This document shows, piece by piece, positions 1 through 64,000 of a stretch of 64,000 nucleotides of DNA. Within the stretch, counting starts at the first letter, position 1. The number at the start of each line of letters is the position of its first letter. Origin of the DNA: Phlebiopsis flavidoalba (taxonomy: Eukaryota > Basidiomycota > Agaricomycetes > Polyporales > Phanerochaetaceae); NCBI GenBank assembly GCA_035772785.1, contig JAOCPU010000031.1, positions 310,001 through 374,000 on the forward strand, written 5' to 3'. The position numbers and the translations under genes are program-made. The notes under the pieces were generated by a model, which did no database searches, was not told the DNA's origin, and saw only the letters and a list, made by a program, of their open reading frames with translations.

Positions 1-328
1 TACGGGACTCGGTCGCCGTACAACAAAGGAGACTTTGTCTGCGGACATGGTCGTGGAAGGAAGGGGTGGCCAACTCCAAGCGCGGTATCAATATTGATGT
101 TACTGATCTCAGGTAAGAAGAGATAAATGATGACATAAGCCCAGCCTCTATGCAGAGTTCACAGTCTCCTTTGATCTGATAAGCCCAGATACTTACTCGT
201 CTTTAGACTACAGATCTACAAAAGCGTGACTCCAATATTTGCTTCCGTTAATTACAGTTCTTTTTTCTGCGACACCATCCTCTTTCTTTCCCCCATTCTC
301 TTTCCAAGTCAAAGCCCTCCTGATCAAA
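1..328. other. Left-edge intergenic sequence
   Basis: No coding region can be supported here. The last 80 bases before the BTB start at 329 are pyrimidine-rich (runs of tctttc and cccc), as is common in fungal 5' untranslated regions. No clear TATA box was seen. Confidence 0.4.
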
Positions 329-1115
329 ATGTCAGCCTCTGGTTCACGAAAGCGAGCGCGTTCTCCCTCGATTGAGCTGCTACCGAATCGTCGTGCGCGT
401 CGGTCACCATCGCTCGAATTGCTCGCGTACATTATGACTGCCCCCGCCCCTTTCGACCGACCTGGCGACCTCATCATCCGTACTGCGCAGGAAACGCGAT
501 ATCATGTCTCGCATACGCTTCTCTCTTTTGCATCCCCCTACTTCCAGAACCTTCAGCTCAACCGCGACGCGAACAACGAGCGTATCCTGGTCGTGCCCGA
601 ATCCGACGCGGTCCATAGAAACTATCCTTCGGCTCACATACCCTGTGGCGGATCCCGTGTTGCGCGACATAGATGACATTACCGATGCCTACGCCGCCGC
701 GATGAAATACGCGTTCCCCACCGCCGCACACACGCTGCGCGTCATGCTGCGCGCCTTCACGCGCGTCGGACCCGCTTCGTATCTACGCGCTTGCGCGCCG
801 CTTCGAGCTCGCGGAGGAGGCCGAAGCAGCCGCGCTGCCGCGTGCAAAACACCAGTACAAGACTGGGTCCTCCCCGAGGAGTTCACCCACATATCTGCGA
901 TGCAGTACCACGAGCTCCTACAGTTCCACGGGCGGCGTGCGCGTGCGGCCACCGCACTGGTCAACGAACGCACACTCTGTGGCGCGTGCGTGCGTTGTAA
1001 GCGCAAGTGGTCGAGGAGGTGGAAGAAGATGGCTGTGGAGCGGCTCTTGCTGGCTCCGACAGACGAGGAGGTGTTTAGTGCTGCGTCTGTGGGCACGTTG
1101 GCGCAAAGGAGATAG
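329..1115 (+). pseudogene. BTB/POZ domain protein, frame-broken copy 1
   Basis: The ATG at 329 opens a basic N-terminus (KRARSPSIELL) followed by a BTB core: GDLIIRTAQETRYHVSHTLL, SFASPYFQN and ILVVPESD. Near 605 the protein moves to another frame, continuing as SIETILRLTYPVADPVLRDI and AAAMKYAFPTAAHTLRVML. Near 769 a third frame carries DPLRIYALARRFELAEEAEA, and the original second frame returns with LPEEFTHISAMQYHELLQFH, CGACVRCKRKW and a stop at 1113. Fungal BTB proteins of this layout usually have about 300 residues, which fits the span. BTB domains mediate protein-protein contacts, often as cullin adaptors; the specific partner is unknown. At least three frame breaks mean it is either decayed or carries consensus errors. 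No good intron explains the shifts. The copy at 10249 is its closest relative in the window. Confidence 0.75.
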
Positions 1116-1709
1116 ATTGTGGAAAGTTGTTCGCATGATATGCCTCCAGGCGCTCCGGCCAATGGGCACTTTGACCAGGCTCAAGGTGTGCATAGATGAT
1201 CTTCCTTGCACCATTGCATCCAGTGCGTCTCCCGACCTGAAATTTATCTTCTGCATGTACTCATCATCGCAGATGGCTGTTCATCGACTTGACATAGACT
1301 CAACACGACTCTCAGTAGTTTAACACTCGAGTAAGTAGCGAATTCGCTATCATGGGCACTCTAAACTAACGCCGAAACTGTAGCCACAATGTCAACGTAT
1401 TTATTTTGTAATTTTCTTGTTTGCAGTCCATTAAGTGCCACTTCGGATCAATTGTGCCATTTCCTTAGCTTGTCAAGCCGGGTGGGCTGTTACCCACTAT
1501 GCGCTTGTGGCCACCATGTACTGCCTAATAATTGGTGCCTGACAAGACCTGGTTACATGACGGGCTACACGGCCTAACAGACAAGTCAAGAATGGCCGAG
1601 GAGGTCAAAGCGGCCATAGGCACTGTTTTTTCTATGCCAGTCTACTTATACCTCTCGCACGATGGCTCTTCTCGAAGTCATAAACAGTTGGCATACGCGC
1701 TAACTCACT
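1116..1709. other. Intergenic, nothing recognised
   Basis: Only short open frames without family resemblance are present. The stretch separates the BTB remnant from the weak F-box-like remnant. Confidence 0.35.
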
Positions 1710-3030
1710 ATGGCCTCTTTCTCTGATCAATCTCCCTCTCGACGCTGCTCATGCACAAATATGGAGATCCGCGACTTTCATCCCCAAATACGATGTCTTC
1801 ACGCACATCGCATTCCAAGCGACCTCCCGCGCCGTGCGCACCGTGTGTACAGTCCACGGCTCGGACACGTTCTGGCGCACCGTGTGCATCGACAGCGGCG
1901 TCGCGCTGAACCCCCCCGCTCCGGACGTCGAGTTCCCCTTCAACACCGCCGAACTGGCGTGACCTTGCGATCATCTGCACAAACCACTTCCTACCTGTGT
2001 AGGCTCTCCATGTGTCTATGTCTACAACGCCCCTGGTGCGTCTCTCCCTCCTCTCTTCTCCTTGTCTCCCCAAACTGACCAGACCTTAGCGAAGGTCTAC
2101 GACGCCACGCAGTTCAAAGCCCTCCGTGTCGAGGATGCACGCGTGAGCTGCGCATGATTCATGCTTCGATACTGACCTGACCACATCCTCACGAGGGGAC
2201 GAACTGCGCACCGTAGCATCCCACAACACGCGGTAGACGTGCTCGGCGACCGGCGCATCCTGCATGCGGCGGGGCTCTGCAAGTTCGCGACTGTACCACC
2301 TGGTGTGTGGGCTTTTGGGTGCATGTCTTTTCAGAACGCCGATCTGGGTGTATAATCCCAACGGCGTGACCCAGTGGGGACGTTGTGCGCGCGGTTCGCG
2401 ACAAGTACGTGTCTTTCTTCCTTCGCGACCGTGTGCGGTGCGATGATGAGGCGATGGTTCGATAGGCTGCTGAGTTGAGATAAGGGAGTGTGCTCATGAA
2501 GCGATGTGTTTGTCCTGTGCGAGGCACGCAGCGCGACCCCCCGCCGTGTTTTGCCACAGCGGGCCGCCACCGGGTCGCGCTGGCTTATCGAGGCGCACGG
2601 TGCGTGGACCATGATCAGTCCTTTTCGAGTGCGAGAGTGTATGTCGTTGACTATCTTCCTCCCTACTGTGCCCCGAATGATTAAGTTGCTTTTGTCAGTG
2701 TACGCCGCAGGTCACTCACAAGAAAAACATTCACGGAGAACGCTCTGGAAGCTGCAAGGACCTGGCGACATACGCGAGGAGTGTGACCCCCAACGCACAC
2801 GTCTCGTTGGGGACGCTCTGGGGCGGCGGAGGCGCCCGTTCGGTATCCGGGACGTTTTATCCTACACGCAACCTCCCTTCCGTGGCTCACATTGAACGGG
2901 CAAGGGAAGTATTGTCCCAAGTGTCCCCCCCCCCTACTTTTATCGTGTCGAACTTCCGCGACATGTTTCGCCTGGCTGGCGCCCGAATACTCGAACACAG
3001 CGCCGATGTGGGCCGCTGGCATAATCGACT
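1710..3030 (+). pseudogene. Possible F-box-like gene remnant
   Basis: After the ATG at 1710 a shifted frame reads FIPKYDVFTHIAFQATSRAV and HGSDTFWRTVCIDSG, then LAIICTNHFLPV in a new frame. Further on KVYDATQFKALRVED (about 2095), VLGDRRILHAAGLCKFATVP (about 2235) and GVYNPNGVTQWG (about 2345) appear, each in a different frame or exon. The pieces resemble basidiomycete F-box-like proteins, which often have a WR(x)VC segment soon after the N-terminus, but no F-box itself is visible. Frame changes are frequent and some could be introns. The identification is weak; an unrelated hypothetical protein is equally possible. The last piece, around 2800-3030, is only in open frame and is not certain to belong. 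Confidence 0.25.
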
Positions 3031-3756
3031 ATGACATGCCACGGCTCCACTGTGTGAAGCAAGCCATTTGTACGTGGGTCTCTATATCCATCTTTGCTCC
3101 GTGCTTGGGGCTGTAAGCTGTCCTCCCCAGTATGTTTCCGGCGGCATAACGAACTTACCAAGCGATGTCACCGCGTGAGGAGAGGAGACAAGGGCCTGCG
3201 TATCGGCCTGTGCGCTGCGTGTGTTGACTGCCCATGACTGGAAGCCCGTCGGCCGATGGTAGAGATCACGAGCACAGCTCATTCGAATTCGTACCAGCAA
3301 GCTGTAAGTAGTGCGTTGGCGGGCTCCGTTTACGTAGACACTATAATGTACAGGTCTCAATCATCTTTATATACACGTAATGACCACACCAGAGTCTGTG
3401 TTTCGTGAGAACGGCGATATACAATGCCACCCGGAGACGAACGAAACGAAAAGAACATGAACGGCACTCGTGGGTGTCTTTAAGGCCTCAAACAGCGAAC
3501 ATCATCACACACTGCAGCTAGGCGTGTGAGATCACCGGACGCAGTGTGGGAACAAGGGCAGTGCCTAAATCCACCTAGCGTACCCACTATGTACTCAATA
3601 GCACGATAATCCAACAATTTTCCTGCATCCTTCTGTTAGACTATGACGCATCTGGCTCACCGGTCGCGCCTCTACTGACGCGTGCAATCAGCGTTAACAT
3701 CCCTGCAGAAGCTGCACCCTCACGTAGGCTGCGGCAGTAGCGGTTCCTGTGGATCA
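3031..3756. other. Intergenic, nothing recognised
   Basis: Short open frames only. This stretch contains the 3' flank of the minus-strand F-box/LRR gene. Confidence 0.35.
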
Positions 3757-5418
3757 CTAATTCTGAAAGCTCCTCACTGCACTTCCGCATAACGTGTTGT
3801 CGTACAAGTACCGAGGGTGGTCCGGGACGCCGTGCGTCGGCGTCGCGTAGATGTGTGCCGTGTGCAGGTGTTTCAGCCGGTATAGATAATGCGGACCGAT
3901 GCTCACTACAGTATCCTGTACGCGCTCGGTAAGCTCTGAAAAAGAAGAGATGGGTGTGACGTACCTCCTCGGGACCCCGTGAGCCCGACACAAACTCGGG
4001 CCTCGCCCTCGCATCCTCCAGCGCGTCGAAAATCTCGTACGGCTGCACACCGTGCCAATAATCGACGTGCTCCCAAAGCTTGCCCGGAAGACGAAGATCG
4101 AACGTGAGACGGAGCTTGCGCAGTTGGGGGAAGAGCTGGCAGATCGCGTCGAGGATCTCGAGGTCCCACGTCTTGCAGTGGAGACTCAGCATCTCGAGAT
4201 CCGGGTGCATGCGCGCCTTGCGCTGCAAAAAGTCGAGGATGCCCTCGGTGGATGTGTCCGAGCGTAGGACGCTGATTGCGCGCAGCGGGCGGTGCGCGGT
4301 CATGACTGCGACAGCGTCGAGGAAGCCCTCGCAGTGCGTGAGGCGGGGCAGGGCATCCGGGCGGGGAAAGGCCGAGTGCTTCTGCAGCGCGTACGCGAGC
4401 GAGACGGTCGTGAGGGTCGGGCAGCGTTCCATAATCGCGTATACGGCGCCGGGGAAGAGCTGTTCTGCATGGAAGAGTGGCTGCACGGCACCGTCGACGA
4501 CCTGTTTCCGCTGCACGTAGAGACTTGAGAGATGTGGCGGAATGCTGTAGACGTAGACCCCCTGTTGCCGGCGGCGGTAGATCGTCGCGAAGACATCGGC
4601 GGTCGAATCGACGCGAAGCGTTCGCAGACCCTGTGCGGAAGCGAGGGAGAGTCCGTACTCAATGTCCTCGTCCATGTCTGCAAACGCATGCAGATCATGG
4701 CCATTGCGCCCGGCACTCATTACATGCCTGCGGAGGTTCAATAATGTGAGGTCGGTGATGGGCAATAGTGAAAAGTCGCGGGATGCTGTGACTTGTCTCC
4801 GGGGGAATAGACAAAACTCGACGTGCAGATGGCGCAGGCTAGGTAGGAGGAACAATGAACCGAAGAGTTCGTCGGTGATGAAAAGATTCTTCAGTGTGAG
4901 GCTCCGTAGGTTGCTGAACGAGGGGAGTCGATCAATGAGCATTGCGTACACTGACGGCGTCCGCGTTAGCTGCGATGCACTTTGTAGTAGTTTATGGAGT
5001 GCGACATTGAAGGCTGAAAGCCTGCAGGTCAACACCCGGGCAAGAACCAAACGGCTCTTCGTCAGGACTCTGTTATACGAACTGGTAACGTCGTGAAAGG
5101 CCTTGGAGCCATCCGTACGCACACCAGCCACCCCAGGAACGTCGTCGGGCAGGGTCGAGATGTTGCAGCTACATGGATCGCACTCCTGCGGTCATCCCAA
5201 GGTTCTTGGCCCACAGCGCCAGAGTTGGTGCCACAAAAGGTCTCTTCAGGGCGTTTCCATTAAAAGGTTACGATGTAGAGAACTGATTCCATAAGTGTGG
5301 AATAGCTACGGCAGGTCACGCACCACGCTGTGTGAGGGCGACAGGAAATGAGGCCAGAGAGCTCGAAGATGTTGAATTGAGCCACAAGCTCGGCGGGCAT
5401 GTCCTCGGTGACTGTCAT
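3757..5418 (-). CDS. F-box/LRR-type protein, minus strand
   Basis: The likely start is the ATG at 5418, reading MTVTEDMPAELVAQFNIFEL, an F-box-like beginning. The 5' part breaks frame near 5280 (KRPFVAPTLALWAKNLGM is in another frame). From about 5130 a long open frame runs to 3965 with leucine-rich spacing: LPSFSNLRSLTLKNL, LPSLRHLHVEF, ITDLTLLNLRR, GLRTLRVDST, PDLEMLSLHCKTWDLEILD and LFPQLRKLRLTFDL. The expected C-terminal exon lies at 3933-3757 (LTERVQDTVVSIGPHYLYRL, then LKHLHTAHIYATPT and a stop). Joining the two needs removal of 3934-3964, which begins gtacgt and ends cagag and is only 31 bases long. Fungal proteins of this kind are substrate adaptors of SCF ubiquitin ligases. The family call is inference from the LRR spacing and the F-box-like start. 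The GTG at 5131 that opens the long frame is not a credible start. Confidence 0.6.
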
Positions 5419-6830
5419 TGTCTCGCACACCTACGGGGTAAATTAGACTTATGTTTTTGGTCCGAAGTAGTCAAGTGAACGCACGCATTCGAGCCTTCCA
5501 AAATGCGACAAAAAGTACCACCAATCGTCAAAGAGCTGGTGTGGGGAATGTGAGAGTCACGGGGAGGTCGGGAGGGCGCGCCAAACTGCGTGGGGCAGCT
5601 GCGCACTGCGGAATGTCGGAGCTCCAGCGGAATGTGAGGTTACTCCGCCCAAAGCAGGCTTCGGGGATGCCTGACGAATCAGCGGAGCTTTGAACTGCGA
5701 TTACCACTCAGAATCGTCCAGCTCACAACGTCTGCAATGACGTCTCATCCTCACGTCGACGTCAGGCTAATCATGACTTCGACTGTTTTTTAGACACCAA
5801 GACATATCGGCAGGCGTTTTCTCCTCAAGCTGCCACCGCTGGCTCCACGACTGATGGTTGCGAGTTCAGACCCAGTCACTGAATGTTTATGATAGTGTCC
5901 TGGAGCCGACATATAAACGAGATCGGTGGGTCAGCTAAACCATACATTTCTATCTTCGCATTCTTTCTTTTTCTTTTACTTTACTCTTTCTTGGATTTCA
6001 GTGCAGCTGCCCGACATGTGGCTATCCGGGAATGCTCTTCAGGTTCACTCATAAATATACTCCAAGACAACACAATATTTAGGTGGCAATCATGACACCT
6101 TCCGTGAGGGAAAGCTTGAGAATCTGGAACCCCAAGCTCGAACGAGAACATCGCATCAAGTGAGTTGATTACTCTCAACGTTGCCAACCCGAAACCATGT
6201 CAATCTAGGTCGCCGTAATTACCTGACGTTCTTCGGGGCAAAAGACCTCTCCGAAGTCTATTCCCCACTTCGCCGCTCAACGCTGTCGACTTTTCATCTC
6301 ACAGTCACGATGAGGAAACCTCCGATTGTTCCACAATCCGAGATGACCCCCCCAGTGTCAAGAATGATATAGTCCTCACAAAGAAGGGGTTATTAATTCT
6401 CCGCGTGAACGCACTCGAAAGCCAAAACTACTACTCGCGATGGTCGTGCTCTGACGAGCCCAACAGTCTGATTTCTACTCACGTTGTAGTGGTTGTATGG
6501 TACATCCCCCCCCCCACATCAACAAAGCCTCCCTCCCCCCCCGCCATCTCGGCTTGCGTTCTGCCGCGCACAGAACACAGGACCAAGCCAGGGATGCCGC
6601 CACATCCGGGAAGGCAGTGTATCTCGGCCTTCGTGATCTCCCAATCTCCTCGGTGGGCGACCGTTTAGGCTCGGCCGAGCTGACGACCCGCTTCTTCTCG
6701 CGCCTATTCACGGCGCAGAACGATGGAGGCCGGATGACCGAGAGCGTGCGGAGGCGGCAGAGGACTGTTCACTGGTGAGGTTGCCGGCCGACCGCACCGC
6801 AGGCGGTTCAGTGCCCGTGCCCCCACCCGT
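5419..6830. other. Intergenic, nothing recognised
   Basis: Open frames up to about 90 codons occur, but none has family resemblance or good start context. C-runs lie at 6506-6513 and near 6534-6542. The segment before 6830 is GC-rich and leads into the TATA box of the secreted-protein remnant. Confidence 0.35.
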
Positions 6831-6838
6831 TATATATA
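6831..6838 (+). promoter_or_regulatory. TATA box of secreted-protein gene
   Basis: The sequence tatatata stands about 110 bases before the ATG at 6948 and is followed by a C/T-rich tract (ctcgtcctcagtctctctta), a usual fungal promoter and 5' leader arrangement. Transcription would be expected to start around 6860-6880 (inference). Confidence 0.6.
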
Positions 6839-6947
6839 CCCCGCCCATCGGTGGCGTTTGCATCCGCGCACTAAACATCCTCTTGCTCGTCCTCAGTCTC
6901 TCTTACGACCTACCTAGACACCTCTTATAATTTGTTCTCACGCCGTC

Positions 6948-7567
6948 ATGAAGTCTTCTTCGCTGTCGCTGCCCTCGCTACCGCCGCGTTCCGCGCAGCG
7001 TCTCAACATCGCTTTCGCCCGCCCGCGAACCAAAATGTACCCAGCGGCAGACCTTTAGGCACAGTAGCTCCACATGGATGTGCGTACCCAGTCAAGCCCT
7101 GCTTTTACCTTTTACTCATTGTTACCGTATAAGAAAACACTCTTAGCTCGATGTCGCAAAAGTCCTAGTAGTTATCGCCGTCACTGCGTGCTACGACGTC
7201 TGCGACCAGCCCTCACAGTGGGGACCTGGCACGGTCATATACAACGGCACGTTCAAACCCACAGTTACAACCAGTCGGCGCCGCAGAATGGGCCTGTACC
7301 AGGACTTCAGATGCAGCTTCCCTCAGGCTGGCCAACGGGGCGAGAGCGTTTCTCGCCGTGGCGCATCAATTCACTGTTGGCGTGCGTACACCACGCGTTT
7401 TCTGGCTTCTGTTACGAGATGATGCTGACGCTGTTCATGTAGGCCGGAGCGAGATCCCCGTTTTCGACTACTCAGAAGTGCACTTTAACGTCACACGACT
7501 GAGCGTTTGTTCTCCATGGACAATTTGGATGGATTCCCAGGACTTTGAACGGACTCGCTACGAATAG
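6948..7567 (+). pseudogene. Small secreted protein remnant
   Basis: The ATG at 6948 is in good context after a TATA box and pyrimidine-rich leader. After ATGAAG, a frame shifted by one base encodes FFAVAALATAAFRAAS, a clear signal-peptide hydrophobic core, so the N-terminus was probably MK-FFAVAALATAAF before a small insertion. Downstream pieces in different frames are QWGPGTVIYNGTFKPTV, APQNGPVPGLQMQLPSGWP, AVAHQFTVGV and VFDYSEVHFNVT. Their order (NGTF, then a proline-flanked P-S-G-W-P segment, then a hydrophobic HxxxVG and a terminal N-V-T) resembles small secreted proteins of unknown function in polypore-type fungi, from memory of such families only. Several frame breaks, and possibly an intron between 7080 and 7200, prevent a full model. 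Confidence 0.45.
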
Positions 7568-7797
7568 TACTGGACACTAATCTTCCGTCCCCACGAACAT
7601 TACAAATGCCCTCCTCTTGCAGTACTTCCCTATGCCTGCGCTGACATTATGTTCAGGTCTGGTATCGGCGACGTAGCAACAACAAAATACGACTAGTCAA
7701 ATGGAATAATTGCAACAAAAAACCATGCACAGCACTATAGCTACATCCATGCAAAAACTACACGGGGTATCGTCCAAGATAGATCAACAGCAGGACG
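7568..7797. other. Spacer between convergent genes
   Basis: A short spacer lies between the plus-strand secreted-protein remnant and the minus-strand Atg14/UVRAG gene. Nothing else was recognised. Confidence 0.4.
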
Positions 7798-9841
7798 TCA
7801 CCCGGAGACGTCATCAATCAAATCCCACCCATCTTCTTCTTCGACAATGCGCTCCGCTCCTGGCGCACAGGCCGCTTGGTGGTAGCCCACCACGCCGCTC
7901 GCGCGGCCGGGCCCGCGACGGATTCGCGGCCGTCGCCTGTAAAAGCTGCGCAAAGTCGAGCTGAAATCCCGGGGGTGTCGGCGCCGCGAGAAGCGGATAC
8001 GCCGCATGAGAACGTCTGCGCTGTTCATGAGCAAGCGAATTATAAAAAGAAAGAATGAGGACTTCACCGGCCCAGCTCAGGGCTACAGCACACCGCCCAG
8101 AGATTGCCGAGCACCTTCGCCAGCTTGAGCGAGTGGCACGTCGACAGCCTGCTGTTGTGCGCGAGGTAGCAGACATTGTAGAGCAGCATCGCGAGCGCCG
8201 TCGTGAACGAGCTCCCGCTCGGCGCGACGACGCACCCGCGGGCTCCTCGAGCTGCGACTCGTCCAGCGCGAGCCCTGCGCGCGGTCCGATGACGTCACTG
8301 GCGAGCTCACGGACCGCCCTGCCGCGCCTGGGCGGGCTGAGCTTGCCTGGTGAGGCTGTTGGCGAGGGCGAGTCGTGAGGGTGGTGGGCTGGCAGAGACG
8401 TGCAGGGGTGCTTCGTTGACCAGCTGAAGCGGAAATGAGAAAAGTTTGTTAGGATTCAAGTATGATGTGAGAGATAGGGTGAAGTCTCGTACCGTGCCCA
8501 TCCACCGTGCTCGCTGCCCTTTGGTCGCGCCGATCCATGGCGTGCCGACGCCCAGGAGACCGTTCCCAGGTGCGTAAATTGGGAGAAGAAGCGGTGGATG
8601 TCGACTGTGAGGCTCGTCGGCGCCGTCGACGATCGACTCCAAACCACTTCGAACGGGAGTTTTATGCCGAGATAGAATTAAAGCAGCGAAAGAAAGTGGA
8701 GTGTATGAGTGAGAACAGCGTTAATGTGATCCGGAGGGTATCCTGTAGTCGTTTTAGTCATTTCGCGTTGCAAAGTCATACAGTGGGCCAACGCACGTCT
8801 CATGTCCCCTGGGACGGGCAGCACCAAGCCGCCTATCGTCCACAGGTCGTCGCCCCTTCGTCCCAGCCTTGCCGCCAATGGGCGGTCCCTCCCACCCACT
8901 TCTACCACACTGAAAACACCTCCACCAGCTCCTGCACTAGCCCCGACCGAGCCCGGCGCAGTCACATCTGACAACGCCGTGAGCGCATGGGTTGCGTCTT
9001 CAATTCTGATGTGCAAGCTCTGGGTCGCCGTGACTGCTATCAGTGGCGGGTGTAGCAGAAGTGGCGCGTGCAGCGAGTGAAGGTGAATGCGACGACTGGC
9101 TGCTCGGTGTTTTCCGAATTTGCCCCCTGCATGGGGGGGAGAGGTATTCTCGTGGTGTTTGCGGAGAGGTTGAGAGCCCTTGTGCATTTTCGAGATATGG
9201 ACGAAGGCGGTCGGGAGGGCGATGGGGTATTGTAGAAGATGACACGCTGGGTGTGTGTCGATAGCCGGACGTAGACGAGCAATGGGTGGCGGGCTGCTGC
9301 TGAAAGGTTGTCCGGGGAACGAGCCTGGTAGCGTTTGCAAGGGAGGAGATGAGTTTGGTGGAACGTTTGATACTGTCGAAGTGCGCAGCAGTGGCCGCAG
9401 CAGCCAACATGCGGCCTACGAGTGGCGAGGTCCTCTCGCAATTTGCGGACACGCTCGACGGGGCTGCGTGAGCACATCAGACAGATCGGTAGCGTAGCAA
9501 ACTTTGCGAGACGTACACAGTTCGTTTGCCCTTCGTAGCTTAAGAGTTGAGGTTGTCCCATATTTCCCTCACTCGCTCTTCTCCCACCCTTCAAGTCTGC
9601 CCGGCGTGTTCGCTGAGGGTCTACAACGGTTTATCAAAGGACCGTTGAGCGGATGCTATGTGGGCATCTCGGGTCATTAGCGATGTGAGATATCTGTTCT
9701 CTAAATGACTTGATTCTACCGCGACATATCGGCCATGAGCTCTCTTCGTACGAAGCAACAACATAGACTCACTGCATGCTTCAGACAATTCTCGCAAACA
9801 GAATTGACGTTGTGGTTCAATTCACAGTTCTGACATTCCAT
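7798..9841 (-). CDS. Atg14/UVRAG-family autophagy protein, frame-broken
   Basis: This family supplies the Atg14 or Vps38 subunit of the class III PI3-kinase complex in autophagy and endosomal sorting. The ATG at 9841 reads MECQNCELNHNVNSVCENCL, matching the N-terminal Cys repeat of fungal members, followed by a GTGAGT donor at 9772. Next come RVRKLREDLATRR, RLRPAIDT, FSVVEVGG, DLWTIGGLVLPVPGDMR, YPPDHINAVLTHTLHFLSLL, FYLGIKLPFEVVW, GVGTPWIGATKG, SEHGGWAR, SSFTTALAMLLYNVCYLAH, VDVPLAQAGE, NLWAVL, LLAAPTPPGFQLDFAQLLQA and EEEDGWDLIDD, with the stop at 7798. Three clean introns were placed: 8743-8796, 8424-8492 and 8021-8067. An in-frame TAA at 8676-8678 lies between SLL and FYLG, and frame breaks are near 8550, 8215, 8155 and 8115. 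Blocks and splice sites are otherwise well kept. Atg14 versus Vps38 is not resolved. The frame runs open far upstream of 9841, but that extension has no family resemblance. Confidence 0.82.
8021..8067 (-). other. Intron in Atg14/UVRAG-family gene (47 bases)
   Basis: On the minus strand it starts gtgaag and ends gaacag. Removing it joins NLWAV...SPELG to RRSHAAYPLLAAPTPP, the order expected in the family. It is one of three introns that support a functional ancestry for this gene. Confidence 0.7.
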
Positions 9842-10248
9842 GCGTTGTTCGTGGAGTTTTCCGTGCTCAAAGAGTGGAAGAGATGATATCCTACACTCGT
9901 AAAAAAAATGCGCTACGTGATCGTGAATAGGAGGTCGACAAGTGAATAATAGGTTAGTCAGTGATCGCTGTCGCAGCACAAGAGAGCGCGCATGGGACGA
10001 AACGTGGCATGGATGGTTGTCTCGTTTGACTCCGACACCAAAGTCCGATTGCTCCCGATGCGATTGAGCTTGATTTTCGTAACGCTCCGAACGAAACTGT
10101 TGATGCAAGCGACTTCTCCTGGCCACATCATGCCTTTTCGCCAAAGCGGAACCAAGTCGACTTTCTCGGAATGCTACCCCACGCTTTGCTTCCATGGTCA
10201 CGGCGAGCTTACTTCGCGACAAATCAACCCAAAGCTTTGTGTATTAAC
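9842..10248. other. Divergent promoter region between Atg14-type gene and BTB copy 2
   Basis: The minus-strand gene starts at 9841 and the plus-strand BTB copy at 10249, so this 407-base stretch should hold both promoters. No clear TATA box was seen; an A-run is at 9901-9908. Confidence 0.4.
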
Positions 10249-10931
10249 ATGCCTCCTAAACGCAAAAGGTCTCCCTCGATCGAATTTATCTCATGGACGA
10301 GGGTCGCGTACGCCTCCGTTCAACAGAGCGGGCAATGACGACTGTATCCTCTACACGGCACACGAAAACATTCAATTTCACTGGTGTGTCTCCGACAGTT
10401 CTTTCCCTTAAGCGTCTCCCTTCTTCAAAGCAACGTATAGAAGAAAAACGACGCAACAAGCAACCTTTGCGCATTTCGATTTGGACGAGTCGCAAACACC
10501 TTTGGAAATCGCGCTGCGGCCCTCATTTACCCTATCCCTGACCCTGTGATCGTCGACTTGGACGATCTGAGCGACGCGTAACTAGCGTCTGTGAAGTACG
10601 AATTCGCCAGCGCGATGCAGGCTCTCCGCAGGCTGCTTGTCTTACCACGATTCATCGACCGCGAGCCGCTCCGCGTTTATGCCATTGCTTCGCGGTTCGA
10701 ATGCACGAGGAGGCCGAGCTCGCCGCAGTACAGGCTTGCAAAGTCGCGATACGGGACTGGCCTGCATGTGAGGAGTTCGACCACATTCCCGCGTCGGCGC
10801 TACCACGATCTCATCCTTTACCAACAAACGCCTCGCGGGCTGAAGCTGCAAACATCCTTCAAGAAGCCCAATACGTCTCGTGTGAATGGTGTGAAGATTC
10901 TTGGAGAAGGATTACGTGGAAAATGCTGTGA
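10249..10931 (+). pseudogene. BTB/POZ domain protein, frame-broken copy 2
   Basis: The ATG at 10249 reads MPPKRKRSPSIEFI, close to the start of the BTB copy at 329. The domain then appears in pieces across frames: PFNRAGNDDCILYTAHENIQ, FDLDESQTPLEIAL, LIYPIPDPVIVDLDDLSDA, VKYEFASAMQALRRLLVLP, REPLRVYAIASRFE, EEAELAAVQACKVAIRDWPA and a C-terminal CEWCEDSWRRITWKML ending at 10931. The order matches copy 1 piece by piece (LTYPVADPVLRDIDDITDA against LIYPIPDPVIVDLDDLSDA). At least four frame changes occur. As for copy 1, the domain is a protein-interaction module of unknown partner. The two copies flank the F-box/LRR, secreted-protein and Atg14-type loci. Confidence 0.68.
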
Positions 10932-12018
10932 AAAGTTTAACTGAGGCCAGGATCCGACAATGACGATCGAGTATTCACTTTGCCAGTTTGTCACCAAATT
11001 CTGCGAGTTGGGAGGATGGTGCAAAGAATTGCACAAGGTTCTTTCGACACGCCACCGATTTGCAAGACTTTCTGGTGGCTCTGAAGGAGCGCGTTCAGAA
11101 AACCCAGCTTTAAGGTCACGCAAAGTCAGTAGCGGCTCAATATTGATGTACTCTTGCTTATCGTGTCAAAGACTGACAAGGATGCAAGAGGCACAGTGGA
11201 AGTAAGTGACTATGGAAAAGCAGCAAGGGGGGGGCAATTTCATTGTATCTGAATATTCAAGTCGCCCTCGCGCCTTTTATTATTATTATATTTTCTGTAA
11301 ATCGAAGCGGACGATCGTTTGTGTACCGATGCTTGAATTATGTCGAATCCGGGTCAAATCCGGTAAGGAAAGGTTTGAAATCGATGCCACACATGAAGCT
11401 CATGTGATGACCAAACAGAAAGTGCCAATCAGATCCATATATTATATTATCGGTATGGTACCAAACGGACACTACCTTTTGGACGTCATTGACTAAAAGC
11501 AAACAAGCGTCCCCCGTCGTGTCGGGTGTCCCAGAGTGATCTGTGGTAAGTGAAACACCATAGCTCGCTTTGACACCTCAGAGCCTTGCGGCCGATTAAT
11601 ACTCTTGCACCCTTTTGCAACACAGGCAACAAGCCAATACGTCAACGTCCCCCAACACTGATTAATAAATATCGCTTGTCCCCCTCAGACTGAGAACGCA
11701 TTCCAACCTTGGATGCTAAGGGAACCATAAGCTAGAGTCGCACCAGAGGAACACTCACTGGAACCCTCTACTCCCGACTCTGGGCGATCGTTGATAGCGG
11801 GGGGCATCCTGTGTATGACGAAAGACAAAATGGAAAGGAAGCGTCGCGATCATGGCCGCACAGGCCAAGTGCTGGGGAGAATCATGCGTGATCATCGTTG
11901 GTAAAGGCGTGTAGCACATCAGGCTGTCAGTCCTGTGAGTGAGTTGTCGTCAGATAAGTAAAACTAGTGACTAGCGAGGACCACCCTGGGCCGGGAAACA
12001 CTGTGAGGTAACGGAAAG
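10932..12018. other. Gene-poor stretch
   Basis: Open frames up to 96 codons (for instance 11206-11496) are present without family resemblance, and the composition is AT-richer than in the coding loci. No gene is supported. Confidence 0.35.
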
Positions 12019-12260
12019 GGCGAATTTTAGCCGGACGGAGGGGGCATTATTCGCCATGAATGAAGGGTCATTTCACCCGATAACCGGGTTCTGTCGCCCG
12101 GTAGCAGGGCGAATTCTTATTATTGTAAATTCGGGCCCGAAATTAGGTTGGACGTTTCGCCCCGTTCGTTTTGCCCACACGGGGTGCAAATGTAGTTTTC
12201 ACCGGACCTGGTGGACTCGGGGTCCCCGTGGCTGGGCACATATTCTCACCAATTATCAGG
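12019..12260. repeat. Cluster of GGGCGAA/TTCGCC motifs
   Basis: The heptamer gggcgaa or its close variants recur on both strands: gggcgaatttt at 12019, attcgcc near 12050, gtcgcccggt near 12091, gggcgaattc near 12108, tttcgccccg near 12152 and ggcgaatttt near 12259. The same motif builds the foldback at 13487-13614. The pattern suggests a decayed mobile or satellite sequence; no protein is encoded. Confidence 0.5.
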
Positions 12261-13486
12261 CGAATTTTATTATCACGGCGCCGCCAAATAGCGTGTCAAT
12301 AAATCCATTATATATTATGAAATAAATCTATTGGCCTGGTACAATACAGCAAATGTATGTTACACGGAATACCTGGCTAGGAAGGCCTGACATACCCCTC
12401 TTTAACGGTAGTATCCAGAGTCTGAATTGCCCCATCCCGGTACCTACGTGCTAAGTCTTGTGACGGAGAAGAGGACTCGACACTACTTACTGGCATAAGG
12501 TTCAGCGGGTGATAGGTGGTGTCATTCATTTACACACCCTCCATTGTGAGTTCCATCGGGACAGTTTTGCTGTTGCTCAGTGAAGTCGTTAATCTAGCGA
12601 AGAACCGTCAGCTTTGAGGGGATACTATCATCACATGAACTTAATCTGGCTAACGTGCATCCTGTCACGTGCGCTGTCGCGACCGCAGGACTCAAAACTG
12701 CATATACAATTAAGTTGGATTGTCCTATATCTGATGGTAATAAATAGGAAGTTGTCGTAGCTGACAGAGTCGCGCACCTTAGGAAGTACACCATAGCCCA
12801 ACGTAATGTTGGTAATTTGCGTCTTGAACCAACCAGAGCTCAAGCTGCGCAGATGCTGCTAAAACAACCTTCAGAGGTACGAGCCTATTTTTTTGGAACT
12901 TTTGGCTTTCTAATACTAAACTTTGCTTTCGCCGGCTTTTTTACCTGACCTACTTCTAAACTTAAGAGATACGCAAGCAGAAGACGCCCCACGAACTTTT
13001 TTTCACTACTTTAAAGCATCTTCTGAAAACGAGCACCTCTGGGCATAAAACCTTTTTTTAACTAACAAAAACCCTTTTTGACAACAAACCTTGAACGGGC
13101 AACTACAACTTAACTTTGATATAGAAACCGAGATTTATCGAGCTGCCACCGTAGATATGTTATACATGGGTTTGACCATGGGTCATGCAATACGGCTACC
13201 CGACCACGAACAGCGACGCCGTCAGCTGAAGTTCCTTTGCTTTGACAATCATGCACCGGCTACATTGTAAGCAACAAGTGTTGCTTACGAACTCTTACAT
13301 CGTTGTCCTTGAGTCAAGTGTTTCAGCATTGTGGAGCAGAGAAAGGAGGATGACGGGAATATGTCGAGGAGACTCAGTAAGATGATGGACGGTGAAGGTC
13401 AGACGCGTACGGGAGCATGACGCGTTCTTTTACCCTTAAGCGCCTGGGCAACGTCGCGCGAAATTACCCATATGGGAAAGAAAATC
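12261..13486. other. Gene-poor, AT-rich stretch
   Basis: T-runs of five to seven bases occur between about 12888 and 13075, and no coding region was recognised. Confidence 0.35.
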
Positions 13487-13614
13487 TGGTTTCAAACACT
13501 GAAGGGGCGACTTTCGCCCGTTCTTTCATTTTCGCCCTGTGTAGCCCGTTTTCCGGGCGAATTTGTGAAGTTTCGCCAGGGGCGACCGGGCGAATTTCGT
13601 GGGTTTTGAAACCA
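13487..13614. repeat. Small foldback element with GGGCGAA arms
   Basis: The left end reads tggtttcaaa (13487-13496) and the right end is its exact reverse complement, tttgaaacca (13605-13614). Between them gggcga and tcgccc blocks alternate, so the 128 bases can fold on themselves. No target-site duplication is obvious; tc borders both ends (left aaaatc, right tcaaca). It is probably a non-autonomous element related to the motif cluster at 12019-12260. Confidence 0.5.
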
Positions 13615-14286
13615 TCAACAGTGGAAAAAAGGCGCCATGTCCGACATGTTTCGTAACGTGACACGCGCACAACCGCCCACGAGACCCATTTAAGACCAAA
13701 AGAATACTTGCATCGCGACGAAGGAATAATCGCATCATTAAGGTCTGAGCGTTGCAGTGTGAAGACCAAGCCTTCATATATTCCAAACCTCTTGACCCAA
13801 AACGTTACTGTTGTCAGCAAGGTTATTGCGACGTTACTGCACCAGCAAAAGTCCCGCTGCAACCACGCTAGAGGCTGCGCGGCGCCGCGCCTTTTCAAGT
13901 TTGTGGCCACCAGGCCAACCCTCTCACTGCAAAAATGCGGCGCTAACTAGTTTGACGGAGCTGCAGCGGCTCTGCCGAGGGTCTCTCGTAAAAGGCCCTA
14001 GACCTCGACGCTAGGTTTCCAGAGTTTTCGAGTTGATCGGGCTCAGTGAGAGCCGTTTGGGACGAGCAGGCAGACGCTCTGCTGTTTCTGAGAAGCGGGA
14101 GAGCCCCACGACACATTTTGGCCAATGGGTACGGCCGAGCAACTGAGCAAGAAGGAATTAAAAATGCAATATTGATTCATCACAAAATCACTGAAATCTA
14201 TGAGCGAGCATCCGGCAGAGAAGGAAGCTGTATTACACACAAGCATGATCGACTAAATATCGTCTCTTTCACGCGACAGGACTACG
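13615..14286. other. Intergenic, nothing recognised
   Basis: Short open frames only; this is the 3' flank of the minus-strand hypothetical gene. Confidence 0.35.
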
Positions 14287-15477
14287 CTACGCGTAGCATT
14301 TGGCAAGCTTCAACAACAGTCCCTCACGTACGAGCTTTGTCATTGATCGCTGCGTCTTCAGGTTGGCGAACCAGTGCCAGAGCGCGCCGGGCTGCTCGGG
14401 GGTGGTGGCGGGAAAGCTTGGGAGTGCAGGGAGCGATTGGTGGTATCGGAGGCAGCGTCTTGTCAGTGTCCGCGCTGCTTGTTTGGTGACGGGCCGTTCG
14501 GAAGTGTTCGTGAGGTCTTGACATGAATCTTCGGTAACGACCGAAACCTCTTCAAGACCCTTTGCGAGGCCCTCCGCTGGTCGCACCGCAGACGGCGCTG
14601 GTGACGAGCCAGAGGCGTGATTGAACCCGGAGCGGTGCGCGAGCACTTCGTCTGGGCTTGCGGGTGCGGCGTCGCCGGCGACGGGTCGAGGCTTACGCAG
14701 GGTCGCCGTTCTCGTATCCATGGGCCTATTTGGCAACTCTGGTATTCCGCGTCCCGCAGTGGAAGCCACGTTTCCGAACCGCCCTGCGAGTACTCGGACG
14801 GCGTGTCGATGTCGACGTATCCGGTAGTCGGACGTAGTATAGTGGACCGAGAATGATGACTTCTGCAAGAATTCAAAAATTAGTGTTATTATGGGAAAGA
14901 TTGTAGTACGCTGTACGTACAAGATTAAGCTGCACAAGCAGCGGAGCAGTGGTAGACGTTTCGGGCATGTGACTGGCACCTCTTCGAAAAATTCTTCGTA
15001 CGTATGTTCACTCCCATCGTCTGGCGAGGCGATGGTAAAAGGTCGAAGGATGCGGTTCCCAAGTGAAGCTACGGCTGGTGCTGACGCGTTACGCAGGTGC
15101 GACCAGTCGATATGACCAACTCTTCGCTTTCCCTTTTCAGCGTCCATCGTTTGCTCTATTATCTGGCGTCGAGCCTCGAAATAACGCAATGTACGGGTCG
15201 AGAACTGACTGCTCCTCGTCGAGCGCGCTTGCGGTAAACTGGACACGCTGTCCTCTCGGAATTGCACGACAAGTCGAGGAGACTTGAAAAGGGAAGCGTG
15301 AGGCCGTCTATGGTCAAGATTTGTGACCGCCCCTCGGTCGCGTCCCAGGGAATGTCGTGTGCCGTGTGACCATCCCAGCTCTCCGCATTGAGCAGCTCGG
15401 GTCCAGAGAACGTGACCAAACCGTTCCTCTTGGGATCCATATCGCCGCAAAGCTGAGTGCCGACTCTGGGGCACCAC
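14287..15477 (-). CDS. Hypothetical multi-exon protein, minus strand
   Basis: A 396-codon frame is open across 15477-14287, but parts are probably intronic. The most protein-like blocks are EQTMDAEKGKRRVGHIDWSH, then LRNASAPAVASLGNRILRPF, SPDDGSEHTYEEFFEEVP and a C-terminal MTKLVREGLLLKLAKCYA. A good intron, gtgccagtcaca to cttgtgcag (about 49 bases), follows EEFFEEV near 14980, and a second putative acceptor (attcttgcag) lies near 14870. In a second frame the upstream segment reads NGLVTFSGPELLNAESWDGH, then DIPWDATEGRSQILTIDGLT, which may be the true coding frame before about 15250. A Pro-rich segment translated from a 15-base G-run (15650-15664) lies further upstream. No family was recognised; membrane or enzyme roles cannot be argued from what is visible. 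Confidence 0.4.
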   Translation of the reverse strand: MVPQSRHSALRRYGSQEERFGHVLWTRAAQCGELGWSHGTRHSLGRDRGAVTNLDHRRPHASLFKSPRLVVQFREDSVSSLPQARSTRSSQFSTRTLRYFEARRQIIEQTMDAEKGKRRVGHIDWSHLRNASAPAVASLGNRILRPFTIASPDDGSEHTYEEFFEEVPVTCPKRLPLLRCLCSLILYVQRTTIFPIITLIFEFLQKSSFSVHYTTSDYRIRRHRHAVRVLAGRFGNVASTAGRGIPELPNRPMDTRTATLRKPRPVAGDAAPASPDEVLAHRSGFNHASGSSPAPSAVRPAEGLAKGLEEVSVVTEDSCQDLTNTSERPVTKQAARTLTRRCLRYHQSLPALPSFPATTPEQPGALWHWFANLKTQRSMTKLVREGLLLKLAKCYA

Positions 15478-15649
15478 GTCCGACCAACGCCGTGTGTGAG
15501 TATGTTGTCAATGCCATAACTATGCGCACAACAATGTCAGGTCTCGAGACTTGAACATTATAAGCTAGAACACGCACCTCATTGTCGTGTGTCAAGCGAT
15601 TGATTGAAAGGGAAGCGCAAAAACGTGGGCTGGGCGCCTGGCTGGTCGC

Positions 15650-15664
15650 GGGGGGGGGGGGGGG
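15650..15664 (+). repeat. 15-base G homopolymer
   Basis: An uninterrupted run of G on the plus strand lies just upstream of the minus-strand hypothetical gene. Such runs are prone to length errors, so open frames across it should not be trusted. Confidence 0.9.
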
Positions 15665-15710
15665 CTGTGGTAGGCCACCGAGGATGAGTGTCAGGTAGCA
15701 CCGTATGGCC

Positions 15711-18700
15711 AGCACGCACGGGATGTGGCAGTTATCCTGGCCGCACGCAGAGCAAATAGGGGGTTATATAAGCATCCTTCAGTAGGCAGAAAGGGAGCTG
15801 GTGTGACCGCGCAGCGGGCCTGTGAGAATGCGCGAGCTTAGGCGGCCTCGTTTCCCAGCGCGTGCCACAGGCCCGTCAGCAGCGCACGAGAGCTAAATTA
15901 ATAACTTCGCACAGAATCGACGATCAGGGCGCGACGTGGCCCATATGGTCGTGCTGTGATATCATAAGCAAGAGCGGTGAAGCTCTCGGCGACTCGCTTG
16001 TGTCTCATGGTTGTGGGAATATGAGCAACCTTGACGGTTGCGAAGGCTGCTGGCGACCCGGGGATTCGGTCAATGTGAGAGACTAGGCATGATATCGCTC
16101 TGATTTGCAGAGCGTACCTGACGGTGTATTGAGTATGGAAACGGTCTATGAGCTACCGCGCGCGAGCCTCACCCCCTCAAACGGTTAGCACAAATTGCCG
16201 TTACAAGGTAATAGACTCGGAGATGGATGCGAGGCAAATGACGCCTCGCAGCCCTGAATCAGAACAATTTCTCAGGCAAATGAGGGCATCGTAGAGTCTA
16301 GCTTAGGAATGAGACATGGTGATGGCTATCAGAAGCATAAGGAACGAGTATTGGTGAAATGTGGGGGGGGCATCAGGTGGTGTGATGGGAGGAAGCAAGG
16401 AGGTACAGCGTCAACATGCAGCACGTGGCGGCTGCTGGAAGAGAGCTTGAGAGCTTGAGAGCTTCCCAATGTTTCGGAACGCCACCACGCTGTCGCCAAA
16501 CAAACGACAAACATAAATCCCCGAGCTTTAATGCATCCAAAAACCACTGCAACTTGATAGACTGGACTATTTCACCTCAAAGTTTGGAGCCTGGTCGGTC
16601 TCGTTTCGTTCCATCTCTGTATTTGTTTTTACAATACGATGCTGAGATGACATTTGAAAGGTTTTTTAGAGTCAACGGTCTCAAAGTGGAAGCGCACTAT
16701 TTTGCAGGTTATTTTCGTTATATTTGCATTTCTGAGAGAAGTACCGCGAACCGAAGCCCAAGAGTCGTGCACTGTTTTAGGTCCCTGTGGGGAAATTACC
16801 TCTTTTACTTCTCGTGGCACCCTCCACTTATGCGCCTCCTAGGTTTCGAATACCGCGCGGACCTGTGTAATCCCTTCCAGCGTGTACCCTCATGTGAAAA
16901 AATCGGCAACGACTGACATGCCGGTCATTTGAATTCCGCTACATTCTCGTTCGCATAGCGGGATTACCTGCCTATGATATCAGATTAGTTGCGCCACAGC
17001 GTTTGTGCATATTTTCCCAATTCTAGCTTCGCCGAACGATGGCAATGAGATAACACGTTCCAACTTCCACCTTCGTTTCGCTGCTTCGCGTAGTGTGTAG
17101 TCTCTCCCGAGGAAGAGCGCGGACAGCTTCGCTGTCTAGCGCAGTGTGCACATCAAATGGGACTGGGAAACCAAGGTCTTGAGGCTATGGCGTGCTTAAT
17201 ATGCGCTGAACACGCTAGAGCTAATAGCCTTAGTTCTGAGCGTCTTTTCAGCTACTCGGGCTCCGTGTGTACTCACAGTCTACTTATCTGGAGACTTGTC
17301 ATGTCTGCTCGACCGGTTCAGCTTGGCGGGGAGTCCCTTATTCCTGCGTACGATCGCACTAAAGAGAGGCGCGCAGAAGTGCCCGGCCTGGCCCGCGATT
17401 GACGGCGGGGTCTTGTCTGCTATCTCCATCAGGTGGCTTAATTACTGTAGCTAAGCATCGCGTTAGCTAGTCATCTAAGTTTGCAAACCCGAGTCTTGAC
17501 TTGATAGTACCTGACTCGGACTCACTAAGCACAGTGCCTTATCTCGGAATTACTGCCTTTCCGGTTAGTTGCCGGGGCAGCTGACCCAGAAGATTGTACC
17601 CCACAATGCAAGGGGTGAGCGTCATTACAGGTTTTGATCTACCATGGACTCGAGCCGAGGCTGCAGGAGGTTGCGTGGTCTAGTCCTTGGCAAGGCGGGA
17701 TTGCTGTGATGCCGCCACGACGCCCAGCGGGCACGAGCAAGGTGCTTGCAAGAGTATACGATCGCCAGGGTTTCAGAAGGCGCCTCAGATGAGCGCAAGA
17801 TTCAAAGCATAGGCTTGTTACGCGGTCGAAACTGGGCAGCTTGTCATAGTCACCATGCCGACCACTTTTGAGTATTGCCCAGTTTATTTGACGAAAAGCT
17901 GAAAGACCAGAGAAACCTTCTTCCTTTTCAGTCTTTTTTCATGTACCATCAGCCAAAATGTAGCGGAATCTCGTACCTCGTCATGGACCTAGACCCTCGC
18001 GATCAGGGGTTCGATCGTAAACCGTAACCGCGTACAGGTCTGTACAGGTGTGACCCTCGATGATGACCTGATGATGAAGGGGTAGGATCGTCAATAATTG
18101 AGACTACGCTGCCTTAACCTAGATCTAGGTAAGCCGCGACGACGATGGTGGGCGGAGACTCAAGTACTCACGGACGATGAGGGTGGCGACGTTCACGAGT
18201 CATAACACGGCTTTAGGGTGAGACAACATCACTTCCGGACCGGGTACAGCGATGTAACCTACCGAGGAGACGTAGAGTCATAGCGGGTAATGACCCGTGT
18301 ATAGTCAGACAGGAGGTTACGTTTCGATAAGGTAGCAAAGAAAGCGACGAGGGCGGCAGTCAGCGTTTCAAGCGTGAGCAAGCGTGGTTTGTCGGCATAG
18401 AAAACGGTAACATATATCCCAACTCAATCCTGAGGTTAATAACGTACTAGAGACACGAGTGGTGTAAACGTCACCGTTGTCAACGATTTACGGTAAACCC
18501 CGTAGGCCAGTCCGAAGCAGGCCCATAACACTTCTTTCGAAGAACGACATGTCTGAGAGCGCGGGTGTCGTGACTGACTCATAAGCCTCGTGTCTGTCTT
18601 TCTGCCACGAACGGACCCTCAAATCAAATGCGTTGTGAGCGAACTTAACTTTGAAGTGAGTCATTTTCTCCAGCGCCGGATCCGTATTGGAACCCGACGC

Positions 18701-19575
18701 CAGAGCCATGGGGACGTGTGCATACGTCGCTTGAGACCCTCGACCTGAAGACGAGCAATCAAGTGACGTCGCAATAGAACTAAGAGCGACAAACAGCATC
18801 GTCCAGGCGTATATGCTATGATACACTGGGCCAGGGACATGGACCATGAGGCCTGAGGGCGGGGGCTGACGGGATTAGCACAAGCTAGAGGCTTATCTTG
18901 TGATTCCGAGTGAAGCTTCAAAGCTTCATAACAGGTCTAAAGATCTGCATAATTAGTATACATGCTCTTTGGGATAAGCTAAGAGCTCCTACCATACTCT
19001 AGAATAGCAGGCTGATTTCTCTTTGACTGCTATTCATAGGCACTGACGCTGTGAGTCGCTTATTGAGTCTCATTGGATATGAGAAGTCCGTCAAGTTGTA
19101 AGCCGCGTAGATACTAACGGCGAGAATTGGATCTTCTGTTTAGTAGCGAATGTCAGCTGAAGTTGTTCCACAGCAAAGTTTTGTGCGCATCGCGCGGTGG
19201 TCGTCGGAAAACACTTGACTACACCTAACCCTAAAAGAGATGGGCGGAGATAGGCGGAGATGAAGTCAAGCGCACGGAAGATTCAAACTCCGACTCAACG
19301 TACCCACCTTCCGCTCGAGGGGTCAAGAACTTCCACTTATGAGTCTTACATTGACGATATTTCCTTCAGGTGCACACGCGCAAGAAAACGCAGGACACGA
19401 TAGTTATACGACGGAGAAATACAACAGCGCGAGATGTCACGCAAAATTGAGCCATTTACTGCTTGGCTGAGGATGTTACTAGTATGCGCTCAGACTGCGG
19501 GTGTTTTTGGCCACGGCTTTCGTTAAACCTCCCAGAAGTTGAGTATGTACTGAATAAATCACGCGCAACGAAGAC
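15711..19575. other. Long gene-poor stretch
   Basis: About 3.9 kb without a supported gene. The largest open frames (16416-16916 plus, 18488-18847 minus) show no family resemblance, domain pattern or convincing splice sites. A direct repeat of ggcggaga occurs near 19240-19260. The stretch ends at the RNase H remnant and may be decayed mobile-element sequence (inference from context). Confidence 0.4.
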
Positions 19576-20099
19576 TTACAATGTGGCCAGTGCATCAGGT
19601 GTCAACGATTTCCTAAATTTGCGCCTTGTGAAGTCGCTCGCTGGCTTCCAGCTGCTGCTGGGCAGCACGCCGGGCAGCCTTGTGCGCCAATTCGTTTCCT
19701 GGGATTCCAGCGTGCCCCAGGAATCCACTGAATCACGAGCATCAGCCGTGGGTACGTTTCCAGCAGCTGGGTGATCTGCCAACGAACGCGTAGTACAATC
19801 CGACGGGTTGCAAGTATAGCGGTTCCGCTGTCGATAACGAGCCTGACGGCATTTTGACTGTCAGAGAATATGATTACGCCTGCCGGTCTTCGACGCCGAT
19901 CTCTTGCATGAGGAGCTCCAATGCAAGAGACAGAGCATAGAGTTTCGGAGTCAAGATTGTCGTAGTCTGAACTGCGTCCCACGTGGTATTTGAGGGCTGG
20001 GAGTGTGCGTTGCTTTCCCCGTCGAGCCATGACGGCCCCGGCCCCGGCCCCGTCAAGGAGCCGTGAGCCATCGCAATAGACCCTGGCAAACCTCCTCAA
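19576..20099 (-). mobile_element. Retroelement remnant: RNase H domain
   Basis: Read on the minus strand, the fragment gives RVYCDGSRLLDGAGAGAV with the first catalytic Asp in YCDGS, then YALSLALELLMQEIGVED in a shifted frame (region of the catalytic Glu), GVIIFSDSQNAVRLV with the second Asp, LVIQWIPG and KPASDFTRRKFRKSL. This order is that of a type I RNase H domain as found at the C-terminus of fungal non-LTR retrotransposon polyproteins. No reverse transcriptase motif was found upstream (20100-20900), so this is a truncated relic. Two frame changes occur, near 19930 and near 19700. A host RNase H is less likely because the SDSQNAV and WIPG motifs are typical of element-encoded domains. Confidence 0.7.
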
Positions 20100-21692
20100 G
20101 TTCTCTTCTTCTAACTTTGCCGCCTGCGCCGTTTCAGCGATCTCAAATGCGAAATCGAAAGAAGCACATTTGGGTTGCCAAATTACTTGGGCGGACCCGG
20201 AGCTGGTACTGGCTTGCCGTCAACGACTTGTGAAGTGGTGGTAAAATAGGGCTTTGTGCCGTAAAATCCCGCAAAAGCGCGCGCAACACGTGAGCTCCGG
20301 TATACTAAGTGCACCGACAAGGATAGTATTGTCAGAACAATTCTCATCGCGAGCTCGGTATTACATACGGCGCGCAGACGCCCGGGTTGTAGCATTCGTT
20401 GTCGTCGAAAGATAATGACATATAATTTGCCGACATCTTGCTGTGTGTTAAGTATCAGGCACTACACGACGTAAAGACATGCGCACTCACCAGACAAGGT
20501 ACTCAGTAGTATATGTAGTTAGCTCTGCAAGGAAGCGAGCCGTTTGGTCAGCCAAGCAGCGTAGTAGTTGTCGACGGGGCCGTCAGCCTTATAAGCCTGG
20601 CAGATGCTGACGCGTTTCCATCGAAAAAAGCCATGAATCATTTACAACGCCTATGTGGCCACAACACGCTGTGTGACTTCACAATCCTTTCTATTTGCGG
20701 CAGTTCGATTTCATACCGAAGCAAAGTTTAACTGCCATCCACAGATATCTAGGCGAACGCCTACACTACCTGGTAGTGTGTCAATTTCGTGGAACTCGAG
20801 GATAATAATAGGTAACTGCGCACCGGGGAGTGTGGTCCCATATAATGCACGTGCATGTAATACGTTAAGACTCTAGGCATGCAAGATCCACGTGGTTTGC
20901 CACACAACGGAGCTATGTACGACCTTTTCCATGACGTCGTTGCTGCGCGCACACTATGTACGCTCCAGGTCTACCATTAGTTACGCTCGCTTCCCGCAGA
21001 AACTATGATCATAGCCTTGGTGCCCAAGGGCCCTACGTTTTGCATGCTGCGACGTACATCTTCAATACTGTGAACCCGACCGATGCCTCCAGCTACGCAC
21101 TACGCGCGCGATTTACTCTGCGCAACCCTGCTATTAACAACACCCCAGAAACTCCGCCAGCCGCATCCTCATACAGCTCGAAACGATCGCGCACTCAACT
21201 TTTCTTCGTACGCGCGCACATCAACTTCTTGCTTCTCGCAGCAGATCGACCACCGCGCCTTTCCTCCGCGTCAGCAACGTGCGTAATTGCGGCTCACGCA
21301 CTATTTGCAGGCCTCTTCGAGCTGCGCCGAGGTCCAAGCCATCGTGAATTCGTTCGCCGTACGGGGGCCTGGCTGACAGAACATATAGTGTGCGCGTCCG
21401 ACTACTAGCAACCTGTATGAGCGCGTTACTGGGCCTAGCCATGGGCAGTGCTTCTGTCTGCCCAGCTCGCATTCGTTTCGGCTTGGTTTCCCGCGGCGCT
21501 TGTCACCCGTATTCCTTGACTGTTGGTTCGCAGCAAGTTAGAAAGGGGATGGGGGAACACACGATTATAATTGGAGTGACGATTGCGGTGAGATTAGAAA
21601 GAAGCATCTGCGGGCTCACGCGGGGAAGATGATGCGGCGCGGACCGAAAAACACTCGACCGACATGTTACGGGCATTTTCACACTACCGCAA
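20100..21692. other. Stretch with unrecognised open frames
   Basis: A 150-codon plus-strand frame at 20956-21408 has alternating Arg/Ala-rich segments and no recognised motif. No promoter or splice evidence supports it. The rest holds short frames only. Confidence 0.3.
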
Positions 21693-23307
21693 TCAGTATT
21701 GTATCGGCACGTGGAGACCATGGTGCTTACCCTGTCCGGTCACCGAGAAGCTCGATGTCGCCCTCTTGAGGGATAGCAAAACGCCACGCGCCTGATTTTC
21801 TCCTCGAGCCCCTCGACACCCGCATCTCGTTGTTCCTCGAGCTTCTCGAGCTTCATTCTTGCGCCAATCCTCGATGCTCATCGGCTTTCGACCAGGTTTC
21901 TTCCTGCCGGAGCTCTGTCCGCTCGCATCCCCGTGCGATTGAACGAATTCATTATCACCCTCGATGAGCTGGGCCTCCTCGTCACACAGCATGGCAGATA
22001 GGGCCTCCTAGTACCACACGTCAGTATACTGCCATCATTCCACGAAGCCACGTTACTCTGCATCCATCGCGGCCATTCTTCGTGGCCTCTTAGCGGGCAC
22101 CATAGCTCTACTGCCTCTATCTGCGAGACTCGCCGACGCTTTCCTTGAGAGCGATTATTGGCTTCCTGATGTAAATCAGCATCTAGTGTAGTCGCCTATG
22201 GAATCCCCCTGCTTACCCCGCTTGGCACCGGCACCGTAGAGCCATCGCAGTTGGTTGAGGTCCGGCTGGGACGCTCTTTGCGCGCGGTTTTGTCGCCCCT
22301 TCCGATCCTAAACGTCGTCCTTGAGCTGGCTGGCAGCGTGTCGGCTGGGTAGGTTTGTTCGCCGTCGGGCGCTTTCGCAGCGTCTTGTTGTGCGCATAAT
22401 TCCGCCGCGTCCTCGTGCAGTTTCTCTTGCACGATCGAATTTTGCGGATGAAGTAGCGCAATATTTTGAGGACCCTCTTGAACAGTCTTGTTCGGTTGTG
22501 CGCCAAATAGCCTGATAGAATCGAAAGAGTCCTCGCGCTGATACTCATCATCTGGCGCCTTGGCGGCCCCATTTGCTGTAGTCTCGTCACGCGCAGGCAA
22601 CTGCCCTGTAGGCACAGAAAGGTCCTGCCCCTCTTCTGGGAATAGTGGGCGAGCATCGTACTCAGTATCTTGATTCTTGTTGCTAAGGAGTTTCTTCATG
22701 ACCTCGGTGTCGAGTCCCATATCGAGCAAAAAAATCCTCGGCTTCGAAGAACCACTCCATTCGGCATCCAATCCGCAAGGAGGCCAGCCACTCTACGACA
22801 TGGACGAAAGAATCTTTCATGATGTTGACCATGGTCGCGCGTGTCTTCGTTGCTCTTGTTGATGTGTCCTCGCGCATCGCGCTACTCGTGAGGTGCATGG
22901 CGTCCATAGCCTTTGGCAGAAGAAACCAGCCGTGCACAGCCGAGCAACTCGCAGCTAGGACTGTCAGCATCAATCTACCGGCATTACGCGCTGCGTACCA
23001 ATGCCTTTGCCACCTCATCAATCTTTCTCCTTACGCCCTCCTCATTCTCGCTCTCGAGGACCTTCAGTGCGCCGACCAGCTCGCCGTAGTAATGCTGTCC
23101 AGCGGGTGAGAGCAAGTCGATCAGGTTGTTTTCAGGAACTGGAAATGGGCCGGTTTCCGCGAGGAGGGGATCCATCGTTGGGTCGAGCGAGTGCAGACCC
23201 ACGCTGAGGTCCGTCAGCCTTACTAAGACTCTGGCGGTCGCATTTTCATCCCAAGACGTGGTTAATTTATCGTTGATTCGTTGAAGAAATGTCATATAGC
23301 TTGACAT
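21693..23307 (-). CDS. Hypothetical charged protein, minus strand, multi-exon
   Basis: Three successive blocks on the minus strand look like exons of one gene. The first (23307-22984) reads MSSYMTFLQRINDKLTTSWD, then LDPTMDPLLAETGPFPVPEN and LKVLESENEEGVRRKIDEVA. The second (about 22771-22196) has RIFLLDMGLDTEVMKKLLSN, ARPLFPEEGQDL and an acidic, Gln-rich segment with EDAAELCAQQDAAKAPDGEQ. The third (21992-21693) has DEEAQLIEGDNEFVQSHGDA and the basic stretch SGRKKPGRKPMSIEDWRKNE, which resembles an AT-hook or nuclear localisation signal. Between blocks one and two a frame with SFVHVVEWLASLRIGCRMEW may be another exon. No family was recognised. A nuclear role is only suggested by the basic motif. 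Confidence 0.4.
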
Positions 23308-24315
23308 TGAGTCAGCCAGAGACGTTCACGCGAGAAGACTGGCCCGTATGACTTCATTAAGTTCTTCTATTTGCTGCATTTGAATTTTTCTTCGACAGTT
23401 CAATGCCCTCGGTATGCTTACTGCTTATTGAGCTTCGTGGCAGAGATCTTTCGCTAACTAGTAGCCTGTCAGCCGCGGGGAAAATGATAGTGTTGCTGCT
23501 CAATCTGAAAACAAAGTGACTAAACGTAAGCATTGCTGTTTAGATACAATTGTGCGCACTTGGGGCATGAATGCGTGGCTTACATTAAAAGCAAGATCAA
23601 CTCGAGGTTATAGCTGAAAAGGGACATCGTCGGTGGCTAGTGATCATTTGAGGAGCGAAACATATTATTTAAGAGGCGAAACCAGTGGTAATGCATATGA
23701 GAGAGATGAGTACGGCTGCTTGGAACGAAGTAAGGAAGCTTCAAGGTTGCGCGCGTTGCGCACTCAGCGCACAATGCACATTATGAAGCTCAGCGCTAAG
23801 GTGGGATGACCGCATTATCACGTGATTACACCAGGTTTGAAACTTTTCCTTCGGGCTCCAGGCTCCGACCGGACTCCGAAACTTTGCCCTTTGCAACGTT
23901 CACCACCTCTACCGACACTGCACCTAACGCACAACAATATTGTTACTTGAGCATAGCAGCTTCACATATCGAGGTGTGCGGGTTGCTCTGTTGAATATGC
24001 TGATGTGTCATCAAGCTTAAATTCATCGTCAGGGTACAGCTGTGTCAAAGTCATTGCTCCGAGTCGAGACTGGAGGGGACTTAACTCAGGCCGCTATTAG
24101 CTCGTCCGCTCTGGCACTCTCTCTTCACCACTTATCGAATCGACTTCTCACCTCCGGTCTCTCATGTATATCATTCAATTCCCTGCGTCGCTTCACACGG
24201 CTCGATAACTCGACTCGGTACCGAGGCTTGGTCTCAATGCGGCCCGCGGAAAACTACTAGTTCTAATGGCGGAATTCCTCGTAAACTTTCCACACACCAT
24301 CTTCCCCATGGACCG
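23308..24315. other. Intergenic, nothing recognised
   Basis: Short open frames only, one of which (24042-24260) may be the N-terminal remnant of the following F-box/LRR locus. Confidence 0.3.
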
Positions 24316-25364
24316 ATGTCCAGTCTAAGTCATACACCAAATCTCCTCATACGCATGTATAGACGGCGGGAAGACAGGGTGCGCGCTGTCCCTAGTCTCT
24401 CTCGCTACGTCCGCAAGGCAAACGATGCAACCACCGATTCTACTCGGTCGCGTTACTCAGTTATCAGGGCGTTCTCGCCATCCTTAGCCATTTTTGCCCA
24501 AATAGCTGAACGCATGTCAGCTTCGAATTCAATAGCTCCATTATCCATCTCCTTTATCCACACTGGACACATCGTCAGACGACGACCCAGGCTGTGATGA
24601 ACACGGTCTGAACGGTCCGCCCATGAAACATCTCCGCCATTCTGCTTCGTGCGGCACCTACCCTCAGGACACTTTTCTACATGGTCCCAGAAACGCTACT
24701 GTGTTCAGGCAGCAGGGAGAACCGTCTTCGGGTTCCTCTACCCAGTACTCGAGAGCCTGTCGATACCTTGGCTGCAAGGAAAATCGGACGACGACACAAC
24801 AGACCTACTTCCCATCACTCAAGCGTCTACACCTCGTGAACCCTCCAACCGCTTCACGTAGGAAGCTATGGCAGCACCTCGCGCATCACACGCCCGCGCC
24901 TCTAGTAGAAATCCGCGTCACCCTCAACACGGTCTTCGATCGCCTCCTCCCCGAATTCCTTCACATTCGCTTCGGAATACCATGCTCGGTCCCCGGACCG
25001 CACCAACAGTGTCCACCACATGACGGGGGCCTCATACCCTCTAGTCCCTACACCCGGCGTACTCCCTCCGCCACGCGCGCTGGCCGCACAGCTGACGCGG
25101 CTTTCAAAACGATGTACGTCCAGCTGGGAGGCAAATACGGCGAAGCTGGGTGGGTGTGGGTATAATGGGTCTGCCCTCTCTCGCGTTCGCATCGAGGGCT
25201 GGCGGAAATTGCTGAAAGGTCAGAGGCGGTGGGCACTGGGACGGTGTACTATCAGAATCGGGGTCAGACGTGATGCGTACGGGCTGGAGGAGACGAGGGC
25301 GCATTGGAATGATCTGTTGGACCAGGAGGAGATGGGCCTTGGTCATTGTGCGTGCCCGGGTTGA
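24316..25364 (+). pseudogene. F-box/LRR-type gene remnant
   Basis: Protein pieces in several plus-strand frames follow the plan of basidiomycete F-box/LRR proteins: YPQDTFLHGP, VLESLSIPWLQGK, YFPSLKRLHLVNPPTASRRK, LWQHLAHHTPAPLVEIRVTL, FDRLLPEFL and, in another frame near the C-terminus, RRDAYGLEETRAHWNDLLDQ. The last segment resembles the YGFEEARAHW ending seen in this protein class. Frame changes occur near 24750, 24960 and 25160. No F-box was found; the 5' end is unclear. Function, if any, would be substrate recognition in an SCF ubiquitin ligase. It may be distantly related to the minus-strand gene at 3757-5418. Confidence 0.45.
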
Positions 25365-26454
25365 GGCTTTGAGGGTCCGATAGTTGAAGTGTGAGGGTGT
25401 GGGTTGATAAGGTACGTTTGGGATAGCCCTGGTCGTTCTCCGCTCTCAGCCCTGACCGTTCGTCGCTCATAAAACAGAAATCTCACGTGAAGTCGTATTT
25501 TTGGCTCCAATATCTTTGATGTTGTGAGGGCGCATACATGCAGCAAAAGAGTATATTGTGGATGGTGCGTTAAGAAATAGGTAACCACGGAAGCCTATGT
25601 CACCACCATCGCCCGAAAACTCTGGAGTATGTGGTAAGTTCAACACATCTTCGTCGAAGCAACTGGTCACTGAATGCCTTCGACAAGTCGTACAGATGAA
25701 CTCATGCATTCGAGCAACATAATCTTTGACATTCATAATTCCATACATCTTGATGAATATGAAACACGGGCACGTGTACGTTAACAGCGCGGATAAGGGT
25801 TAACCCAAAGTGCGTGCTCGTGTCAGTGGAGGCACTTGGCGCAAACTGGGAACGCCCTCCTTGGCCCCAACTGTAGTCGTCCGACTTACAACTACCTACG
25901 AGGAACAGAACCCTCTTTAGCTTCTCATGTGGTGGGCCCAAGGAATCTTCAGACAAACGGCCATAGTCTAGGTCTCCGGTCAGTCGAGGACGATCTCCGA
26001 GAACCGGGGGGCGTTTCCTGACTTGTCCGCAAAGATTGACGTTGCGCTCTCGTGGATCTGCATACAGACGAAAATGCGTTTCGCTAATAGGGCCGTTTAT
26101 CACACACATTGCAGTCTGGTTCAGAAAGGAGGCCTACCCGTTCGCTTGCTAGGAAGGGGTGCTGGGGCGGGCACGGATGTTGGCGGTCGCAAGATCGTCT
26201 CTGGAACGTCATAACTCCGTATGCGCGCCCGCGCCTGTACGTTTGCAACCGGTCCTGTGTGGGTTGACACTTGCTGTCAGAGAGGATATAACGCTCATGT
26301 AGGTTTGGTCATTGTACAACAACGCCACCTAGATTCATCCCAGCTATGGAATCAAACTCAAGTGTCGAGGATGTACCATACGTTGACGCTGATGCCACTT
26401 GATCCTATTTAAACTGTCACGCATCTCGCCATCCCCGTCTATCGAGGGAAACGG
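25365..26454. other. Intergenic, nothing recognised
   Basis: Open frames on both strands without resemblance. This stretch may contain the 5' exon (signal peptide, propeptide) of the peptidase locus, but none was identified. Confidence 0.3.
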
Positions 26455-27355
26455 TTTGAACCAAGGCAGAGGACGACACGTTCACGCGGCAAGGATGGGC
26501 GTCGAGGCTCACCACTGGCGTGCAAACGTCACCCATTCATCCCTGAGCCCAAACTGGGGCTGGGTAGCAGTGATCAGTGCGTTCGTCGGCGGTAGGTCCG
26601 TGTATGCCTTGATGCTCTTCATCGCTGATTGTGTGATTTTCCAGGGAACTTGGAAGGATGTCACTGGTACATTCATTATTGTCCCGACGCCGTCAGAGAC
26701 TGTTGGTCTACCTGCAACGGGCCTGCACAGAGCTGCATCCGTTATGGGTCGGCACATCGATGGCAACACTTGCCAATCGGCGATATTCCAGACGGGCATT
26801 GATCTCCACGTGAATGGCACAGTACTGTGACCTTACGATGGTGCGTCTGCAAAGTAATCATTGCGTATCTCAGGCTTGCTTGCATCTCTCGAGTGTGCAC
26901 CTATAGCTCCCCCGGGAACGAATGGTGGCTCCTCTTACAACGCCGTGACCTTTCTCGCGGATAATTATCAACGCAGGCGACTCGATCACCATCAGGCGTA
27001 TTCACGGTGGTACAACAACGCAACTTATCAGCACGCCACCGCCGTCGTCGACAGAACAAACTCTAACAGGGCAAGTGGCGTCGATCTTGTACAGCGGCTT
27101 TCCCGGCCTCGTGTGCGTCGTGGCAGGACGTCGAGTGGATGTCGAAGACTTCGAGATCAACGGCGAGTAGGTGCCGTTTGTCAACTTTGGCACTGTCGAG
27201 TTTACGAGTGCCCTCTCTTCAGCGTGTACAAACGAACTGGGGAGGGGTCAGCTGGCCGATCTGAGGGAGTCTCCGTGGAATATCGTCCAGAACGGGCAGA
27301 TCTTGGACTCTCAGTTAGCACATTTGGCCCGACAGTGACTATCAGCTATATCTAG
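26455..27355 (+). pseudogene. Glutamic peptidase (eqolisin, G1/A4 family), frame-broken
   Basis: Eqolisins are secreted acid peptidases of fungi. Visible pieces in order: GTWKDVTGTFIIVPTPSE (about 26646), AASV followed by IDGNTCQSAIFQTGIDLHVN (about 26730-26815), INAGDSITI (about 26965), LTGQVASILYSGFPGLVCVV (about 27070), RVDVEDFEINGE (about 27130), VPFVNFGTVEFTSALSSACT (about 27170) and RGQLADLRESPWNIVQNGQI (about 27245). The order and spacing match mature eqolisins, including the GTF, WVGIDG(D/N)xC, ILQTG, AGDxI, EDF and FGTVxFT landmarks; the family's catalytic Glu lies in the EDF region by general knowledge. An intron probably precedes GTWKDV (acceptor attttccag near 26645). Breaks: a frame change where the family has WVGIDG, an intron or break near 26830-26940, and a stop (tag) after EINGE. 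Signal peptide and propeptide were not found. Confidence 0.72.
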
Positions 27356-28355
27356 ACCTGTTTGATTGCACCTTCGAGCGTGGCTCGACCCTCGTTCAAT
27401 TAAACAGCTTCAAAATAGACTGAAAGCGGCGAGTGGCCAAGCGGCAGCAGGAGTCTCAGTCACATGGGCGTTAAGCCACAATGCCGATGCCAAACAGATC
27501 CAAATAAAAGGGGCGGGCGGTCATAGACGCCTGCAACCTTGCTGGTCTCTTCCTTTCGCCTTCCACTCCACCTTCGACCCAATAAAATAGGCTACTGTTC
27601 ATGAAACCAAAATGTCTTGCATCAAACCTCGATTTATACGAAGCTACACCGGAAGTTACGCTTCAAGCCTTTTCAAGAGCACTGCAAATTTTGTCGAACG
27701 TCGACGTTGAATGTTCACAAGATTCATGCGCCCGTGTCATAACTCATTTACACTGATATACGACCGTTATGACGACTACAAACAGTGATGTGAGATATGT
27801 TATGCACTGATGAATGCTGATGATTGGTGCTAACGTCGCGGTGCAATAGCCCGGGAAACTTGATGCGACGTAAAAGTCGTCGATCGACGCATGTCAAACG
27901 TGACTGGGTTGAGAGGGGCACTTACCGCGACCCTACACAATGTCCCTATATATGCGCGAGCTTGTGTGATCCCCCCGCGTACGACTCGGTCTGTTTTTGT
28001 CTCATCGGTGCCTATGCTGAAATGCTCAGAGCCAGGTTTCTCGAATGTAGCCGTTTTTTTCCGCCGTCGGTCGTCCAGAGTCACCCAGGACAATATTTCA
28101 GTTACTCCACGAAGCCTTCGATACTGGGCCCTTTGATTCCACTCAAATTTATGTGACGCTATGTCCTACAGATCGCAGTCACAAATGCAGAAGGTCGCTG
28201 GTCCGTACACTTGATCTCATTTTGGATGCGCCGCTAACTCACTTTCAACAGGTACAAAGTACACTGCGCTTTGTGATTCCATACAAATAAACAGATCTCG
28301 AATAGTTGACGTTTCTACCTCTGTTGTGCAACCCGAGGAGACCCCTCATACCTGA
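27356..28355. other. Intergenic, nothing recognised
   Basis: No gene supported. The stretch separates the peptidase remnant from the first unit of the membrane-protein array. Confidence 0.35.
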
Positions 28356-29494
28356 ATGCCACGACCCAGTAACCGCTGGACGATGCAGATTCAAGCATAA
28401 CATTACAATGGAATATGGTGGATCGGAGGAACAAATCGAGAGTATCAGGGGTGTAAAGTCATAGTGCACACTATGTGCTATATGAGCTGATTAGGAGAAC
28501 TGCAGCACCACACGCAGCATGGTGCTTTCACAACAATGGATCTTCATCTATCACCGTTCGTTTTGAGGGTAGGCTTTTGATTTTCATCTCGCGCTCCATC
28601 TCAACACAACTGTGTAATCCCCCCCTTCTAAGGAACAGGTCTCTCGCTTTTCGGTACTGTTCCAGGGGGACTCCTATTTCGTGTGACATAGGAGGGGCAA
28701 ACGGCTATCATCACATTGACCGGCGACGACCTATCCCCAGCTATTGTCAACGCTCGCAGACGAATGAGGCGTTATATCAACATGAGCTATATATAAATCC
28801 CCCGTACTCGCCAACACCCAGCATCTACCCTCACGGTCGTCAGAACTGACGTTGATAGCAATAAAACCTTCATGGTCGGATTACCTTCAATATACTCAAG
28901 TTGGCCCCGGCGACTTTCCAGACTAGCACCTCAGGGCCACCGATCTAACTGTCAAATATCCGTCATCGCTCACTGACAACTATCGGGGGGAGCTGGCATT
29001 GCCTCAAGTACAGTATCCTTCATCTTGGGCATCTCGGAAACCTCTCAATCAACACGGTCGTTCAAGTCCCACTACCGTCATCCGAATCACAATCACAATC
29101 AGCACCACTGTCAAATGTCATCACCGCCTGGGGTTCATTCGACTTCGGACCTTGTCATCACAATTCTTCCGAGTCTACCGCTTACTACTGCGTCCGGCCA
29201 GTATTATCAACAGATATCCTTCCTAACTCGCCTTCTGCGACGCTCGGGCTTTTCACACACCATTTTCCGCCTTTGGCACACAGTCGCCCGCTAACCACTC
29301 ACCAGATGTCTCCCGCCGGAACTCCCACTGGCGCGTCCGTCAATGGTGTTAACCACCATATTCAGGATGGACGTTATCTCCTCCCTGTTCCGCCATCGTT
29401 CCATTTCTGGCGTCATTCTTGTCCTGTTCAGGGTGCAGTCCTTTACCGATGTAAAGATGAGACGTTCCACGCGTCTACCACGGCCGGTCGGTGA
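28356..29494 (+). pseudogene. Array unit 1: membrane-protein family, degraded
   Basis: The ATG at 28356 is followed by LDDADSSIT and, one base out of frame, YNGIWWIGGTNREYQ, the family's first exon. A donor gtgtaa follows at 28451 and an acceptor gattag ends at 28494. Exon 2 gives HNNGSSSITVRFEG. Exon 3 begins near 28625 with LFGTVPGG, then TLTVVRTDVDSNKTFMV and DYLQYTQVGPGDF, the family's tyrosine/acidic segment. The stalk (28930-29330) is Ser/Thr-rich in one frame (SINTVVQVPLPSSESQSQSA). A hydrophobic segment near 29380-29440 (SISGVILVLF) may be the remains of the transmembrane helix. Many frame changes and stops are present, so no protein is expected. It is the leftmost recognised member. 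Confidence 0.55.
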
Positions 29495-30105
29495 TCTCGA
29501 CCTTACATCACCGACCCGGTGACTACCTGGTCTGCAAAGTGACGTCTATGGAGGCAAAAGTTCGCTAGCATTATGCTATTTCCTGACCCAGCCCTAGCGC
29601 CCCATTCTTAATTAGTCAGTCCTCCAAGCCTACCATCAAGATGAGTCTCAACGCCCCACGGCCGTATCAACATCCGGTTAGCTCCGAAACTGGACGGAAT
29701 TCCCATACCCAGCATCCACGTCGGGCTCATCATCGCACATCCATTCCGGTCAGAAGCCCAGCAAATGCCGACCGTTCCTCCTGACATCAGCGGCGACTTC
29801 TGTCAGGGAAGAAGACCGCAGCAACGCGTCCAGATCGTCTGCCTCCCGCTCTGGCTTCGAAATTAGCACAGATGTTCCCCACCTGGTGGCCCACTCCTGT
29901 GCAGAAAGAGGTCCCACCACAGCAAGATAGGGCCTCCGCCGTCTTACAGTCGTCATTTTTGTTATAACGCAGGATGTTGACTGGCCTGGGTATACGGACA
30001 CATGTTTTCTACAGTGTCGTCTGGGATATCACGGACCTGTAATCATTATTCAGTGCGCTGACCAGCAAGCAGTTCAATTCGTCAACTCCAGTCGACTTAC
30101 CGAAC
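29495..30105. other. Possible tail of array unit 1, then spacer
   Basis: A plus-strand frame near 29640-29950 reads SLNAPRPYQHPVSSETGRNS and PPALASKLAQMFPTWW. It could be a decayed cytoplasmic tail of unit 1, but resemblance to the other tails is too weak to claim. Confidence 0.25.
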
Positions 30106-30648
30106 GTGTTGGGATGCCGATATGATGTCCAGCCGGGTTCAAACGACAGTTTGATTTCAGCCCTTGTGGGCTCAGCAGAGACTGAGATGAATCTTTCGAC
30201 CGTCTACTGTTTTCGTCGATTGTCATTATCCCTCGCCACTGAAACCGCCTCAATGCCAAGCGAATATCTTTGTAGGAAGGTTTGCTTAGCAGATAACTTG
30301 AATGCTTTTCCCATGCAATTATGAGCTGACACATCTTTTGTCAAGGATTTCTTTTGATTATGAACGTTATCATCCCACTTGTAGGCAGGTCGAATGCCAT
30401 GAAAAGGCTACTGTACTGCCTCCGGTCTCGTCAGCGATCAGCTTCGTAAACTGGAACATGGTCGTTCACTAGACACACTGACAGCGGCAGGATAGCGGAA
30501 GGAATCCCGTGTGAATCGGTGACAACGCCAACGTGCCAACATCCCCCAATACCGTAACGGAGCAAGTCGCCCAGACGACTTTCATCGCATTCCTCCACGA
30601 GAACACTGCGACCTGTATCTCCTTCGGTCGCACCTCAGTAAACCCTCA
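30106..30648 (+). repeat. Upstream region of unit 2, duplicated at 39065-39646
   Basis: This segment and 39065-39646 share long blocks in the same order: ctgatatgatg-like start, gagactgagatgaa, tcgtctattgctttcg against ccgtctactgttttcg, agctgacacatctttt, ttgtcaaggatt, then caggtcgaatgccatgaaaa followed by ggctactgtactgcc. Both lead directly into an array unit, so promoter and gene were copied together. Confidence 0.8.
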
Positions 30649-32135
30649 ATGTCTACAACGAAGGTGGACGATACGGAGCCGAGTATTAGCTACTCAGGGG
30701 ATTGGGTCAAAGCCGGCACAACCGAAGAGTACAATCAGTACATGCGCTTTCGCTTTTGACCGTGTCGACTCAGCTCATTGGACACAATAGAACCACGCAT
30801 GGTGCACAGTCTATTGGGTCGTTTTTTTCACCCTTAGCTTCACTGGTACGTGTATGATTATATGTTCCTTTTAATCATTCCGTTTGTTTAAAAATGTTCT
30901 CGCACAGGTTCTTCTGGTTTCGATCTTTGGTACTGTGCCCATCACGCCCGAAGATAATTCAACGGCCATCGTAAAATTCAGCCTCGACGGCCTCGATTCC
31001 GCAACCGTCATCGCACCACAGACATCATCAATCATCTACTCGCATAAGTTCTACACATCGCCTTCGCTTACAAGCGGAACGCACACACTCACTGCCATTG
31101 CTGTCGATGTAGCGATTGACCACACATTCTGGCTGGATTATTACGAAGTAATCTCCCCGAATTCAGTAATCACTACGGCGTCCACAAATCCGCACCCCAG
31201 CGACCCCACCCCCTCAAGCACCGTCTTCTACTGCTTTTGTAACTACTGGAGCAGCGGATCAATCTACTTCACTCTCTCCCTCGTCGGTCAATTCCCCAAA
31301 CCTTTCGCAGACAACGCATCAGTCTATTTCTCTTTCATCGGTCGAACCTTCAAATCTGCGCCCTACACCGCCGTCGCAGGCATCAGTGTCAAACTCCTCA
31401 GCGCCTACGCAAATTTTGTGGACATCCGATGTGCAAATCTCGTTCCTTTCTTCTGCCACTGATACGCCGAATACGGCCACGGGACCGCCGTCGAATTTCA
31501 GTGCTACATCTGTCGCATCTGGGGGCCACCGTCGCGGCCAGATAGTCATCCCAGCTGTGGTCGTCCCCTTATGCTGTGTCATCATTCTCGCCTTTGCGCT
31601 GCTGTTCTTTTGCAAAGCCAAAGACGACGCAGGAACCCGCATGTCGGCCTCTCTATAGAGTCCTCTTCCTCGGGTCCTGTACGCTATGCTACGACACAAG
31701 GTACAGGCTTCATCCCCAGCTGTAATTCGGTCCTTGAGTGCTAACCGTTTGCTTCAGAGGCTGTTCAAAGCTATGTGCCTTTGGAAGGCGCCCCTACACA
31801 GTCTACCACTGCCTCAGCCACAGGAGATCCTAATGCGTTCACACAATGTACGGACTTTCAATCCAGGCAGGCTAATGCCGAGGACGTCTCAATTCCCATC
31901 GACATTGCCAACGCCCACACCCCTTCTTGGTTCAGCGCATAGAGACCATCATGAGAAGGATCGTCAAAGCCACAGGGTCGTTTCCCAGGAATTTCCCGTC
32001 TCGCCTCTATCCTTGTGGCTCACCGATAGTCCGTCGCGCACGAGTCTCGCTGACACTTCCGACTTCCCGCCGCCTTATTCTGATCGGCGGAATTTAGAAA
32101 GGACTTCGCTGCCAACTCGGTCACAGTTGACGTGA
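30649..32135 (+). pseudogene. Array unit 2 (PPPY tail type): single-pass membrane protein
   Basis: Exon 1 from the ATG at 30649 reads MSTTKVDDTEPSISYSGDWV, then GTTEEYNQ. Intron 1 is about gtacatgc to cacaatag (30738-30790); exon 2 gives TTHGAQSIGSFFTLSFTG in a frame disturbed by a T-run; intron 2 is gtacgtgt to tcgcacag (about 30846-30907). Exon 3: VSIFGTVPITPEDNSTAIVK, FSLDGLDSATVIAPQTSSII, HTLTAIAVDVA and FWLDYYEVISP. A Ser/Thr stalk follows, broken by frame changes near 31220. The membrane helix is VIPAVVVPLCCVIILAFALL, then FFCKAKDD. After a likely intron the tail (31690-32135) carries DVSIPIDIANAHTPSW and, in another frame, DTSDFPPPYSDR, a PPxY motif of the kind bound by WW domains. Extracellular N-terminus with one pass is inferred. 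Role unknown; surface sensing or adhesion is a guess. Confidence 0.68.
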
Positions 32136-32466
32136 TTCACACACTGCCTGCGCTGATGGAGTCTATAAGATCCAGCACGTTCGGATTGATGTAAAGTGCG
32201 ATTGTGTGGCTATACGTATGATTTCACGTGCTACTACTTAGTGTTGTTTTTTTCAGGTACAGGCATAATATAAGTAGTCATTCACCTTCTTCCAGCTTAT
32301 GATTCATATGACCGTAAACACGTTGCCTATGGCCGTCCATGGCGTGGGGGCTGCCCATTATGATATATCATGGTGAGCGTTTCACCTCAGTCTCACGCTG
32401 TGATATCGTTCCGCTCACGCATTTGAGATGACATAGAGCCTGTTGATCACGGCCTTCAGGCGCGAT

Positions 32467-33024
32467 AGCTCATAAAGCAGCTAACCTTTACAGACAGCAC
32501 TCCATCTAGTTGTGCCCTTGGACCACTCACTTCTGATCATTTTTTATGTCTTTAATAACAATCATAGACGATACGGACCCAAAAATCAACTACGAAGGGA
32601 GCTGGCATCTTGTGGGACACAGTGGGAGTACAATAAGTTCGCACAACATTCTCAGCTTCTTATCCCATTTCTGACGTGCAACCATAGGACAACACATGGC
32701 GCAAAATCCATTGGATTTACTCTTCACGCTTGATTTTACCGGTCAGTCTATAACCATACTTATGCCCCGCGTCTCAAAATATCCATGTGGCATTTTAAGA
32801 CTGTTTATCTAGGTACATCCATCTCCGTGTATGGCACCGTTATAACTTACGGGCTTTCCAACGGCTCGACAGCTGTTGTGAATTTTAGCGTGGACAATAC
32901 TCATTCTCAGACGATTGTGGCACCGCAGACGTCGGTCGCAATCTTTTTGGGCACGAATTTTACACTTCACCGTCACTTACGGTCGTGCGATCACACGCTT
33001 ACTGTCGTAGCACTTGATGTGGAA
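32467..33024 (+). repeat. Direct repeat, copy 1 (unit 3 5' half)
   Basis: Nearly identical to 34634-35209. It starts agctcataaagcag and ends gatgtggaa in both copies, covering the 5' flank, exons 1-2 and most of exon 3. Differences are mainly one- or two-base changes in short runs plus an AT insertion in the other copy. Confidence 0.92.
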
Positions 33025-33695
33025 AGCAGCTTCCCGTTCTATCTAGATTATATCGAAGTGGATTCCCCAAGCTTGTCCATCAGTTCTACCAGTCTCCATG
33101 ACCGCGCACATCTTCAGCGAATCATCCTTCCAGCGGTGATTGTCCCACTTTGCTGTGTTGCTGCAGCTGCCCTTGCGCTACTGTTTTATTCGGAAGCTGA
33201 GGAGAAGAATATCACTCTCTAATCGCGTCTCCGACTATCCAACGATGTCAAAGCCTACGCAAGAGAACGCGGCACGAGGTACGAGTGCGGCCCACACCCA
33301 AGTCTTTACCGTTCTGATCACATATCAAAGAAACCATGCAAAGCTATATATCTTTGCAGAGCAACCTTACCTGGCCTCCAATCGCCCGAGATGGATCGAG
33401 CACCGAAATACGTTCATATCGCACAGATTCAGAAATCCGAGGTTACAGACCTAACAACCCTCAGAGCTCTATCAGCATTGCCAATGCCGATATTCTCACA
33501 GCGTTTGTGGCCGTAGGAGGCCATGCGAGCGATGACCATTATAATCGAACTCTCTCTTTCCAGCATTTTTTAGTACAACCGTCTCCCTCATGCCTGCGGA
33601 GAGATCATCGCACTCATCACGTTTCACGTTCACGCTCTGGGGTCTTTGGTGATCCCGACCTACCACCGCCATACCCTGGAAGTTGTAGAATATAA
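32546..33695 (+). pseudogene. Array unit 3 (PPPY tail type): single-pass membrane protein
   Basis: The ATG at 32546 gives MSLITIIDDTDPKINYEGSW. Intron 1 runs from about gttcgcac to caaccatag (ends 32689); exon 2 reads TTHGAKSIG; intron 2, gtcagtct to tatctag, ends at 32812. Exon 3: GTSISVYGTVITYGLSNGST, AVVNFSVDNTHSQTIVAPQT, HTLTVVALDVESSFPFYLDY, then IEVDSP. A short stalk leads to the membrane helix IILPAVIVPLCCVAAAALAL, then LFYSEAEEK. This exon 3 is open from about 32785 to 33222, the cleanest in the array. The tail (33336-33695) is open too and ends PDLPPPYPGSCRI, again with a PPPY motif. One deletion after HLVG, relative to its near-identical partner, puts the end of exon 1 in the wrong frame. 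The stalk is shorter than in neighbours. Confidence 0.7.
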
Positions 33696-34633
33696 TACTA
33701 CTATCAAACCGATGCCTATTTTTCATTGTAATTGATAGCTCTGCTTCCGCTAGATCTCATGTGCAATTGTATGATATATGGTTCAGCCCACTGTCTACCA
33801 GCAAAGAGACCTCCCATAAGAATACATTGAATTTGTCCTCTGACGCAAAGACATAATGCATACTTGTCAGTATTAACATTGGCTTATTCTCTAGTTATCG
33901 CTAGAATATAGATGCCTGACCCGCACGGTAGTCATTGGTAGCCTTATCGCATAGTCGCGTGAAAATTTTGATAGTAGGTCTGACTGCCAGCAAAACATAT
34001 CGTCTTGCATATTGAACCACAACCAGATCGTTTTATCATGATTCAGGTGAGGCTTTCTGCACGGCGCCGCTTACAAATCGGATGGTGAGATAAAATATTC
34101 AAAGGAAAAGGCAATATCAGGGCCAACCACGAAGCTCAACTGAGTCCACCCGCGCAACACCTGCGCATCAAGGGTCCGAGGCGACTTTGCACAGTATCGT
34201 GGTTGAGTACCTTGCTCATCCTTCGATATATATAGCTTCTCGCATATGAAAAGGATTGGATCATTGAGCAATGGTTGCAACACCGCTATGCGCCGTTGGC
34301 GATGCATCTGTTCTTACGACTTTGACGTTCCGTTGAAGCTGGGCGCGCCTTGCGATCTTACGATGTGCTACGGGTGACATCGATGACTGTGTGCATCAAT
34401 GAGAGTTGGATCGTAACCCACGCGCATCGGATGGTCCATACACCTTTCTGAGAAGCTTCTCTACCCGGGTGTCGTGGAGATGTTTTCTCCGGTGGGGTGT
34501 AGGGTTCCGATTCCACGAATGGTTGTACAGAAAACCATAAGTCAAGCATAAGAATTGTTCATCTTTAAGTCACGATACCAAAACCTCGGAGTGTCTATAA
34601 GGCCCTGACAATGTGGTTAAAATCAGCCGCAGC
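33696..34633. other. Spacer between units 3 and 4
   Basis: AT-rich sequence without a supported gene. A minus-strand frame at 34071-34307 has no recognised motif. Confidence 0.35.
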
Positions 34634-35209
34634 AGCTCATAAAGCAGCTAAACCTTTACAGACAGCACTCCATCTAGTTGCGTCCCTGGACCACTCACAT
34701 CTGATCATTTTTGATGTCTTCAATAACAATCATAGACGATACGGACCCAAAAATACAATCTACGAAGAGGGCTGGCATCTTGGTGGGACACAGTGGGAGT
34801 ACAACACGTTTTCGCACAACATTCTCAGCTTCTTATCCCATGGTCTGACGTGCAACCATAGGACAACACATGGCGCAAAATCCATTGGATTACTCTTCAC
34901 GCTTGATTTTACCGGTCAGTCTATAACCATACTTATGCCCCGCGTCTCAAAATATCCATGTGGCATTTTAAGACTGTTTATCTAGGTACATCCATCTCCG
35001 TGTATGGCACCAATTAATTTTTATTATAACTTACGGGCTTTCCAACGGCTCGACAGCTGTTGTGAATTTTAGCGTGGACAATACTCATTCTCAGACGATT
35101 GTGGCACCACAGACATCGGTCGCAATCTTTAGGCACGAATTTTTTTACACTTCACCGTCACTTACGGTCGGCGATCACACGCTTACTGTCGTAACACGTG
35201 ATGTGGAAT
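34634..35209 (+). pseudogene. Array unit 4: truncated duplicate of unit 3
   Basis: A near-identical copy of 32467-33024. Its ATG is at 34714 and the exon 1 end reads IYEEGWHLGGTQWEYNT, which keeps the family pattern that unit 3 lost through one deleted base. Conversely, a frame change separates the DDTDPK part from that end here. About ten extra bases (aattaattttt) interrupt exon 3 after the VYGT motif, and further small indels lie in T-runs. The copy stops at gatgtggaa (35209); the DY motif, membrane helix and tail are missing, so it cannot encode a full protein. The abrupt end marks a duplication breakpoint. Confidence 0.85.
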
Positions 35210-36110
35210 GTCTCTATCATTAATGATTGTCAAAACCGATATTCTGAGTAGAGCCTTACACAGACGCTTGCTCGCAGAATCGAGGGTTCACTGCGTCGCT
35301 AGGGGCGTAGCCAGGTTCGGTCGCTCATGCTTCTTCTCCCTTCCTGTGATTGCCCGACAATTTTGGCTCGGTGGGTGTTGGGCCGCGTAAGAAAGTCATT
35401 ATTATTAGGATACAGAAGCTGCCTTATGCGCAAAGGCAGCATAGTATGAATATAGCACATGGCTGAATAGTGACGCATGGACGTTACTTGAGCTATGATT
35501 TACGGTTTTGATATTTTTACGCATGGCCAACAGCTTCTACGTTTGAGCCACGATAGTCATCAATGGTAGGTCCAAGCGATTTGTGAGGGCGAGAAGTGTA
35601 CAGTAGCAGATTTACTCAGGCTGTCTGTAATGATTATTGTGACCAAAGTAACAACCGCCTTATCAACCATTGTACAAGCTTGACATTATCTAGATGGTAA
35701 CCATGCACTGGATTATGATTCACTTGATTATAATCTGAGTTCTTCACCACGCTCTACTGATTATATATGTGTGTACTAGTGGCCTCTACTTGACTCCTCG
35801 AGGCAGACGTCAGAAAGGATCGCATGCTTCTACGACATTGCGTAGCCATATTCATTGGATGGCTATACTATTCAAACTTCAAAAGAAAGACATTATATTT
35901 GAATCAAAGCAATGCTGTCTAAAATGAGCTAAGATCTCGTACCATCAGAGCTTGAGATCATGTACACATCTTTTGCTGATCATCACTATTCATAGAATAC
36001 CGGCTAATATATATCTCACGCAGCTCTACGGCTATATGCAGAGTATCTCTTGCTTGCACTTCGCTCCTCCGAGCCTCTAGGCATTCACACGTTCCTTACA
36101 CCTGCACTCC
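35210..36110. other. AT-rich spacer
   Basis: No gene supported. The last part before 36111 (ctatatgc, cttgcacttcgctcctcc) may hold the promoter of unit 5. Confidence 0.35.
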
Positions 36111-37707
36111 ATGTCTTCACCGACTCGAGTGGATGACAACGACACTACGATAAATTACTCATCGAATGACTGGAAAAGCGGAGGTAGCATTAACGAGTTT
36201 TGATAAGTGCGTAAGACTACTATTGTCGCGAAAAAGGACGCATAAGTCATGGAGCTCAATTACCAATGGCAGCACAACACATGGGTATGCACACACCCCA
36301 TGCATTCTTCAGCTTTACCTTCGTCTGGTATGTACCCCAATCTCTCAGAGCTCGTTGCACAGCATCTTGATTGCGGCGACATGACCATATCTCATCGACA
36401 TTTCAGGTACCAGCATAAGTGTTGCTGGAACTCTCGGTAAACACTACGGAAAGTATAGTGATCGAATTCACTCTGGACCAGGAAGCACCCCCGAGTACTA
36501 CTAGCGTCGCCGCTAAGGGAACAGTTAGCTTCAGCCAAACGATATATAGTAGAGAGTCTCTGCAGACCCGGCGTCCACACATTGCTAGGACGAAGGACCG
36601 ATGGAAATAGTCCCATTGTTAACAATGTCCTTCTGGCTCGACTACCTCGAGTACACTCCTGTGACCTTGTCAGCGGCGGCCGAAACTGGCTCTTCGCTAG
36701 GCCCAACACCCACCACACAGAACACAGATTACCGGCCCAGCATCATTATCGCCCCACATCGCCGGCTTTCCGAGGCGGGCGCAACTGGACCGTCCAGTCC
36801 ATCCTTGGAGTCTACGCTTAGCGAGCGATCGAGCTCGAGCCCGTCATCTGCATTGCAAGTAGCCACGTCCGCTGCAGAGGAAGCGGCAGGCCCATCGTCA
36901 TACCAGACAACCCCGGGGGTCATCGAATGCAAACGTTTCAACCCGCCCCAGCTTCTGCGTCGTTTTTCGCATCAGATATTCCACACGCCAGCAGCACAAT
37001 CAATCATGGTCACGAGCAGTGTCGACCCCACTGGCTGGCACACGGGCTCACCTGTTTGCTGGCGGTACGTCAAATAGCGCAGAGACGATGACCAGGGTCA
37101 TATCTCCCATAATCTGGCAACCATACTTCCGGCTGCAATTGTTCCGCTGCTATTTTTTGCGGTATTGGCGATTTTATTCGTGGTTGTTCGACGAAGGAGG
37201 CGCCTAAGAAAGAGTAAAGAAAGGCTATTCGTGATGCCGCCCAAGCCGCTGTCATATGCTTCAGAGCTTGCATTGAAGCATCATAACACAGATGGTGCGG
37301 TTTCTTACCTCTAGGCAGTGGGTTGAGGCTGACATTGGGGCTGCAGATCAGCGGAGCGAGATGAGCGAGTCCACTCGTGCGGATTCGAAGTCGCTCATGG
37401 GCGAGGCTTCTGGACGCGCGGCAAAACACCCCGTTCAGATCGAAGACTGTGGATCCACGTGGAACACCCTACTTACTCCATTGCAACTCCCTCTGTGCTC
37501 TCTGTGCAGAGCAGACACTCTAGCGTCATGTTCGGGGAAGCCATCCACGAATCTGACGATGGACACGCACAGGGTGGTCTCGGAAGAATCATCACCATAG
37601 CACCTTTTATTCTCTGCATACGCCTACGAACAGGACACCGGCTGCGCGTCAGTGTGACTGAGTTGTGGAGTAGAGCACAACGGACCTTCTTCTGGCATTC
37701 GCAGTGA
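36111..37707 (+). pseudogene. Array unit 5 (YASELALK tail type): single-pass membrane protein
   Basis: The ATG at 36111 gives MSSPTRVDDNDTTINYSSND, then WKSGGSINEF. Exon 2 includes TNGSTTHG near 36250-36290, with a donor gtatgcac after it. Exon 3 starts after atttcag near 36408: GTSISVAGTL, then in another frame TTESIVIEFTLDQEAPPSTT and KGTVSFSQTIYSRES; FWLDYLEYTPVTLS follows at 36630. The stalk (36660-36950) is rich in Ser, Thr and Pro. The membrane helix, at about 37103-37190 in yet another frame, is TILPAAIVPLLFFAVLAILF, followed by VVVRRRRRLRKSKER. The tail reads LFVMPPKPLSYASELALKHH, then an intron (gtgcggtt to ggctgcag), SEMSESTRADSKSLMGEASG, HPVQIED, PSVLSVQSRHSSVMFGEAIH, and remnants of the ESSPSTFYSLHTP block. 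Tail phosphorylation is plausible from the Ser content but is inference. Confidence 0.7.
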
Positions 37708-39064
37708 GCACTAGTGAGCCTTGATACCCATGATACCCCACACGTACCGCATGATAGCATTACACCATCCAAGTTTTGGGACCCTGCACCATCGCTGTTT
37801 GACACCACCACCGTTCTTTCAATATCCTCGTATTCGTACTTCTCTTGAACAATTGGCGGACATCCTGTATCCATTGTTGCGATATGGACATTGCCCATTC
37901 AATGAGTATTATGGGGGATGGCACAAATGGAGTCAAGCGTGCTTGTCGTGGCTCTAAAATCGGGGCGGGCAGACTCGAGGGCAGACTTCGCCAACGTGAC
38001 GCTCCTGCCAAGCAGGCTTGTGCAAATAGAAACGCATCAAAGGCGCGCAAGGCGCAGCAAGGCGCATCAGTCTCATGGCGCGCCCAGACCCTCGATAGGT
38101 TTTTTTCCCCGAGTTCCTAAACGAGACTCCCTCCATTCTCTCCCTGGATGACCTATTTTGGTCCGTCCAACTGCAGTCGACATTATACCGAATGCGTAGT
38201 CCTCTAGCTTTCCCATCCCGCACATCCCGCACCGGGAATCCCGACAAGAAGCGCTAAGGCTTTCGGCCGGCGAATCGACATCGAAAAAAACGGATGTTTC
38301 GCCGTTCGTCCATAGGGTCTGGTGTGTTTGGAAATCTAAAAGGCTACATCGAGGCGCACGTGATCGTCACGCTCAGCGCCTTGGGGGCCCACTCTCAATG
38401 TCGTGGAGACCCCTTCGACATCGGTTCTGCTCTCCCAGCCCTTCTAATCAGATGTAGCGTACATTTTCCTCAAATTACAGATTTTCTTCCGCTTTTATTT
38501 TGATTTACTGGCTGGTTTTTTTCTTGGAGGGTCTGACTTCTTGGCTGTCTAACCGCTGTCCGGCGGTATGAACGATGGCGCCGCTCTGCTCAGCGCCCCT
38601 TTCTACTTCAATTGAGGTGCTAATGTTCTAAGAATGTTAATGTCGCTGAGAACGCACTCTCAAATGTCGGGACTACCGGAGTTCTCAGCCCAGCCCCAGT
38701 TCGAAGCGCCATCATCGCATATACCCAGCACAGAGCCGAGTACTTGGGCTTCCTAGTGCCTCCAAACACTCCTGCGTGTCATGAGAATGACCCACATGCG
38801 TATGCGAGAGATTGGAAGGGACCCGCGAGCACTGAACAGATGCACCAAGTCGTGCACTCGCAGAGGGGAGGAGGGGCGCGAGGGGTCCTGTCACACGGTC
38901 ACGTCACTCGATGTAGCCGGTCATGATCCAAATTCACCAGACATTCCCCCCAGAACCAGGACTTCAGTTTTTCGATGTCCGACCGGTTCAGCCCGGCTAT
39001 GTCCGGGCTAGGGCGGGAGAGGCCTTCGGGCCTCTAATGGCTGGGGACGAGACTACCGAATGCG
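37708..39064. other. 3' flank of unit 5 and spacer
   Basis: The first 450 bases match the 3' flank of unit 7 (tgataccc(ta/ca)cac, ttttggacc, gtttctttgacacc-like blocks, aatagaaacgcatca, ggcgcatca at 38061-38069, tccattctc near 38132). The rest has no supported gene. Two small hairpins lie at 38990-39035. Confidence 0.6.
38990..39035 (+). other. Two adjacent 7-bp hairpins
   Basis: AGCCCGG (38990-38996) pairs perfectly with CCGGGCT (39003-39009) around a six-base loop. AGAGGCC (39018-39024) pairs perfectly with GGCCTCT (39029-39035) around a TTCG loop. No function is known. Confidence 0.6.
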
Positions 39065-39646
39065 CTGGTATGCTGATATGATGCCCAATCGAGATCAACG
39101 AATCAATGTCAGCCCTTCTTGGGGGCTCGACTGAGACTGAGATGAACCTCTCCATCGTCTATTGCTTTCGTTTGCTTGTCACTATCTCTTGTGCTGAAAC
39201 CGTACCAGGCGGATGTATATGCATTGCAGGAGACTTTTTCTTAAACAGGTAAATGGAATGTCTTTACCGTGCGTAGTGACGGCTGACACATCTTTTTGTC
39301 AAGGATTCTTTGGATCAGGAACGTTATCGTCTGTTTGCAGGCAGGTCGAATGCCATGAAAAGGCTACTGTACTGCCCCCGGTCTCGTTTGCAATCAGCTC
39401 CTCGGACTAAAACATGTCGCTCACCAGTAAACGCTGGCAGACGCTGGATAGTGCAAGAAAGCTCGCTGATCTCGGTAAATAACGCTGATGAGTCGACAGG
39501 ACCAACACCGTAATGGAGCAAGCCACACCTTTCTTCCAGATGACCTTCATCGGAAACCAAAACTCCCTACCATAGCGCTGCGTCCGACCAGTGCCCCCTG
39601 GTGAATCGTACCTCCTGTAGCCGCCAGCAGCAGACAACCACCTTCA
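39065..39646 (+). repeat. Upstream region of unit 6, duplicate of 30106-30648
   Basis: Same block order as the region before unit 2, including gctgacacatcttt, ttgtcaaggatt and caggtcgaatgccatgaaaa. Divergence is greater than between units 3 and 4, so this duplication looks older. Confidence 0.8.
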
Positions 39647-41054
39647 ATGTCTTCTCCAACGAGGCTGGACGATACGGATCCCTGGCCGTAATGTTAGCTA
39701 CTCAGGAGATTGGAAAAGAGGTGGGAAGCTTGTTGAATACAATGGGGTACATGCGTTCTAACGTTGACACGTTTATGGTCCTCAGCTGACTGTACACGAC
39801 AGGACTACGCACGGGGCCCAGTCTACGTGGGTCCCTATTCACCCTTAGCGTCTCTTCACTGGTATGTGGCGATGATTATTCGTGCTCGATTACTCGTTCC
39901 ACAGGTCTAAAACGCTCTCGCAATAGGGTCTTTCACCTCGATCTTCGGTACGGTGCCCCCGGTACGTGCACCCCACCCCCCAAAAACGATTCGCGAGCCA
40001 TCATCGCAAAGTTCAGTCTCGACACGGCCTTCCTTCCTTAACTGTCACTGCCCCAAAGTCAGCATCAACCATGTACGGGCAAAAATTTTTACACATCGTC
40101 TTCGCTTACTACTGGAATGCACACCACTTACCGCCATTGCTATCCGACGTATTCTGGTTCGACTACCTTCGAAGTGATTCCACCAAGCTCGGTAGTTGTC
40201 GAGGCTGTCGCGTCTACAAAGCCTGGCAACTCATCTGCCGGAATACCGTCTTCTACCGGTATTTCAACTGCTAGTGGAGGAGAGCAACGGATCGGTCTAC
40301 CTCATTTTCTCCTTCGCTGGTTGGTTCATCAAGCCTGCTCCCTGCTTCGCTATCGTCCCCTTCTTCCGCACATTGATACGCCCCATACGGCTACGGGACC
40401 GGCGGCCAATATCAGCGCTACACTGAAGCCTCTGAAGGCCACGGTCACAACCAGATAATTATCTCAGCAGTGGTTATTCCTTTATGTTGAGTCACCATCC
40501 TCGCTTTTACGCTACTTTTCTTTTGCAAGCGAAGGACGATACACGAAGCGAATGCTGGCGTCTCTATACGGAGTCTTATTCTCTGGGTTTGGTTCGATGT
40601 GCTACGACGCGAGGTACAAGTTACATCTTGACTGTATTTCAATATTTTCGTGCTGAATGTTTACTTTAGGGGCTTGCTTTCGAAGTTTCACGCCTCTGAA
40701 GGATGACTCTTACGCAGTCTACCCGCTGATTTGGCTGCAGGGGATATCAATACTTTCGCGCATCGTGTAGACGGGTCAGGACCGTGGCAAGCCAATGCCC
40801 AACGGTGCCCTCAAGTCATATCAGCACTGCCGATGCCCACCCCCTCACCGAAACCAGCGCATGCAAAAAACAACTATGGCGAGGAGCCTCGAAACACACA
40901 GGGTCGTATATCAGCAATTTCCGGTCTCGCCGCCATCCTCGCGGCCAGGAACACGCTACAACGAATCATTGAGCACTGGGGCTTTGTGCATAAGTCTCCG
41001 CTGAGAGACCGCCGACCTCAGTCCGCCGGGCTTACTCTGACCGCGCGAATTTAG
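39647..41054 (+). pseudogene. Array unit 6: degraded paralogue of unit 2
   Basis: Exon 1 from the ATG at 39647 reads MSSPTRLDDTDPW and, after a frame change, VSYSGDWKRGGKLVEYN. Exon 2 (about 39810-39860) is close to that of unit 2 (HGAQSTW.. then SLFTLSVSSL), followed by intron gtatgtgg to gcaatag. Exon 3: SIFGTVPP, NDSRAIIAKFSLD, GKNFYTSSSLTTGMHT, FEVIPPSSVVVEAV, with FWFDYL in another frame. The stalk is broken. The helix region near 40455-40530 reads QIIISAVVIPLC, stop, VTILAFTLLFFC. A tail (40740-41054) contains DINTFAHRVDGS and ISNFRSRRHPRGQEH, equivalent to the unit 2 tail with its PPPY region altered. Stops and shifts throughout make it a pseudogene copy. Its upstream and downstream flanks also match those of unit 2. 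Confidence 0.62.
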
Positions 41055-41449
41055 AACGGACCTTCGCCGCCAAAACTCGGCTGCATTCGATGTGATCCCA
41101 CTGGTTGCATGGCCTACTATGGTCGGATGGATCACCTTCTGACTGACATATAGCGCAATTGTGAGGTTAAAACGTTCTATCCTTCATGCAAACCATTTGT
41201 TTTCTGATAGCGGTTTGGAGGTATAAGCAAAGTGCGTATGCTGCGTTTAGGGGACAATATAAGACATATTGGCATTAATTTAAGTATCTATTGGCTTATG
41301 ATGCTTATGACCCGAATATGTCTTCCATGGCCCTTTGTGGCTGGCGGGATAGTCATTATAACATGATCGTGAGTGTTAGCTTTAATTCTACACTGTAATA
41401 TCACTCGGCTGACGCATTCGAGATGACACAGCATTTTTAACCGCTCAAG

Positions 41450-42106
41450 TCTCCGGCGACTCACTGTTCTGGCGTTGGCTGTTCTGTCTTTGCCGCGGCT
41501 CTCGCATCTGCGGTATTCTCTTTTCGCGCGAGAAGTCGTATTATCGCTTCGCAACAGATACGAAGTCTCCAACGTATCGGAGTCTTCACTCGATGACATG
41601 CTACGAGGTATGCGTTTACCCTACATTCAATCTCTTCTGCGCTTGCGCTGAAGCTATAACAAAGGAACTGTGCAAAGCTGTGGCCAGTACGCCTTTCCAG
41701 AGCCCACTCTGCTTGGAATCATACCGCCCGAGATACAGAGGATGTCGCACCACGCATTCACGACACAGACCCTACATTCTCGGCAACCCGATTTCCTGGC
41801 ATCGTCTATCAGCATTGCACACTCCATCATTTCATCTGCATTGAGCAAACACCACTGCAAGGAAAATTGTCATCGGAACGAAAGCACCGTCGACTCCCAA
41901 CAATTACGAATCTCGCCACTGCCCACAGAATACGCGACGGCGCTACACACCAGTATCGTTCATAATTTTGACCTTCCACCGCCTTACATCGTCCTAAGCG
42001 GTCATGTGCTGCGCCTCCTGCTTGTAGCCCGCTCCAAAATTGGCCTGCAGTGTCCTGTGAGAGATAAATCGATGTTTACAGAAGATGAAAGAATATTTTA
42101 CACGTG
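41450..42106 (+). pseudogene. Array unit 6b: isolated PPPY-type tail fragment
   Basis: Sequence after 41450 reads VLAVLSLPRLSHLRYSLFAR, possibly the end of a membrane helix, then SLRNRYEVSNVSESSLDDML followed by a donor-like gtatgcg and an acceptor-like ctgaag. A tail follows, in frame 41670-42106: DFLASSISIAHSIISSALSK and HNFDLPPPYIVLSG, again a PPPY motif preceded by Asp. No exon 1-3 belongs to it. It looks like the 3' end of another PPPY-type unit whose front was lost, or a second tail exon captured behind unit 6. Confidence 0.45.
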
Positions 42107-42828
42107 AGATTAAATAGGGCCGTACGTCGAAACGAATCGTCGATTTCAGAAACGTTCAATGGCCGTCACACGGTCTTGACTCCCATCCAGAATCAGTACT
42201 CAGTAACCCGGCTTTCAGGGAAGCGCCATTGCTAAGCCATGTTGTTCATCGATATCGGAATGTAGCTTCTCAATGAGTACCTAATGACCGTCAAGTCATC
42301 GGCGCTCGGGAGGACACCCACGGGTGACAGATGTGTTGTGTATTCGGAATTCTGGACGCGGAACTATTCGACAAAACGCGCCGGCGAACATGTAATGCGC
42401 TCGAAATCATCTGGATGGTAACTACGTAGCGATTCCATGATGATTTGCTGATCCGAATAATCTCTTTTTTCCCAGGTGCGTTCGACTGAGACAACAGGTT
42501 CAAATGGCCACTGCATCCATGCACATGCGCCCCTTGAACAATCGTCGTCTATATGTTACGCGCACAATTAAGTGTCCATATTAACCTATGGGACAGCTAG
42601 AAAAGAGCCTTGGAGCCAGCCGTCCCATCTCGTGATTGTGGCGTTACTGAAGAGAACTTGAGTTCACATATCAGGCTATCAGATATGCTGTTCTAGCATC
42701 TGCTTGATCATTCTTACCCACAGGATACTCGGTGATGAAATGCTACAAAACACCAGGGTCAGCATCTATGGAGGAGGGATTACCCTGTGCTCCATAGCAC
42801 CCACACGCTCGTGTACAACGTCTATACA
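42107..42828. other. Spacer before unit 7
   Basis: No gene supported. A minus-strand open frame at 42291-42524 has no resemblance. Confidence 0.35.
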
Positions 42829-44434
42829 ATGTCTACTCCTGTAAAGGTGGACAACACCAACCCTAGCATAAGTTATCTCGGCGATTGGAAGCTAGGCCCA
42901 AGTAGCGTCAACCAGTATGTGGTCGATTCATTATAAGACAAATAGCGCCCTTATATGAAATGCTGACCGTAGGACCACTCATGGCGGCAATTGTTACAGG
43001 GGGCCTCCTTTTCCTATGAGTTCGTGGGTATGTACTACAGGTTTAAAATCCGCCGCGGCGCGCATAGGAAGAGAATAACCCTGCGTTAGGAACCAGCATT
43101 TCCGTCTTTGGGACCATTAGCGCTCAGGCCCTGCTGGGTCTATTGTAATCTCCTTCACGCTGGATGGAAAAGACACTCAGGAGTTCACAGCAATAACTGA
43201 CTTAGCAAAAGGGATACACAATATAACACAAAAGCTTTCATGTCAATAATGGTCTATCTAACCTCCGGGCCCCCACACACGTTGAGCTGTGAGCGTTGGT
43301 AGGAGGCAGCAGTCCTCCCCTAGCTCTCCAATATTCTGGTTTGACTACCTTATTTACACTGAAAGCACGACTGTGCCGCCCTTCAGAGGTCGCTCCATCC
43401 ACACCACGGGTCCTACGCAACCGTCCCCTAATCCTCCAGCCCTCTGCTGCGGTGGCATCGCCATCTACGTCTTCAGTTTTAGGCGCAGGTTCAACGCCGA
43501 GCTCATCCCCATCAACACCTTCGGTCGCGTCTATAGCAAGCATCCCAGAAGTACAAAATGGATCATCATCGTCATTTTCGTTCCAGGCCGTGATGCCCCC
43601 AGCGTCCTCCAATCCAAGCGCAGCTACAGCGGCACAATCTGATGTCTCGTCCTCGGCACTGGTCACTGACCCATCAGTATCAAGCTCAGTTCCGGAACGC
43701 GGGACATTTGCAGCGCAGCCATTGACAGCGACCAGCAATACTGCCGCTACCCAGCAGCGTAGGTCTCACCGTAGCCGGCGGCAGCGCAGATGGCCCCAGC
43801 GGAAATGAGCCACATACTACACATGATCTGAATATAATACTTCCAGCGGTCATCGTACCGTTGCTATTCTTCCTGGCATTTGGCAGCCACATACGCCCTA
43901 GTGCGTCGCAGGAGGAGAAAGAGTAAAGAAAGGTTGTTTGCGTTACCATCCAAGTCGCTGTCGTATGCATCAGAGCTCGCATTGAAGCGCCATGCAGAAG
44001 GTACATCCTCTGACCTCAAAAAAATCATGGGTTGACGCTGACTCCATTGCAGCAGATCAACGTAGTGAACTGAGCGAGTCCACTCGCGCAGATTCACAAA
44101 AAATCGCTCATGGGCACGGCTCCTGGACGCAGCAAACACCCCGTTCAAATCGAAAATCGGGGATACGCGTGAAACACCCTACTTACTACATGCAACCCCG
44201 TCTATTCTTTCCGTCCAGAGCGAGCACTCCAGTGTCATGTTCGGGGAAGCCATTCACGAATCTGACGATGGACACGCGCAGGTGGTCTCGGAAGAGTCAT
44301 CACCTAGCACCTTCTATTCCCTGCATACGCCTGCAAACAGGACACCGGCTGCGTCAGTGACCGAGTTGGGAGTAGAGCACGACGGACCTGCTCACATTCT
44401 CTCAATGAGCGCTAGTGAGCTCCGATATCCATGA
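42829..44434 (+). pseudogene. Array unit 7 (YASELALK tail type): single-pass membrane protein
   Basis: The ATG at 42829 gives MSTPVKVDNTNPSISYLGDW, then KLGPSSVNQ, with a donor gtatgtgg directly after. Exon 2 starts near 42972 (TTHGGNCYRG) and ends at a donor gtatgtac near 43026; the acceptor gcgttag ends near 43090. Exon 3: GTSISVFGTISAQA, then in a new frame GSIVISFTLDGKDTQEFTAI, and FWFDYLIYTESTTV at 43335. The stalk (43400-43800) is long and Ser/Thr/Ala-rich in one frame (SSSALVTDPSVSSSVPERG). The helix near 43835-43890 reads NIILPAVIVPLLFFLAFG, broken before a basic RRRRKSKERLFALPSK. The tail: LSYASELALKRHAEG, intron, QRSELSESTRADSQKIAHGH, PSILSVQSEHSSVMFGEAIH, VSEESSPSTFYSLHTPANRT, ASVTELGVEHDGPA. 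Its tail is the best preserved of this type. Confidence 0.7.
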
Positions 44435-45097
44435 TACCCTACACATTGCAGCACGATAGTATTCCATTCATACCATTCAGTTTTGGACCTTGTACCACCG
44501 CTCTTTGACACCGCAACCGTTCTTTCTTACCCCTGTTTGTAATTCTATTCCACACGGACATATTAAGTCCCTTATTTCCGTTGGCATTGCTGGTTGATTG
44601 AGGTTTGTAGGAGATGGCACAACATGGAGCGTTCTCGAGTCAAGCAAGTCGGCTCTGAAACTGGGCTCCTGCCAAGCAAGTACAAAATAGAAACGCATCA
44701 AGGCGCATCAGCCACGTGGCGTCTAGATCCCGACGTCTCTCACCCGAAGCGGGTTCGGGGCGAGTTCGGACACTCCTCTCTCCATTCTCCCCATGGATGA
44801 CCTATGCTGCCGCTATGCCTCATCCATGCCTGTGCAAACGTATGCGATGGAATTGCAGTGAACTGAAGTCCCTTGGCTTCGGTACCTTTGCTGAGACGTC
44901 GTCTCACGCTGAGTACTAACGCGGTGACGACTTCAACGCTTTTTCCGGTGTTCGTCTTCATCCCAATCTTACACACTACGAGATACGCGCTAATAGGTTG
45001 CTCATATAGCTCACGTCCAGATGTGATTCTCATTCTACACGTCCTGTGTACACTTGTGAACCACTCACACGTCGTCCTCTATCGACCGTGACCGGCC
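44435..45097. other. 3' flank of unit 7
   Basis: Homologous to the flank after unit 5, including ggcgcatca at 44702-44710, then cactcctctctccattctcc. No gene supported. Confidence 0.55.
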
Positions 45098-46620
45098 ATG
45101 ATGCTGGAGCTAGTAAGGATAGACGACAGAACACTGACATTTAACTGGCCATCTCAGAATCTAAAACAAGGTACTTCATTCAAAGAGTACAAAAAGTAAG
45201 TCCATGTATCATGGGGCCTATATTGCGCGGCGGCCGACCCACGGAATACAGCACCACCACGGGCATGGTGAACGGCTCAACATTTGAGCATGTATTCCAA
45301 GGTGCATAGTCTTCCCCATTCACAAGGATATTTCCCGCATCTAAAATCGAGAAAATTCTTTTCACAGGTTGCCAGATCAGTGTCGTTTGGCACAATCGGG
45401 GAGTAACGCGTCGCAAGGTTGCATTGCATTTTCCATATTAAACCAAGGATCGCCGACTACTGTGCCAATACCTCACCGTACCTCAAACACATACAATCAC
45501 ACATTATACACATATTCTCATCTGGATTTTACTATTAATCATACGCTGAAAGCGGTGGCAATTGCCAACAGTAGCTGGCACAATGCCTCTAGCGGGCCGA
45601 TATGTTATGGGTGGATTATCTCTCACTCCTTACCCGTGGAGGCCCATGTCGAAAATCATACTACGCCCCCACCGAACGAATCAAATCGTAGCGCAGTGCT
45701 GGCTCAAACGTCATCATCGACAACCGGCACACTCGAGTCAGGTGAATCGGCGTCAACTTCTGAGCCGGTAAGGGTACGTACGGCTCACTCTTCTAGATTT
45801 TGGAGTCTTTCTTACGCGCGATGATCTACTCGTCTTTGTGTCTATGTCCCGACAGGCTTCAAATTCATTGTCATCGACTAGTTTAACCGCGGCAAGCGTC
45901 GTACGGCCTACAACAAGTGGTGGGCATTTGTGGTCCGCAACCTCACCTGAGACGTCGTTAAAATCAGGCAATACCCGAACGACACTGCCAGCTTCATTGA
46001 CTACCAGTGGCACGTCATCTGCTAACGATAAATCAACTACATACTCAGCTGGAGATACTTCCACATCTGATCGCGCCACAGACATTATCATTCTAGCGGT
46101 TATTGTCCCGCTGCTGTCCCTCACGATCATATCGGCCATTTTCTTCATCATTTGGCGAAGCAGGAGAAAGAATAAGGCACCCCGAGACTGTTCGTAACAC
46201 CATCAAAGCCCCCCGTCCTTTGCGTCGGAGCGTCACAACACACAGGGTCAGTAAGCATGGTCGTACTTTGTGTATCGACCTGATCTTCACGTATGTGCGC
46301 AGCCCGATCCAGCTCATCGAGCAAACTCCTCGCATGGAGGCTACAGCTGCTCCTCATCGCAAGACTCCTAGACGCAGCCAACACCCCGTTCAGATCGAAA
46401 AATCGGATTTCTCGCGAACACCGCACTTGCTACAGACAGCCCGTCGTCTGTCCTTAGCTCCGCTGGCAGCGACTTAGAACGCACTGATATCATGTTTGGA
46501 GAAAGCTGTCGGTGGATCCGACGACGGGTATGGGCACTGGGAGGTGATCTCGGCGGCGTCGGGCGGGCAGGGATCAGCACCTTCCATTTTCTGCACGTTC
46601 CTAATCATGCGAGCAGAGCT
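45098..46620 (+). pseudogene. Array unit 8: divergent family member
   Basis: The ATG at 45098 gives MMLELVRIDDRTLTFNWPSQ, then NLKQGTSFKEYKK, a clean exon 1 ending at the donor gtaagt (45196). Exon 2 (TTTGMVNGSTFEHVFQG) and intron 2 (gtgcatag to ttttcacag, ending near 45368) are also clean. Exon 3 from 45369 begins CQISVV; one base is missing before the FGTIG motif. It continues with GCIAFSILNQGSPTTVPIPH, TNHTLKAVAIANSSWHNASS in open frame, where the usual WLDY motif is replaced by ICYGWIISHSLPVEA. The stalk is Ser/Thr-rich (TSSANDKSTTYSAGDTSTSD). The helix DIIILAVIVPLLSLTIISAI, then FFIIWRSRRKNK, is at 46080-46175. Tail: RLFVTPSKPPVLCVG, HPVQIEKSDFSRTPH and a reduced FGE block. The lost WLDY motif and different start set it apart. 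Confidence 0.65.
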
Positions 46621-47439
46621 ATAGGGTGTTGTAGACCAAGCTTGGAGTTATAGCGTCACAGCTTGTCTCGCCAGTACGCACGGCTCCCATGGTGCGCACT
46701 TTGAAAGTTGTTTATTGCTACATTACCGTTCAGGCCTTAGGGTTCGAATCCTCATCCACCATTCTTTTGAAACGATCTCTTTTAGGTTATACCTTGACGG
46801 TGTAAATATCTTGAATGAGTATTATTGTTATAATCTGGCGGATCTATCGCCTGGCACATCCATCTCTCAAAGTAAGACGCCGCTTATCGACTCCCGTGAG
46901 GCCACATTGACAAGGGGAGGCGCATCACCGACCGACGTTTGATCGAACGGCGCTTACGCTCGCCGGCTTCTCCGCAGGTTCGCGCTCATGTTCCCTCTCT
47001 CCACATTCGCTGAAAAGACCACTTTAGAATGGGCTCGCGGCTATTCTCCGCTTACTCCGTGATATCATCTTTACCATGGTAAACGAGCAGCGTCCTGCAT
47101 CGCGAGAAGTCTTTTCATTTAATATGTCTCGGATATCCATTTTCTTGCTTAGGACTCACGCACGCGCTCGCTCTTCTGTAAGTGGCTATAAACTTCTCAC
47201 ATTCGTGACGCGCGAAATCTTGCACAGGCTTCCCGGATCTCAGATGATGACAATCACCCCACCCCCCCTGATGAGGCCTTGTTCTGACAAGTATGAAAAA
47301 CTGACAAACGTTCGAATGGCATTTGAGAGTCGCACATTTGACAGCTCGCATTCCCCATTTCCGACACATCAGAGGAGAAACATGAAGCTCAGATGGTAGC
47401 GACATACGCCGATGATAATCTGTGTACCCCTCGATTCTC
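46621..47439. other. 3' flank of unit 8 and spacer
   Basis: Contains ggcgcatca at 46919-46927 and a ccctctctccacattc block, as after units 5 and 7. GTSIS in one frame near 46855 may be a stray exon 3 fragment. No gene supported. Confidence 0.45.
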
Positions 47440-47859
47440 TGACTAGTTTACGACAGTTTGACGGCACGGGTAATGGCAGTGGGCATAGTGACTTGAGGTA
47501 TGTCGCTCTGCCTGCCTTGGTTGAAGTTCAAAAGGCACAATTCTAACACAGTTCTCATATCATACAACCCACCCCGACAGTCTTGTCTTCAAGTTCAGAT
47601 ATCCCCGCCAAGTTGCTGGCAGACGAGACGGAAGCGATGGCCAGGACGTCCTTGATTCTAGCTTTCCCTCAGAGCTGTCATCTCGGGTCATCGAGATTCG
47701 ATGTCCATCTTAGGTCTGATGGAGTATTTTCACTACGATTCAAGTTCCGTCTACAAAGTTCACAGGTCTCGCGAATCTATGAAGTACAAGCCCCCTTGGT
47801 CTGCTCATAGAAGAGTCCAGACGACAGTACTGAACACATCCGCTACCCTATTTTCCAAC
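47440..47859 (+). repeat. Upstream region of unit 9, duplicated at 52380-52790
   Basis: Shared blocks in order: ttacgac, gcatggcgg/gtaatggcag with ggcacggg, tcgaggtatgtcgctct against ttgaggtatgtcgctct, ccttggttgaagtt, gttctcatat, catctcgggtcatcgaaac against catctcgggtcatcgagat, gagtattttca and cgattcaag. Both lead into an array unit. Confidence 0.75.
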
Positions 47860-48080
47860 ATGTCCCGACGGTCAAAGTTGATGATCGAGACTCTTCAAGC
47901 GTTTATAGTTAGCGTGGTTGATATGGATCCCTCAAGGCGGTCATAAGGAATACAATAGGTATGAGCTTGTAGTTGCACAGAGTAATATTCCGTATATAAA
48001 CTCTATAGTAAGTAATGACAGCACCAGCAACGGAATGTTGTAAAACGTCGGAACAGCCAGACTTTCACCTTGTATACTTA
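47860..48080 (+). pseudogene. Array unit 9: 5' fragment (exons 1-2)
   Basis: The ATG at 47860 is followed, out of frame, by VKVDDRDSSSVYS and a disturbed W..GG..EYN region, then the donor gtatgagc near 47958 and possible exon 2 sequence (caccagcaacggaatg near 48020). Exon 3, helix and tail are absent downstream. It equals the front of unit 11 (VDDRDSF). The missing back half may be unit 10, 1.8 kb away. Confidence 0.5.
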
Positions 48081-48923
48081 TTTCTTACGGCTTCCTTATT
48101 GTGTATGCCTATCTCAACATCCCTCGGCATATTAAAACTGAATGCTTCGCTCCCCCCTAAATCAATTTCGTCCCTTAATCTCCTAGCCTAAAGGCATCCA
48201 CAGATCCTCGCGTTGTTTCGTCGACTATTGCCGGTCGTTCCTATCAGTTCCAAATGCACCACAATTATGTATCAGCACGAGTACGATGGAACGTCAGGTG
48301 CCGCCCCCGGCCGTATTTTCGTGAATTAAACGCCCCCGAAGTCTCCGATACTTGTTTATAAACTGCGCCCCGCAAAATACCTTTAGATACGCCAGACTGC
48401 ACGATATCTGCGCCGCACCTTAACGTTGAACTGCCTTAAAACTGGTGCCTGACGTCTCTCGCTGTAGTACTTATTGCAGGCGGCTCCCGCTCGCATTGAC
48501 ACGTGTGCATCATACGTACGAGTATGGCTATCCGTAGAGTACATTGTACTCCATATGCGCATAGGATAATATATCCGATGCACACTGCAACCGATTGTTG
48601 AATCTCTGTGACAACATTGCACAGCACAACACCCTCTGCAACTACGGTGATTGATTGTCCGACCTGAGTCCAGCCCCGCTATGATATGACGGCCTTTGTG
48701 CTTTCATTACCTTAAAATGACTCATACTTAATAACGAGCACTCCTCGATGCTATGCACACAATGCGTCCCGAGCCGCATGCAAACTTTGTCGGCTGCTGC
48801 AGTGCATGCAACGTGGGAGCCAGCTCGTTTTGCATGTTCCTCTTGAGCTAAGATTTTGATAGCGTTCAATAGTATGTTAGAGCCCTGGCTGCAGATAAGT
48901 GACTGTCATGGGTCCCCACCGCG

Positions 48924-49040
48924 TAACGGGCAGTAACTGCATGTAACTGTTCTTCCACTGGTGTCTAAACTGTCCTTAACTGTTCTTAACTGTTTCTCAA
49001 ACTGTTGCTAACTGCGTTTCCACTGCTTCTAACTGTCCCA
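48924..49040 (+). repeat. AACTGT-rich repeat, left block
   Basis: The motif taactgt or aactgt occurs about every 10-15 bases (gtaactgcatgtaactgttc, then cttaactgttcttaactgtt). A second block lies at 49548-49650. Together they could be subterminal repeats of a non-autonomous DNA transposon. Confidence 0.55.
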
Positions 49041-49547
49041 AATGCCTCGGATATATCTCTAGATCTGTGTTGCTTGTCATTGTTGTTTCTGACATTCAAC
49101 AGTCTAGGGCAAAGTTTTTTAAGGATCTCGATGAATTTCACGTTATTAAATACTACCACTTGGGTGAATAGGACACTTGCCGCTTAGCACTACTGACATT
49201 CACTGAGAGCCATACACTCTCCACTGACGCATTTTTGGTGCATACCTAAATATAAATATCTATGATCTGTATGAAGCTCAGATTTCGCGAAGTCCGTATC
49301 TCTCAAGCCCACACACGCGAGCTCGCGCAAACAAAACGATCGGGGTGTGCATACCTGGGGGTCCTTCTGATCCAGCCCTCAACGAGAGCCGTCCTCGAAA
49401 GTCAATAACGATGTCGAACACCTATCGGATGCCTCTCAGATACCCTCGTGACACATATGGAGCATCGTCGCAAGCTTTACAGGAATGCGCGGAATCACAT
49501 TCGACATGTCAAGTTAGGCGAAAGCTACAGCCGTAAGTAGGTCAAAC

Positions 49548-49650
49548 GGTAACCTAACTGTTTCTAACTGTGCCAACTGTTTCTGGGACAGTACGTTACA
49601 GTACGCTAACGTCCCGTAACTTTGTCGTGATAACAGTTACGGAAAAGATT
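49548..49650 (+). repeat. AACTGT-rich repeat, right block
   Basis: Contains cctaactgtttctaactgtg and ccaactgtttc, then inverse-oriented copies (acagttacggaaaag). The left block begins cgcgtaacgggcagtaactg; the right block ends with ccgtaactg on the opposite strand, a loose inverted arrangement. Confidence 0.5.
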
Positions 49651-49869
49651 TAGCATTTCCCGTTAGATTGTGAAACCATCTAGATGGCACTCAGACCCCT
49701 GTATTAAGCGTGGTACCTTCAGCACAGTCTACTCTCTACCAATATCAACTCTACGACTTGCCTTCGTCCTAGCTCAATCCAGCTCTCGGAGGTTGGGGGT
49801 CAGGGAAGAGGATACCAGCTAATACACTAGAAGGCAGGGCCCATATGCATTACGCTTCGCCCAAACCAA

Positions 49870-50972
49870 CGTTCCTATAGTTTGGCTCGACTTCTTAGTG
49901 TAAACACTTCGACTTATACAAGCGTCCCGGGCCCGGAGGGGAGCCTTCCTCAGGAGACAGGTAGCTCTACACAGGGCACATTGACCCCCACCACGAAACT
50001 GCTAGTTGCATCTGGAGCATGCCAACCGAGGACGAGATCCACTCGTAAAAGCCGCGTTATAGCGGAGCTCCGGATTTGTAAACAGTAGCCTCAAGTCTTT
50101 CGCTAACTTCAAGCGCGTCTACTGGGGACCTCAGGGTCGGATCTGGTAGCCCAGCTTATACGACGGATCGCAAACACTAGACCGTGCGGACTACCGCGAC
50201 ACCCGCCGCGGTTAGCGGGGGAAGTATCTCGTCTTCGGTTTTCGTTGAATAGGCCAGACATACCAATGTCATCATCCAGAACGCCAGGGTTGGACGGGAA
50301 TATACCGGTCTCATCGGTGCCCGTGGGTGCAGAAGGTACCTCGTCGACCAATACAACCCACCCACACGATACGCCCCAATGACGGCACGCGCCATTCAAA
50401 TATTACAGAAACTGTCGTTCCCGCAATCATTGCTCCATTACTGTTTATCGCGGCGTTACTAGCCATTGTTTATTTGATGCGACGGAGAAGGAGACAAGCC
50501 AAGAAGAGGATGTTTTTAATGCAGACCAAGGACCTATCTTATGCATCAGACAACTTGCGTTGAAAACGTAAACAACACGCAAGGTAAGTAAAATATCCAT
50601 TCAGAGTCAATCGGCTGGGGCTTACGTCAATCTTCGGTAGACCAACACAGCATAATGAGCGGGACCACGCGCGTGGACCTCCAGTTCTCCGATGGACTCA
50701 AGCTCCTGGATGCGGCGAATACGCCTTTCAAATCTAAACATCTAAGCACCCTCCGAGTCGCCTTACTTATACTACATACAGACCCCTCAATGCTCTCGGT
50801 ACGGCAGCGAGCGCTCGAGTGTCATCTTTGGACAGGGCTGTCGGCGGATACAATGATGATCAACGCGCAGGAATTCTCGGAGGCATCGTCGCCCAGCACG
50901 TTTTATACCCTGCACGAACCTGTGAACGGGGACACCGGCTGCATCAGTGGTCGAGCTGGCAGTAGATCATGA
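49870..50972 (+). pseudogene. Array unit 10 (YASELALK tail type): 3' part only
   Basis: The fragment starts in exon 3 with FAQTNVPIVWLDFLV at about 49866-49900, then YTSVPGPEGSLPQETGSSTQ in another frame. The stalk is broken. The helix, open at 50395-50475, reads ITETVVPAIIAPLLFIAALL, then AIVYLMRRRRRQAKKR. The tail: MFLMQTKDLSYASDNLR and, after an intron, TRVDLQFSDGLKLLDAANTP and EASSPSTFYTLHEPVNGDTG. Exons 1, 2 and the SVFGT part of exon 3 are missing upstream. The tail blocks match units 5, 7 and 11. Confidence 0.65.
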
Positions 50973-51550
50973 CGTACCTTCTTGTAGCCGTGATGACCTT
51001 TTGCCTCCATGACCGTGGCTCGTTGTGCATTACGGTACATATACTTTGCATTCATTCAAGTTTGGACTTTATACCGCCGCTCATTCGATACCCTCCCTTT
51101 TTCGTTGTATAGCTTACAAATTCACTGTATTCTTTTCAATCTTTGATAGAATGCTATATGGTGAACGTAGATATGAGCACGCTCGCTATTCAGTAGAAAA
51201 AAACCGTCGCATTCCACTGTGACACCACGGACGGGTCCGTGCGCCCTTCGCAAACAGAGGCGCAATGTTATCAATGATGGCGCATCACCTGGGGCGGTTA
51301 TGATCGCAAGTCTCAAGCGCGTTCGGGCGGACCTTTCCTCTCACCCCATCTTCACTTTGCTCGGAGTCGTACCCTAAAAAGCCACTTGAGATCAGTCGAA
51401 AGTCTGGAGTATACCAGGATACCTTATGAAGATACTGTCGAGTTTTCCTAGATATGACTAGCTCAGATGATGGAAATCATCCCAACTTCCCGACGAGGCG
51501 TGTTCCGCTAGGTAACGAACACTGACATAACGTCGAATGGCGCCTGAATA
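50973..51550. other. 3' flank of unit 10
   Basis: Contains ggcgcatca at 51279-51287 followed by cctttcctctcaccccatct, as after unit 11. No gene supported. Confidence 0.5.
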
Positions 51551-52244
51551 CAGTTGCGGACAACCAAAGTCGACAAAAGCGCCTGGAGGGCGAACGAGGA
51601 TTTTCTAGGCAAAATTGAGTACGGATCTGGTATTAAACAGACGAAAGGAGTCCAAAAATGCACCTCCGAAGTTTTTCCCACGACGTTTTTTGGCGCCGCC
51701 AAAATTTTGGGCCCATTTTTTGGCGTCACATTAGGCCATGTAAGACCTTCTCAACCGTCCTGTCGGCAAAATTAGCGCTCGTATCATCAGCCAGCGAGGT
51801 CTGGGAGAGGGACCCTGGTTCAAGTCAGAAGCTATATGATGCCAGCTCTGGGAAGGAATTTGTGGATCAGAATGGACTGCCTGGCAGATTCCCGCCCAAG
51901 ACGTGAAAATGAGAACCTTTATTTGAGAATTGATAAATAAAATATTTTTAATATTATATTTATTCAACCTTGCCGGAATCATAACTGGATTGAGGAGTAG
52001 ATTATTTTGCGCATTTTTTTTTTTTTTCCGCGATTTGATTGTGAGTTTTTAGGCGTGCGCCAAAATTTTGACCCATTTTCGATCAAATCTTCGAATTTGG
52101 ACAATCTAATCGTACCAATCGACTCCCCTCATCCTAAAACAGCTCATTTCTGCAATAAAAATAACATTTCGAGAAGTTTGGGCGTCCAGACAAATTCAAC
52201 CATCATGAGGCGTCAAAATTGTCGACTTTGGTTGTCCGCAACTG
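51551..52244. mobile_element. MITE with perfect 26-bp TIRs and TA target duplication
   Basis: The first 26 bases (51551-51576, beginning cagttgcggacaaccaaagt) are the exact reverse complement of the last 26 (52219-52244). TA precedes the left end (51549-51550) and follows the right end (52245-52246), the target duplication of Tc1/mariner-type elements. The 694-base interior has no transposase; its longest frames are not protein-like. It is AT-rich in the middle (51920-52020) and carries direct copies of ccaaaattttg followed by cccatttt at 51699 and 52060. It is inserted between array units 10 and 11. Perfect TIRs suggest a fairly recent insertion. Confidence 0.93.
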
Positions 52245-52379
52245 TACCGTACTGCTGACAGTTCGCCTTCCAGATTTTCCAGCGCATCAGAAGGGAAGCT
52301 TGAATTCCAGATGGTAGCAACATAAGCCAGTGATAATCTATCCTTTTCTTGTTTTGGCTGTCCGTCGGCCCTCTGAGAA

Positions 52380-52790
52380 TCTTACGACATCTTGGCGCCA
52401 CGGGCATGGCGGTTGGGCGTAAAAAAAGTAACTCGAGGTATGTCGCTCTTCCTACCTTGGTTGAAGTTTGAAAAGCGCATTTGAAGCCCACAGTTCTCAT
52501 ATCGTACACGCACCAACATTCTAATCTTCAGATGTCCTCCGCATAATTGCTGGCATTGACAGTCGAGAGAAAAAAAAGCGATAGAACAGAACATTCTCGC
52601 CTAGAGCATTCCCCCTCCCGAGATATCATCTCGGGTCATCGAAACTCGATAGCCATCTCTGGTCTAATAGAGTATTTTCACACGATTCAAGCCGCTACAA
52701 AAGCCCACAGGTTTCGCGATACCACCAAGCACACGCCCCCTTCGGTCTGTTCATGAAGTGCTCAGACGACAGCACCGAAATTCGTACAAC
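52380..52790 (+). repeat. Upstream region of unit 11, duplicate of 47440-47859
   Basis: Same ordered blocks as before unit 9 (gaggtatgtcgctct, ccttggttgaagtt, catctcgggtcatcga, gagtattttca). An A-run (aaaaaaaa near 52570) differs. Confidence 0.75.
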
Positions 52791-54381
52791 ATGTCAATAG
52801 CCAAGTAGATGATCGAGACTCCTTCGATATCTTACAAGGGGCCTTGGATCACACAAGGTGGTCCGAATGAATTCGACAGGTATGCCTTTGTACTGTTTCG
52901 TGTCGTGTGCATATAGTTTATTGAATTCTAATAGCACCAACCACGGTATGGTACCTGGGACAAGTTTTACTTGCACTTTCAACGGTACGTAAATCACCTA
53001 TCGCAGGAGTCGTTCTTTGGCTCGTGTTGTTGATTGCACTGCTGAAGGCACTGGTGTCTCTGTTTTTGGCATGCTACCAAGTTCACCACCGCAAGCTACA
53101 ATCTTTTTCACTGTGGATGGCACACAAGTCAAGACTACCGTTCCTAGTCCCAACAGCTGCGAGTGAACCAATATGGATATCTGCTCTACGCATCCTCTAC
53201 TCTCGAAAAATGAACAATCACATACGCTGAGCGCCACTGTGGACTACAACGAGTGGACAACCCTGACATCCCTGTATTTTGGAGTCGATTATTTCGAGTA
53301 CACCATAGCTACAGGTGGAGCGAGTACCCAACAGCGGGCCAACCGTTTCCACCTCTGAGTCCGCAGTCTCGCCTTTCACTCGTCCCATCGGCCCCATCGG
53401 CCCCATCAGAAACATCGACCCAGTCGCACGCACGGCAGAAAGCATAAGCTCAATAGCGGCATCGAGCACAGGAATGCCAGGATCAACTTTGAGTATGTCG
53501 AGTCAAGCATCTGCTCTGTGTTTTTTTAGAGGTTGTCGCACCCACAACACAACTGCCAGGAGCCGCTATGGAACACACCACAAGCAGCGGCGGAGATGGT
53601 TTGTCGCCGTCTTCGCCGTTCCAGGCAGGGCGTAGACGTCGTCGCCGCGCAAAACGCCAGGGGTCGGACGGCAACTTACGCCGACATCATGGGGTCCAGT
53701 GACTCCAGACAAGCACCTCGTCGACTCAACTCGACCGTCTTCGTACGGCATTTTACACACCCGGCGGTGGGCACCACACACAGATAGGAACAGCAACGAT
53801 CCTTCCGGCGATACTTGTTCCTCTGCTGTATCCTCGCTTTGCTATTGACAGTCGTTTTTCTTTGGTACGACGGAGAAGTGAGGAAAGGCTAAAGAGAGGA
53901 TGTTCGTAATGCATCATGGGCACCTATCGTACGGCATCAGAACTTGCACTAAAGCGTCAGTAGCCCCGAAGGTAAGTCCTATCACGGGCCAAGTAGCCCG
54001 TACTAACGCTCATTGTTGCAGACCAGTCATAGCTCATCATGAGCGGATCCACACGCGCGTGGATTCCAACTACCCTCATAACGAAACTCTTGGACGCGGC
54101 GAAACACACCTTTCAGATCCAAGCATCTCAGCATGGCCGAGTCACCCTACCTGGCACATGCGACCCCCTCGATGCTCTCCATCAACAGCGAGCATTCCAG
54201 CGTCGTTTTCGGGCAAGCTGTCGGTGGGTCCAACGACGGACATGCGCGGAACGGGTCCGAGGCATCGTCGCCTAGCACGTTTTATTCTCTGCAAAGCAGG
54301 ACGCCGACTGCGTCAGTGGCAGAGCTGGAAGTAGAGCATAACGTACCGTCTCGTAGCCATGACGAACTTTTGCCTCCATGA
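52791..54381 (+). pseudogene. Array unit 11 (YASELALK tail type): single-pass membrane protein
   Basis: The ATG at 52791 gives MSIAK; one base later in frame VDDRDSFDI, then YKGPWITQGGPNEFDR, the family pattern. Donor gtatgcct follows at about 52880. Exon 2: STNHGMVPGTSFTCTFNG, then intron gtacgtaa to tgctgaag. Exon 3 from about 53047: TGVSVFGMLPSSPPQATIFF, then TVDGTQVKTTVPSPNSCE, a stop, SHTLSATVDYNEWTTLTSLY, then FGVDYFEYTIATGG. The stalk (53340-53780) is Ser/Thr/Pro-rich with a GPIGPI repeat and several breaks. The helix region is IGTATILPAILVPLL at 53787, with a shift in its second half, then a basic segment and LSYASELALKRQ. The tail: PSMLSINSEHSSVVFGQAVG, SEASSPSTFYSLQSRTPTAS, VAELEVEHNVPSRS. 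The 3' flank holds ggcgcatca at 54651-54659. Confidence 0.7.
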
Positions 54382-55446
54382 CCTACGGTTCGTCGCTGCA
54401 TTATACCCATACCTTGCATACTATCCAAGCTTGGACTTGATACCACCTTTCATTCGACACTCTCCCTTGGACTTCATTGGCAAATTTCTGGAATTCCTAC
54501 GCTCTTTGGGACTTTTGATAGTTTATTTTGTGAGTACAAAAAAGCATCGGGGCATCATAAAATCATATGTGCTCGTTGGTAAGAGTGAAAGAGAGATCGC
54601 GGACGGGGGTTCGCACGCTACGCCGCCATCGCCACACATGAGCAAATAAAGGCGCATCACTATGTCGCATCATCCCGACGGCGCTTAGAAAGATAAACTT
54701 CTTCGAAGCGAGCCAGCTGGGCTCTTTTCTCCTCTCACCCTCATCTTCACTTTGCGCGAATTCGTCAAAGCCGTTCTCGCAAAGCCTTGATACAGAAATT
54801 ATACCTCCTCATATGACGTCGTTCAACTACCTCCACAGCTGGACAATGGATCATATCCGCCGAATGTATGCTGTCCTCTTCGACTCAAGCGTGGGCTTTC
54901 AGGTTAAGGTCACTTCACGCTACGACCCCGTAAGGGGAACTTCGCGCGCAAGGCTTTTGACCACGCTCAAAGGCTACAACCGTCAGTGAGTACTCTTGTG
55001 TAGCTTGTCCAGCTAACTTGTCCAAGGTCTCCACGCGATGACAACACGCTCTGCTTTGACCTGAGCCACCCGGACAAGCAAAGGCCACGCCCAAACCACG
55101 CTTACTTCTGCTTGTCCCATCACTTTGAATCTGTGCGTTTCGCGTTCCTTTGGCGCATTCAAGCGTGGCCGGCCAATCGTGGTCATTCCTCCCGTGGACC
55201 GCTTGACAGGACCCGGCGTCTGTGCTTGTCTGGTTACTCTTTCCGGCGTCGTCAACGGGCAAGCACGAGCAGAGCTCCTTTGCTCCTCCAAAGCGGGCAT
55301 GCGACAACACAATGGGCCATGAACACACAAACGAGCCTTTGCTATAAGAACCCCACACGAGAAAGGGATGAAAGAACGACACACCACACTCTATCTTCCG
55401 CCGCGCGCGCTGCAGTCTCACTCGCCCCTCTGTCCTCTGCTCTACC
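54382..55446. other. Right flank of the array
   Basis: Contains ggcgcatca (54651-54659) and a ctctcaccctcatcttcact block shared with the flank of unit 10. The remaining sequence has overlapping long frames on both strands (54915-55751 minus) that look like composition effects. A gctataagaac near 55340 could be a TATA-like element for the next gene. Confidence 0.4.
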
Positions 55447-55923
55447 ATGGTCCAAGCAGGCTGTGCGTAACGACTACAAGCCCGGGAGAGCTCAGGCGGC
55501 GCCGGCCCGCCCTGCAGACGGCGAGCGCGGGCGCGGTGTAGCGGCAAAGCCGCTTCAGAAGAATCCCGCGCCCCCGCCGAGCCCTTGCTCAGACTCGGAC
55601 TGCTCGTGTGGCTCGTTCGAAACCGTGAGTTTATCGTCTTTCTTGCCCAAGAGCACCTTTGCTCATGAAGTTTGTTTGCAGATCGAGTCTTCGACGAGTG
55701 GTTGCTCAGTGCACGCCGTAGCCCTCGCGAAGCTGCAGGAAGTCGCGGCACGCGTGGACGCGCGCAACGCGAAGGCCAAAACAGACGCTGATACCGAGGC
55801 GTACTGGATGGACAGCTACTGGAGCGAGACCGTCCGCCGCCGTGCTGCCAACCGTCGGCGAGATCTACGTACGGCGGGGACCTCCCGAAGTCGACGACGG
55901 CGCGATCTTCGAGATGGATCTTT
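55447..55923 (+). CDS. Hypothetical small protein, two exons
   Basis: The ATG at 55447 sits in good context (ctaccatgg). One base out of its frame, the sequence reads SKQAVRNDYKPGRAQAAPAR, PLQKNPAPPPSPCSDSDCSC and GSFET, then a clear intron gtgagttt to gtttgcag (55625-55681, 57 bases). Exon 2: IESSTSGCSVHAVALAKLQE, VAARVDARNAKAKTDADTEA, YWMDSYWSETV, and after one frame change EIYVRRGPPEVDDGAIFEMD with a stop at about 55923. The Ala/Lys-rich helix and YW..SYW segment look conserved in style, but no family was recognised. Two frame changes disturb it. The open frame continues past 55923 only in the wrong frame. Confidence 0.5.
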
Positions 55924-56652
55924 GAGTCTCTCGGCTACCAGCGCAATACAAGATGCCAGGACTGTTTTGGGCGAACATTATGTCTACTCTATGCCTATGC
56001 CTGCCCTATGCTTCTCCCCTGGTCAACGACTCCTATGCCCCCTCCAATTTCTTTCACGTGCGAACTTAGACTATTACTTTTATTATACCCCACCTAGACG
56101 ACCTATGCCACTCACATCCATACTTACTCGTGTGCACTTAATATTATCTTGCATATTCTCCACGAAATATCTCACGAGTGATTCTGTCAGCAACCGCGTG
56201 CGATTCGCGCATCGCGCTTGCCCTTGTCTCGTACATCGCACCCGACGACCACTTCCTCATCATCTAGATTCCGCCTCTGCTCTCATCTCATCCCGCCCTC
56301 CGAACCGTCGTACGGACCCCCGTACCTGACTGACCAAGCCTATACACCTCCTCATCAGCCGCCGACGCGCTTTTCGCGTGCGCATCAGCGCTGACTCACG
56401 CGGCGCGCGTCATCGTCTTTTGTTGTCCGCCCGCTGCGCGCGGCGTCCTGCGCACGCTTCTTCGCGCCCCCGCCCGCCTGTCGCTTGTGCAGATGTCAGG
56501 AAGCTGACGGGCTTTTGCTCCATGGGGTGTGGCCGCCCGACAAAAGCGGCGGGCGGCGCTCGGACCGTTGTGGACAAGAGATGCTGGCCACGGTGGGGTG
56601 GCTGGGGTTGGCCTGGAGTGTGCAATGCGGCCACAAACACGTATTGAGGGAT
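55924..56652. other. Intergenic, promoter side of the next gene
   Basis: GC-rich between 56390 and 56580, with open frames on both strands that lack resemblance. No gene supported. Confidence 0.35.
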
Positions 56653-56658
56653 TATAAA
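56653..56658 (+). promoter_or_regulatory. TATA box before the two-exon HMG-like gene
   Basis: The sequence tataaa lies 126 bases before the ATG at 56779. A possible leader intron, gtacgt to atttag (56709-56759), lies between them. Confidence 0.5.
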
Positions 56659-56778
56659 GGCCAGTGGGCATGGGTCTAGTGGTGCGGTCGACCCAAATTC
56701 TGGAGGAGGTACGTGTACTACTCGCGGTATTTTGCATGGTTCTTGCTGAGCGAATTTAGCGCATCAGAGAACATCATT

Positions 56779-57286
56779 ATGCACGCGAACACCCCACCTG
56801 TCACTCAAAAGCGCGAGGACGCCACCCGGAATGCTACTGGGCCGAGCGTAGCGGACCAGATTCGCGCGAGTTGGAACGCGCTCTCAGAAGAGGAGAGACA
56901 AAGGTGGCTTGCGGATGCACCGCAGGAACATCACCCTAAAGCATCTCCAAGCTCTCGGTATCTGCCCAACGAGGTGTGCATTTTTCTTTTTATCTTCTCA
57001 CAAGTGTATTAAATCTTCTTTCTCTGTGTAGGGACTCGGTCTCTTCCAGGATCCTCCCCCTTTCGCGGATTACGCCCCAGCGCAATATTCTGAAGAGGCG
57101 CCAGTATGCACACACAGCGCACATCATGCATCTCAGAACCCTGAGGACCTTGATGAAGAAATTCGCTCGCTCATCCGTGGATCAATCGAAGATTCATCAG
57201 ATGAGACAGCTTTGGAGGAGACTGCTCAAAAACTCGCGTCAACGGCGGGCAAGATGGCAGCAGCGGCGCTGAGCAGGGAGTGCTAA
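56779..57286 (+). CDS. Intact two-exon gene, weakly HMG-box-like
   Basis: One of the few loci here without any frame break. Exon 1 (56779-56973) starts MHANTPPVTQ and contains VADQIRASWNALSEEERQRW, then LADAPQEHHPK and SRYLPNE. Intron 56974-57031 (gtgtgc to gtgtag, 58 bases) is phase 0. Exon 2 (57032-57286) reads GLGLFQDPPPFADYAPAQYS, then an acidic segment DLDEEIRSLIRGSIEDSSDE and a C-terminal KLASTAGKMAAAALSREC; the total is 149 residues. The W..LSEEER..W segment followed by Y.P resembles the second half of an HMG box, but the first helix is missing, so DNA binding is doubtful. It may be a diverged HMG-type regulator or an unrelated protein. The TATA box at 56653 supports transcription. Confidence 0.6.
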
Positions 57287-57309
57287 AAGAGCGTAACAAC
57301 GCTCGTCAA

Positions 57310-59345
57310 TAGATGGGCCTAAGAGCTTGAGCGTGGTGTACAGTACTAATATCCAAAATCGACACAGGAACGCGCATGGCGAGAAACCGCTGGTACTCGG
57401 CGAGCCAGGGCTTCACACTGGCAGCTTGGGAGCCTGTTTGCGATGGTAATTCGTCTTCTGACTCTGTATCGGAGAGCTCGCGAAGTTTTCGTTCAGGCTT
57501 GGAGCGGGCGCTGCGTTGAACGGAGGGCGGTGAGGCGGTCTTCTCGTCACCATATAGCTTAGCATAGCGCTCGCGGAACTGGTGTACACAATAATTAGAA
57601 CGTCTAGATGACATGGTAGATGGTAAAAGATGTACACAAGAGGCTCCTCGCTGCGCTCTGGCATGATGAATTTTGGGAGGCATCAAATGGCGAATTCTGA
57701 GTGGATATTATGGTTGTACACAAACCTCAAAGCTTGAGCTTCGGAGCTCTGCGCGCTGCGCGCGCGAAATACGTGGAATATGGTGTCACGGATTTTTGTG
57801 CGGAAAGGTCAATGTACCAGGGCCCAGATATCTAGACTAAAAGAGCAGAAAAATATGAGAGGTGGGGGCCCATGAGTTTTGAGCATGTGGTGCATGATGT
57901 CGGCATCAGTTCACGCTGGATGCTCTGAGTCTATTGAGAGATGTTAGGCACTAGGATGGTGGAACAGCCTGACAGCGTGAAGACTGGCAAATGGCAGAGA
58001 AGACCTACACAAAAATCCTCAGCTTTATACGGGGTCCCGGAAGGGGCGAGGGGGCAGTGTTGACCAGAACAATAGAAGCAAAAAAAAAAGATGGGACGGG
58101 ACGAGCAGAGCATGAATCAAACAACACGAATACACAATAAGAAATGAGAGAAGAAATGGTGTCAGGGCCACAACACAACGTGATTGAATTAAGGGCAAAA
58201 CACCCTAGTAACAAACATTGAACGAGGTCAACCGTCAAAGCAATGGAAGCAGATCACGCTATGACCCACAGTGCACTATGGCCTGGGGACTCAATCGGGG
58301 TCAAGGCACACGTACATATAGGACAATTAGGGTGAGGGGGAAGGTAAGAAAAAACTGCGTGAATACAAACCGAATACTGATGTACGAGGAACATGGGAAA
58401 TATATAGAGTATACAACACGTTCTATCAGATCACTAGCTTCGGCTTGCAGGCTCTTGTCCCAATTGTCCCGGAAGTGGGCACCCTTCTCCTTCGGGTCAA
58501 GGTCTAGGAAAGCGTGAAGGTAAATAACTTGTCCGGTCCGCATATGCGTGCATGACCATCACGTACGTTGATGACCACCGGACCTTCATGTCAAGCAAGA
58601 GTTGACGTGGGCTTTGACACGTTCTGCTGTGGCTGGAGTCTGGACCGTCCGATAAATTTCCTTCCATTTCGCTGATGAACGCTCCTGTAGTAGAGTCAAT
58701 AGGGTTATCATAGAGGTTAGGAGAATACAGCGTACCTTGACACAGATGGCGCGAATGAGTCCCACCTCGTCGCGTGGAATGGAGCTGTTCGCGCTGTTGG
58801 TGCTCGGAATGTGGGACTCAGGGTTTTGAGGATCATAGTGCGGGGACTTTGAGTACGCTTGTATGAATTCCTGGGTTCCCAAGTTGATTACATGTGCGTT
58901 GCAGCTGGAAAGGACTCGTGAGAAGACGCAGGTTTAGAGGAGTAGATGACATACTTTATTCTGTGCTTTACCGGGTCAAAGATGAGACCAGTTTAGGCTC
59001 GAATCTGCTTTGCAAACTCGCGTAGCATAGTGCCATTGTTCTTCGCATTATCGCAGGTCACGTATCCGATCTAAGGACAGTAATTAGTTCAAGAACAATC
59101 ATATCAAAATGCAACACACTCGTCCTGGGATTCCCAGCCTATCAACCATCTTAAAGAGGGCTTGGCCAAGCCGCTGTCCGTTGTGGGCATTGTTGAGGGC
59201 GCGTGAATCCTCCGAGCGTGCCACAGAGATCCCACTGGCAAGGCAAGCCGGGCCGTAAGCCCTATGTGGGCCGTTACCAAAGCCCGGCTCGGCTCGGCTC
59301 ACTAGGGCTCGGCTTGGCCGGCCTGACGGCTTCGAGCCGGGCATG
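57310..59345 (-). mobile_element. hAT-type transposase, degraded
   Basis: Minus-strand pieces in order: NGQRLGQALFKMVDRLGIPG (59170), then after an acceptor IGYVTCDNAKNNGTMLREFA (about 59070; the CDNAxNN motif holds the first catalytic Asp of hAT enzymes), CNAHVINLGTQEFIQAYSKS (58900), DEVGLIRAICVK, intron (gtacgctg to actacag, about 58685-58735), ERSSAKWKEIYRTVQTP, MKVRWSSTYVM (58590), then directly YLHAFLDLDPKEKGAHFRDN (58520), and finally ERYAKLYGDEK, KLRELSDTESEDELPSQ, KPWLAEYQRFLAM (57560-57370), the hATC dimerisation end. About 150 residues between STYVM and the LDP segment are deleted; 57700-58380 is foreign or intronic; a stop (taa) follows AKQIRA. Non-functional. N-terminal BED finger not found. 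Confidence 0.78.
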
Positions 59346-59365
59346 CCACACCACTAGTTACACTT
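59215..59365. repeat. GGCTCGGC-rich sequence, possible hAT terminus
   Basis: Stacked variants of ggctcggc and ccggccgg occur here (cggctcggctcggctc, ggcttggccggcct, gagccgggcatgcc). On the minus strand the outer end reads tagtggtgtggcatgcccgg, resembling terminal sequences of basidiomycete hAT elements from memory. It replaces the expected N-terminal part of the transposase. Confidence 0.45.
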
Positions 59366-60053
59366 GTACAGATAGACTGCCTTGGGGCAAGAGTTGAATA
59401 GCATTTTGTCAGGTTGAGGTAGTACACTGTAAAAGCAAGCGACAGGCAGAGGAGAATCACTGGATCAGCAGAAATTTTTTGCCAACTGAGTATCATCAAC
59501 ATGAACCACGGAGGCGACAATTGAAATACACAACCGTCCATTGTTTGACCAATGACGAATCCAAGGCTGCAGAGCTCAGGCCGGAATCGCTGGTCTAAAG
59601 CTTGACCAAAAGAGCATGATGTGGGAGAGTTTTACAACGAAGAGCTCGGAGGCAAACTACAATATATCAATTTCACTACGTGCAGGCGGTGTAGAAGATT
59701 GAACTAGATTGTTGAAAGGCCTAGGTCCAATAACGATGTGCGGAGCGCAACTGTGTTCGGAGCAGGTTCATAATGTCCACGGTTGTCTTGTGGGGGCAAG
59801 GAGACAACCAGGACACATCGCAAAAGCAGAGAGCCAAGGCAGAGTGGAAAGGATGAGCATTGACATGGACATTTGGCTGCCGGCGCCAAAGGATCGAAGG
59901 CGTCACATGGCCGTGGGAGAGCGGAAGTATGCGACGTTACGACCCAGCGTCTAGGGACGCATCTGCTCAAAAGCAAACGATTCTGGCGGGGAATCGCAAA
60001 ACCTCCACCATTCACGACAACGACCGCGACGACGGCCAGGCTCTACCGTCGTG
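59366..60053. other. Spacer, possible transposase N-terminal relics
   Basis: No gene supported. Minus-strand frames near 59300-59540 are open but without a clear hAT N-terminal pattern. Confidence 0.3.
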
Positions 60054-60892
60054 ATGCGCCCGCTCACGCTGCCCGCGTCCGCGCTGACCAACTCCGAGGT
60101 CCACCTCTACACCTCTGCGCTGCTCAAGCTCGCCGGCGAAAACACCGTTTCGCAGCCCATCGGACGACTCTCGTACTATGCGTCGCTTGTCGTGAGCGCA
60201 CGGAGGCCCGCGCCTGGATTTATGGCCGCTACCTACCGACGGCGTGGGGCGCGCCCTCGCCGGCGCAGGTTGAGTCAGTCCTACGGCTCTTTCTGCCCCG
60301 CCCTTGCGCCTACGGACACGCTCAGCGGCGGCCAATTCTTTGCGGCGATGAGGCTGATGACGCATTTGAAGCATGGGAAAACCGCTCGACGAGAGCCTCG
60401 TCTTTGTCCCGGGTGAAGAGAGTCAAGAGACCTTAGCTCCACTAGGCCGCAAACATGGTGCGTGGCCTTTACGACTGGCATCGGGTATACCTCACCCTAA
60501 GATCTTTTTCTACTTCCAAGACGTGGTTCAGCGGGTACTCCAGCGCGGGCCACCGTCTAAAGCAGACTGCTCCATCTGCGCAAACGTTCCATACAGAAGC
60601 CCTCAGTTCCCGACGCCGTGTATAACTGGCGTCCGTTTTATCTAGCCCCCCCCCCTATCGGCATTTACTTTCCCGCTTTCGTGATTATAGTTCACATCGA
60701 GACATGGCCAGAGATGCCATAGACATCAAATCGACTTTCACACCAGAGGAGCTTAATCACGCAATGAACATCGTATTAACCTCGCTCGCATTTTACGATA
60801 CCGAACAAGCTCGCCAACAAGCGCTCAGCCCATGGTTCACCGCTGCGGGTTTCCCTACTTTTCTCCAAGAGGCTGTCCCTGAGCTTGAATAA
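60003..60892 (+). repeat. Tandem duplication copy 1 (EF-hand-like gene plus kinase start)
   Basis: Matches 63160-64000: cgacaacgac, tcgtgatgcgc, gcgctgaccaactccgaggt followed by ccacctctacacctctg, cggccaattctttgcggcga, catgggaa, gccgcaaacatggtgcgt, agcgcgggcc, gacgccgtgtataa and gacatggc(c/t)agaga. Spacing between the two gene starts is 650 bases here and 639 in copy 2. Confidence 0.92.
60054..60420 (+). pseudogene. EF-hand-like protein, copy 1
   Basis: The ATG at 60054 gives MRPLTLPASALTNSEVHLYT, then SALLKLAGENTVS. After a frame change the sequence continues with SYYASLVVSARRPAPGF; SPAQVESVLRLF is in a third frame, then TLSGGQFFAAMRLMTHLKHG in the first. The arrangement of a helix, L..QV..VL.LF and T(L)SGGQFFAAMRL resembles an EF-hand or EH-type helix-loop-helix pair, although the calcium loop is not typical. 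The distal part reads LDESLVFV. No close family can be named. It stands directly before a kinase gene, and the same pair is repeated at 63213, so the two are inherited together. Confidence 0.5.
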
Positions 60893-61985
60893 CTCCCCTA
60901 ACCCAACCATCAAACCCGACGGTGCTATCAATATACCTCTTCCGACGGAAAATTGTAAAGCTAAAATCCTGCTTGCAATCGTTGAAGTCAAAAACGAAAT
61001 TGGCCAGGGTGGAAGCGATCCTCTTACGCAAGCAGAGTGTTGCTATAAAGCCTTGTACGCTTCAAACAGAGGCACGTCCTACAAAGTCATGTCTAACAAA
61101 GCTCTACCGCCCTGCTAATTTTTATCGCAGAACACTGGCTTACGGGGTGTATCGTGCTGCCCTTCACTCCTCGTTGGGATAGTCGGCCATTGCATCACAG
61201 TCAGCGGTGCTGTCTTCCCCTCCTTGCTGATGTCCCAAGCGCTAGCCAACTTCTCACTTGTCCCACTTCCGACTGAGTCGGGATGTGGAGAAGCTGCGCT
61301 CCGTGTAGCACAGTTTTGCCGTGCGATGAAACGCTGCATCGACAGTCTCAGGGACCACTACGACTGCTTGATGATCCCTTTGGATTCCCCTCCATCATCG
61401 CAATTTCAGGCAAAGAAGTCCGCGCAGCTCACGGGCTCCGAGACCACTATCTGGCCCCTCCCTGACGATACTACCAAAATCGCGACCCAGCCAGCTCGGA
61501 TGGGGCAGAGTGGAAGCTAGAATACATAAAAGACTATCTGGTCCCCGAAGATTTCAACAAGGCTGTATTCCTGGCGATCCTGGTGATTGACGCGACAACC
61601 ACAACCACAGACAGTCGTTGTCAAATTTACATCCACCTACTGCTCTGAAGCCCATCGGCTGCTGGCAGCTATGTCCCGCCGCTCGCGCCCAAGTTACACT
61701 ATTGCCATGAAACTTGACGTCGTCAGTGGACTCTATGTAGTCGTCATGGACTACGTGGAGTCTGCGCCCGAGCAGCAGTGGACACCGGCACATACACAAA
61801 TACTACGTGAAGCGGCATCGCGGCTACATACAAATGGCTATGTTCACGGCGACCTTCGCAAGCCGAATATAGTCCTTGATAGCGAGAAGAGCCTGAAAGT
61901 CATTGACTTTGACTGGAGTGGGAAAGTAGGCGAAGTATGGTATCCTATCGATATCAACCTTGATCCCAAGATAAGGTGGTCATAA
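60704..61985 (+). pseudogene. Basidiomycete-type protein kinase, frame-broken, copy 1
   Basis: From the ATG at 60704: MARDAIDIKSTFTPEELNHA, MNIVLTSLAFYDTEQARQQA, SPWFTAAGFPTFLQEAVPEL; in the next frames INIPLPTENCKAKILLAIVE, VKNEIGQGGSDPLTQAECCY. A Trp-containing segment expected near 61130-61200 is scrambled. VARFCRAMKRCIDSLRDHYD spans a frame change near 61310. The C-terminal lobe is open at 61587-61985: QPQTVVVKFTSTYCSEAHRL, GLYVVVMDYVES, GYVHGDLRKPNIVLD, LKVIDFDWSGKVGEVWYPID. The HGDLRKPN catalytic loop has its Asp; DFD stands in place of DFG, which is usual for this fungal kinase group as I recall it. The layout (VKNEIG.GGSDP front, kinase back) is typical of large basidiomycete kinase families of unknown role. 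At least five frame changes. Confidence 0.7.
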
Positions 61986-62233
61986 GGATGTCAAGCGATG
62001 GTGTTGCAATTGAGATGGCTCATGATTTACATTTTGTGGATAGTTCGCTCGTGTAAAATAGTGATACTTATACGGAGAATACGCCCTCTTGGCATTCCTA
62101 GCGCGGTCTGCTTGACGTGACTGTGTACATGACACAAAGGAAGAGAGATTATGGGGGCAGGATGACATCAATGCTGACATATGGTGGAACGTCCGTAAGT
62201 CGCGACGCACGATGGAGGCTGCAGAACTGCGCA
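61986..62233. other. Spacer after kinase copy 1
   Basis: No gene supported. Confidence 0.4.
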
Positions 62234-63081
62234 CTATAGAACGAAATCTAGCTTGGTACAAATCGTGAGGGAAAACACTTGATTTTGCCACTCGGCTATA
62301 TGCTTTATGCTTTGCGACCGCTCGGGCTCGTGCCAGCCCATAGTAATGAAGGCGTGCGACGCATCTGGTACCTCTAAAGGTACGTGAGCTTCTCCTCTCC
62401 TATACTTATCGTCAAGCATTCGCTCCCTCTGAGTCCCTCAACGTCCGAATCTGGTCCAAAAGACATTCCCCGCCTCCCCAGGGTGTTGACGAGGTAGTTG
62501 TAACCAGCGAGGTGCATCCACGAGTGGTGTAGGGAAGAGTGGCTCTGAGGTGTGAGAGGTGGCCTCGACAGCATTAGTCTGTAGTCGGTCAGGAAGGCAC
62601 GAAGCACTTGCATGTAATACACAATCTTCATCTCCCTGCACTAGCCGGTCCGCTGCCGGCATTCTGCTTCTCGTTCTTATACTGCATGCATCTGCGGAGG
62701 CAAATGCATTCGATTCTATTGACGCGGCAGACTCTTCGATCTCTTCGACAAGCAAGTGAAGCGTGAGGTCTTGGTGAGGTCGACCCAATACCCAGCCAGC
62801 GAGCCCTGCTTTGCCTGTATCTATCATAAAAATCTCACAGATTGATACAGTTTGTACACATCTGGGAAGCAATCACAGGCAGCTAATAAGAGCTCTTTAA
62901 CATGTGCTCCCGCGGATTCGACCCCAGCGAGCTCGACAACAAGCGAGACATTGAAGTGGAAACGGGACATGTGGCGAAGCGGAACTACGGGGCGCCTTCC
63001 ATATTGGGACGGCTGTGCGCGGCAGCGTGCGGGTGTAATAGGGTTCTGTCGGGACGTGGCGGCGCGCAGTGTCGCTGACAT
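62234..63081 (-). CDS. Hypothetical minus-strand gene, possible hydrolase remnant
   Basis: Minus-strand blocks that look like exons: FNVSLVVELAGVESAGAHVK, then ELLLAACDCFPDVYKLYQ (about 62960-62840), IDTGKAGLAGWVLGRPHQDL, then TLHLLVEEIEESAAS (about 62820-62710), LAGYNYLVNTLGRRGMSFGP (about 62510) and EAHVPLEVPDASHAFITMGW near the end (about 62390-62330). The last block, with a His after a V-D-A-S pattern, recalls the C-terminal part of alpha/beta hydrolases, but no GxSxG motif was found and the identification is weak. Frame changes or short introns separate the blocks. It lies between the two copies of the duplicated EF-hand/kinase pair. Confidence 0.25.
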
Positions 63082-63212
63082 ATTGGCCCTGCTGTATCCT
63101 TTCCTCTATCTTTCTTTTTCTCACTCACGACCTATTTCACGCACGACTACAAATTCCAAGACTTTTACCACTCACGACAAACGACAACGACAACGACCCC
63201 TCCACCGTCGTG

Positions 63213-63650
63213 ATGCGCTCCGCTCACGCTGCACGCGTCCGCGCTGACCAACTCCGAGGTCCACCTCTACACCTCTGAGCTGCTCGACCTCGCCGGCGAA
63301 GACACCGTCTCGCACCCATCGGACGACTCGTACTATGCGTCGCTTGTCGTGCGCGCACGCGAGGCCCGCTCCTGGATTCGCGGCACGCTACACCGCCGGC
63401 GCGGGCGCGCTCTCGCCGGCGCAGGTCGACGCCGTCCTGCGGCTCTTCTGCCCCCCGCCCTTGCGCCTACGGACACGCCTCAGCGGCGGCCAATTCTTTG
63501 CGGCGATGAGGCTGATGACGCATTTGAGGCATGGGAAGCCGCTCGACAGGAGTCTCGTCCTTTGTCCAGGTCCGTCAAGAGACCTTAGCTCCATTGGGGC
63601 CGCAAACATGGTGCGTTGTTTTCTACGCTATGGCATCATGTAAACTTCAC
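63213..63650 (+). pseudogene. EF-hand-like protein, copy 2
   Basis: From the ATG at 63213 a frame change follows almost at once (an extra base after atgcgctc). ALTNSEVHLYTSELLDLAGE, then DTVSH, DDSYYASLVVRAREARSWIR, AGAGALSPAQVDAVLRLFCP and TLSGGQFFAAMRLMTHLRHG appear in separate frames. The copy keeps the acidic residues LDLAGED that copy 1 has changed, and a better AGAGALSPAQVDAVL segment, so the two copies decayed or were misread independently. The last part is LDRSLVL. Role unknown. Confidence 0.52.
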
Positions 63651-63851
63651 CTAAGATCTTTTCCACTCTCAAGACGCAGTTCAGCGAGTACAGCCAGCGC
63701 GGGCCGCCGTCCGAAGCAGCTACTCCATCCGCGCAACGTTCTATACAAGACCTATCGTCTCCCGACGCCGTGTATAATTGGGCGTCCGGGAAACCTAGCA
63801 CCCCCTCCTATCGAGCTTTACTTTCCAGCTTTCGTGGAATTCACTCGAGAC

Positions 63852-64000
63852 ATGGCTAGAGACGCCAAGGACATAAAAGGGGACTTCACGCCCGAGGAGC
63901 TGAACAACGCAATGAACGTCGTGATGGCCTCGCTCGCGTTTTTACGATACTGAACAAGCTCGCCAGCAAAGCGCTCAGTCCATGGTTCACTGCTGCGGGA
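63852..64000 (+). CDS. Kinase copy 2, 5' part only (window edge)
   Basis: The open frame around the ATG at 63852 reads FPAFVEFTRDMARDAKDIKG, DFTPEELNNAMNVVMASLAF, then LRY with a frame change in a T-run (tttttacgat) where copy 1 has FYDTEQARQQA. It is the front of a second kinase gene of the same family. In this copy the frame is open upstream through 63531, so the real start may lie before 63852. Confidence 0.55.

Follow-up and report, generated by a model that had tools for sequence, protein, structure and literature searches.

The window analysed here, a stretch of 64,000 nucleotides at positions 310001-374000 of contig C31 (genome of 36.28 Mb in 129 contigs), raises the question of what a tandem series of related membrane-protein genes is for when its copies differ from one another in both heads and tails.

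Units of the array and their relatives

A first-pass annotation had described the locus as a tandem array of one single-pass membrane protein family, all on the plus strand, and an ATG stands at ten of the ten starts that it gave. We built a head profile from eight head segments of seven fungal homologues (no window sequence is among its rows; the alignment was built together with the head of unit 2, and that row was then removed) and ran it as a DNA alignment allowing frame shifts and introns. Nine of the ten heads exceeded the null (scores of 103, 86, 81, 77, 72, 52, 49, 49 and 47), each of them within the array; every match was in plus orientation, and the minus strand gave none. Null maxima were 36-43 on the plus strand (four nulls, of which one was reversed and three were shuffled) and 34-45 on the minus strand (four nulls). 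The shared first intron position was also recovered: in 8/10 units a loose pattern found AG with a TTHG-like codon string after it. Judged by their sequences, the units share common ancestry and architecture and were amplified locally (Table 1).

Table 1. Positions of the array units, their parts and the second cluster
Feature	Position	Strand	Parts and remarks
Unit 1	28356..29950	+	weak head pieces 28376-28591 (score 37, below null) and 28789-28896 (score 49)
Unit 1 tail motif	near 29936	+	PPPSY
Unit 2	30649..32132	+	head 30664-31144, helix region 31524-31655
Unit 2 tail	31757-32132	+	PPPY at 32067
Unit 3	32546..33690	+	head 32564-33054, helix from 33118, PPPY at 33663
Unit 4	34714..35208	+	head only; close copy of unit 3, 3'-truncated
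Unit 5 (B tail)	36111..37730	+	head 36129-36660, helix from 37123, tail 37346-37730
DNA-alike region of units 5 and 7	37044..37863	+	starts about 69-79 bases before the helix
Unit 6	39647..41062	+	diverged duplicate of unit 2 over its whole length
Unit 6 parts		+	head end 40087-40169, helix region 40437-40566, tail 40681-41062
Tail-only fragment	41440..42000	+	like the unit 3 tail region; PPPY at 41976
Unit 7 (B tail)	42829..44431	+	head 42841-43372, helix from 43831, tail 44055-44431
Unit 8 (diverged B tail)	45098..46640	+	head part 45361-45622, helix from 46081
Unit 9	47860..50985	+	front 47860-47971, B-tail back 50277-50982
Unit 10 (B tail)	52791..54381	+	head 52957-53304, helix from 53799, tail 54039-54378
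Second cluster of the family	C53 35001-113000 and near 166000	both	found with the head profile

With the exception of unit 4, the units are not assembly duplicates of one gene, since the remaining inter-unit DNA matches are too diverged, at 59-76% identity (at most 79%, over 631 columns, in another self-comparison, apart from two inter-unit matches of 50-55 bases at 86%). Unit 4 is 92% identical to unit 3 in DNA, or 96.9% counting aligned bases only, with eleven gaps in the alignment, several of them within homopolymer runs. The two back-only fragments of the earlier description are real, as both align at the DNA level with tail regions of other units: 41440-41734 with that of unit 3 (32546) at 60% identity, and 50277-51099 with that of unit 10 (52791) at 68%. 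The unit at 47860 had been called front only, and its front stood up to DNA alignment (47339-47971 aligns with 52256-52892, in the region of unit 10, at 68.5%; head exon 1 scored 39.4 on the profile, below the null), but the back near 50 kb is most simply part of the same unit, and front and back are probably a single unit 9 interrupted by about 1.5 kb. Inside this interruption, 49442-49680 is a repeat matching contigs C2 (76%) and C51 (85%, shorter).

Other features of the window lie between or beside the units. An exact 28-base inverted repeat flanks the interval 51549-52246, which resembles a small mobile element. Just upstream of the array, 26639-27305 matches Peptidase A4 (glutamic peptidase) in two frames, and on the other side 60007-60849 and 63167-63999 form a direct duplication (84%), with a protein-kinase match below the cut-off at 61761-61928 between its copies. 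The final 3.4 kb of the contig showed no telomere repeat, and the window gave no Rfam or tRNA match.

The same homologue profile located a second cluster on contig C53, where eight heads scored above the highest null (46.1) in 70 kb on both strands; the adjoining 8 kb added two more, and a 5 kb piece near 166 kb yielded one weak match (49.7). Together this makes 20 head matches in two clusters (9 in the window, 8 + 3 on C53). A further C53 match at 33048 (45.3) was dropped, being below the highest null. At the threshold applied, no DNA similarity links the two clusters, which are therefore not alleles. Weak matches elsewhere in the genome fell on C22, C71, C33, C19 and C54, and also on C40, C36, C2, C9, C3, C46 and C1.

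Relatives outside this genome were sought by searches limited by shared words. The read-through of unit 2 as query gave one protein, P0001 of Trametes coccinea, and the head of P0001 gave eleven more, nine Trametes, Cubamyces and Collybiopsis proteins (P0002-P0009 and P0012, kept) and two distantly matching metagenome proteins (P0010 and P0011), which carry a CE2_N domain and were excluded from profiles and homologue counts. From these homologues the genome is taken to be fungal, probably agaricomycete. The first-pass annotation described the family as widespread in agaricomycetes; the relatives in these three genera speak partly for this, but a C53 head as query, in a search limited in the same way, gave no match at E 0.01 among 122 candidates. 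The relatives found carry only hypothetical or uncharacterised protein names, and among the matches listed from open-licence PMC text we found no title or abstract opening on this protein family. Like the array, P0001-P0009 and P0012 have head motifs around VDD, FTGT, HTL and WLDY, a Ser/Thr stalk, one helix and no visible signal peptide; the Collybiopsis protein P0012 has two head-like segments.

Heads, topology and tails

The first-pass annotation had suggested structure prediction of the heads for a jelly-roll carbohydrate-binding fold, and among the families listed the homologue head is indeed predicted to be a jelly roll of the CBM6/CBM35/CE2_N kind, so that the heads of the array are predicted to be of this carbohydrate-binding-module kind. 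The Pfam curated cut-off was reached by none of the ten window pieces and not by P0001; among the 15 alignment members, Pfam gave CE2_N in 4 (best E 0.016) and CBM_6 in 1 (E 0.13).

The single-pass architecture is supported by stalk and one-helix matches in both units and homologues, and a single helix is predicted. Helix segments were matched in units 2, 3 and 5-10, and Ser/Thr-rich stretches precede the helix in the frames of units 2, 5, 7, 8 and 10. In the ten homologues the stalks contain 28-56% Ser/Thr, the helix reaches a hydropathy of 2.3-2.9 over 19 residues (n=10), Lys/Arg number 5-9 after the helix versus 0-2 before it, and sequons number 3-8 before the helix, with none after it in eight homologues and one in two. 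A strongly hydrophobic N-terminus was absent from all ten (best 12-residue hydropathy at most 1.57 within the first 45 residues). These sequence features fit a head placed outside without a cleaved signal peptide, which would be an unusual arrangement, and we infer the cytosolic side of the PY motif from charge and sequons only. The question of topology is thereby raised, as the head is apparently exported without a visible signal peptide.

The tails fall into different types. PPPY followed by two or three residues forms the C-terminal end of 10/10 fungal homologues (P0001-P0009 and P0012). On C53, PPxY occurs in 11/12 downstream stretches, with the stop 1-3 residues later in 7/12 and, in the stretch C109.6, motifs far from any tail end. 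Several of the C53 tails C48, C50.0, C53.4, C57.4 and C165.9 carry two or three PPxY, like multivalent WW ligands. In the window, 4/11 stretches hold the motif, namely units 1, 2 and 3 and the fragment at 41.4 kb, and the next stop comes 6-39 residues after it; the background was 6 in 100.6 kb (flanks on both strands plus array antisense, not matched for coding composition). It is missing from the other seven stretches: from unit 4, which is truncated, from unit 6, where the frame breaks at this point, and from all five B tails (units 5, 7, 8, 9 and 10), which form a different family, unlike the tails of P0001-P0009. A genome search with the B tail placed 8/8 matches inside the array; it scored the best candidates and missed the diverged tail of unit 8, so distant B tails elsewhere may have been missed. 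WW domains of Rsp5 are known to bind PPxY (excerpt of PMC2810449), and this genome has one locus in which three WW matches precede two HECT matches.

Constraint on heads and tails in the B units

In the B-tail subgroup, sequence comparison supports greater variability of the head than of the tail. The B tails had dN/dS of 0.14-0.36 in 10/10 pairs, and tail identity exceeded head identity in 6/6 pairs among the four B units whose heads could be read (84% vs 37% in units 5/7; the smallest contrast, 37% vs 32%, in units 8/10), where head identity is lowered somewhat by reading with a profile that included the unit 2 head and by error-rich sequence. Among the nine Polyporales homologues (P0001-P0009), the head was more alike than the tail in 34/36 pairs, with one tie and one exception. 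Therefore the B units, with tails kept and heads diverged, invert the pattern of their homologues.

Units 5 and 7 also share a DNA-alike region around helix and tail. Upstream of it, 100-base windows are 39-57% identical, and head, stalk and promoter reach 49% each versus 39% in shuffled sequence. At silent sites, pS was 0.87 (0.75-0.96) in the head versus 0.48 (0.37-0.59) in the tail. In same-residue columns, codons were shared in 15/38 of the head (chance 12.3) and 92/136 of the tail (chance 42.5; p 0.0024, or p 0.0021 on exons 1 and 3 only). Seven pairwise tests of this kind were made, with p 0.047 for units 5/10, p 0.14-0.80 for the other four B pairs and p 0.36 for units 2/6, which are alike over their whole length and uniform from head to tail. 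Similarity of the 3' UTRs is confined to the closest pairs (74% and 68%, compared with 50-57% in others), so shared constraint and age would explain much. Conversion or exchange between units 5 and 7 is supported by these sequence comparisons; mosaic tails by gene conversion are supported for this one pair only, as the signal is not clear in the other B pairs.

Proposed mechanism, alternatives and known systems

We presume, with a probability of about 0.5, that the array encodes carbohydrate-sensing surface proteins with diversifying heads, some of which would be coupled via PPxY to an Rsp5-type ligase. Each protein would have an N-terminal jelly-roll head, a disordered Ser/Thr stalk across the wall, a single helix and, in the cytoplasm, a tail, and the head would most likely bind carbohydrate of the own wall, of another hypha or of the substrate. 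The PPxY tails would dock WW domains of an Rsp5/NEDD4-type ligase, which may link head occupancy to ubiquitination and to endocytosis or signalling, and the five B units, by joining diverged heads to a different, constrained tail, could offer several specificities with one output. It is doubtful, in our estimate, that all parts of a more specific proposal hold together, namely a basidiomycete surface-recognition repertoire whose jelly-roll heads diversify on the shared constrained B tail, whose PPxY relatives are turned over by an Rsp5-type ligase, and in which recombination or conversion keeps helix and tail alike as heads drift.

The PPxY tails would also suit membrane adaptors of an Rsp5-type ligase, with the head recognising glycosylated clients in the lumen of the secretory or endocytic route while the tail brings the ligase to them. 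The motif lies at the extreme C-terminus of 10/10 fungal homologues and within 3 residues of the stop in 7/12 C53 stretches, the genome has a WW-HECT locus, and yeast membrane proteins with PY motifs serve as Rsp5 adaptors (excerpt of PMC2810449); however, the five B tails lack PPxY, and a tandem expansion with diverging heads would be unexpected of housekeeping adaptors, and we consider this explanation unlikely. Wsc-type sensors have a Ser/Thr stalk layout. Wall anchors, adhesins or wall-stress sensors like Wsc/Mid2, equally unlikely in our view, would grip a wall polymer with the head, use the stalk as a spring and owe their diversity to wall composition, and the order of head, Ser/Thr stalk (28-56% Ser/Thr in the homologues) and single helix is of the Wsc type. 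Yet Wsc-type sensors carry a Wsc head domain (excerpt of PMC9024836), and the head here is not this cysteine-rich domain: each of ten homologues has no more than one Cys among its first 140 residues. Mid2 was matched in 1/15 alignment members (E 0.34), no signal peptide is visible, and PPxY and the head/tail contrast are left unexplained.

That the array is a graveyard of tandem duplicates decaying after loss of use seems improbable to us. The head-only copy, the tail-only fragment and the interrupted unit would agree with it, as would the 2-7 frame shifts needed by each of the nine window heads read, which the first-pass annotation does not mention, but the tubulin genes of the same assembly (contigs C8 and C51), compared with human tubulins, carry 9 shifts in 1347 nt (beta) and, for alpha, 5 in 1464 nt and 23 in 1395 nt, some of them at intron borders, where they may be alignment effects. 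The assembly is rich in indel errors, and because the tubulins are broken too, frame breaks in the window say little about pseudogenes; the pseudogene argument was dropped for this reason, and the dN/dS of the B tails also opposes decay. Just as improbable, we think, is somatic or heterospecific non-self recognition, in which heads would read carbohydrate or protein marks on other hyphae and constant tails would trigger rejection or fusion control. The variable head on a constant B tail, reversed relative to the homologues, the silent-site difference between head and tail in units 5/7 and the local amplification are consistent with it; against it, no cell-death or NLR domain was matched by Pfam at E 0.01 in six frames of the 13-28 kb and 54.5-64 kb flanks, and fungal allorecognition as described in an excerpt of PMC10197012 concerns NLR and HET-S proteins. 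Nor did the ten unit pieces and 15 alignment members give a Pfam match to NACHT/NB-ARC or HET at E 1.

If a recognition repertoire of surface proteins is indeed encoded here, it would be a cell-surface counterpart of the intracellular NLR repertoires of fungi. For the preferred reading of carbohydrate-sensing proteins, the family gains a testable architecture, a sugar-module fold outside and a PY motif inside, and the inverted constraint, tail kept and head diverging, is a signature worth testing for recognition. Compared with CBM6, CBM35, CBM36 and CE2_N, the array heads sit on a membrane stalk and not on an enzyme. Wsc/Mid2 proteins have the same order of head, stalk, helix and tail, but the head of the array is unrelated to theirs, many members have a PPxY tail, and the genes lie in tandem arrays. 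Yeast Bsd2, Tre1/2, Ear1 and Ssh4 share a PY motif on a membrane protein and bring the ligase to clients by other means, and, unlike in yeast Rsp5 adaptors, no SPRY was among the Pfam matches of the ten window pieces and 15 alignment members. Each part is of a known kind; what looks new is the way they are combined and, for the B units, the inverted constraint.
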